Virus record (IMG/VR): IMGVR_UViG_3300047297_000242
Coordinates: 1 to 35,952 of that record
Source: a virus
DNA: 35,952 bases
Direction: 5' to 3' (one strand)
The notes under the pieces are model-generated. The model did no database searches and was not told the origin of the DNA. It saw only the letters and a program-made list of their open reading frames with translations. Made by a program: the position numbers and the translations under genes. Below, piece after piece: positions 1 through 35,952 of the stretch. Position 1 is the first letter of the stretch, and each line of letters begins with the position of its first letter.

Positions 1-23
1 TCCCCTGCCATAGCTAAGGTGTA

Positions 24-54
24 TAAACAACAAAGGGGAGCGTTTCCGCTCCCC
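24..54 (-). terminator. Rho-independent terminator of the leftward operon
   Basis: An 8-bp perfect stem (positions 35-42 GGGGAGCG with 47-54 CGCTCCCC) encloses a 4-nt loop that reads GAAA on the minus strand. It is followed leftward by a T-rich tail (TTTGTTGTTTA, 34 to 24). It lies directly after the stop codon of the 75-aa gene, where the leftward transcript should end. Three CCCCT units next to the stem (50-64) make the minus strand G-run rich. Confidence 0.8.
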
Positions 55-63
55 TCCCCTCCC

Positions 64-291
64 CTACTCTGTGGGTTGCAGCTCCCTACTGTGCCGGACT
101 GCATCGCAGTACCCTGCAAGGTACTCCCCTACTTTGGCAACCGTGCCAACTGACAGCACGGTATCGCCCCGCTTGACATGGAACCGTTGATTATGTCCAG
201 AGAATCCGTACAAGGTGGAACAATCTTCGATTGTCAAACCGTGCAGCTTGCATTGTTCCTGCAAGTTATAGGGAATAGGTCGATGTTCCAT
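64..291 (-). CDS. Hypothetical protein, 75 aa
   Basis: No family is recognised. The protein is 75 aa, hydrophilic, without a membrane segment or signal peptide. It has three cysteines and a basic middle (QRFHVKRGD). The start codon overlaps the stop of the upstream gene by one base (TAATG), which supports both the start and translational coupling. It is the last gene of the leftward operon and is followed immediately by a strong terminator. The coupling and terminator argue that it is real, but nothing in the sequence suggests a function. Confidence 0.6.
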   Translation of the reverse strand: MEHRPIPYNLQEQCKLHGLTIEDCSTLYGFSGHNQRFHVKRGDTVLSVGTVAKVGEYLAGYCDAVRHSRELQPTE

Positions 292-671
292 TATTCGGTA
301 TCCCCCGCGTAGACTCCCGCCCTTTGGTCATGTTTCCATGAATTGTCGATGAATGACATCTCCCCGCTCAAGTCATATTCGACGCCGTCAGGCAATACAA
401 CAGAGCCTGTGTATTCCACCTCAAGAACAATTGCCCAAAGGGACACCAGATTGTAAAGAGCCAAGAATGGAACGGGTGACAATTCGCCGACCAATTCGAG
501 ATTCTCAATGTGAACAATCAGACCGTCCAGTAACCATTGATTGTTCCATTGCACAGTAGGTTCGCTAAAACCTGCCAATGACAACCCGTGATTCTGCATT
601 GTCAATAGAACCTGCTGTGCCGACTCAAAATCGGTGCAACTTATCTCAAACGATAATGCTAAACGTACCAT
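291..671 (-). CDS. Hypothetical protein, 126 aa
   Basis: Unrecognised protein. The reading frame is open upstream to a GTG at 770. The ATG at 671 is preferred because a GAGG ribosome-binding motif lies about 10 nt upstream and the preceding small lipoprotein frame ends at 676. The product begins MVRLALSFEISC. Its centre is rich in Leu and Val (around WLLDGLIVHIENLELVGEL), probably beta strands rather than a true membrane helix, and the C-terminus is acidic. It is the middle gene of a three-gene leftward operon and overlaps the next gene by TAATG. Function unknown. Confidence 0.6.
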   Translation of the reverse strand: MVRLALSFEISCTDFESAQQVLLTMQNHGLSLAGFSEPTVQWNNQWLLDGLIVHIENLELVGELSPVPFLALYNLVSLWAIVLEVEYTGSVVLPDGVEYDLSGEMSFIDNSWKHDQRAGVYAGDTE

Positions 672-675
672 AATG

Positions 676-783
676 CTAAAACCTCGAAACTTTATCGGTG
701 GCATTGTCAATCCTGCCGTCCGTGCATCCGCATAGCAGAACGCCTGCCATGATAAGGAACAAAACCGCACGTAAGATTCTCAT
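676..783 (-). CDS. Small lipoprotein-like peptide, 35 aa
   Basis: A 35-aa frame begins MRILRAVLFLIMAGVLLCGC. It has a basic N-terminus, a hydrophobic core of about 13 residues and a lipobox-like end (LLCGC) with Cys20 as the candidate lipidated residue. Only 15 polar residues follow. An excellent ribosome-binding site (AGGGG, 7 nt before the ATG) supports it. It opens the leftward operon, 4 nt before the 126-aa gene. By analogy, very short phage lipoproteins include Rz1-type spanins and lysis lipoproteins. No Rz-like partner or endolysin is next to it, so a lysis role is only a guess. Confidence 0.6.
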   Translation of the reverse strand: MRILRAVLFLIMAGVLLCGCTDGRIDNATDKVSRF

Positions 784-830
784 TGCCAACCCCTAGTATG
801 TGACTGTGCAAGCCCGTTTGCCTACGCATC

Positions 831-839
831 ATTGTATCA
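831..839 (-). promoter_or_regulatory. Extended -10 promoter of the leftward operon
   Basis: Minus-strand TGA-TACAAT (839 to 831) is an extended -10 element; no good -35 is seen. Transcription would start near 824 and leave a leader of about 41 nt before the ATG at 783. Just upstream lie two direct repeats, AAGTAAG-type, between 839 and 855 that could bind a regulator. Confidence 0.45.
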
Positions 840-1061
840 AGTAAGCAAGTAAGTTTATTGTATGTATCCTAGGAGAAATTGTACGGATCCGGCAAAAGTC
901 AGCTTTTATAAAACCTCGCTTCGCTCGGTCTTAGTATGTTGTGTCCGCTAGGTTAGCTGGCGTTCGATCTCTCATCCTATCCCTGGTTCCAGCCCTTGCC
1001 GTCCTCTTGTCCGGTGTCGCTCCGCTCCACCGGAGGTGTGTGCATACTGACGTGCCTTCCC

Positions 1062-1171
1062 GATACACCCCCCTCCCCTACTCTTATATTTGTGTGATGT
1101 GTGGGGGGTATGGCAATGTATCCCCCCTATTCTTATTAAAGAATATCCCCCCCGGCTACAGAGTATCTCCC
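1062..1171. repeat. Cluster of TATCCCCCC-like short repeats
   Basis: Four related words lie on the plus strand: GATACACCCCCC (1062-1073), GTATCCCCCC (1118-1127), ATATCCCCCCC (1143-1153) and GTATCTCCC (1163-1171). One inverted copy, GGGGGGTA, is at 1103-1110; with the copy at 1118 it can form a 6-bp G:C stem. They sit upstream of the AT-rich early promoter. The clustering resembles iterons or operators, but spacing is irregular and the copies are imperfect. Confidence 0.4.
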
Positions 1172-1181
1172 TAAAAACACC

Positions 1182-1199
1182 TTTCTACCGCCGTAGAAA
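1182..1199. other. Perfect 7-bp hairpin
   Basis: TTTCTAC (1182-1188), loop CGCC, GTAGAAA (1193-1199). There is no T-tract on the plus strand; a TTTTT run follows 4 nt later on the minus strand. It lies 35 bp upstream of the early -10 box, so it could be an operator dyad or a barrier to leftward read-through. A similar hairpin with the same CACCTTTCT lead-in is at 2694-2710. Confidence 0.4.
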
Positions 1200-1233
1200 C
1201 CTTAACAGTTAATGTGCCATACGATATATTCGA

Positions 1234-1239
1234 TATAAT
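1234..1239 (+). promoter_or_regulatory. Promoter of the rightward early operon
   Basis: A perfect TATAAT lies in a CGATATA-TT-CGATATA direct repeat (1223-1238), 20 nt before the ATG at 1259. A ribosome-binding motif (GAGGT, near 1246) lies between. No convincing -35 hexamer is visible. The predicted transcript start near 1246 leaves only a short leader. Confidence 0.55.
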
Positions 1240-1258
1240 ACTTGCGAGGTAAGCAACA

Positions 1259-1435
1259 ATGAAAGAAAAGATCGTCTTGTTCGTATGCAATGCTCTCGGT
1301 GTAAGCAGATACAAAGACCAGGTTATCGGTGACTATTTGGCTTCTCGTGACCTGGCTAATGAGTTACCCCAGCTGGACATTGAAACGCTTAAGGCACTGT
1401 TTCGCTATTCTGGCCAGGAGCTAAGAAGGCGTTGA
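1259..1435 (+). CDS. Small early protein, 58 aa
   Basis: A 58-aa frame starts at ATG 1259 behind GAGGT and a TATAAT box. It begins MKEKIVLFVCNALGVSRY and ends in a basic tail (GQELRRR). It has no signal peptide or recognised motif; the C-terminal half looks helical (LPQLDIETLKALFRYS). The next gene's TTG start overlaps its stop (TTGA), so the two are coupled. Being first in the early operon and very short, it could be a host-takeover protein, but this is inference. Confidence 0.6.
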   Translation: MKEKIVLFVCNALGVSRYKDQVIGDYLASRDLANELPQLDIETLKALFRYSGQELRRR

Positions 1436-1857
1436 CTACGGATCTTAGACGAAAACTGACGCCTGATCAGGTTGAGAAGATATATGAGATGCTCGATAAA
1501 AACATGACGTTGGATGCCATTGCTAGAACGTTTGGTATCGGTAAGTCGCATGTACATCGGATTAAGTCAGCTTACAACCGAGGCGAGGTCAATCTGAAGC
1601 CTACATCGTTATGTGCCATCCTTGGCTTGATTGAAGATGGGTTGGCGTTTAGGCGTAGGGCTTGGCCTGACAAGATATTCTATTACTACGACGTAGAAGA
1701 CAAATGGTTTGTCTATGCTAATAGTGAGACTGGATGCGAAACCATAGTCTTTAGACTTGACTTATCACTTGAAGACTTGGCAGCAAAGGACTGGATTGTA
1801 CTCACACTGGAGTCAATGGACGATGTTGTTGGCGTCAACAAAAAGGTAGTGGAATGA
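1432..1857 (+). CDS. Helix-turn-helix protein fused to a Tad2-like (DUF2829-like) domain
   Basis: 141 aa from a TTG start, chosen because GGAG lies 11 nt upstream and the start overlaps the preceding stop. Residues 9-48 form a resolvase-type helix-turn-helix (LTPDQVEKIYEML, then TLDAIARTFGIGKSHVHRI). Residues 60-127 show the DUF2829 pattern: a helix ending in an Arg-rich, Trp-containing strand (FRRRAW, W78) and a closing LAAKDW (W121). DUF2829 includes Tad2, a phage sponge that binds the signalling nucleotide of the Thoeris defence system. The domain match is by eye and moderate. A fused HTH would suggest a ligand-sensing regulator or a DNA-tethered sponge. It overlaps the next, also Tad2-like, gene by ATGA. 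Confidence 0.6.
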   Translation: MTTDLRRKLTPDQVEKIYEMLDKNMTLDAIARTFGIGKSHVHRIKSAYNRGEVNLKPTSLCAILGLIEDGLAFRRRAWPDKIFYYYDVEDKWFVYANSETGCETIVFRLDLSLEDLAAKDWIVLTLESMDDVVGVNKKVVE

Positions 1858-2087
1858 CAGGAATAGAAGCACTACAAGCATTACGCGATGGCAAAAACGT
1901 AAGGCGGTCAATATGGTTGCCTTTGATCTATGCAAAGCTATTTGATGGTGACATCGTTGCTGTTAGCCTATATGTGTCATTTGAAAAGAAAGGGGTAATA
2001 CCTATTGGTATTAGGGAGTTACTCCAAGATGATTGGGAGTTGTGGAATGAAAAAGAAACACCAGTTACCTCCGATGGGCTTTGCTAA
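1854..2087 (+). CDS. Tad2-like (DUF2829-like) protein
   Basis: 77 aa, starting at the ATGA overlap with the previous gene. The order of elements matches compact DUF2829 proteins: GIEALQALRDGKNVRRSIW (conserved KxVRRxxW segment, W21), a middle strand region with LYVSFEKKG, and the end LLQDDWELW (D60-W61). Family members are small phage proteins; the characterised Tad2 binds a cyclic ADP-ribose-type signal and blocks Thoeris immunity. The nucleotide-binding residues cannot be verified by eye, so anti-defence activity is inferred. It directly follows a second copy of the same fold fused to an HTH. Confidence 0.65.
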   Translation: MTGIEALQALRDGKNVRRSIWLPLIYAKLFDGDIVAVSLYVSFEKKGVIPIGIRELLQDDWELWNEKETPVTSDGLC

Positions 2088-2253
2088 AACCTTTGCTAAA
2101 AAGTTACACGATGCAACTTCTAGTAAAGGAAACACAGAGATGTTTATGCGGAAGGACGTGTACGACCATCTTGTTGATGCCAACAAAAAGGTTACATCCA
2201 CGGTAATATCAAAGGGATCGAAAGATCAGTTAACGAAAGGCCAGAAAACCTAG
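2047..2253 (+). CDS. Hypothetical basic protein, 68 aa
   Basis: The frame is open from 2005, but the ATG at 2047 has GGGAG 7 nt upstream and begins MKKKHQLPPMGFAKTFAKK, so it is preferred. It overlaps the end of the Tad2-like gene by 41 nt. The 68-aa protein is Lys-rich at both ends (C-terminus ISKGSKDQLTKGQKT) and has no recognised domain. It is the last gene of the early operon; a strong terminator follows 23 nt later. Confidence 0.6.
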   Translation: MKKKHQLPPMGFAKTFAKKLHDATSSKGNTEMFMRKDVYDHLVDANKKVTSTVISKGSKDQLTKGQKT

Positions 2254-2276
2254 TTGACTGTTAGACTCTGCAAAAG

Positions 2277-2304
2277 AAAGACCAACCGGCCACGTTGGTC
2301 TTTT
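2277..2304 (+). terminator. Rho-independent terminator of the early operon
   Basis: A perfect 10-bp stem (AAAGACCAAC 2277-2286 with GTTGGTCTTT 2294-2303), a 7-nt loop and a TTTTTT run ending at 2305. It follows the last early gene directly. Confidence 0.9.
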
Positions 2305-2318
2305 TGCTGTCTAATGCT

Positions 2319-2327
2319 TGGTATAAT
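2319..2327 (+). promoter_or_regulatory. Extended -10 promoter between two terminators
   Basis: TGG-TATAAT (2319-2327) is a perfect extended -10. Start of transcription is expected near 2334. No gene follows before the terminator at 2371-2405, so its likely product is a short RNA. Confidence 0.6.
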
Positions 2328-2333
2328 ATTTAC

Positions 2334-2404
2334 GCCACCTGACGGTGAGTGTTAGAACAACAACCAAATGAGCCACCCTGAATAAGCACCGGGGTGGCTT
2401 TTGT
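2334..2404 (+). ncRNA. Candidate small non-coding RNA, about 70 nt
   Basis: The stretch is bounded by an extended -10 promoter (2319-2327) and an intrinsic terminator (2371-2405). It holds no credible gene. Visible structure: a short CACC-TGAC-GGTG hairpin at the 5' end (about 2336-2347), an A/C-rich unpaired linker (AGAACAACAACCAAA), then the terminator hairpin. This hairpin-linker-terminator layout is typical of bacterial and phage small RNAs. A 5-codon frame (ATG 2368) lies inside the terminator stem and has no ribosome-binding site. No known RNA family is recognised. Confidence 0.45.
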
Positions 2405-2405
2405 T
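2371..2405 (+). terminator. Rho-independent terminator of the small RNA
   Basis: 8-bp stem AGCCACCC (2371-2378) with GGGTGGCT (2392-2399), loop of 13 nt, then TTTTGTT. The T-tract runs directly into the extended -10 box of the next gene, so termination and initiation elements touch. Confidence 0.8.
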
Positions 2406-2410
2406 ATAAT
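2402..2410 (+). promoter_or_regulatory. Leaderless promoter of the DUF5872-like gene
   Basis: Extended -10 TGT-TATAAT with TATAAT at 2405-2410, then only five bases (AGGCT) before the ATG at 2416. The predicted transcript start coincides with the start codon, so the mRNA would be leaderless. The promoter is nearly identical, including the spacer, to that of the 3D-domain gene. Confidence 0.65.
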
Positions 2411-2415
2411 AGGCT

Positions 2416-2631
2416 ATGTCTAGCGCAACAAAAAAAGACCCCGGTATGTGGAAGACCATCGTCTCCAGTGTCAAATCAGGAACCAAGGGTGGAGATCCTG
2501 GTCAATGGTCAGCTCGCAAAGCACAGTTAGCCACACAAAAGTACAAGGCTTCTGGTGGTGGTTACGTAGGCCCAAAGTCTAGCAGTAATAGCCTAGCTAA
2601 GTGGTCAAAACAAAATACCAAGTCCAAATAA
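2416..2631 (+). CDS. Small basic protein, DUF5872-like
   Basis: 71 aa, very Lys/Ser/Gly-rich. The core around residues 12-55 (WKTIVSSVKSG, GGDPGQWSARKAQLATQKYK, GGGYVG, then SLAKWSK) matches my memory of the short DUF5872 family found in phages and large DNA viruses. The family has no known function; its charge suggests nucleic-acid binding or a packaged minor virion protein. It is preceded by a -10 box 5 nt from the ATG and lacks a Shine-Dalgarno site. It is probably transcribed alone or with the next gene. Family name moderately sure, function unknown. Confidence 0.7.
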   Translation: MSSATKKDPGMWKTIVSSVKSGTKGGDPGQWSARKAQLATQKYKASGGGYVGPKSSSNSLAKWSKQNTKSK

Positions 2632-2741
2632 GAGTCTGATATATTACCTACGGGATCGGTGATCGCCATGCACGTAAACGCTCTGTAATCACCTTTCTCC
2701 CTAGGAGAAAACTCCGTATGACTTACCCGTTATAATGAGTC
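2632..2741 (+). other. Structured intergenic region
   Basis: This 110-nt gap holds an inverted repeat GGTGAT (2657-2662) / ATCACC (2688-2693) with a long loop, followed at once by a perfect hairpin TTTCTCC-CTA-GGAGAAA (2694-2710). The leaderless promoter of the next gene follows. The hairpin could end the upstream transcript, though there is no T-tract. A 6-codon frame at 2668 has no good ribosome-binding site and is not called. Confidence 0.4.
2731..2736 (+). promoter_or_regulatory. Leaderless promoter of the 321-aa gene
   Basis: Perfect TATAAT followed by five bases (GAGTC) and the ATG at 2742. There is no room for a ribosome-binding site downstream of the expected transcript start. No -35 is evident. 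Confidence 0.6.
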
Positions 2742-3707
2742 ATGGCTAAAGCAGATTGGTTTAGAGATGCCGCTAATACGGCAGTAGGCGTAGGTAGAGC
2801 TGCGTTAAGCAGGTTTGGTGCTCCAGCGGCAGAACCATCCACTGTTGACCGTATCCTATCTAAGGATCCAGGAACCATTGCTCGCGTACGAGGTAATACA
2901 AAACTAGCTAGCTCTGAACCAAGTAATCCATTAACTAAGACTAGTGCTTTTAGGACTATGGGTAAAAAGCCATCCGCTTTCAAAACCATTGCTAAAGGCG
3001 TTGGTACTAGTATGGTTGATGGGCTTAACCTTGCCAACAGTGGTGTTAGTCTAGCTCAAGGTGATTACGAAGCTTCACCAGGTAGAGTCATTGGAGATGT
3101 TGGATCATTAGCCCGTATTGCTAGGCTGAATCAAACCGTTGCCAATAAAGGTGGAGCACCTGTAAAGTTAGCTGCTGACCCACGTACAACCATGATTGCA
3201 TACGGCGCAGACATGGTAGCGCCACACGTCAAAGAAGCTTTTGACCCAACAGCTAACGCTGCTCGATTTGAGCAAAACAAAGCCACGGCTCTTAACCCAC
3301 CACCTGCTACTTACTGGGAAAAGCTCCTTGGATTGGAAAGTAAGCCATCTCAGGCTTATAAGGACTCCGTAACGGCTGGTGCACCTGTTAGCCCTAGTAA
3401 CTTTGGAGAAGCTCCACGCAAAGCAATGCAGGGTGCAAAGCAACTTGGTGGACCTACTAATTCCAGCCCGATGATCAACAAGCAGCTTGGTGAAATTTTT
3501 GACTTTGCACTACAACGAGGTATTGATCCTGCTTATGAATATATGGGTCACGTTATGCGCCGTGATGGACTAAGTGAAGAACAAGGTTTTCAGCTTTATA
3601 ACGCATTCATGAACAAACTTTACAAGCAACAAGCATTTGACAAAGCTGTAAATCAACCATTGATTACAGATCCGGGTCAGCTCGCTAAGTATCGAGAAGT
3701 ACGTTAG
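2742..3707 (+). CDS. Putative virion-associated protein with shared C-terminal helical domain
   Basis: 321 aa, not assignable to a family. The N-terminal two-thirds is Ala/Gly/Pro-rich with weakly hydrophobic helices (around residues 85-130). It resembles phage internal or ejection proteins in composition. Residues 249-305 (starting LGEIFDFALQRG, with VMRRDGLSEEQ) align by eye with residues 567-625 of the 672-aa protein at 9112-11130. The start is the ATG 5 nt after a TATAAT box, so translation is predicted to be leaderless. Its stop lies 2 nt from that of the convergent 3D-domain gene. A structural role is inferred. Confidence 0.55.
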   Translation: MAKADWFRDAANTAVGVGRAALSRFGAPAAEPSTVDRILSKDPGTIARVRGNTKLASSEPSNPLTKTSAFRTMGKKPSAFKTIAKGVGTSMVDGLNLANSGVSLAQGDYEASPGRVIGDVGSLARIARLNQTVANKGGAPVKLAADPRTTMIAYGADMVAPHVKEAFDPTANAARFEQNKATALNPPPATYWEKLLGLESKPSQAYKDSVTAGAPVSPSNFGEAPRKAMQGAKQLGGPTNSSPMINKQLGEIFDFALQRGIDPAYEYMGHVMRRDGLSEEQGFQLYNAFMNKLYKQQAFDKAVNQPLITDPGQLAKYREVR

Positions 3708-3728
3708 GTTTACTGCCTACCGTACTTC
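3696..3728. terminator. Hairpin spanning two convergent gene ends
   Basis: GAAGTACG (3696-3703) pairs with CGTACTTC (3721-3728). Inside, TAGG (3705-3708) pairs with CCTA (3716-3719) around a 7-nt loop. The 12 paired positions cover the last codons of both convergent genes. No clear T-tract follows on either side. It is probably a bidirectional transcript-end structure, though a protein-coding coincidence cannot be excluded. Confidence 0.4.
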
Positions 3729-4282
3729 ATCATCAACTGTTGCATATTGATCGGGCTTGCGGATGGAGGATACATTCCAGCCTGGCTATTCATCATCATT
3801 GTTCCCATTGCACTTTTGTTAGAGATTGCAGATGGAGCGAACTGTTGATTCATAGCTTTTTCAATAGGTTTCTTTGGAACGGGTCTAACTACGTTTTGAA
3901 AGTTAAATCCTTCACGAGCGCGTTGCTCATATTCTTCGGGATTCTTTGCATTGCCAACATCTGTACCTGGCGGATAAACGCTGACCTTTTGGTTTTGATG
4001 TCCGTAATCTTTGGCAACCTGACCTTCTGTAGCACCATAACCAAGGTCCACTCTATTGCCCTTTATGGCTCCGCCGGTGTCATCAGCAGTAGCCCATCCA
4101 TAACCAGGGATAAACATCTTTGATCCAAGTTTAATAACTTTGGGATCTACAGCTACACGTCCACGCCCAACAGGATTTCCTCTAGCTGTTGTAAATCCAC
4201 CTTGCATACGATCGTTCTTGGCATAGTACGCACTGACGTCAGAGTCAATGACACGACCACTGGACTTGTATTGCTTTTCCAT
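3710..4282 (-). CDS. 3D-domain (Asp-Asp-Asp) putative peptidoglycan hydrolase
   Basis: 190 aa. Residues 13-105 form a 3D domain, the double-psi beta-barrel of MltA/RlpA-type cell-wall lytic enzymes. The three acidic residues are visible: D46 in VAVDP, D68 in ADDTGGAIKG and D79 in NRVDLGYG. The C-terminal 80 residues are low-complexity, rich in Met, Gln, Pro and Ser. There is no signal peptide, so the protein would need a holin or be carried in the virion to reach the wall. The start is supported by TACAAT 5 nt upstream of the ATG (leaderless). It is the only lytic-type enzyme seen here. Whether it is the endolysin or a virion-associated lysin is open. Confidence 0.8.
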   Translation of the reverse strand: MEKQYKSSGRVIDSDVSAYYAKNDRMQGGFTTARGNPVGRGRVAVDPKVIKLGSKMFIPGYGWATADDTGGAIKGNRVDLGYGATEGQVAKDYGHQNQKVSVYPPGTDVGNAKNPEEYEQRAREGFNFQNVVRPVPKKPIEKAMNQQFAPSAISNKSAMGTMMMNSQAGMYPPSASPINMQQLMMKYGRQ

Positions 4283-4287
4283 TACCT

Positions 4288-4296
4288 ATTGTAACA
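4288..4296 (-). promoter_or_regulatory. Leaderless promoter of the 3D-domain gene
   Basis: Minus-strand extended -10 TGT-TACAAT (4296 to 4288), five bases (AGGTA), then the ATG at 4282. The AGG lies only 2 nt before the ATG, too close for a Shine-Dalgarno site. A TTCCAAT at about -35 overlaps the -35 of the divergent promoter. Confidence 0.65.
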
Positions 4297-4311
4297 AAAC
4301 GAATAATCACA

Positions 4312-4341
4312 TTGGAACCAGTGCTTACTTACGGGTATAAT
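4312..4341 (+). promoter_or_regulatory. Promoter of the SSB-ThyX operon
   Basis: TTGGAA (4312-4317), an 18-bp spacer and a perfect TATAAT (4336-4341). Start near 4348 gives a leader of about 27 nt carrying a GGAAGGA ribosome-binding site. It is the best conventional sigma-70 promoter in the window. Confidence 0.65.
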
Positions 4342-4374
4342 ACTACTGTTTGATTACCACGGAAGGACTACAGA

Positions 4375-4665
4375 ATGATTACAATCTGTAAACAAGGGCG
4401 CGACTCGGATTTTGACATCAAGATCCAACTAACGTCCATCGGAACGCAGCTGCACATTACTCATCAAACAGATGAGAATCCGGAGACCATCGTCTTTACA
4501 CCTACTCAGGCATGGAATTTCCTGTACAGCGAAACCATCAGCAGTAACAACAAGAGCGTTCCTACAAAGGTACTTCTTGAGCTTGCTGATTCCATCATCA
4601 ACATCAATAGTGCATCTAAGGTTACGTTGCCTGAATTCCATCTGGATGACGGTGAAGTACTATGA
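4375..4665 (+). CDS. Hypothetical protein, 96 aa
   Basis: Unrecognised 96-aa protein beginning MITICKQGRDSDFDIKIQL, with a strong GGAAGGA site 8 nt upstream. The predicted mix is beta strands in the N-terminal half and a helix near FTPTQAWNFLYSE, with an acidic C-terminus (LDDGEVL). It opens the metabolism operon and overlaps the SSB start (ATGA-type), so a replication or repair accessory role is possible. No motif supports a specific function. Confidence 0.6.
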   Translation: MITICKQGRDSDFDIKIQLTSIGTQLHITHQTDENPETIVFTPTQAWNFLYSETISSNNKSVPTKVLLELADSIININSASKVTLPEFHLDDGEVL

Positions 4666-5057
4666 TGAACTGCATCACCCTGGTTGGACGGCTTTGTGCT
4701 GATCCAGATATTCGAAATACAACCACAGGTAAGGTTGTTGCTGGCTTGCGCATTGCTGTTGATCGTCGTGGACGCGAGAAGGAAACTGACTTCTTTGAAG
4801 CATCCGCATTTGGTCAGACTGCATCCTTTGCTGGTGACTACCTTCGCAAGGGTCGGTTGGTAGCTGTAGTTGGCAAGCTTCGCACACGTGAATACGAAGC
4901 CAAAGACGGCACTAAGCGTAAGGTTTATGAGATCCTCGTCGATGACCTTACTCCATTGGATAAGGCTAAAGAGGGTGACCCTGGTGGATTCACCGCATCA
5001 TCCGCAGTGCCAAAAGCTGTAGCTGACTCCGATATCGAAGATCCGTTTGCTGAATAA
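4662..5057 (+). CDS. ssb: Single-stranded DNA-binding protein
   Basis: 131 aa, a typical bacterial/phage SSB. The OB fold spans residues 4-105: ITLVGRLCADPDIR strand, AGLRIAVDRR, the FFEASAFGQTASFAGDYLRKG block and VVGKLRTREYEAKDG. A short flexible linker follows. The acidic tip (DIEDPFAE) resembles the DDDIPF tail that recruits repair and replication partners. It coats single-stranded DNA during phage replication. Its start overlaps the stop of the 96-aa gene. A hairpin directly after the stop may reduce transcription into the rest of the operon. Confidence 0.95.
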   Translation: MMNCITLVGRLCADPDIRNTTTGKVVAGLRIAVDRRGREKETDFFEASAFGQTASFAGDYLRKGRLVAVVGKLRTREYEAKDGTKRKVYEILVDDLTPLDKAKEGDPGGFTASSAVPKAVADSDIEDPFAE

Positions 5058-5061
5058 CATT

Positions 5062-5086
5062 GGTGCAGTGGAAACACTGCACCTTT
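5062..5086 (+). terminator. Attenuator-like hairpin after ssb
   Basis: A perfect 9-bp stem GGTGCAGTG (5062-5070) / CACTGCACC (5075-5083) with a GAAA loop, but only TTT follows. It ends right at the ribosome-binding site of the next gene. A weak terminator or mRNA-stabilising end is more likely than full termination, since the downstream genes have no promoter of their own. Confidence 0.6.
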
Positions 5087-5095
5087 AGGTTAACT

Positions 5096-5350
5096 ATGAG
5101 AAATCCATTTACATATTTACGAGAGTTGTCCGATGACCTCAAAAGAGCACAAGATCGTTTAGTCCAGGAAATCCTTCGTTCAGATAAAGCGCAGAAAGAA
5201 CTGGCTGAAGCTAAGGCTAAGATTCAATCTTTGTATCTTGATCTCCACTCAACAAAAACATATGTTGAGGTACTGGAGAATAGCCTTGTTAGTAACAAGG
5301 AAAAAGACGCTAAGAATCAATACGATGAATTGGACATTCCTAAGAAGTGA
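5096..5350 (+). CDS. Coiled-coil protein, 84 aa
   Basis: 84 aa beginning MRNPFTYLRELSDDLK. The ATG at 5096 follows TTTAGGT, 7-10 nt upstream; an upstream extension to 5060 would run through the hairpin and is rejected. Residues 10-75 are highly helical and charged with heptad spacing (LKRAQDRLVQEILRS, KELAEAKAKIQSLYL), predicting a parallel coiled coil. The C-terminus is acidic then basic (DELDIPKK). It overlaps the next gene by GTGA. Role unknown. Confidence 0.6.
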   Translation: MRNPFTYLRELSDDLKRAQDRLVQEILRSDKAQKELAEAKAKIQSLYLDLHSTKTYVEVLENSLVSNKEKDAKNQYDELDIPKK

Positions 5351-5799
5351 AAGTCCAGCCTATTAATCTGCGTGATGCTAATCAGTACATTGCAGATAAT
5401 CACAGGCATCATAAACCAGTAGTGGGTCATCGCTTTAGCCTTCGGTGCATAAACGATGAAGGTCAATTGGTAGGCATAGTTATAGTTGGAAGACCTGTAT
5501 GCCGTAACTCTGGTGACCCACTTGAAGTATGCGAAGTAACACGTTTATGCACTGATGGAACGCCAAACGCTTGCTCAAAACTCTATGGAGCTGCCGCTAG
5601 GGTTGCTAAAGAAATGGGCTTTAAAAAGATACAGACATATATCCTGGAATGTGAACCTGGGGTATCTCTTACTGCATCAGGATGGAAGCTTGTAGCAACT
5701 ACACGTGGTGGACAGTGGGAGCATAGTGACGGTGTACCTCGTCGTAAAGACCAACCTGACACCAAGAAGACTCGATGGGAGAGAATACTGAATGACTAA
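5347..5799 (+). CDS. XF1762-like putative N-acyltransferase
   Basis: 150 aa from a GTG that overlaps the preceding stop. The pattern fits the XF1762 family of small phage/prophage proteins, predicted to have a GNAT-like fold: INLRDANQYIADNHRHHKP at the N-terminus, GIVIVGRPVCR, the EVTRLCTDG segment, ACSKLYGAAARVAKEMGFK and a C-terminal GWKL...WERI. Members are thought to be acyltransferases but the substrate is not known to me. It lies between a coiled-coil gene and thyX and overlaps thyX by 8 nt, suggesting coordinated expression with nucleotide metabolism. Confidence 0.8.
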   Translation: MKVQPINLRDANQYIADNHRHHKPVVGHRFSLRCINDEGQLVGIVIVGRPVCRNSGDPLEVCEVTRLCTDGTPNACSKLYGAAARVAKEMGFKKIQTYILECEPGVSLTASGWKLVATTRGGQWEHSDGVPRRKDQPDTKKTRWERILND

Positions 5800-6451
5800 C
5801 CATACAGCATCACTTGTATGGATTACACCTAAAGCTGAATTAACGATGGCATACATAGCCCGTGTCAGTAATCCAAAAAATCAAAACTCAGAATCACTCA
5901 AGCTGCTGGAGTACTGCATTAGGAAAAACCACTGGTCTGTATTTGAACAGGCATATGCTTGTTTTTCCATTGAGACTAATCGTGCAATCAGTCCGCAAAT
6001 CTTGAGGCACAGAAGTTTTACATTCCAGGAGTTTAGTCAAAGGTATTCGGCTGTCATTGCTGAAGATCAACACCTGCCAGATCAGAGGTTAGCTGGTGCA
6101 ACTAACAGGCAATCTAGTCTCCCGCTAGATCCAGATAATATTACAGATGAACAGATGCGAGCGTTGACCGATGCTGATTCAGCAATTTCATATGCATATG
6201 AATGCTATGACAACTTGCTCGATGCCGGGTTTGCAACTGAAACAGCCAGGTTTGTACTGCCTTTATCGGCTCCAACTAAACTGTACATGACTGGGAGCAT
6301 TCGTTCTTGGTTGCATTATGTTGAGCTTAGAACTCAATCAGATACACAACTCGAACATCAACTCGTTGCTAAGGCTATCGGTGAGATACTTGCGGAAGAA
6401 ATCCCGGTAACTTACAAAGCATGGCTAAACACACAAGACGCCAGACAATAA
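5792..6451 (+). CDS. thyX: Flavin-dependent thymidylate synthase
   Basis: 219 aa, the normal length for ThyX. The signature RHR-x7-S is intact (R72-H73-R74 to S82, in RHRSFTFQEFSQRYS). The N-terminal SNPKNQNSESLKLLEYCIRK and the helix with HWSVFEQAYACFSIE also fit. It converts dUMP to dTMP using FAD, NADPH and methylene-tetrahydrofolate in the cytoplasm, supplying thymidine for phage DNA. It is the last gene of the operon starting near 4348, and a bidirectional terminator follows. The start ATG overlaps the preceding gene by 8 nt. Confidence 0.97.
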   Translation: MTNHTASLVWITPKAELTMAYIARVSNPKNQNSESLKLLEYCIRKNHWSVFEQAYACFSIETNRAISPQILRHRSFTFQEFSQRYSAVIAEDQHLPDQRLAGATNRQSSLPLDPDNITDEQMRALTDADSAISYAYECYDNLLDAGFATETARFVLPLSAPTKLYMTGSIRSWLHYVELRTQSDTQLEHQLVAKAIGEILAEEIPVTYKAWLNTQDARQ

Positions 6452-6453
6452 AG

Positions 6454-6478
6454 AAAGCACCCTTACCGGGTGCTTTTT
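6454..6478. terminator. Bidirectional terminator between thyX and the methyltransferase
   Basis: A 9-bp perfect stem AAAGCACCC (6454-6462) / GGGTGCTTT (6468-6476) with loop TTACC. TTTTT follows on the plus strand and TTTCTTTATTG on the minus strand. The right arm lies in the last codons of the methyltransferase gene. Confidence 0.9.
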
Positions 6479-7902
6479 AGTATGTCGGAACACATCTGTA
6501 TTCTTCTGCCTACCCATGAGATAACAGGTATCGCCATAGAATTACCTAGGGCTTTATACCTCGCAGAATCAGACGCTGTAACAAGCTTTGACTCACACCC
6601 ATCCGGATGATGATACTTGCCGTACCGCTCCGGGTACACGTATCCCTTACGACGATAGAACGGAATGTTCGTATAGTTATCAGGGAATCCCTGTAATCTT
6701 TCGCATTCAGTAGGAGTCAATCTGCGAACACTCATTGCTGGTTGTTGCAGTATAGCTGGCTTGTTATCGCCCATATCAGCTCGTAGCGTTGGGCATAGAT
6801 CACTGATGCCGGATGGGCCGGCATTCCTTGCTACAGACCCAGGTTCAAAGGCGTGAGCAGTTAGAACCAGAGGTTGATTATCACCGTTCTTTGCCTGGCT
6901 GGCAAGCAGTGTTTGCGTTACTTGAGATAACTCAACATTGTTACCTAACCTGACGTTAGCTGGGTTGAATGTATAGGCTATGCCATGAACGCCAGTAGCA
7001 TTGAGCGTGTACATTGGACCGTCAACTGTAAAGCCATTACCGTTACCGCCATTGTGCGGTTGTCTACCTATGGTGTTCTCAGCTAACGCTATCGTGGACT
7101 GCACCAATGGTGTATTGTTACCACCGGTTCCCCATCGAGCTGCTACTGTTGGGCATACGTCAACTGGACCTGTAACACGACTATCGTTTGGATGACTTTC
7201 ATATACTAGCGGGGTCTGATTATTTATGCCCTTCATCAGGTTAGATGAGGTTAGGCAGGGGACTCCTGCGTACCCTTCTGAATTACTGATTCCAACGCTG
7301 CCTCCAACTCCGGTGGAAGCGGTTTGTTTCGCTGTTTGGCTCTTCGGATTATTCCGGCTGAAGCTTGAGGACTCAAATAATACGGCTGCAGATGGTCTCC
7401 AGTCTGCTCCACGATGTCCAACAAGGATGATTCGACGGCGTCTTTGGGGGACTCCAAAGTATTGAGCGTCCAGAATCCGGTAGCTGATGCTATAGCCGAT
7501 CTCTGCCAGGGCAGCAAGGAAGATTCCAAAGTCTCGTCCTTGATTGACGCTAAGAGCACCTGGGACATTTTCCCAGACGAGCCATTCTGGTTGCAGCTTG
7601 TCAACCAAGCCGACAAAGGCAAGGGCGAGGTTACCACGTGGGTCATCCAATCCCTTTCTGAGTCCAGCGATGGAGAATGCCTGGCATGGGGTTCCTCCAA
7701 TGATAAGGTCAACTGCACCTCTATGGATGTCCCATTGTTTGTATTCATTCAGATCTCCAAAGTTTGATACGCCTTCGTAGTAGTGATCCAATAACGTACA
7801 TGGAAAAGGTTCTATCTCTGAAAAACCAACGGGAGTCCACCCAAGGGACTCCCATGCAACTGTAGCTGCTTCAATGCCACTACATACACTCAAATAGCGC
7901 AT
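6463..7902 (-). CDS. C5-cytosine DNA methyltransferase
   Basis: 479 aa with the full set of Dcm-type motifs. Motif I: YLSVCSGIEAATVAWESLG. Motif IV: GGTPCQAFSIAG, catalytic Cys73. Motif VI: ENVPG (111-115). Motif VIII: QRRRRIILVG (153-162). Motifs IX-X: RLTPTECERLQGFP (394-407) and ALGNSMAIPV (451-460). The region between VIII and IX (about 165-390) is long and holds four short repeats of the form PT-[VL]-x-A...G-N-x-P-L-V, which would be the target-recognition part. It methylates cytosine C5, probably to protect phage DNA from host restriction. No cognate endonuclease is nearby. It is coupled (TAATG) to the LuxR-type gene upstream. Confidence 0.95.
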   Translation of the reverse strand: MRYLSVCSGIEAATVAWESLGWTPVGFSEIEPFPCTLLDHYYEGVSNFGDLNEYKQWDIHRGAVDLIIGGTPCQAFSIAGLRKGLDDPRGNLALAFVGLVDKLQPEWLVWENVPGALSVNQGRDFGIFLAALAEIGYSISYRILDAQYFGVPQRRRRIILVGHRGADWRPSAAVLFESSSFSRNNPKSQTAKQTASTGVGGSVGISNSEGYAGVPCLTSSNLMKGINNQTPLVYESHPNDSRVTGPVDVCPTVAARWGTGGNNTPLVQSTIALAENTIGRQPHNGGNGNGFTVDGPMYTLNATGVHGIAYTFNPANVRLGNNVELSQVTQTLLASQAKNGDNQPLVLTAHAFEPGSVARNAGPSGISDLCPTLRADMGDNKPAILQQPAMSVRRLTPTECERLQGFPDNYTNIPFYRRKGYVYPERYGKYHHPDGCESKLVTASDSARYKALGNSMAIPVISWVGRRIQMCSDILKSTR

Positions 7903-8162
7903 TAGTTCAATAATCCAAGCTCGCGCGCACGTTTGACTGCACGATCACGTGCGTTAATTCCGCTAACTGCCAATTTCCAATACAGATTGTCCGTGTGAAA
8001 CTGGACTGTCCGTGGGCTGATTCCGAGTGCTACGCCGATCATTTTGGCTGTTCTCTTGCCGTCCAACTGCTTCAAAATCTCCAACTCTCGTGCGGATAGT
8101 GGGTGTAGCAGTCCTGGTTTTTCGGCTGAAATCACTGTTGTTTCCTGCGTATCGGTGCTCAT
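7902..8162 (-). CDS. LuxR-type (GerE) helix-turn-helix regulator
   Basis: 86 aa. The ATG at 8162 is chosen because GGAG sits 5 nt upstream; the frame is open further back to 8270 but that part overlaps another gene. Residues 22-82 are a full GerE domain: LSARELEILKQLDGKRTAKM, then the recognition helix in ISPRTVQFHTDNLYWKL, and a final helix RAVKRARELGLL. There is no receiver or sensor domain, so it is a stand-alone DNA-binding regulator. Coupling to the methyltransferase (TAATG) suggests it regulates that operon or times phage genes. Confidence 0.85.
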   Translation of the reverse strand: MSTDTQETTVISAEKPGLLHPLSARELEILKQLDGKRTAKMIGVALGISPRTVQFHTDNLYWKLAVSGINARDRAVKRARELGLLN

Positions 8163-8436
8163 ATGTGCTCCAACATCTGTAGGCAGATGTGTCTGTTTTA
8201 AAGTATTCAAGGCTGATTCGTGACTCCTCTTTATTGCAGACAAAGTACTTACGTTCTTTGTCATTATCAATAGAGACTATCCACATCTCATAAGGCTTAG
8301 TAAACTCGTCAATGTATGTACCTTCTTTATGATCAATGACATTGAACTTGTACTTACCTTGTTTCTCCTTGGGTAGATAGGCTGTTGTCAGTAACGCTTC
8401 AATCACTAGTGGATCGTAAACGACTGATGATAGCAT
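7963..8436 (-). CDS. Hypothetical protein, first gene of the LuxR-methyltransferase operon
   Basis: 157 aa from the ATG at 8436, which lies 6 nt after TATACT and has no Shine-Dalgarno site (leaderless). Residues 1-90 look like a real protein (KYKFNVIDHKEGTYIDEF, SIDNDKERKYFVCNKEES). The last 67 residues, from about 8162 leftward, overlap the LuxR gene in another frame and are rich in Arg, Thr and Ser, as expected of a shadow translation. Either the gene truly overlaps, or it once ended sooner and lost its stop, or a frameshift joins it to the LuxR domain. Family not recognised. Confidence 0.5.
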   Translation of the reverse strand: MLSSVVYDPLVIEALLTTAYLPKEKQGKYKFNVIDHKEGTYIDEFTKPYEMWIVSIDNDKERKYFVCNKEESRISLEYFKTDTSAYRCWSTYEHRYAGNNSDFSRKTRTATPTIRTRVGDFEAVGRQENSQNDRRSTRNQPTDSPVSHGQSVLEIGS

Positions 8437-8442
8437 CAAGTC

Positions 8443-8471
8443 AGTATATACTTGCAGACTTGCTGGCGCAA
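8443..8471 (-). promoter_or_regulatory. Leaderless promoter of the leftward methyltransferase operon
   Basis: Minus-strand TTGCGC (8471-8466), a 17-bp spacer, TATACT (8448-8443), then six bases (GACTTG) and the ATG at 8436. Transcription would start at the A of the ATG. Confidence 0.65.
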
Positions 8472-8491
8472 CAGTTGCTTATTGGCTGATG

Positions 8492-8497
8492 TACAAT
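8492..8497 (+). promoter_or_regulatory. Leaderless promoter of the microprotein operon
   Basis: TACAAT, six bases (CAAGTT), then the ATG at 8504. An earlier in-frame ATG (8489) overlaps the -10 box itself, so it would not be transcribed from this promoter. No good -35 is visible. Confidence 0.6.
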
Positions 8498-8503
8498 CAA
8501 GTT

Positions 8504-8752
8504 ATGGGTGTCGTTAAAAAATATCAGAATCCTAAAGGTGGACTGAACGCGGCTGGTCGTGCTCATTTCAAGAAGTCCGAAGGTCTAAACTTGAAACCAC
8601 CTGCACCGAATCCTAAGACCCCTAAAGACGCATCAAGGCGTAAAAGTTTTTGTGCTAGGATGGAAGGCATGAAACGTGTTAACACGTCTTCTAAGACAGC
8701 TAAAGATCCTAATAGCAGGATTAATAAAAGCTTACGGGCGTGGAACTGTTAA
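8504..8752 (+). CDS. DUF6321-like small basic protein
   Basis: 82 aa beginning MGVVKKYQNPKGGLNAAG. It carries the features I associate with DUF6321: GGLNAAGRAHFKK, GLNLKPP, then ASRRKSFCARMEGM and the closing RINKSLRAWNC. The family is widespread in phages and large DNA viruses and is of unknown function; the high Lys/Arg content suggests nucleic-acid or virion association. The start at 8504 rather than 8489 is chosen because the first ATG lies in the -10 box. It overlaps the next gene by TAATG. Confidence 0.75.
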   Translation: MGVVKKYQNPKGGLNAAGRAHFKKSEGLNLKPPAPNPKTPKDASRRKSFCARMEGMKRVNTSSKTAKDPNSRINKSLRAWNC

Positions 8753-8997
8753 TGAATAAAAATATCAATCACGCACAAACTTTTAGACGTAATCTCCCAG
8801 ACATTGAACGTCGTGAACATGGATTAAAAAAAGCTCCTACTAAAGCACAAATGCAACAGATGGAAATGAAAGAACACGGATTAAAGCGGATGCCATCTAT
8901 GGGTCAGATAATGATGATGGAACGCAAAGAACACATACAGCCTGACGGCAATGTGATTATTGGTAAAGGTTACAAAGGAAGAGCGAGGACAAAGTAA
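8752..8997 (+). CDS. Basic protein with EHGLK repeats, 81 aa
   Basis: 81 aa from the TAATG overlap. Three imperfect units of about 19 residues fill the middle: IERREHGLKKAPTKAQMQQ, MEMKEHGLKRMPSMGQIMM and MERKEHIQPDGN. Each has E-x(2)-EH at the same place, suggesting repeated helices with a conserved His. The C-terminus is Gly/Lys/Arg-rich. It is not a known family to me. It lies between the DUF6321-like gene and a Cys-rich microprotein and overlaps both by one base, so the three are made together. Confidence 0.6.
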   Translation: MNKNINHAQTFRRNLPDIERREHGLKKAPTKAQMQQMEMKEHGLKRMPSMGQIMMMERKEHIQPDGNVIIGKGYKGRARTK

Positions 8998-9110
8998 TGG
9001 CTAAGACAGTGAAGACTATGAAACCGGCAAAGACTATGTCGGACATGATGGGCGTAAAGAAGGCTCATCCATCTGGTTGTAAGTGTCCAGGTTGCAAGAA
9101 GAACTGCTGA
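8997..9110 (+). CDS. Cys-rich microprotein, 37 aa
   Basis: 37 aa, starting in a TAATG overlap. The N-terminal half is Lys/Met/Thr-rich (MAKTVKTMKPAKTM). The C-terminus is SGCKCPGCKKNC, i.e. C-x-C-x2-C-x3-C, a plausible zinc or other metal site. Tight coupling on the left and only one base to the next start on the right support it as a real gene. Function unknown. Confidence 0.55.
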   Translation: MAKTVKTMKPAKTMSDMMGVKKAHPSGCKCPGCKKNC

Positions 9111-9111
9111 T

Positions 9112-11130
9112 ATGCCTGACAAACCGACACGCGGTCCATACGAAGGGTCTGAAATTATCAACTATGGTAAAGACCCTATAAAAGGCTACTACCGAGACAT
9201 CAAACTCAAGAGTGGTCTAGTTCGTCGTGACTGGAATGGTGCTTACGATAAAGAAACGCAAGCACGAAAACAACGTGAAGAAATTGCCGCTGAGAAAAAG
9301 CTTGGGTCTTTTAGTAATCGTGGATTACAACAAGTCGGCGAAAACATGATGGTCCTCGGTGGTGGTGGAGCAGTTGCAGGTACTATTGCTGCCCTTAACG
9401 CTCCAACCATTGCTAAGAAATTAGTCAAGTTTGCCAATCGTAACAATAAGCCCATACCTGCGAGCAGTACTAAAACTGCAAGAATTGGCAGACAAAGGGA
9501 ACTTGCTAGTAGTACAACACCTAGCAAAATTCGTAATTACACGGACCCATCTACACGTAAAGTTCGACCAGTAGCGGGTACTCCTCGTATCCGCATGACC
9601 CGTGATCAAATTAATGAACGCCTTAGTTACGAAGGCAAAAAAGGAACTGAAGCAGTGGCAGAACGAGCACCAATATCGCCTGGGCGGCGAGTAATTAATG
9701 ATGAACGACCATCATCTCCATCTCCTGCAAGAAAAGTCAGGGCAATTGGAGTAAGAGGTATGTTTCCTACGCAGGTTAAATATGCGATAGCAAAACAGAA
9801 ATATAATCGTCAATACAAGGAAGCTCCGAGTAGCGTAGCTGTTAACAGAGATCCTATTACTTCATCACAGTTAGATGATATTAGTGAACGGTTTAATGCT
9901 GCCCGTGCTAAAAGACAAGGAATATATCGAGAAGGCCGACCTGGATATGTAAAACCAAATTTGTATGGTTCACCACCTCCACCTACTCCACCAACACGTA
10001 CTGGGCCACCACGCCGCACTACACCTGTAACTAGAGGTAGCGCAGAACCACGTGTACCATCGCCTACTGGCGTTGCTTCACGCAACGTAGGTGTTGATGG
10101 CAAATACAGCGGACGGAAGGTCGGTTACTCCTATAAAGAGCCTGGTATGGACATGAAAGCTATTGCCGATGCCCGTGCAGCTCGCCGTGGTGGCCCAGCT
10201 CCGTCCTCAACTCCAGCTCCTTCTTCATCACCTACATCAACACGCACTGGCCCAGCTCGTCGCACTACTCCTTTGACTAGAGGCAGTGCCGCACCACGTG
10301 TTCCATCTCCAACAGGAATTGCATCACGCAATGTCGGTGTTGACGGAAAATACAGTGGACGTAAAGTCGGGTATTCCATGAAGGAACCCGGCATGGATAT
10401 GAAAGCCATTGCTGATGCACGTGCAGCTCGACGCGGAGGTACTCCTCCTGTTGCCCCAGGTGCAGTTGCCGCTGAAGCAGCTGCCGCTGGTAAGGGCGGT
10501 GGCTTCATGGGTGCAGTCAAGAAGTATGGCAAGTTGGGTGGAAAGGTGCTTGGAGGTATCGCAGCTGTTGCTGGAGCATCTGAGCTTTACGATCGCCTTG
10601 CACCAAAGGATTACCCACGTGCTCCTTGGATGAGTCGTGGCAATAAGCCAACTCCTCCTGCACAGGTAACACAAGAGCAACCGTTTGTACCATCCCCTGG
10701 TGGAACATCTAGCTCTGGTGGTGGTAACCGTGGTGGTAGCGGTGGTGGGTCAACAATGACTCAAGAAGCACGTGCATCACAACGCGCTATCCGCAAGCCT
10801 GATGACTACCTTGGAGAAGCATTTGACGCAACTCTTCGCAAGGGTGTCAACAAGGGAACGGCTCACCTTGAGCACATGATGCAGATGGATAAACTTGATG
10901 AGGATACACGGGCAAGCCTTCGTAACCGATTCAAGAAAGTGCAAAACGATCAGATCCTGTCTCAGCAAAAAGATAAAGGCATTGTTGAGCGCCTCGATGC
11001 TGAAAAAGCTGGACGTGGTGAAAACCTACTCAAGGCATATCGCAAAGAAGGTGGATTCAATTACGGAAAGGGCGGGAAATACGAAGAAATTAAACGCCTT
11101 GCCGAAGCAGGTACTGAATACGCAAAATAA
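9112..11130 (+). CDS. Large repeat-bearing putative virion protein, 672 aa
   Basis: 672 aa, no family recognised. A glycine-rich hydrophobic segment (residues 77-98, MMVLGGGGAVAGTIAAL) and a second one (about 475-493, GKVLGGIAAVAGASELY) could insert in membranes. Between them is a Pro/Thr/Arg-rich, probably disordered region containing a 67-aa duplication (residues 295-361 and 377-443). Residues 567-625 (LGEAFDATLRKG...) align with the C-terminal domain of the 321-aa protein at 2742. The composition resembles phage ejection or internal virion proteins, but it lies outside the virion operon. The ribosome-binding site is weak; coupling to the Cys-rich gene is likely. A strong terminator follows. 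Confidence 0.6.
   Translation: MPDKPTRGPYEGSEIINYGKDPIKGYYRDIKLKSGLVRRDWNGAYDKETQARKQREEIAAEKKLGSFSNRGLQQVGENMMVLGGGGAVAGTIAALNAPTIAKKLVKFANRNNKPIPASSTKTARIGRQRELASSTTPSKIRNYTDPSTRKVRPVAGTPRIRMTRDQINERLSYEGKKGTEAVAERAPISPGRRVINDERPSSPSPARKVRAIGVRGMFPTQVKYAIAKQKYNRQYKEAPSSVAVNRDPITSSQLDDISERFNAARAKRQGIYREGRPGYVKPNLYGSPPPPTPPTRTGPPRRTTPVTRGSAEPRVPSPTGVASRNVGVDGKYSGRKVGYSYKEPGMDMKAIADARAARRGGPAPSSTPAPSSSPTSTRTGPARRTTPLTRGSAAPRVPSPTGIASRNVGVDGKYSGRKVGYSMKEPGMDMKAIADARAARRGGTPPVAPGAVAAEAAAAGKGGGFMGAVKKYGKLGGKVLGGIAAVAGASELYDRLAPKDYPRAPWMSRGNKPTPPAQVTQEQPFVPSPGGTSSSGGGNRGGSGGGSTMTQEARASQRAIRKPDDYLGEAFDATLRKGVNKGTAHLEHMMQMDKLDEDTRASLRNRFKKVQNDQILSQQKDKGIVERLDAEKAGRGENLLKAYRKEGGFNYGKGGKYEEIKRLAEAGTEYAK
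9994..10440 (+). repeat. 67-aa tandem duplication inside the 672-aa protein
   Basis: Copies of exactly 201 nt lie at 9994-10194 and 10240-10440, separated by 45 nt of Pro/Ser-rich spacer. The proteins differ at 5 of 67 positions (P/A, V/L, E/A, V/I, Y/M), yet the DNA differs at many third positions. The key block is VGVDGKYSGRKVGYS followed by KEPGMDMKAIADARAARRGG. Confidence 0.9.
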
Positions 11131-11134
11131 AGAT

Positions 11135-11162
11135 AAGCCTCCTACGGGAGGCTTGTTTTTTT
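11135..11162. terminator. Terminator of the microprotein operon
   Basis: An 8-bp stem AAGCCTCC (11135-11142) / GGAGGCTT (11147-11154) with loop TACG, then GTTTTTTT on the plus strand. On the minus strand it follows the DUF3310 gene and leads into ATCTTTATTTTG, so it can serve both directions. Confidence 0.9.
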
Positions 11163-11402
11163 GGGTGCAATCAATTTAACTACTTCGTCACACGTATCCG
11201 TATTGTCTGTTAGATAGAAAGCAATAAACCAAATGGCTTTTGACAAGTCATCATGTTCGCTTTCCCCTGGTTTATGTCCGCAACGTGCAATGTACTTTAA
11301 TGCCGTAAACAACTCAAACCCTAGGTTCCAAGCACGAGCTACATATACAGGTTGGAAGTGCTTTTTTACAACAGCACGGTAGTGATCGGGTGAAGTTTTC
11401 AT
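11142..11402 (-). CDS. DUF3310-like protein
   Basis: 86 aa. The pattern fits DUF3310, a short family frequent in phages: DHYRAV near the N-terminus, ARAWNLGFELFTALKYIARCGHK in the centre and DDLSKAIWFIAFYL near the end. The family is sometimes labelled nucleotide kinase in databases, but no kinase motif is visible; its biochemical role is unproven. It stands alone, leftward, between two rightward operons. Its promoter shares a palindromic -10 with the divergent terminase operon. The last codons lie in the terminator hairpin. Confidence 0.75.
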   Translation of the reverse strand: MKTSPDHYRAVVKKHFQPVYVARAWNLGFELFTALKYIARCGHKPGESEHDDLSKAIWFIAFYLTDNTDTCDEVVKLIAPKKTSLP

Positions 11403-11412
11403 ATCGTTACCA

Positions 11413-11420
11413 GTATACTT
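11413..11420. promoter_or_regulatory. Palindromic shared -10 box for two divergent promoters
   Basis: AGTATACT at 11412-11419 is self-complementary, so TATACT is read on both strands. Rightward, six bases separate it from the ATG at 11426 (leaderless). Leftward, nine bases separate it from the ATG at 11402. Polymerase cannot occupy both directions at once, making the two genes mutually exclusive at this site. Confidence 0.55.
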
Positions 11421-11425
11421 ACGAG

Positions 11426-12199
11426 ATGAACTATTCTCAAGAAATTAATGACTCTCGTTACATCGACCGTGATGGACGTATGTACAGGGTCACCGCTACC
11501 GGCGAACAGCCAATTTGCAATGCTGTAATTGACCGTAACGGCGAGAAGGTTAGATGCAAGGCTATTGCATTATCTGGTCAAGACTTTTGTTTTCATCACG
11601 GTACAGAGCTGATAAAGCGTAATGAAAAACCACAGTTCCTCGCACACGCCTACAAGGTTAACCGGCGTAGATTTGCCAAGGCTGGTAAAGATTTACTTGA
11701 CAAGGTAGATGCACATCGAGAAGACCCAGAACTATTCAGCTTACGTGATGACACGGCTTATATCACCGCCTTAGTTGACGTCAGAGCCGAAGCTGCTGGA
11801 GAAGGCGTTAGCATAGAGCAATATCGAAAAATAGAATCGGCATACAACCTTGCCAGATCTAAACTAGGGTCTCCAGATTTCATCGATGCTTTTGAGCAGA
11901 TTGGTGATCTATTGAAAGAAAGCCTAGATGAATACTCTGCGTCTAAAGACGTATTGGAATTAATCTCACGTAGGGCTGATCTTGTAGAAGCTGAACAACG
12001 AATGATGCAAACGAAATCATATACACTTGAAGCAGATCAAGCATTCATGTTGATTATGCAAATCGTTGAAGTGGTCAAGACATCTGTGCGTGACGCAGAC
12101 GTATTGACGGCGGTCAAAGCTGGAATCAATAAACTACTTCGTCAGCACAAACAAGAGGTTGACGATCCAATAGAAGATGCGGTGGTAATTGATGGCTAA
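11426..12199 (+). CDS. Putative terminase small subunit (zinc-finger type)
   Basis: 257 aa from the ATG at 11426, 6 nt after TATACT; an upstream GTG (11390) would run through the promoter and is rejected. A Cys/His cluster near the N-terminus (C31, C44, C55, H57-H58 in ICNAV, RCKAIALSG, FCFHHG) matches the C-x-A...RCKA...G..C..HG motif seen in some phage small terminases. The rest is helical with a long coiled-coil-like part, and the C-terminus is acidic (VDDPIEDAV). Position just before terL with an 8-nt overlap is the main evidence. Such subunits recognise phage DNA and start packaging. Confidence 0.65.
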   Translation: MNYSQEINDSRYIDRDGRMYRVTATGEQPICNAVIDRNGEKVRCKAIALSGQDFCFHHGTELIKRNEKPQFLAHAYKVNRRRFAKAGKDLLDKVDAHREDPELFSLRDDTAYITALVDVRAEAAGEGVSIEQYRKIESAYNLARSKLGSPDFIDAFEQIGDLLKESLDEYSASKDVLELISRRADLVEAEQRMMQTKSYTLEADQAFMLIMQIVEVVKTSVRDADVLTAVKAGINKLLRQHKQEVDDPIEDAVVIDG

Positions 12200-13922
12200 T
12201 CAGGTTAAACGTAATACGCCTAAAGAGTTTCGGCATCTGACCAGGGCTGATAAACCTTTGTCGGTTGCGTTGCTTGAGGCTCTAGAAGATCAGATAGGTT
12301 TGGTTATTGAAACTGGGGACTATGACTCCGGAAAGGCGTTCGCTATCGACGGAGCATCGTTAGACTATAGGCATTGGTTAAAAACCTTTGCCCCACACGC
12401 CATTAGCAGTGAGCTTGGAGAACATCACATCCGAGCCTGGGAATGGGCTGAGGCTATTAAAGCCAATGACCCACCCCCTGCCTTGATTGAATGTTGGTTC
12501 CGTGGAGGTGGCAAAAGTACCACCATGGAGCATATTGCAGCTCGCATTGCAGTCAAAGGGTCGAGACGCTTTTTGTTGTACGTCTGTTCTACACAAGAAG
12601 CCGCAGACCGCCACGTATCTGACATCGCACACACCATGGAAAGGTGCGGTATTGAAAGGGCGCTTAACCGGTATGGCTTTTCTAAAGGCTGGAATGCGAG
12701 CAAGTTACGCACTGCTAACGGCTTTAATGTTTTGGCTTTTGGTCTTGATACTGGTGCTCGCGGTGTCAAGCTTGATCATCTTCGACCGGATTTCATCATT
12801 CTTGATGACATTGATGAACTCGATGATTCCGTTAATAGAGTTGAGAAAAAGATAGCAACAATCACACAGACTATTCTTCCAGCTAAAAGCACAGACTGTG
12901 CTATTGTCTTTGTGCAGAACAAGATTCACGCTAATAGCGTAATGGCTCAGACCTTGAGTGGTGAACTGGATATGCTACAGAACCGCATACAGTCACCAAT
13001 CGTGCCAGCTCTTGAGGGATTGACATATGAACCTATTGAGCGTGAAAACGGTCGTGTAGGGTACAAGATTACCGGTGGTACACCTAACTGGGTGCATAAA
13101 AACCTAGAGGTCTGCCAGCGTGAAATTGATGACTACGGCATTGTTTCGTTTCTACGTGAGTGCCAACATGAAGTTGGTGTCGGCGGCTTATTCTTTCCAG
13201 AGTTTAGGGAATTTGACATTACTGGAAAACCTTGGCACGTTGTTGACAATGTAGACGTAAAGCCTTGGTGGAGATTATGGGCAAGCCACGACTTTGGTAC
13301 AAACGCTCCTGCCTGTACGTTGCTTTACGCTTCAGATGAAAACGAAGATGTATACGTTATTGGTGAGATCTATAAGCCAGGTATGGTGTCATCTGCACAA
13401 GCGCAAGAAGTCATCGATATGCTGAAAGCACGTGGGTATGCCGAACCTGTCAAGCGTGGGCAAAACGATGGTGCATTTATGACAAAGCTAGAGGCTATTG
13501 CGTTTGACTGGGCTAACACATTCCCTCCAGAAAAGACCGATCAACGCATTGGTGAATACCCGGTTGAGATTTGGTGGAGACGTGGTCTACCAGCAGTACG
13601 TGCAGTCAAAGACCGTAAAGCTGGTTGGCGTCGATTGAAAGAATGGTTAGCTGCAAATCGTATGAAAGACGGATCGACTATGCCTCGTTTCCGTATTCTT
13701 CGTCACGGTTGTCCTAACCTTATCCGTGAACTAAAAGCTGCAATGTCAGACCCACGTGATGTAGAAGATCTTGACCATGGAACGAAAAGCGACCACGCAT
13801 TGGACAGTTGCCGTTACGGAGTCATGTGGAGGGAGTATCCGGTCACCTGCCCTGAGACGGCAAAACTCAATGCATGGAAGCCTATGTGGCTACAAGACAA
13901 CGGCGAGGATAAATACGTATGA
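12192..13922 (+). CDS. terL: Terminase large subunit
   Basis: 576 aa. The ATPase has Walker A (FRGGGKST, K108) and Walker B (FIILDD, 201-206). The C-terminal RNase H-like nuclease shows the first acidic residue in ASHDFGT (D367) and the late DHALDS (D534, D538). It is the ATP-driven motor that cuts concatemers and pumps DNA through the portal. The ATG at 12192 is used instead of an in-frame TTG three bases earlier. Its stop overlaps the start of a 47-aa membrane peptide (ATGA). Confidence 0.95.
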   Translation: MANQVKRNTPKEFRHLTRADKPLSVALLEALEDQIGLVIETGDYDSGKAFAIDGASLDYRHWLKTFAPHAISSELGEHHIRAWEWAEAIKANDPPPALIECWFRGGGKSTTMEHIAARIAVKGSRRFLLYVCSTQEAADRHVSDIAHTMERCGIERALNRYGFSKGWNASKLRTANGFNVLAFGLDTGARGVKLDHLRPDFIILDDIDELDDSVNRVEKKIATITQTILPAKSTDCAIVFVQNKIHANSVMAQTLSGELDMLQNRIQSPIVPALEGLTYEPIERENGRVGYKITGGTPNWVHKNLEVCQREIDDYGIVSFLRECQHEVGVGGLFFPEFREFDITGKPWHVVDNVDVKPWWRLWASHDFGTNAPACTLLYASDENEDVYVIGEIYKPGMVSSAQAQEVIDMLKARGYAEPVKRGQNDGAFMTKLEAIAFDWANTFPPEKTDQRIGEYPVEIWWRRGLPAVRAVKDRKAGWRRLKEWLAANRMKDGSTMPRFRILRHGCPNLIRELKAAMSDPRDVEDLDHGTKSDHALDSCRYGVMWREYPVTCPETAKLNAWKPMWLQDNGEDKYV

Positions 13923-14062
13923 ACCTCGGTGATATTATTCAGTGTCTATTGCTAGTTATTGCTACTGGTTTTTTAGCGGCAAATTGGCTTGAGTTAAGAT
14001 GGATTCGATTTGACAAGGAACAGCGGATCATAAGTAAGGGTCAAAAGGATAGGTTTATTTGA
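13919..14062 (+). CDS. Small single-span membrane protein, 47 aa
   Basis: 47 aa beginning MNLGDIIQCLLLVIATGFLA. One strong transmembrane helix (about residues 5-22) is followed by WLELRWIRFDK and a basic tail (QRIISKGQKDRF), so the tail should face the cytoplasm. The start overlaps the terL stop (ATGA) and its stop overlaps the portal start (TGATG), which is strong evidence that it is translated. A membrane peptide between terL and portal is uncommon. It could be a holin or antiholin-like factor, or a membrane anchor for assembly; there is no family match. Confidence 0.65.
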   Translation: MNLGDIIQCLLLVIATGFLAANWLELRWIRFDKEQRIISKGQKDRFI

Positions 14063-16368
14063 TGCGAATCCCATTGCCTAAATTTGCAAAGAAACGTGCA
14101 GCTCCAGGGATGTTTAACCGTTCAACGGCAGTCCCAATGGAACCACCTGGTCTAGGTCAGCTTCAAAATGGTATGGCTGAAATGCAAGCCAGTGCAATGT
14201 CATTTAAGATGCCTGACAACTCAGGTACTCCAGGCAGCTTTGATCTTGGCAACATAAGCCTTGAAGATTCTAAAGACCTTAGTATTGACCACGACCAAAA
14301 CAAGTGGAAAGTTGACCCTAAAGATCAACCAGAAGAAGCTGTAAACGTAGTCAACTTTGTCAAAGGTCAATTTGAAACAACCTATCGAGCACGACAAGAA
14401 GTTGAACTTGAATGGGCACAAGCTTTAGCCTTCTTTGAGGGTCGGCAATGGTTCCGCATTAATAGCTTGACTCGTAACCTTGTACAACTTCAGAACCCAT
14501 CTGAACCAAACAGGTACATGACCGTCAACAAGATGAGACCCCTCATCGATGGCGTTGTCGGAAAGCTTACGCAGGTTGCTCCTGATGCTAGGGCTGTTCC
14601 GCTGTCCATGAACCCAAAAGATCAAGACGCAGCAGACGAAGCAAACTTTATTGCCGGTCATTACACGCGCAAGTTTGATCGTGAAACCCAAACTAAAGAA
14701 CGTGTAAGATGGGCTTGTATTACTGGGACATCGTTTTTAAAAATCTATTGGGATTCAAATAGCCGTGTCATTATGCCAAAGATGGCATTGGACACAGGTG
14801 AGATAAAAGGTTACGAAGAGCTGGAACTTGGTGACGTTGAAGAAGAGATTGTTCCATGTTTCAACATTCTGACAGATCCAACTGCACAAAACGATCAAGG
14901 TATCCGATGGATGATCCATGCATCTGTGAAGCCCCTGTCGTGGTTCATCGATAACTACGGAGAAGCCGGTAAGTCGGTGAGACCCGATGCAATTGCCGGG
15001 CAAAACGCAGGGTACGTAGATGCATACCTAGAAGGTGCTAACGGATCTGGTAACGGTTGGGTGCAACCGTCTAGCGTCCGCATGAATAACGTCGATAGCA
15101 AAAAGAAGTCTGCTATTGTTTATGAGTACTGGGAAAAGCCAACATCTCAATATCCTGACGGGCGTTTCATTGTAAGTACAAACAGTGCATTGCTATATGC
15201 TGGCGTCTGGCCATACAAGAAGAAAGATGAGTTTCCATTCATCGCACTTCGTTGGCAACCACGCTCAGGAACTCCTTACGGTCATAGCCTTGGATTTGAC
15301 CTCTGTTCTTTGCAACAGGCTTACAACCGTTTGTATTCTCGCTGGCTAGAACAGTTTGAGAATCAAAAGGACTATGTCTACGTTGAGCGTAATAGCCGTG
15401 TAGGTGCTGATGCTTTTGATAAGACAGCTGATGACATTGACGATACAAGTCGCATCCTTCGTAAGATCTATTACGATCGAGGTAGTCATCCACCGCAGAT
15501 TGTTCGTTCTCCTGGTATTGCCCAAGACTTGATGTCGTTTATGCAATCTCTTGAGAAGGACATGATGGACATTGCTGGCCTGCACGATGTCAGCCAGGGT
15601 CTAGCACAAGCTGGTACGCCAGCAGAATCTGTTAGACTATTGCAACGTGCCGATAATACGCAACATAGTTACATCCGAGCAGATATCGAAAAGTCTATCA
15701 AGAAGATTAAAGAATGGGAGATTGCACTGGTTGACCAGTATGCAGTTGCACCGTTCATTGGTTCTGTGGACGATCAGATTAATCCACGTAACGAGATTAA
15801 GCAAGGAGTAATCACCTTCGATCAAATCCGTAACGGTGGTCAATTCCGAGTTGTATACATCCCAGGTTCTTCTCAAGGAGATAGTCCTGATCAGAAGCTA
15901 CAGAAGATTGTTATGCTTCGACAGATGGGTCTATTTGGAGATCCAACAGATCCTGAGACAAATGCTCTTACTGTCAAGATGCTACAGCTACCAGAGACAT
16001 CGGACATTCTTGAAGTCCTGGCTATGCAACAACAGAAGCAGATGATGATGCAACAGCAGATGATGGAAATGCAACAGCAACAAATGGCTATGCAAGCACA
16101 GCCTAAGCAGGTTGCATTCAATCCTGAAGCCGAGCAGATGAAGACTCAACTAGATCTGCAAAAACAACAACAGCTTATTGATGCTAAGACTAAAGCCGAT
16201 ATCTCTAAGATAAACGCTCAAACCCAAGCACAGAACGAAAGTTATGCGGCTAAACACGTTGCCGACATAGCAAACAATGTGATTGCAAATAGCATTCGCA
16301 ACACACCAGAAGCCTCATCGAGTTCAAAAGAGCAGGGCAAAAATAAAAAGCCTGGTGTGCTAAAATAG
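14062..16368 (+). CDS. Portal protein
   Basis: 768 aa, similar in length and layout to P22-type portals. Clear portal-like segments include the N-terminal wing with ALAFFEGRQWFRINSLTRNL, MRPLIDGVVGKLTQVAPDAR and the later LQQAYNRLYSRWLEQFENQK. Residues from about 650 are very rich in Gln and Met with coiled-coil character (AMQQQKQMMMQQQ...), consistent with a barrel-type C-terminus pointing into the head. The dodecameric ring is the DNA gate of the capsid. The ATG at 14062 is preceded by AAGGATAGG. It lies directly between packaging and scaffold genes. Confidence 0.9.
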   Translation: MRIPLPKFAKKRAAPGMFNRSTAVPMEPPGLGQLQNGMAEMQASAMSFKMPDNSGTPGSFDLGNISLEDSKDLSIDHDQNKWKVDPKDQPEEAVNVVNFVKGQFETTYRARQEVELEWAQALAFFEGRQWFRINSLTRNLVQLQNPSEPNRYMTVNKMRPLIDGVVGKLTQVAPDARAVPLSMNPKDQDAADEANFIAGHYTRKFDRETQTKERVRWACITGTSFLKIYWDSNSRVIMPKMALDTGEIKGYEELELGDVEEEIVPCFNILTDPTAQNDQGIRWMIHASVKPLSWFIDNYGEAGKSVRPDAIAGQNAGYVDAYLEGANGSGNGWVQPSSVRMNNVDSKKKSAIVYEYWEKPTSQYPDGRFIVSTNSALLYAGVWPYKKKDEFPFIALRWQPRSGTPYGHSLGFDLCSLQQAYNRLYSRWLEQFENQKDYVYVERNSRVGADAFDKTADDIDDTSRILRKIYYDRGSHPPQIVRSPGIAQDLMSFMQSLEKDMMDIAGLHDVSQGLAQAGTPAESVRLLQRADNTQHSYIRADIEKSIKKIKEWEIALVDQYAVAPFIGSVDDQINPRNEIKQGVITFDQIRNGGQFRVVYIPGSSQGDSPDQKLQKIVMLRQMGLFGDPTDPETNALTVKMLQLPETSDILEVLAMQQQKQMMMQQQMMEMQQQQMAMQAQPKQVAFNPEAEQMKTQLDLQKQQQLIDAKTKADISKINAQTQAQNESYAAKHVADIANNVIANSIRNTPEASSSSKEQGKNKKPGVLK

Positions 16369-16377
16369 GAGAACTAA

Positions 16378-17271
16378 GTGCCTGACGAGATGGTGACACC
16401 AACTTCCGATTCACCAGCGGGAGCGACAGGTTTAGGTGACGCGGTAACAGACTTCATTCGGGATAACGCCGGTTCCGAAGATAACTCACAATGGGCGATA
16501 GGTGAGCACGAAGGTCAGAACGCGGATCCAGAGTACGATGGATATGACGGTGAGTACACTGAAGAGGGAGAAGACTACAATTCTGTAGCCGACGAAATTT
16601 TAGGTATTCAACAGCAGGGATATGAGCAAGGTTCTGAAGACCCCAATCCTGTTCCGTACGAGCGTTTCCGTGAGGTAAACGAGCGAGCACGTCAAGCATC
16701 CGAGTACGAAGCTCGACTAAATCGATGGGGTCGAGTCATAGATCAACTGGAAAGCCAAGGCTTTCAAGATGCCGATCAAGTCGATCAGATGCTGGCGCAA
16801 CAGCAACAGCAACATCAAGAAGACTCGATTAGACAGCGGTATCAACAGTTGGCGGATTCGCAGTTGTTGGATCCTGCTCTGGCGCAAGCACAGCAAGAAG
16901 CTGAAATTATAAAGCTTCGCTATGAGCAACAGATGCAACAGGTACAGGGGTATATGTTGTCGCAACAGCGTGATGCTGCTTACGAACAATATCCACTGGC
17001 CGCACGTGCTCCTGAATTGGTGGACAACTTGATTGATGCTGGGTGGGATCCATACCAGGCAACGCAAGCTGTACATCACCAGGTGCAAACACTAACTCGA
17101 TCACTCGTTCCAGAGATTGCTAGTCGTATGCAATCCAGCCGCCGTACTCCTCAACCGTTAGGTCAAGGACAAGCTGCCCGTGCAACACCAACAGGTGGAG
17201 GCAACGGTCGGCAACAGGCATCAGGTTGGGGCGCATTGCTTGGCATTCAACGGGGACGTGGAACTCTGTAA
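16378..17271 (+). CDS. Putative capsid scaffolding protein
   Basis: 297 aa from a GTG with GGAG 9 nt upstream. The first 100 residues are acidic and disordered (DPEYDGYDGEYTEEGEDYN). Residues 105-230 are Gln-rich coiled coil (QVDQMLAQQQQQHQEDSIRQ). The C-terminus is basic and Gly-rich (NGRQQASGWGALLGIQRGRG). Acidic start, helical middle and basic tail, plus the place between portal and major capsid, are typical of internal scaffolds that guide procapsid assembly. There is no protease motif. Assigned by context and composition. Confidence 0.75.
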   Translation: MPDEMVTPTSDSPAGATGLGDAVTDFIRDNAGSEDNSQWAIGEHEGQNADPEYDGYDGEYTEEGEDYNSVADEILGIQQQGYEQGSEDPNPVPYERFREVNERARQASEYEARLNRWGRVIDQLESQGFQDADQVDQMLAQQQQQHQEDSIRQRYQQLADSQLLDPALAQAQQEAEIIKLRYEQQMQQVQGYMLSQQRDAAYEQYPLAARAPELVDNLIDAGWDPYQATQAVHHQVQTLTRSLVPEIASRMQSSRRTPQPLGQGQAARATPTGGGNGRQQASGWGALLGIQRGRGTL

Positions 17272-17284
17272 GGAATAGAAGAAA

Positions 17285-18334
17285 ATGGCAATCGCATCCG
17301 GTGCAGTCCTGCTTGATACGCAGGCTCTTACTCTCGCCGATCAGGCAATCATCTCCAACGATCCTCTCGTAAAAGAAATTACGAAGGCTCTTCACAAAAC
17401 CTGGAATGCTCTTAAAGACATTCCACTGACAACCTCTCCATCCCTTCGCCAGGTTGGCGTTCGGTTCACGAACCAACAGGGTTCGCTTCCGACCATTAAC
17501 TGGGCAACGGTCAACGAGGAACCAACGGTTTCTAAGGGCAAACCAAAGCAGTACGAAGAATCCATGTATCTTGTTCGTAACAAGATCCAGGTGGACCACG
17601 TACTTCTTGATCAACCTAACAACATTGTTGATCCAATCGAAGCACAGGTTCAGATTTTTATGGAGTCGTTCGCTTATGATTTCAATACGAAATTCATAAA
17701 CAACGACCCTACCAGTGCAACTGGTGATGTTGATTGTTTTCCTGGACTTCGATACCGTCTGTCCAATCCAGATCAGTTCGATATCCCTGCTGAAATGTCT
17801 GTTAACTCTAACGGTACAGACCTTACGACAGCTACCTCAGCTTCTGCTATTGCGAACAACATGATGCTGTACATTCAGCAACTGCTTGACAACATGAACA
17901 GTCCTGATGGAGATGGCGTAGTACTCTACGTATCAGAGCGTTTGAAGCGGCGTATTGAGTGGGCTATCAGGAACATGGGCATCGGCGCAGGATTCGACAT
18001 TACGAAGGATTCCTTCGATCGCCCGGTTGAGAAATACAAGGCTGCAATTGTTCGCTCAGTTGGACGCCGTGCAGACGGTGTAACGCACGTCCTTGGAAAC
18101 GAAACCGCAGCTGGTGTTGAAACTACTGCTGCTTCCGGTCTTGAATCCATCTATGCTGTTCGATATGGCTCCGGCTATGCAACAGGATGGCAGAGCGGTC
18201 CATTTAAGCCAACGTACCTTGGTCTGTCTAAGGAAAACGGCGTTCTTCATAACATCGTTTTTGACTGGGGTGTTGGTCTTTGGACACCTCACGTACGTGC
18301 TGTAGGACGTGTCTACAACATCAAGGTTGCATAA
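17285..18334 (+). CDS. Major capsid protein (HK97-type fold)
   Basis: 349 aa, preceded by AAGGA. The sequence is consistent with podovirus HK97-fold capsid proteins: N-terminal helix, LRQVGVRFTNQQGSLPTINW, the pattern VRNKIQVDHVLLDQ, SFAYDFNTKFINND as a spine helix, an A-domain (YVSERLKRRIEWAIRNMG) and a closing HNIVFDWGVGLWTPHVRAVG. It follows the scaffold directly and is followed by small decoration-like proteins, the usual position. Stronger codon regularity than neighbours fits high expression. Confidence 0.9.
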   Translation: MAIASGAVLLDTQALTLADQAIISNDPLVKEITKALHKTWNALKDIPLTTSPSLRQVGVRFTNQQGSLPTINWATVNEEPTVSKGKPKQYEESMYLVRNKIQVDHVLLDQPNNIVDPIEAQVQIFMESFAYDFNTKFINNDPTSATGDVDCFPGLRYRLSNPDQFDIPAEMSVNSNGTDLTTATSASAIANNMMLYIQQLLDNMNSPDGDGVVLYVSERLKRRIEWAIRNMGIGAGFDITKDSFDRPVEKYKAAIVRSVGRRADGVTHVLGNETAAGVETTAASGLESIYAVRYGSGYATGWQSGPFKPTYLGLSKENGVLHNIVFDWGVGLWTPHVRAVGRVYNIKVA

Positions 18335-18344
18335 GGAGTAACCA

Positions 18345-18869
18345 ATGGCTAGAGATTTTCTTCTAAACTTTGGTACTGCAACAAAGGCACTAGGTGCAGG
18401 TGCGACTACAACGCTACCTAACGTAGTGGACGTTGGGCCAAATGGTATCAACGGTGCTAATGGTGTTTATGTTCGTGTAGTAGTTCTTACCACCGGTGTT
18501 AATGCTGGTGGTTCTGGGACTGCTAACTATTCTTGCTCTATCGAAGCAAGTAAAGAACCTACTGCAACTATTAGTACTGGCACATGGAGTCAAATTGCTG
18601 CGACTCCGACTGATGTTGTGGCTAATAGAACGACAGCCGTAAGTGGCGTTGTGACTGACGGAGCAGTTGTAATGTTCTTACGCATTCATGCTCCAGCTGG
18701 ATCGATGGCAACCACTTCATATACGGTTGGTGGCGTAGTTGGATCATATGCAGAGGACAACTACACTAAGTTCCGCATAAAGGTGACTGACACGGTTACT
18801 GGCATCACCCAAGCGGCTGCTACGTATAGCGCGTCTATTGTTACTGCACAGGATGGCTCACTCTTCTAA
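18345..18869 (+). CDS. Putative capsid decoration protein
   Basis: 174 aa with a strong AAGGAG site. All-beta composition, rich in Thr, Ala, Gly and Val. The segment SIEASKEPTA...TWSQIAATPTD and the end (YTKFRIKVTDTV) recur in the next gene's product, so the two are paralogues. It sits directly after the major capsid gene and before a terminator, a common place for head decoration proteins. The specific family is not recognised. Confidence 0.6.
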   Translation: MARDFLLNFGTATKALGAGATTTLPNVVDVGPNGINGANGVYVRVVVLTTGVNAGGSGTANYSCSIEASKEPTATISTGTWSQIAATPTDVVANRTTAVSGVVTDGAVVMFLRIHAPAGSMATTSYTVGGVVGSYAEDNYTKFRIKVTDTVTGITQAAATYSASIVTAQDGSLF

Positions 18870-18876
18870 GTGATGT

Positions 18877-18903
18877 AAAGGGGTGGGTAACTACCCCTTT
18901 TTT
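18877..18903 (+). terminator. Internal terminator after the major head genes
   Basis: An 8-bp stem AAAGGGGT (18877-18884) / ACCCCTTT (18893-18900), 8-nt loop, then TTTG, giving TTTTTT overall. It lies inside the virion operon and would lower expression of connector and tail genes relative to the capsid. Confidence 0.85.
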
Positions 18904-18915
18904 GAAAGGATTAAT

Positions 18916-19977
18916 ATGGCAAAAGATGCCCTTCTCCAGACACTTGGAGTAATGAATGCGGGTACGGCGGCTATGGCCTCTGCTACTACGTATTACAGCT
19001 CCCCAGTAAGTCTTGAGCCATTCGGACAGAATGGAACACACAACAACCTCTTTATGCGGTTTATGTTGGCTCAACCAACATATGCTGCGCTTCCAGCTGC
19101 AACTACTGCATCTAACTTCCAGTTCGGAATTGATGTGACTAAAGACGGGGCAACCTGGAGTAATATTTACGCCAGCCCGACTGATCAGCAAGCGTTTAAG
19201 ACACACATTGTAAATACAATGTCTGCTACCGCTGGTCAGGCTCCACTTACGCTTTTGTATCCAACAGTTACAAGCACTGCAACGGTCACAAACGGTTCGG
19301 CAAATATTACAGCAGCTCCTGTTTGTAGTATTGGTGACGCACTTTACTTTGGTACTGCTGTTGCTCCATTTGCTCTTGCTACGCCATATTACGTTATTAG
19401 TATGACACCAACGCAAGCCACTGCTGGATCAGCAACATCTACCGCTACAGTGCAGTTGTCTGCAGCTCCAGGTGGAGTGCCAATTGTACCGACAGCTGGT
19501 GGAACTCCTGTTCTTACTAAGTACTTGACTAACTTGATCAACTACACTGTAGGTGAACTGGTTTACTGGACTGGTACTGCTGCTGCTGGTACTAACGCGG
19601 CTACAGCCGCTGTTGATACCGCAGTGCCACCTATTATCACTGGCGGTGGCAACGTCCAAAAGTTCTACGTACTGTCAGTTACATCGTCCATCACAGGGCA
19701 AGTTGTTACAATCAGCAACTCTCTTGGTGGACCGGCGTTTTTGACAACGCTTGGTATCACCGCTGGTGCGTCCTTCCTTGTTCAGCCATGTCTTGCTGGT
19801 GGTGAATACTACGTATCACTGAACACAACATCTGGATACATTGATGCATACGGAGCCGTGCAAGACACGTACAAGTATGTACGTGGTTGGATTAAACCAA
19901 CATTCCCTGCTGGTGTAAACCCATCGGCTCTTAGCCGTTGTGATGTTACGCCAGGGCGTGACGGAGCTTATTCCTAA
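18916..19977 (+). CDS. Capsid-associated protein with inserted beta modules
   Basis: 353 aa starting at ATG 18916, with AAAGGA 5 nt upstream. An extension to 18883 would start inside the terminator hairpin and is rejected. Residues 1-95 and 290-353 resemble the preceding 174-aa protein (TKDGATWSNIYASPTD; YKYVRGWIKPTFPAG). Between them are two extra beta-rich modules (about 118-200 and 209-288) with the YYVISMT / FYVLSVTSS pattern also seen in the tail hub at 24710. Probably a head decoration or head-surface adhesin; inferred. Confidence 0.6.
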   Translation: MAKDALLQTLGVMNAGTAAMASATTYYSSPVSLEPFGQNGTHNNLFMRFMLAQPTYAALPAATTASNFQFGIDVTKDGATWSNIYASPTDQQAFKTHIVNTMSATAGQAPLTLLYPTVTSTATVTNGSANITAAPVCSIGDALYFGTAVAPFALATPYYVISMTPTQATAGSATSTATVQLSAAPGGVPIVPTAGGTPVLTKYLTNLINYTVGELVYWTGTAAAGTNAATAAVDTAVPPIITGGGNVQKFYVLSVTSSITGQVVTISNSLGGPAFLTTLGITAGASFLVQPCLAGGEYYVSLNTTSGYIDAYGAVQDTYKYVRGWIKPTFPAGVNPSALSRCDVTPGRDGAYS

Positions 19978-20624
19978 TGACTAGAGGTGAGATCAAACGC
20001 CGTATCCGTCTTCTTGGGCGGCACTACTTTGGTTCTGATTCGGATCAGGATCCGTTTGGTCTTGACCTCCTCATTGTGGAAGTCGCTAATCAGATAGCCA
20101 GGTCAACTGACTGCTATAACGGCAGAAGGTATCTTGACCTGGTTGCTGATACATCAGAGTATTGTGCACCGGATCTGTACAGGATCCGTAACGTGCAAGT
20201 TAAAAACACAGGCGGAGCCTGGGAGCGTATGCGTATCTTCGATGCGTACAATCGCAAAGTAGATATGGTGCGAAACGATGGATCATCAGCTTACCCGACG
20301 GTAGCCGTGTTTACTGGTCCAAATAAAATTGCAGTGTATCCACCACCAGCAGCTGCTATTACCCAAGGACTAATGCTTGAGGGATATTCAATTCCCGGTG
20401 ATTACTGGGTTTACGATTCCGCTGGTGTTGAGCAAGTAATTACAGACGCTACAGAATGCCCATTACCTACGGTAGCACACGACTGTTTGGTTTATGGTGT
20501 ACTGGCTCAACGAGCCATGCAATCTAAAGACCCTGATGGTTTCCAGATGTACCAGGCACAATACGTTGATCGCCTTGGAATGGTTGAATCGTTTGCGGCA
20601 ACATATGTAAGGAGAGCAGTCTAA
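19977..20624 (+). CDS. Head-tail connector (adaptor) protein
   Basis: 215 aa, starting at a TAATG overlap. The N-terminal helix (MTRGEIKRRIRLLGRHYFG), the central beta part with KIAVYPPPAAAITQGLMLEG and the C-terminal helices (VAHDCLVYGVLAQRAMQSKD) follow the pattern of portal-bound adaptor proteins of short-tailed phages. Such proteins form a ring under the portal. The position right after the head genes agrees. It is structurally similar to the next gene's product. Confidence 0.7.
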   Translation: MTRGEIKRRIRLLGRHYFGSDSDQDPFGLDLLIVEVANQIARSTDCYNGRRYLDLVADTSEYCAPDLYRIRNVQVKNTGGAWERMRIFDAYNRKVDMVRNDGSSAYPTVAVFTGPNKIAVYPPPAAAITQGLMLEGYSIPGDYWVYDSAGVEQVITDATECPLPTVAHDCLVYGVLAQRAMQSKDPDGFQMYQAQYVDRLGMVESFAATYVRRAV

Positions 20625-21355
20625 TGTCTCTTACAATGGCTCAGTTGACTACTGAGACATACAAGCTGCTCAACGAAGCAACTAACTCCAGTTTGGGCGT
20701 TGTGAGTGCCGGTGATGGCACTACAGTTGCTGGCAACGATACAGATACCACTATTAGAGGCTTTATTGGCGAAGCCGTAGCAGAGATCTGTCGTACGTGT
20801 GTAGCATTTCAAGTGTCAGCTTCGTTGTCGTTTCCACCGAATACTAGAAATGTGTTACTTACTGGTATTACAAGTCCGTCCCCTGCAAACTCATCTATGT
20901 GGTTTGTTACCGATGCGTATGTTGGATCAACTAGGCTAATACACGCATCCGAATCAAGCGTACGTGCTAACGATTTGAATTATGCATCTACAGTAGTTAC
21001 AACATCTGCAAGTATTACCAATTGGTATAGAATGGATAACTACTCTGTCAGCTTGTATCCCTATTGTTCAAATGCAACTGCAACGCCAGTAACTCTTTAC
21101 GGCTACGGAATACCCGATATTACTAACGCCATTGGAACATCTTTGTCGTTTATTCCAGATGATCTTATGAAACAGATGATTCCATCCTGGGTAGCAACTA
21201 AGTTGATCATGAAAAACATTGATGACCCTACCTTGGGAAATCGTTTATTTTGGAAGAATTGGTACAACGAGGGTCGCATAAAACTGTATATGCAATTGGA
21301 CGCTGGACTTCGTCAAGGTGGCGGTCCATTTTCCATTCCACCGGTACTTCAGTAA
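20624..21355 (+). CDS. Second head-tail connector-like protein
   Basis: 243 aa. GGAG lies 9 nt before an ATG that also overlaps the previous stop. The layout is as in the preceding adaptor: N-terminal helices (LTTETYKLLNEATN), a central strand set (SVSLYPYCSNATATPVTLYGYGIPD) and C-terminal helices (FIPDDLMKQMIPSWVATKLI, LFWKNWYNEGRIKLYMQL). The shared strand-turn pattern V-x-L-Y-P...T-L-x-G-Y suggests duplication or the same adaptor fold used for a second ring. Tail-tube or connector role inferred from fold pattern and position. Confidence 0.65.
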   Translation: MSLTMAQLTTETYKLLNEATNSSLGVVSAGDGTTVAGNDTDTTIRGFIGEAVAEICRTCVAFQVSASLSFPPNTRNVLLTGITSPSPANSSMWFVTDAYVGSTRLIHASESSVRANDLNYASTVVTTSASITNWYRMDNYSVSLYPYCSNATATPVTLYGYGIPDITNAIGTSLSFIPDDLMKQMIPSWVATKLIMKNIDDPTLGNRLFWKNWYNEGRIKLYMQLDAGLRQGGGPFSIPPVLQ

Positions 21356-21363
21356 GGAATAAG

Positions 21364-21654
21364 ATGGCAATGGAAAAAATTGGACTTGACACGAATCAAT
21401 TGATAGCTGCAACGGCTGGAGCAATTACTGGTACTGATTGGAAGAAAATCAGAACCACAATGCAAGGCGTTATAACAGTATTCACTGGTACGGTATCTGC
21501 TGTGTACTTAACACCACTTGTAGCTGATCAGATTGGTTGGACAAAGCCAGTTGAGATGCTAGGTCTTTCATTTCTGTTAGGCACATTGGGACTACGTCTA
21601 GTTCAAATGTTTAATACAATTGTTGAAAAGAAAATCCTAAAGCTAAGTGAATAA
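21364..21654 (+). CDS. Holin-like membrane protein, 96 aa
   Basis: 96 aa from ATG 21364 behind AAGGAA. Two hydrophobic helices: about residues 31-52 (GVITVFTGTVSAVYLTPLVA) and 63-83 (EMLGLSFLLGTLGLRLVQMF). A short polar loop separates them and the C-terminus is basic (EKKILKLSE). Size, two spans and charged tail fit class II-type holins that permit lysin escape and time lysis. No endolysin is adjacent; the only wall enzyme in view is the 3D-domain protein at 3710. A virion membrane protein is an alternative. Confidence 0.65.
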   Translation: MAMEKIGLDTNQLIAATAGAITGTDWKKIRTTMQGVITVFTGTVSAVYLTPLVADQIGWTKPVEMLGLSFLLGTLGLRLVQMFNTIVEKKILKLSE

Positions 21655-21658
21655 TTGA

Positions 21659-21913
21659 ATGACTACCTCAGCAACTATTACTAAGGTTACAGAAATGCCA
21701 AACGGTAATGTCAATGTAGAATTTGACAATGGTACAGGTGCGTCTTTTATTACGAGGACAGACTTTGAGGATGAAGTAAACAGAAGACTTGATGCATCAG
21801 CGAATAGTCTCGTATGGCTTTGTATGAATAAATACATTCAAACAAGTCAATACCCAATTACTGCAACACTTGACACAGACGAACCAAACGGAAACGTGGT
21901 AAAGGTTACCTAA
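21659..21913 (+). CDS. Hypothetical protein, 84 aa
   Basis: 84 aa, four bases after the holin-like gene. The N-terminal part is beta (TKVTEMPNGNVNVEFDNGTG), the middle has a helix with RRLDASANSLVWLCMNKYIQ, and the C-terminus is again beta. No ribosome-binding site better than weak is seen, so coupling is likely. It resembles small accessory proteins found among phage tail genes. No family assigned. Confidence 0.6.
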   Translation: MTTSATITKVTEMPNGNVNVEFDNGTGASFITRTDFEDEVNRRLDASANSLVWLCMNKYIQTSQYPITATLDTDEPNGNVVKVT

Positions 21914-21914
21914 T

Positions 21915-23000
21915 ATGAAAGGTTTACAGTTTGCCCTAATAGGTAATGACGTATGGGGAAATCCGTTTCAAGGTTTTAACACGCTGAGTTTTACTGCAAC
22001 AAACCAACAGTACAGTGTAATCATACGTGCATCAGAAGACGCCACTATTACGCACGTTGGCTTTAACTTTAATACTCGCACCGGTACACCCGGAGATTTT
22101 AGTTTTCGATTAAATGCTGTAGATGCTAGCGGGAACCCTTCTACAATATTGGGTTCAGCAACTATTGCGTCATCTGCTATTACTTATGGTGGAGCGGGTG
22201 GTTCATTTTACTGGGGTGCGTTAAGTGCATCAGTCAATGTAACTCGTGGGCAGACTCTTGCTTGTACGTGTTTTGCAACTACTGGTACGTGGGATGCGTC
22301 TAACAACGTCACTATAAACTATCAGTTAAATAACTCAAATGAGGCTCACGGAAACAGAAGTCAATTTCCATATGCTACTCGTGGGTCTGCACGACAGGAT
22401 GGTGTCATTGGCGGTATGCGTAGTTCTACTACGGCGTATGGATATCCTATAAATAGTCTCGGTGCAGACACGTATGCTTTTACTACAACACGTTACGGAA
22501 CACGATTTACAGTACCTAGCAATATGGGTGCATCTGTAAGGCTTGCTGGCATTAGATTTAGAGCGCAAATTAATACCGGCTCTGGTTACGATATTAAGGT
22601 TGGTAGTATTGTTGGCACTACAGTAACCGAGACATATTCTGAATCTATTGATACCGATATTCAAAATAACAGTGGAACAGGAAACACTCACGATTACGTG
22701 TTTATTACACCACAGACTCTTACTGCTGGAACAGAATATGTAATTGGTCTGAACCCCGGTGGAAACAACGTACAGTTTGTAAGTGCGAAATTCCCGTTGG
22801 CAACAGGAGCAATTGACAGAACTGCATTCACGCATCCAATTTACGGGACTGTAAAGTCGGGTAGTTGGGCTAGTGGTGTTTGGACAGACGATGATACACG
22901 TCTGTACATAATAGTTCCATTCTTTGATTTAATTACTGCTAGTACTGGTGGTGGTGCGGCTACAGAACCTAGAGTTGGTTTGAATGCGGGGCTTAATTAA
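21915..23000 (+). CDS. Putative tail or fibre protein, beta-sandwich
   Basis: 361 aa, almost all beta. Two similar halves are apparent. The first has ITHVGFNFNTRTGTPGDFSF and RLNAVDASGNPSTILGSATI; the second has VRLAGIRFRAQINTGSGYDI, KVGS, LTAGTEYVIGLNPGGNN. Each resembles carbohydrate-binding-like jelly-roll domains in tail-associated proteins. The order connector, holin, beta protein, fibre suggests a tail spike or receptor-binding role. It overlaps the next gene by TAATG. Confidence 0.6.
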   Translation: MKGLQFALIGNDVWGNPFQGFNTLSFTATNQQYSVIIRASEDATITHVGFNFNTRTGTPGDFSFRLNAVDASGNPSTILGSATIASSAITYGGAGGSFYWGALSASVNVTRGQTLACTCFATTGTWDASNNVTINYQLNNSNEAHGNRSQFPYATRGSARQDGVIGGMRSSTTAYGYPINSLGADTYAFTTTRYGTRFTVPSNMGASVRLAGIRFRAQINTGSGYDIKVGSIVGTTVTETYSESIDTDIQNNSGTGNTHDYVFITPQTLTAGTEYVIGLNPGGNNVQFVSAKFPLATGAIDRTAFTHPIYGTVKSGSWASGVWTDDDTRLYIIVPFFDLITASTGGGAATEPRVGLNAGLN

Positions 23001-24508
23001 TGTTTCAATTTAAACAGAGTGAGGCAACAGCAGACAGGAGACGTATATTCTTTTATGCTGTTAGCAGTACGGATGGATTTACGGCAGTTACGTCAAGTAT
23101 TACGTCTGGCGTAGTCCAAATTAATAAGAATGGCGCAACGCCCGGTACAACTCCTGTAAGCCCTACGTTTACCCATATAGGCAGTGGTCTCTGGTATTAC
23201 GAAATGACAGCGACACACCTAGACACACAAGGTGTTTTGACTGTTACGATTACTGGGACAAACATTAGGACTGCTCAGTTAATTGGGTACGTGTATGCTG
23301 GTGACCCAATGGCGGCTATACCTACATTCCCAACCAACTTTAGTAGTCTGGCTATTACTGGAGCTGGGGCTGTCACAGCAGGAACTGTGTCTGATAAGAC
23401 TGGCTATAGTCTTGCCGCTGGAGCCATTTCAACAGGAACATTTTCGGCTGGTGCAATCAATGCGGCGGCTATTGCTACAGATGCACTGACTAATGCTAAG
23501 TTTGCGGATGGTGCATTAATCATTGGTGCAACAACTGGAACCGGCGTAAAGATATCTCACGGCGTAAATAGTATTACTGCTGGTGTTATTGCCGATGCCG
23601 CAATTGATGCCAATACATTTGCAGACAGCGCACTCGTTATTGGTAGTACAGCGGCTGGTGGAGTAAAGGCATATCTAGGTGCTAATAGTATTACTTCCGG
23701 TGTTATTGCTACTGGTGCTATTGATGCAGATGCAATTGCTGATAGTGCGATTACGATTCGCATGAGCGGTGATGGAACTCCTTCTGAGGGACGCATTATT
23801 GCTGGTTCAATTGCCAATGACGTTTGGAATGCGCTATCTGCAAGTTACACAACGGCTAATACATTTGGCAAGTTGATGGACACGCTAAAAAAAGCAAACT
23901 TTGCCGTCGAGGGAGTTACGACTGCGGGTAGTACGACAACAACTATCAATACAGGACTTACAGGTTATGTAACCAATGCGTTTGCCGACCAAACAGTGTT
24001 ATTTATCAGTGGTGCATTAATGGGTACGTCTTCATTGATTGCAAGTAGTTCTGCGGGTGGTGGTACTTTGACCTTAGATTCGGCATTGCCCGGTACTCCG
24101 GCTAGTGGAGTTGACTTTGTTATTCTAGCAACACACGTTTATACGACACAGCAAATTGCTAATGCTACATGGCAGACAGATATTTCAGGAATCAGCCTAT
24201 CTGGACAGGCTGGGCGATACGTTACAGATATCAAGGTTGACACAGCAAACATTTTTTCTTCTGTAGCGACAATCGAGGGTACTGCATACAAAGAATCAGT
24301 TGCAGACACCTTGCTAGGACGGAATCTTGCTGGCGGTTCTAACACTGGACGTTTGGTCAAAGAAGCACTCTACGCACTCCGTAATAAGTCCGAGATTGTT
24401 GGAAGTACATTAAATGTGTACAACGCAACGGATGGTGCTATTGCGTGGACTGCTACTGTTGCATCTAGTGCCTCAGCCGACCCTGTTACAGGGATTGACC
24501 CAACATAA
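23000..24508 (+). CDS. Tail fibre protein with internal repeats
   Basis: 502 aa. The N-terminal 95 residues form a compact domain (FQFKQSEATADRRRIFFYAV, YYEMTATHLDTQGVLTVTIT) that is frequently found at the start of phage fibre or baseplate-linked proteins. Residues 163-240 hold two exact-length 39-aa repeats with the core NSIT-[AS]-GVIA and a partial third. The C-terminal region is beta/alpha mixed (HVYTTQQIANATWQTDI). Repeats of this sort form trimeric fibre shafts. Overlaps both neighbours by TAATG. Confidence 0.7.
   Translation: MFQFKQSEATADRRRIFFYAVSSTDGFTAVTSSITSGVVQINKNGATPGTTPVSPTFTHIGSGLWYYEMTATHLDTQGVLTVTITGTNIRTAQLIGYVYAGDPMAAIPTFPTNFSSLAITGAGAVTAGTVSDKTGYSLAAGAISTGTFSAGAINAAAIATDALTNAKFADGALIIGATTGTGVKISHGVNSITAGVIADAAIDANTFADSALVIGSTAAGGVKAYLGANSITSGVIATGAIDADAIADSAITIRMSGDGTPSEGRIIAGSIANDVWNALSASYTTANTFGKLMDTLKKANFAVEGVTTAGSTTTTINTGLTGYVTNAFADQTVLFISGALMGTSSLIASSSAGGGTLTLDSALPGTPASGVDFVILATHVYTTQQIANATWQTDISGISLSGQAGRYVTDIKVDTANIFSSVATIEGTAYKESVADTLLGRNLAGGSNTGRLVKEALYALRNKSEIVGSTLNVYNATDGAIAWTATVASSASADPVTGIDPT
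23486..23719 (+). repeat. Two 39-aa fibre-shaft repeats
   Basis: Two 117-nt units (23486-23602 and 23603-23719) abut exactly. Shared residues: N-[AT]-[KF]-FAD-[GS]-AL-[IV]-IG, then GVK, then NSIT-x-GVIA. A shorter third unit starts at 23720 (IDADAIADSAIT). The copies are much more divergent in DNA than in protein. Confidence 0.8.
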
Positions 24509-24717
24509 TGGCTTCAGGGTATAGGTCACGAGTATTCTGGTGGTTTACTGGCTATAACTCTGGTGGAGCCGGACCGGTAGTTTTATGTCCATGCCCTGAA
24601 TACAAAGTTGATGCTACATTAAGTAATACATTTACGAAGGAAGCGTCACTTCCTAATCAATTTAGTAAAGAGCAAACACTAAGTAATCAATGGAAGCGAG
24701 GTGGTTGTAATGGCTGA
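24508..24717 (+). CDS. Small protein with decapeptide repeats, 69 aa
   Basis: 69 aa from a TAATG overlap. The N-terminus is aromatic (RVFWWFTGYN) with a Cys pair (CPCP). Residues 36-65 are three 10-residue units: ATLSNTFTKE, ASLPNQFSKE and QTLSNQWKRG. Similar TLSNQ-type repeats occur in small proteins of many phages next to fibre genes. Possibly a linker or chaperone in the tail; function unknown. Overlaps the tail-hub start by 8 nt. Confidence 0.65.
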   Translation: MASGYRSRVFWWFTGYNSGGAGPVVLCPCPEYKVDATLSNTFTKEASLPNQFSKEQTLSNQWKRGGCNG

Positions 24718-27700
24718 TACAACAAGAAGTGCACAAATTGTCAATCAAACGTACACGTTTGGAGACAGACGATTTGTTGGCATAAACACAAACATCCAGG
24801 CTAATAACCTCGAAGATGGATATCTGCAAGATGCCATAAATCTATGGAATGATGGTGGTGCTCTCGTAACTCGCCCAGGCTGGCAAGCACAGCTAACATC
24901 ACTGTCCGGGCTTACGTCTAGTTATGAGCCTATTGCATATCGTCAAGCTGATAACTCATCTAACTTTATTATTTACGCTGAGGGTACAGCCGGTGGCACA
25001 TCTGCTAATATTCGTAAGTTTGTAACAGGCGGTACAAGCACTACATTGCTTGGAACTGTTATAGCTGATCCAGCAAAAGTCCGCATGGTTCAGTTTGGTA
25101 AGTACATCTACGGGGTTCCAGGTGAAGGTGGCGGAAACGTATTCAGAACAGATGGAACAACACTAGAAGTTATTCCTGGTGTAAAACCTGCATACAAGAA
25201 TGGCAACGATCTTATTACGCCTAAAGCAACACCGCTTACATCTGCTATAAGACCTATCGCTCAAGTGGCAACATCTGTGACATTTACGGCGGCAAGTTCA
25301 ACAATAAATGGCACAAATACTTTTGTAGCAAATGAGCCAATTGTTTTTGCAGGTTCGACTGATACGGTTTTACTCCCCAATACTGTTTACTATGTACGCT
25401 CTGCTACGTTGTCTCCATCGTCATTGACGGTCAGTGCCGCGGCTGGTGGAGCTGCACTTACTCCAGCAACATCAGGCACGTACAACGCATTCTCGCTTCG
25501 TGGTATTGATAATGCTTTGTCTACTGGTTTTGACCCAGCGTTTATATCCAGTGTAGTTGCAACGTCTACAGTTACGTTTGCAACATCAGGTCCAGCTCCT
25601 GTCACGTGTGCGACAGATGTATCCTCATATGTTGCAGTTGGATCTACAGTCACATTCAGTAATGTTGGTGGTGCATTGCCAACAAATATTACGGCTGGTG
25701 TAACTTATTACGTTAGGTCTATATCAGGCACGGCGATTTCAATTGCAGTAGCACCTACAGGCGTACTTTTAACGCCAGCAACTACTGGTAGCCCTGTAAC
25801 CACAGCTACGTTTTCCAATGCTGGTGATGCAGAATTAATAACGAATACGGTTACAACAACTGGTTATACTTTTGAAAGTGATACTTCTGGAGCAGTTCCA
25901 AGTGCAGTTTACTGGACGTCAGCTGGTAGCCCTACTGTAAAAACACTATCTGCTAGTGGATCAGAATGGTACGGAGGGGATGGAAAAATCCTTGGGTACG
26001 GAGGCGGTACAAAAGCTTTGTTGCTTGATAAAGGCACAGACTCCGTAACCTCATTCAACAAAGTAGTTCCGTCTTTTACGTACAACGGCGAGACTAAGAA
26101 AGCTGCATTGTTTGTATTCAAGTGCGTCATGTTCAACAACGATAGCATGACCGCACCACGCAACCAATCTGTTCGCATTACTGTCACCGGTAGGGATAGT
26201 GCAGGTACAGCTATTCCAGGGGCTGTATTCACGCAAAACATTTCTCCGGTTGTGGCTACGTCCACAAACGACTGGAAGGCTGTTAGTGTTGTAGTAGACT
26301 TTCGTGCGTGGACTAGCTCAATAGGCAAAGTATCTATTTCACTTGCCACAGGAAACCCGGCTCAAACTACTGGTTCAGACCAAGGAATCTTTTTAGACAA
26401 CGTATGTCTTTACAGCATCGTTGACCATGTTGTTCCTGACTTACAAAACGCACTCGATGCACAATCGCTGGTCAACATCAGAGCAAAACAGGTTAATACA
26501 TCAGTAACACCTCTAGCCGCTGGGTACATCAGAGGGGCAAGCATACGATTTAGCAACATAACTAAAACTGATTTCTCTAAAGAAGACACGGTTAGTTTGC
26601 GCATGGATTTCCCTACTGCAATTAAAACTAACCTTCCTTATCTCAGCCTAGGAATTTTAAACACTGGAGCGACAACTCCTGAGTGGACTGGTTATGGTAT
26701 TTACGATCCAGACAAAGGATACATGACCTGGAAGATTTACGGAATCTCACAAAGCAAACGTAACAACGTCCAGTATATGTATGTTCGATGTGAAACTGAA
26801 TACCCTGACGTAATCAACAACTCAGTACTGTTCTCAATTGGAGAGCTTGTTGCTAACGGAAACTTGACCCCAGAAACAGATTACGAATATACCTTTACTC
26901 GATGGTATAGCAGTGATCAAACAAACCTGCGTCCGCCTACGTTCCATGAGGGTACTACGTATCAAACTGGACTTGAAACTCTGCCGTGTAACGCAAGCAA
27001 CTCTATTCATACAACATCTGCTTACAGTAAGGCGTCTGTAATCTTAAATCCAAGGGACAATCCTGCATCTGATATGCAATGGGACACGTACCCACTAGTT
27101 GTTGCAACATCACCTACCGAATTTGTAACAGATACTATTCCTGCCGCTAGTCAGTTAGCTGTAATATCAACGTCTGCTGGAACTCTTACTTATACTGATT
27201 CAGGTGGAACAGCAGGACGTACAGTCGTAATAACAGCGAATGTACCTGCGACATTGTCGTTCGCCATCAAGAATGTCACTGCCTGGACAGGCACGGATGC
27301 GGTATGGCTACGCCATAACCCAACATACACAACATCAGCGGCTTTCAAGTACAGCCATATTCTTGTTTACCGAAGAGCCAACGGCGTATTCCCTGACGGT
27401 AGATTTAGGTTAGTTGCTGTTGTTCCAATCAGTGCGTCGAGCAGTGGAACTAACTGGACATCTACAGTCAATTCAGTGACAACGTCCGGGACATGGAATG
27501 AGATTACATTCTTTGACAATGTTCCTGATGGTGACTTGTTTTATCAAGGTGGACCGTACGATCAAGGGCAACCATTTGAATCAGGGCGTGATCAATTCCC
27601 TAATGGATGTACATCACTAGCCGTTCATCAAAAGCGTCTATGGGTATCTAAAGCAAACACCGTTTATGGATCCTGGGTTCTAAACTTTGGAAACGAGTAT

Positions 27701-28990
27701 TCGTTATATACAACGCTTGTTCCAGATGTAACGGATCCAATCCATGATGCAAAGGGAACAAGCTTTACTCTGTCATCGAAAGCTGACAATGAAAAGATTG
27801 TCACGTTGCTGTCATACGGTGGCGATCAGATGTTCTTCAATAACTCTTCATCAGCCGCAATGCTGGTTGTTAGAGAGCGAAGTGTATATCCGTTGCTTGG
27901 TTGGGATCCATCTACGTTTACCATCCAGTCAATGATCACAGAAGCATCAACTGGATGTACGTCACCAAGAGCTGCTATATCTGTTTTTGGACGATTAATG
28001 TGGCAGAGTCCGCTTGGAGTTGTTGAATACACTGACGGAAACATTACTCCAAGAAGTGTCGAACTTCGTAAGATGTTGTCGCTAGATAAGGCAACAGGAG
28101 CGCCCGATCTTACAGCTTCTTCATACAGAAACATTAGTTATGCTCTGCACAACGGGCGTATGTTTGTATTCGCTCCTGGTGTTGGTGATTCAGTAAATAC
28201 ATACGTATACGTATACGATACTCGCTCCAATGGCTGGACTAGGTGGAGGACAATACCTACGTCACCCGTATATGGTACAGTTCCATCATCTTTCCAGGGT
28301 TTTACTGGTGGCGTATCTATGAGCTTTGGTAATGACCAAGCAGATTTTTATGCACTAGGAACCAATGGACAGATATACAAACTTGCGAACTATGTAGATA
28401 TGCAGGATACGACTACAACGAATCCTATTTACTGGTCGATGACATCGAGGCAATATGGACAAACTTATAGTGAAGGAATTGCGTACTACAATCAAAACCG
28501 CGTATCTCAACTTAACTGCCATATATTTACAGGCACTGGAGTCACAGGTGTTACAGGTAATTTTGTTGGGCCTGTCGTAACAGCAACTAATACGTTCAAA
28601 GCTAATGACCTAGTATTGCTTAGTAAAAACGTAGTGTCTGGTGCAACTCAGAATACGTACTACCTAGTGTCATCAGTAACTGGATCGTCGTTTACTGTCA
28701 AAAATTTAAACGGCAGTGCAATTAGCTCATCTGTTACAGGATCTATTACTGCCGAACATGGTTTTGCTTTTACCTGGGCAATTCAAGATGAAACTGCAAC
28801 CAATAAGCACGGAACCGGTACATGGTACATACCTATAAACTACAACCGTACATTTGCCATACGTAGCGTAAACCGCAGTACGTTGGCAACAGTCATGCAA
28901 GTTAACGTATACGGGTGGTCAAACACGCCTAACAAACTCTACGCATCACATATTCACTGTGTAGACGCAAGAATTGCACGGTCACTCTAA
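24710..28990 (+). CDS. Large tail hub / nozzle-like protein, 1,426 aa
   Basis: 1,426 aa; ATG 24710 follows GAGGT. The N-terminus (FVGINTNIQANNLEDGYLQD, AINLWNDGGALVTRPGW) is the typical opening of podovirus tail nozzle proteins, equivalent in position to P22 gp10 or T7 gp12. The last third has propeller-like strands (GCTSLAVHQKRLWVSKAN, YPLLGWDPSTFTIQSMI, VYDTRSNGWTRWR). Inserted in it are three beta modules at about residues 187-262, 282-366 and 1271-1346, which make it unusually long. It should close the tail channel and support fibres. Confident of tail role, less of the exact homologue. Confidence 0.8.
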   Translation: MADTTRSAQIVNQTYTFGDRRFVGINTNIQANNLEDGYLQDAINLWNDGGALVTRPGWQAQLTSLSGLTSSYEPIAYRQADNSSNFIIYAEGTAGGTSANIRKFVTGGTSTTLLGTVIADPAKVRMVQFGKYIYGVPGEGGGNVFRTDGTTLEVIPGVKPAYKNGNDLITPKATPLTSAIRPIAQVATSVTFTAASSTINGTNTFVANEPIVFAGSTDTVLLPNTVYYVRSATLSPSSLTVSAAAGGAALTPATSGTYNAFSLRGIDNALSTGFDPAFISSVVATSTVTFATSGPAPVTCATDVSSYVAVGSTVTFSNVGGALPTNITAGVTYYVRSISGTAISIAVAPTGVLLTPATTGSPVTTATFSNAGDAELITNTVTTTGYTFESDTSGAVPSAVYWTSAGSPTVKTLSASGSEWYGGDGKILGYGGGTKALLLDKGTDSVTSFNKVVPSFTYNGETKKAALFVFKCVMFNNDSMTAPRNQSVRITVTGRDSAGTAIPGAVFTQNISPVVATSTNDWKAVSVVVDFRAWTSSIGKVSISLATGNPAQTTGSDQGIFLDNVCLYSIVDHVVPDLQNALDAQSLVNIRAKQVNTSVTPLAAGYIRGASIRFSNITKTDFSKEDTVSLRMDFPTAIKTNLPYLSLGILNTGATTPEWTGYGIYDPDKGYMTWKIYGISQSKRNNVQYMYVRCETEYPDVINNSVLFSIGELVANGNLTPETDYEYTFTRWYSSDQTNLRPPTFHEGTTYQTGLETLPCNASNSIHTTSAYSKASVILNPRDNPASDMQWDTYPLVVATSPTEFVTDTIPAASQLAVISTSAGTLTYTDSGGTAGRTVVITANVPATLSFAIKNVTAWTGTDAVWLRHNPTYTTSAAFKYSHILVYRRANGVFPDGRFRLVAVVPISASSSGTNWTSTVNSVTTSGTWNEITFFDNVPDGDLFYQGGPYDQGQPFESGRDQFPNGCTSLAVHQKRLWVSKANTVYGSWVLNFGNEYSLYTTLVPDVTDPIHDAKGTSFTLSSKADNEKIVTLLSYGGDQMFFNNSSSAAMLVVRERSVYPLLGWDPSTFTIQSMITEASTGCTSPRAAISVFGRLMWQSPLGVVEYTDGNITPRSVELRKMLSLDKATGAPDLTASSYRNISYALHNGRMFVFAPGVGDSVNTYVYVYDTRSNGWTRWRTIPTSPVYGTVPSSFQGFTGGVSMSFGNDQADFYALGTNGQIYKLANYVDMQDTTTTNPIYWSMTSRQYGQTYSEGIAYYNQNRVSQLNCHIFTGTGVTGVTGNFVGPVVTATNTFKANDLVLLSKNVVSGATQNTYYLVSSVTGSSFTVKNLNGSAISSSVTGSITAEHGFAFTWAIQDETATNKHGTGTWYIPINYNRTFAIRSVNRSTLATVMQVNVYGWSNTPNKLYASHIHCVDARIARSL

Positions 28991-29433
28991 TGTCAATAGA
29001 CATCCTCTACCCTGATGATTCATCGGCTAGTAGTGCGTCTACATCTAACGCTGGATCACTTAACGGGGTCACTGTTGTAGACATTGAAGAGACAAGTATT
29101 TTTGGCACACCTTTGTTGCCATATACCGCTGCCAATATGATTACGAAAGTAATAACTGCATCTGCAACTTTTGTTGATGCTCCGTTATTAATTATGGCAA
29201 ATGCTTCAGCCGGAGCAATAGTCGTTACGTTACCGGATGCAGGTAATGGTATTGGTAAACTAATTGCAATTATGAAAACCGACTCCTCTGCTAACACTGT
29301 CACGATTAATGCGGCGTCTTCTGAAACAGTTTACAAATTGGCTGCATTTACGAATTTGTCTACGCAGTATCAGACGGCTATGTTTATTGGAATCAAAAAT
29401 AGCTCATTTGTCGGATGGGTGAAGGTGGCGTAA
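28990..29433 (+). CDS. Small beta-rich tail protein, 147 aa
   Basis: 147 aa from a TAATG overlap. Residues 55-110 contain the pattern LLIMANASAGAIVVTLPDAG followed by GKLIAIMKTDSSANTVTINA, a short beta motif seen at the tips of many phage tail and fibre proteins. The N-terminus is Ser/Asp-rich. It would be an exposed fibre-tip or tail accessory protein. The pattern is well known in phage structural proteins but the exact role is not. Confidence 0.65.
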   Translation: MSIDILYPDDSSASSASTSNAGSLNGVTVVDIEETSIFGTPLLPYTAANMITKVITASATFVDAPLLIMANASAGAIVVTLPDAGNGIGKLIAIMKTDSSANTVTINAASSETVYKLAAFTNLSTQYQTAMFIGIKNSSFVGWVKVA

Positions 29434-30899
29434 TGAGTAATTTTTATCAGCAATATACTGAAGGTGGATCGCAATATCCTTTTAATCCTTATGGTTCAAA
29501 TAAGCAACCTAGGTTAGGTGGGATGCAGTTAGCTCAAGACCCTGAAGATTTCCAAGAAGGAGTTCAAGGTCAAGGTGGTGGGCAAATGGGTGGTATGGGA
29601 GCATTTATGAAAAGCCCATACGGTCAAATGCTTGCTTCTGCTGGCATGGGCATGGCGTCAGGACGTGGATTTGGCGAATCGCTCATGGGCGCTGGCATGG
29701 GTACAGCCAAGAACGAACTGCTGAAATACGGTCTTAACCATGCACTTGGTGGTGCTATGGGCGGACAAGCCCTAGGTGCATTGGGTGGACCTATGGGTAT
29801 GGCGGCTATGGCGGCTTTGCCAATGATTTCCAAAGGCTTCAGTAGCCTAGGTAAATCCCTAGGTCTTGGTGGACGTAATAAAGGTCCATCTCAGCAAGAA
29901 CTAGCAATGGGTCAAGCTAAGAGTAACCTGGCTGGTATGCGCGGCACGTACGGTGCTGACATGGGCGCAGGACAAGCACTTAGGGATAAGTACAACCCTA
30001 TGCTTGAAAATCAGATCGGTCGTATGCAAGAACTTGCAGATCGAGGTCTGTCCACTGAGTACAACACCCGGCAGATGGCTGGAGCTGCAGCTAACACAGA
30101 AGCATCCCGACGAGCGGCTGAAGCTCGTATGCGCGCAACAAGCGGAATGATTGGTGGAGGTCAGGCACTGTCTGGCTTTGGCGGTATCAATCAGGCTGCT
30201 ATTGGAGCACAAGCTCAGGGTGGCTACAACGCTGCCATGAACAATATGAATCAGCAACCTGGGTACATCCAGGCGTTAGCTGGCATGGCTGGATCGCAGA
30301 TTGGGCGTGGTGACAACTACTACAACCAAGGTCGATCTGGAATGATGAATCTTGACCAAAACCTTTATAACTTGAATGCACAAGAGAAGGCACGTGCTGA
30401 CGCTATGTCACAACAGAACCGTGATCGTGAAGCCAACATGATTGGTGGAGTCATGGGTATGGCTGGCACTGCAATGGGCATGGAACAGTCGCGTCGAAGT
30501 AACAATGATTACCTTACCGCTCTAGGACTACGTGGACAATCGTCTGATTCCACTGGAGTAACAGGTAATGCTGGTCGTACTGGAGCAACTGATGCTGAAG
30601 GTATTGCTAGAGAAATACTTGGTGAAGATGCATATCAAGGATTTAATCCACAGATTCCTCAGTTCTCACCTGATTTTGATAACAACTACAATCCACAAGT
30701 TAGTATGCCTAGCCTTCAACGAAGTGGACCACGAATGCCAGGCGGTGGGTTAGCACAATATAACTACGAAAACCCAATTGATCAGGATGAACTTGAACAG
30801 GATTATAATCAAAATAGATATCCTGTCGTTCCTCGTTACGGAAACCCCGGACGATTTAATGACCCACGGCAATTTGGCGCAGACTTTACTGGTAGGTAA
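29433..30899 (+). CDS. Putative internal (DNA-ejection) protein, Gly/Met-rich
   Basis: 488 aa; the ATG at 29433 overlaps the preceding stop and has AAGGTGG upstream. The N-terminus is Tyr/Gln/Pro-rich. Residues 50-145 are a Gly/Met/Ala hydrophobic region (GMASGRGFGESLMGAGMGTA, GPMGMAAMAALPMI) able to interact with membranes. The middle is helical with many Gln and Arg (TEASRRAAEARMRATSGM) and the C-terminus is polar. Composition and place after the tail hub match ejection proteins that leave the head with DNA and build a channel through the host envelope. Confidence 0.65.
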   Translation: MSNFYQQYTEGGSQYPFNPYGSNKQPRLGGMQLAQDPEDFQEGVQGQGGGQMGGMGAFMKSPYGQMLASAGMGMASGRGFGESLMGAGMGTAKNELLKYGLNHALGGAMGGQALGALGGPMGMAAMAALPMISKGFSSLGKSLGLGGRNKGPSQQELAMGQAKSNLAGMRGTYGADMGAGQALRDKYNPMLENQIGRMQELADRGLSTEYNTRQMAGAAANTEASRRAAEARMRATSGMIGGGQALSGFGGINQAAIGAQAQGGYNAAMNNMNQQPGYIQALAGMAGSQIGRGDNYYNQGRSGMMNLDQNLYNLNAQEKARADAMSQQNRDREANMIGGVMGMAGTAMGMEQSRRSNNDYLTALGLRGQSSDSTGVTGNAGRTGATDAEGIAREILGEDAYQGFNPQIPQFSPDFDNNYNPQVSMPSLQRSGPRMPGGGLAQYNYENPIDQDELEQDYNQNRYPVVPRYGNPGRFNDPRQFGADFTGR

Positions 30900-30904
30900 A
30901 ACAA

Positions 30905-32536
30905 ATGGCATTTAACTCAGGACTAGGTTCTGCTCTACAAGGCTTTAGTAAAGGTTATCTTGGTGCTTTGCAATTTGGCGAACGTCAAAAACAAGGCTAC
31001 ATGAACACTAAGCTGAAGCAAGATGACTTGACTTTCCGCAAAAGCCAAGCGTTGTCAGATGCTGCCTTCAGGCAGTTTCAAATCAAAGACGCAATGGAAG
31101 CTGCACAGGATCGTCGAGATACTGCCAAGTTGACTGCTACAGACCGAGCCAAGGCACTAAGGACTCAAGCTGGCATTGCGGCATCGAGTGCATTGAATGA
31201 AGACCTTAAGATGATCTCTGGGCTACAAGGTCCAGATCAGCTTCGAGCTTGGAACACTGCTCGCGCACGGCAGACGCAAATCCTTGGTGACGTCCTAGAC
31301 CCTGAAGAATTGCAGAAGCATCTAGATGGCGTATTGACTATGCCGGGTGCACCTATGCCAGGCATGACGCAACAGGGTTTTGTTGCCGGTGCTCCAATGG
31401 GTAACTCAAAACTTCTTGATGTAGGTAAGTTTGAAGGTTCACAGGGTCCACTTGAACCTGGTAAGCCACGTACATTCCAAAACCCAACAGACAACACATT
31501 TACTCAGGTTGGTCGATCACCTTTTGATCCACGGGCTGATGCCGCTAGAAAGATTATGATGGCTGGTATGGGTGGGTTTAATCCTGCCGGAATGGCACAG
31601 CTTGGTGGTGCAATAAGTAATATGTATCAGCCAGCAGCGGCAGGTATACCTGAACAACAAAGGGATTTTGGATATGAGCAAAATCTAAAACCTGAAGTAG
31701 GTCAGGTTCCTGTAACAGCTAATTACAAACTAGGCGCTTTAGATCAGGCAACCGTTGAAGGCAAACAAGCTGCTACAGCTAAAAATAAAATCAATTTAGA
31801 TATCCTGCAACAAACAAAACCCGATGTAATAAAACAAGCTCAACTTAGGACGGAAAAACTAGTACAAGGCATTAATGACTCTGTGTTTAATCGTGAGTAC
31901 AAAAAAGGTTTATTTAAGTTACAAACCGATAAATTTTCACTAGCTAAAACTCTTGGAGAGGCAGCTTTGCAATTTAAAGCAGCAAATCTGGATCAAGGTG
32001 AAAGACGTTTAAAAAATGCAGAGTTAATGACTCAGCTTAAGGCATCTTATGACCCGATGAGAATGGGAACTGCAACTCAAATAACAATAGCCAAACTTAT
32101 AGATACTAAATCTAGAGTAACTGATAAAGGAGAAAAAGCAAGAATTGATGCTTCAATTGCTACTCTTCAAAAAGATCAAGCTAGATTTTTTGCATTAGGC
32201 CAAATGTCTGCCGATAGAGAAGGCAAATTTCTTGATTCGTTTATGGCATTAAAAGATTCTGGTTATTCAGATGAAGGTGCTATGGATACGTTACTTGATT
32301 TTAAAACCGGAGACACACTACAAGATAGTGCGTTTATTCCTGTTGGTAATCCAGCATATGCGGGACTTAGGAATAACGTAGATCGAAATACAGCGTTTCC
32401 TGGAACAAACCCATCTGGTAAAAAAGCAAATGCAGATGGCAATAGGCAGCAAGCTGGCAACCCATTAGGACTACCTGGTGGCAATCATGCTGGACCAGGT
32501 GCATCACGTCCACAAGTGAGACAATTCGGTCGTTAG
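30905..32536 (+). CDS. Putative internal coiled-coil ejection protein
   Basis: 543 aa beginning MAFNSGLGSALQGFSKGYLG, a start like that of other podovirus ejection proteins. Long helical stretches (TKLKQDDLTFRKSQALSDAA, DRRDTAKLTATDRAKALRTQ) alternate with Pro/Gly-rich linkers. From about nt 31640 to 32440 the DNA is visibly more AT-rich and prefers AAA and TTA codons, unlike the flanks, suggesting a swapped segment. The C-terminus is Gly/Asn-rich. Role inferred from order and composition. Confidence 0.6.
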   Translation: MAFNSGLGSALQGFSKGYLGALQFGERQKQGYMNTKLKQDDLTFRKSQALSDAAFRQFQIKDAMEAAQDRRDTAKLTATDRAKALRTQAGIAASSALNEDLKMISGLQGPDQLRAWNTARARQTQILGDVLDPEELQKHLDGVLTMPGAPMPGMTQQGFVAGAPMGNSKLLDVGKFEGSQGPLEPGKPRTFQNPTDNTFTQVGRSPFDPRADAARKIMMAGMGGFNPAGMAQLGGAISNMYQPAAAGIPEQQRDFGYEQNLKPEVGQVPVTANYKLGALDQATVEGKQAATAKNKINLDILQQTKPDVIKQAQLRTEKLVQGINDSVFNREYKKGLFKLQTDKFSLAKTLGEAALQFKAANLDQGERRLKNAELMTQLKASYDPMRMGTATQITIAKLIDTKSRVTDKGEKARIDASIATLQKDQARFFALGQMSADREGKFLDSFMALKDSGYSDEGAMDTLLDFKTGDTLQDSAFIPVGNPAYAGLRNNVDRNTAFPGTNPSGKKANADGNRQQAGNPLGLPGGNHAGPGASRPQVRQFGR

Positions 32537-32544
32537 ATTTATTG

Positions 32545-32580
32545 GAGCTGTTCTTGGTAAAATCAAACCATGGACAGCTC
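32545..32580. promoter_or_regulatory. Dyad surrounding a leaderless start
   Basis: GAGCTGT (32545-32551) and ACAGCTC (32574-32580) form a 7-bp inverted repeat; nested TGGT/ACCA adds four pairs. The -10 box and the start codon lie inside. It may be an operator on DNA, or an RNA hairpin that hides the ATG in read-through transcripts. Confidence 0.45.
32555..32563 (+). promoter_or_regulatory. Leaderless promoter before the giant ejection gene
   Basis: Extended -10 TGG-TAAAAT (TAAAAT 32558-32563), six bases (CAAACC), then the ATG at 32570. No ribosome-binding site is visible. It would give this late gene its own transcript in addition to read-through from the virion operon. Confidence 0.55.
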
Positions 32581-35500
32581 TAAGCGTTTTTCCAGTTCTT
32601 GGACAGATTTACCTCTTCAACAGCGTGTAGACATTGCATCGAAAGCGATCAATGTAAACACTAAAGAGGGTATGACCACTGCTTTGTACAATGCTACAAA
32701 GTTTGACGATCAGCTCTATAGTAAACAGTTTGAGAATCTGTTTAGAGAAGCAAAAAGCGCAGGGCTTATTGATCGTGCTGATGCTAGGCAGATTGAAAAG
32801 TATCGCACCGATCGCGTAGTAGAACTTTACAAAAATGGCAAAGGTAAGTACTTTGCCGGTCGTGAGTTTAGACCAGACCTATCCGAAGACATCATTGCTG
32901 AACAACGTACGGACATCAAAGCTGATCTCCGTAATGAGATGGATTACGAAAAACAACGGTCGGCATACGAACTAAAGCAGATGGGTTATGACCCCGAAGA
33001 CTACGCACGGTTTGTAAACGACCGTAGTGGAGTCAGACAACTACCTATTGCCGGTCAAGTAGAAGTCCCATTCCTTAGTAAGTCTTTCCGAATGGATCCA
33101 CTCAAGGAGCTTGGCATCGGTATGTACCAGGCTGGTCGTATTACGGCTGGCATTGAAGAAGGTGCACTTACGCCATTTGAAGCTGTAGGACGCCGTATGC
33201 TTGGACAAGATCCAAGTTTGGCATTACAAGAGACTGGTAACCCGCTCATTGACTCCGGTCAGATTATGGGTGAGAGTGCAGTCAATCGGGTTGCTACACT
33301 TCCATACGGTATTGCTGGCAGTAAAGTACTTACCCCAAGTTCGGCAGCATTGTTTGGTGCGGCATCTACAGCACTTGGTAACGCCATTGGCGGAGCAAAG
33401 ATGGGTGCTAGGTTTGGTGCACCTGGAGCTATCCTAGGTGGCGTACTTGGCGGTATTGCTGGCATGGTTGGTGGTTCGTATCTTGGTGAGTTTGCTAACG
33501 AGAAAATCGCTGACGTTGCACTTGGTCGTGATGCTAACGAACAGTTAAAAGCCACACGTGAAAGTCTACAGACTCAATACCCGTTTGCTACACGTGTCGG
33601 TGAAGAAGCACCAGATCTTGCAATGTTTGGACCTAGTCTAAAGGTCAAGGGATTTAGTGGTCGTAAAGCACTAAGCGGAATTAAGCAAGCTGGTCTTCCA
33701 GGTGCAATCAAGGGCGTACGTAATCAGAATGAAATGATTAGTGACCTTGGTGAGCGGTTTGGTGAAGGAGCCATGAACGTAGTCATGGCAGCTCGTCAGT
33801 CTGATCGTGAGAAGGCTAACGGCGGTCCAGGTAAAACAGCATGGGACATCTTGGCTGAAGGCGCTATGGGCGTTGTTATGCAAGGTGAAACACGTCTTGG
33901 CAAAACAGTCTATGGAGGAATGAATTCCAAGATGGACAACATGGCACAGGCGGCTTTGACTCGGATGGCAAAGCGTTTGCCATCTGCAAGTCAGCAACCT
34001 GCACAAAACGTCACACGTATACCTGAAGGCTTGATGCGTATTAACCTTGGTGGGCGGCTAGAGTCTGCAACTGATTCTCAAGGAAACCCTGTGATCAAGG
34101 GTGCTAGGTATGCAGTTTACGATCCAAAGCAACGCAAGGCGTCGATCTACACAGACAACGACTTTGCATTAGCTGGCGAACGTACTAAGGCAGCAGCATT
34201 CAGCCTTGGTGGCACGGACAATATCTTCCGCCGTAACCCAATCCTCACATACAGCGACAAGGGTACTGGCACAGAGCGAATGATTCTTGGTATCACCCGT
34301 GATGCCGGTGTTGTTGTTCGTGATATTGATTCGGCTGGTAAAAGCCAGGTATCCGTTGTACCTGTCGGAGATATCCGTAACGAGCCTATTAATAAGCGTC
34401 TGATTGAATCTATGGCAAGCCAGGGCGTACGTCCTAACCCAGCTCCAGCCCCATTCATGCCAGACGTATTTATGAATGCAGACAAATCGGTATTCCCAGA
34501 TACCGTGTCGCTAGACTCTAATTTCGATGCTATACCTGCGAGGGTCATCAATAAGCTCGGCGGTAAGGCTACTAACGCATACATGGTTGCGTTGCCTGAT
34601 GGAACTCACATCCGTGTCAATGGAGCCATGATCAACACCAAGGGTGCAGAACCATTGGTGCGTGGCAAGATCAGCGAAGAGATGTTCCCTCAAAGCTTGT
34701 CCGACCTCATGCCTCAGCGTAAGCCGTTTGAACGCCACGTGCGTATTGGCGAGGGTGACACATCTGTAAACATCCAATTGTCTGATGCAGGATTTGGAAA
34801 GCCTTGGCGCGAGATTGGAAGCAAGTTCGCTGATGCTCGCCAGGCTATCCTTCGTGAACCAGATGCACAAAAGCGTGAGATTGCAATTGATATGTTGCAC
34901 AACCAGATTGCCAATGAAATTGACAAGGCTGGTTTGTTTACGCCTTCAACGCTTGACATCAAGCCTGGGTCTGTTATTCAAGTGCAGATGCCAGCCACTA
35001 AGCAGTTTAGTGGTAGAGCACGTACGCAAGATGCCATTGTAGTCGGCAAGAACAAGTATGGTCATGAGGTAGTACTACCTAACTTTCAGCAGTTTGGTAC
35101 GTTTACGGTGCATGACGCAGACATTGATCCAGCATCAGCTTTGATGGCATCAATGGACATTCAGCCTGGCACAAAGAAGGCAGTATCTACTAAGGTAGAA
35201 ACTAAGACTGCACAACCTAAACCTAAGCAAGGGGCCACGCTTGAAGCTGCTCCGGAAGAATCAGCGACAGCTAAACAAGTCGATTATCAGACTCAGCCAG
35301 ATACTATTCGCAAGAAGATTGACGAGGCTGTTGGCAAGTTAATTACGTCTGATGAATCACCAATTGGCAAGACGGTTGAAGTCAATGACGCATCTGGTGA
35401 CACGCATATTCACGCTAGGGTGACCATGCACAACCCTGGTCGCATTACGTATCACCTCCGTACAACAGAATTTGATTCTGCATCGAGGGCACAGAAAGAT

Positions 35501-35952
35501 CAATACGTTACAACGTATGAAGCTTTGTATGATCCGGATAAAGACGAATGGTCAATTAGCAGTATTGAGCCTACATCAGTCACTATTCCGTCGATGATGG
35601 AATCTGAAGATACTCTATGGAGTGTTAGTGACATTGCCAAATTGTCACCTACAGATTACGCAACTTGGCTAAAAGATAACGGTTATAAGTTTAAGAATAA
35701 AACCGAAGAACAAATTGCCGTAGCCGGTTACAGATTTGCTCACTTCTTGCAAGCCAAATATGGAGATCAGTTTATCAAGCAACGCAGTACAACTGTTGAT
35801 GACTTAAATAAAGCTGCCAACGAATGGCTTGAAGAGCATTTTAGAAACATCTCAGATCACTATGAACTTATGGATGATGCTGATTTTAGAAGAGTAAACT
35901 GGTGGCAACGACATCAATCGGTTGGTACACGCGTACCAGTCGCACTTGTTGA
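32570..35952 (+). CDS. Very large putative ejection protein (3' incomplete)
   Basis: Open for at least 1,127 codons and running off the window; a TGA at the last three bases is out of frame. It begins MDSSKRFSSSWTDLPLQQRV. The first 170 residues are charged helices. Residues 258-308 are a long glycine-zipper hydrophobic stretch (GGAKMGARFGAPGAILGGVL, GGIAGMVGGSYLGEF) that could cross or perturb a membrane. The remainder is mixed alpha/beta with a Lys/Pro/Ala linker near residues 870-905. Size, position after two ejection-like genes and the glycine zipper suggest the large inner-membrane ejection protein (T7 gp16-like in role). No lysozyme motif was recognised in the visible part. The start is supported by a -10 box 6 nt upstream. 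Confidence 0.65.
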   Translation, partial: MDSSKRFSSSWTDLPLQQRVDIASKAINVNTKEGMTTALYNATKFDDQLYSKQFENLFREAKSAGLIDRADARQIEKYRTDRVVELYKNGKGKYFAGREFRPDLSEDIIAEQRTDIKADLRNEMDYEKQRSAYELKQMGYDPEDYARFVNDRSGVRQLPIAGQVEVPFLSKSFRMDPLKELGIGMYQAGRITAGIEEGALTPFEAVGRRMLGQDPSLALQETGNPLIDSGQIMGESAVNRVATLPYGIAGSKVLTPSSAALFGAASTALGNAIGGAKMGARFGAPGAILGGVLGGIAGMVGGSYLGEFANEKIADVALGRDANEQLKATRESLQTQYPFATRVGEEAPDLAMFGPSLKVKGFSGRKALSGIKQAGLPGAIKGVRNQNEMISDLGERFGEGAMNVVMAARQSDREKANGGPGKTAWDILAEGAMGVVMQGETRLGKTVYGGMNSKMDNMAQAALTRMAKRLPSASQQPAQNVTRIPEGLMRINLGGRLESATDSQGNPVIKGARYAVYDPKQRKASIYTDNDFALAGERTKAAAFSLGGTDNIFRRNPILTYSDKGTGTERMILGITRDAGVVVRDIDSAGKSQVSVVPVGDIRNEPINKRLIESMASQGVRPNPAPAPFMPDVFMNADKSVFPDTVSLDSNFDAIPARVINKLGGKATNAYMVALPDGTHIRVNGAMINTKGAEPLVRGKISEEMFPQSLSDLMPQRKPFERHVRIGEGDTSVNIQLSDAGFGKPWREIGSKFADARQAILREPDAQKREIAIDMLHNQIANEIDKAGLFTPSTLDIKPGSVIQVQMPATKQFSGRARTQDAIVVGKNKYGHEVVLPNFQQFGTFTVHDADIDPASALMASMDIQPGTKKAVSTKVETKTAQPKPKQGATLEAAPEESATAKQVDYQTQPDTIRKKIDEAVGKLITSDESPIGKTVEVNDASGDTHIHARVTMHNPGRITYHLRTTEFDSASRAQKDQYVTTYEALYDPDKDEWSISSIEPTSVTIPSMMESEDTLWSVSDIAKLSPTDYATWLKDNGYKFKNKTEEQIAVAGYRFAHFLQAKYGDQFIKQRSTTVDDLNKAANEWLEEHFRNISDHYELMDDADFRRVNWWQRHQSVGTRVPVALV

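Follow-up and report, generated by a model that had tools for sequence, protein, structure and literature searches.

Genes and −10 boxes at the locus

The window, by which the whole 35,952-nt stretch of viral DNA analysed here is meant, is a phage fragment from freshwater in which 42 gene starts were called. The first-pass annotation of this DNA had described seven starts on both strands with a −10 box ending 5-6 nt before the ATG and an eighth with a gap of 9 nt; all eight boxes were located as given. Two of the starts have the arrangement TATAAT-5-ATG, namely those of a gene for a 71-amino-acid protein of phrog_17747, a family of unknown function (2416..2631, +; box 2405..2410), and of a gene for a 321-amino-acid protein of unknown function (2742..3707, +; box 2731..2736). 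A terminator-like hairpin with a T-run lies directly 5' of the first of these boxes. The gene for a 3D-domain peptidase-like protein (3710..4282, −) begins with TACAAT-5-ATG (box 4288..4293), and gene A (7963..8436, −), which overlaps out of frame with a GerE/LuxR-type HTH reading frame at 7902-8270, with TATACT-6-ATG (box 8443..8448); a possible −35 element of the latter, TTGCGC, is found 17 bp upstream of the box. The 82-amino-acid DUF6321 protein is encoded at 8504..8752 (+) behind TACAAT-6-ATG (box 8492..8497). A gap of 6 nt is also found after the TATACT box (11414-11419) of the 257-amino-acid gene at 11426..12199 (+), which stands directly 5' of the large terminase gene and, by position only, may encode the terminase small subunit, and after the TAAAAT box (32558..32563) of a giant gene at 32570..35952 (+), which runs off the window and encodes 2842-4431 amino acids in relatives. 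All seven genes are predicted to be leaderless. The eighth start, that of the DUF3310 gene (11142..11402, −), reads TATACT-9-ATG (box 11412-11417), giving a predicted leader of ~3 nt.

No Shine-Dalgarno (SD) site was found before any of the seven starts with a 5-6 nt gap (0/7), and the first T of their TANNNT-type boxes lies 11-12 bp upstream of the start codon; these are two of the features by which leaderless TA-led genes were defined (Zheng et al. 2011), a third being an mRNA that begins no more than a few nt from the start codon. Leaderless-type heads make up 7-8 of the ~11 unit heads in the window. Two heads are leadered: TATAAT at 1234-1239 is followed by a leader of ~13 nt with GAGG (feature 1234..1258, +) before the ATG at 1259, and TATAAT at 4336-4341 by one of ~27 nt with GGAAGGA (feature 4336..4374, +) before the ATG at 4375. 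Starts related to 1259 carry a GGAGG-type site. A search around the start of the minus-strand gene at 291-770 gave no strong −10. It had also been claimed that genes inside operons carry SD sites, and this stands in part: an SD-like tetramer precedes ~18 of the ~31 internal starts, but many of the rest share bases with the stop codon of the preceding gene, a pattern as in translational coupling.

Spacing, controls and conservation in relatives

A strong hexamer was defined as TATAAT with at most one change among the middle three bases, and such hexamers occur at 0.00146 per position in the window. A strong box at 5-6 nt was found at 7 of the 42 called gene starts against an expectation of 0.12 (Poisson P 7e-11), and at only 4 of 1256 non-start ATGs (Fisher P 7e-9 versus gene starts). 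In IMG/VR relatives, the distance from a −10-type hexamer to the next ATG opening a reading frame has its sole peak at 5-7 nt, with counts at the three distances of 4/27/19 for TATACT, 9/10/11 for TACAAT and 8/4/0 for TATAAT. For the relatives, gene starts were set at the first ATG of a reading frame or by alignment, without a full gene caller, and redundancy was cut at 75-85% identity, which leaves sequences that are still not fully independent. The peak was absent with scrambled hexamers in the relatives and in the control genomes T7, P-SSP7, HTVC104P and those of Prochlorococcus type; strong hexamers were too few to judge in the actinophages of known host Shocker, DS1 and BFK20. Immediately before boxed ATGs a pyrimidine stands in 77% of cases, against 33% at SD starts (P 3e-10); this would be expected of transcription that begins at the A of the ATG, and it is an indirect sign of an mRNA 5' end at or close to the start codon. 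At 90 non-redundant boxed sites of the relatives a weak TG was observed before the −10, SD-like words occurred at 4, and a conserved −35 was sought and not found.

Conservation of the spacing, the check that the first-pass annotation had proposed, was confirmed at orthologous starts, where the 5-7 nt gap is kept even at 29-40% protein identity, and box and spacing are retained while the flanks change. The box stands at 5 nt in 5/5 distinct orthologues of 4282(−), at 5-6 nt in 7/7 of 8436(−), at 6 nt in 11/18 of 11402(−), at 6-7 nt in 10/13 of 11426(+) and at 5-7 nt in 13/28 of 8504(+). For 2416(+), the test at 5-7 nt found it at 5-6 nt in 7 of 19, and for 32570(+) the gap is exactly 6 nt in all four orthologues (29-73% identity). 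An aligned orthologous start of 2742(+) was not found among the relatives. The leadered start 4375(+), used as a control, was leaderless in none of nine orthologues. Little or no box enrichment was seen in relatives G010, G017, G020 and G026; hence it is not a fixed trait of the wider group. The idea of systematically leaderless operon heads is well supported for most heads, but it fails for 1259 and 4375 and has little or no signal behind it in those relatives.

At some boxless orthologous starts the unchanged start codon follows a GGAGG-type site instead, and orthologues of 8504 and 2416 that have an SD site in place of the box share the starting residue. Since an SD site often stands where orthologues are boxless, the start codon calls themselves are supported. 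The mutual exclusion of SD and −10 gave a pooled Fisher P of 2e-5 (5e-4 after removing the control gene) and, per gene, P of 0.07 and 0.33, neither significant alone; it is partly mechanical, because both signals fill the same 15 nt.

A palindrome as a possible shared −10 of two divergent genes

The divergent genes starting at 11402(−) and 11426(+) have their start codons 23 bp apart, and between them lies one perfect palindrome, AGTATACT (11412..11419), which contains the −10 TATACT of each. De novo counts of words upstream of starts returned SD words together with AGTATACT, which was the second most enriched 8-mer. The shared palindrome is conserved in relatives, with start codons 20-23 bp apart; among these, close variants have the A's of the two start codons 21 bp apart, which puts both predicted transcription starts exactly on the start codons.

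In bidirectional promoters, a near-symmetrical −10 usable on both strands serves two divergent transcripts that start 7-25 bp apart (Middlemiss 2023, PMC10268837; E. coli study 2026, PMC12825309), and AGTATACT has this symmetry and this position between divergent genes. It may act as the −10 of both units, with promoter activity in both directions. In contrast to the known cases, neither phage transcript is predicted to have a leader, which leaves only 20-23 bp between the start codons; the predicted start-to-start distance is 21 bp, against a commonest value of 18 in known bidirectional promoters. The balance tips modestly towards the view that, in several lineages, a single 8-bp palindromic −10 sets the start of transcription and of translation for two divergent leaderless genes. 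Such an arrangement would rank among the most compact two-gene start signals.

Leaderless expression, its alternatives and the host

Judged from the sequence, seven and probably eight units very probably have −10-dependent promoters that place the RNA start at the first base of the start codon or within ~3 nt of it and so yield leaderless mRNA. For most unit heads, the first-pass proposal of leaderless expression is well supported by spacing conservation, the exchange of SD and −10, the pyrimidine at −1 and the controls. RNA polymerase, presumably with a host sigma factor at the −10 boxes, would begin at the start codon's A or no more than ~3 nt from it, and the message would be translated through a host route in which the ribosome binds the 5'-terminal AUG. 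Further along these units, many genes would be translated via SD sites or stop-start coupling.

Chance, or a general T/A-rich composition before genes, is hardly credible as the source of the boxes: the weakness of the signal in several relatives would agree with it, but the P of 7e-11 in the window, the conservation of box and spacing amid changing flanks, and a sharp 5-7 nt peak that is lost with scrambled hexamers and absent from control phages and cyanobacterial genomes all argue against it. The boxes might instead be real promoters of leadered transcripts in which translation truly starts further 3', at codons preceded by SD sites, with the ATGs named here lying just close to the transcription start. 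An A is a good initiating base, and an ATG at +1 could thus arise without being translated; yet this is very unlikely, since the SD-bearing orthologues of 8504 and 2416 begin at the same residue and orthologues conserve the reading frames from these ATGs onward. It is likewise improbable that AGTATACT and similar boxes are operators of a dimeric phage regulator, such as the GerE-type protein of 7902-8270, whether instead of or besides being −10 elements. The perfect palindrome and the GCAAGTATA-like words at the 8436(−) promoter in relatives would suit an operator, but other leaderless sites have the non-palindromic TATAAT, TACAAT and TAAAAT at the same distance, and an operator alone would account neither for the fixed distance nor for the pyrimidine bias at −1.

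Leaderless expression from a −10 element has precedents in bacteria. In Actinobacteria and Deinococcus-Thermus, more than 20% of genes are leaderless and are marked by a TANNNT motif ~12 bp upstream (Zheng 2011, PMC3160421), and mutation in Deinococcus demonstrated that leaderless genes are driven by a −10 motif located 6-7 bp ahead of the reading frame (Zhong 2025, PMC12340547). The conserved box and distance at the phage starts agree with a dependence of expression on both. These TA-led genes resemble the phage genes in that the first T lies ~11-12 bp before a start codon without an SD site, operon-first genes are leaderless and distal ones use SD sites, and the −35 is dispensable (demonstrated in Deinococcus). 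They differ in that here a phage family is concerned, with the trait gathered at a few unit heads, near-consensus TATAAT/TATACT boxes and starts that are predicted. Among phages, the cI mRNA of lambda (discussed in PMC9031893) is likewise translated without a leader, but it represents a single gene, whereas in the present phage most unit heads, and orthologous heads across the family, are predicted to be so. The open-access literature provided single phage examples of leaderless expression; no family of phages with most unit heads expressed in this way was found there. The best reading is that the leaderless −10 scheme of Actinobacteria and Deinococcus is in use by a phage family. Gene-finding programs for which an SD site or an upstream leader is obligatory will place such starts wrongly. 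The occurrence of the same gene as leaderless in some lineages and SD-led in others opens the evolution of both initiation modes to direct testing.

Hosts with efficient translation of leaderless mRNA are weakly indicated by the scheme. WhiB was not found in 30 relatives, no carrier of the terminase was found by a pattern scan of GTDB genomes, and tblastn with two large virion proteins gave no matches. A ThyX scan returned nearly all its matches from Prochlorococcus, at ~50% identity; these were judged to reflect the distribution of the enzyme rather than the host. DUF6321 is widespread among cyanophages and pelagiphages, DnaB and DUF7227 of one relative matched proteins from mixed hosts, and the terminase and capsid matches were mixed as well. 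The portal protein matched actinophages only, at ~25% identity, and points weakly to that group.

The -10 boxes at the heads of transcription units

The window (35,952 bases of an IMG/VR virus record, ~45% GC) is probably a fragment of a virus genome, with a block of virion genes from ~11 kb onwards that includes those of the terminase, portal and major capsid protein. The eight -10 boxes reported in the first-pass annotation, before the ATGs at 2416, 2742, 4282 (minus), 8436 (minus), 8504, 11426, 32570 and 11402 (minus), were all found in place, with spacers of 5, 5, 5, 6, 6, 6, 6 and 9 nt between box and ATG. Strong hexamers (TATAAT with at most one change in the middle three bases) occur in the window at a frequency of 0.00146 per position; one lies 5-6 nt upstream of 7 of the 42 called starts vs 0.12 expected (P 7e-11), and of only 4 of 1256 non-start ATGs.

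About 11 starts in the window resemble heads of transcription units; seven match the leaderless pattern, and 11402 minus comes close to it. The heads at 1259 and 4375 are clearly leadered, with Shine-Dalgarno (SD) sites, and the 291-770 minus unit has no strong -10 hexamer at its start; the proposed rule that heads are leaderless thus describes most heads but not all. Internal genes had been said to carry SD sites, and this holds for ~18 of ~31 internal starts, which have an SD-like tetramer, but not for the rest, many of which overlap the preceding stop codon.

At 2340-2410 of the window, a terminator-like hairpin with a T-run is followed directly by a -10 box and ATG, and the same order is seen in orthologues of the 11426 gene (relative loci L012-L026), so that terminator, promoter and start codon lie within ~50 nt. 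A hairpin-like AGGGGTGGGTAACTACCCCTTTTTT between two virion genes (18870-18916, plus), followed by an SD site, may act as a partial terminator within the late unit.

Spacing in relatives and the probable start of transcription

In 80 IMG/VR loci collected via the terminase and 80 via the portal, the gap between a TATACT, TACAAT or TATAAT hexamer and the first ORF-opening ATG after it has a sharp maximum at 5-7 nt, which is absent for scrambled hexamers in the same loci. T7, cyanophage P-SSP7, pelagiphage HTVC104P and pooled segments of Prochlorococcus-type genomes lack this maximum as well; in three actinophages of known host, strong hexamers were too few for comparison. When orthologous starts were aligned and near-identical upstream regions left out of the counts, a box at 5-7 nt was kept at 4282 minus (5/5), 8436 minus (7/7), 11402 minus (11/18), 11426 (10/13), 8504 (13/28) and 2416 (7/19), vs 0/9 at the leadered control 4375. 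The gene at 32570, of which 32570-35952 (plus) is the 5' part, is a giant one, with orthologous ORFs of 2842, 4046 and 4431 aa and no match in the annotated phage collection; in each of four orthologues (29-73% identity) its box stands exactly 6 nt ahead of the start. Conservation of the spacing in relatives, proposed in the first-pass annotation as a check, is borne out.

Orthologues that have no box often carry a GGAGG-type site before the same start codon, which supports that codon and indicates that the two initiation modes exchange. Pooled over genes, the mutual exclusion of SD site and -10 box is significant (P 2e-5; 5e-4 with the control gene left out), though partly mechanical, since both signals need the same space. 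Among 13 large relatives, enrichment is clear in G001, G002, G005, G015, G021 and G024, weaker in G004 and G011, and small or absent in G010, G017, G020, G026 and G028, and hence the trait varies between lineages. With this variation and the leadered heads at 1259 and 4375, the description of leaderless initiation as systematic is only partly supported.

The RNA polymerase of bacteria favours start sites with a pyrimidine at -1 and a purine at +1. A pyrimidine precedes the ATG at 77% of non-redundant -10 sites vs 33% of SD-led starts (P 3e-10) and 39% of other starts (P 2e-8), which, given this preference, fits transcription starting at the A of the ATG. Across 90 sites, no conserved -35 hexamer was found, a weak TG lies just upstream of the -10 box, and SD-like words occur in only 4. 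When 8-mers enriched ahead of ORF starts were counted without supervision, SD words came up, and so did AGTATACT, the second most enriched of all (18-fold).

The TA-led leaderless genes of Actinobacteria and Deinococcus-Thermus carry a TANNNT box ~12 bp ahead of the start codon; the first gene of an operon is leaderless, and those further along rely on SD sites (PMC3160421). In Deinococcus, mutations showed that such a box, placed 6-7 bp ahead of the ORF, drives leaderless genes, the -35 being optional (PMC12340547). The sequence evidence for the phage heads fits the same scheme, and comparison supports their predicted leaderless expression well. By the same proposed mechanism, the polymerase of the host, carrying its main sigma factor, would act on a -10-dependent promoter, and translation would begin at the 5'-terminal AUG. 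Such genes are known in bacteria; what is new is that a phage family would have them at most of its heads, together with a putative palindromic start element for two genes.

A palindromic box between divergent genes

The DUF3310 gene (11402 minus) and the gene at 11426 plus diverge from start codons 23 bp apart, and the interval holds a single palindromic box, AGTATACT, with TATACT on either strand. With differing flanks, the arrangement recurs in relatives as CAT-6 nt-AGTATACT-6 nt-ATG (L029, L044) and CAT-6-AGTATACT-7-ATG (L280, L047), and L127 has an overlapping TATACT/TACAAT version. With 6 nt on both sides, starts predicted 7 bp from each box would coincide exactly with the two A's, 21 bp from each other. 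Enterobacteria are known to have bidirectional promoters with a shared -10, whose divergent starts are most often separated by 18 bp (PMC10268837; PMC12825309). AGTATACT is a putative two-gene palindromic start element; a search of open-access literature found no phage or bacterial case combining a bidirectional promoter with leaderless genes.

Next to the terminase gene, L029, L044, L046, L047 and L280 have divergent start codons separated by only 20-21 bp, with AGTATACT between them.

Host and neighbouring genes

The expression scheme had been offered as a clue to the host, and this is borne out in part. The only phages with detectable similarity to the portal (~25% identity) infect Actinobacteria (Microbacterium, Cellulosimicrobium), but terminase and capsid gave mixed matches, 30 relatives yielded no WhiB gene, and a pattern scan of GTDB genomes turned up no related terminase. 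The phage would seem to come from freshwater, and a freshwater actinobacterium is a reasonable guess at its host, no more.

On the minus strand (7902-8436), ORF A (8436-7963) overlaps the GerE/LuxR-type HTH ORF B (8270 or 8160 to 7902) out of frame by ~200-300 nt, and either frame aligns to relatives over nearly its full length. ORF B may have its start at ATG 8160, preceded by GGAG, or the two may be joined by frameshifting. The DUF6321 protein encoded at 8504-8752 (plus) has counterparts in 499 phage records, most of them from cyanophages and pelagiphages, and a tRNA-like sequence ends directly ahead of the -10 box of its gene in several relatives (L067, L081, L082).
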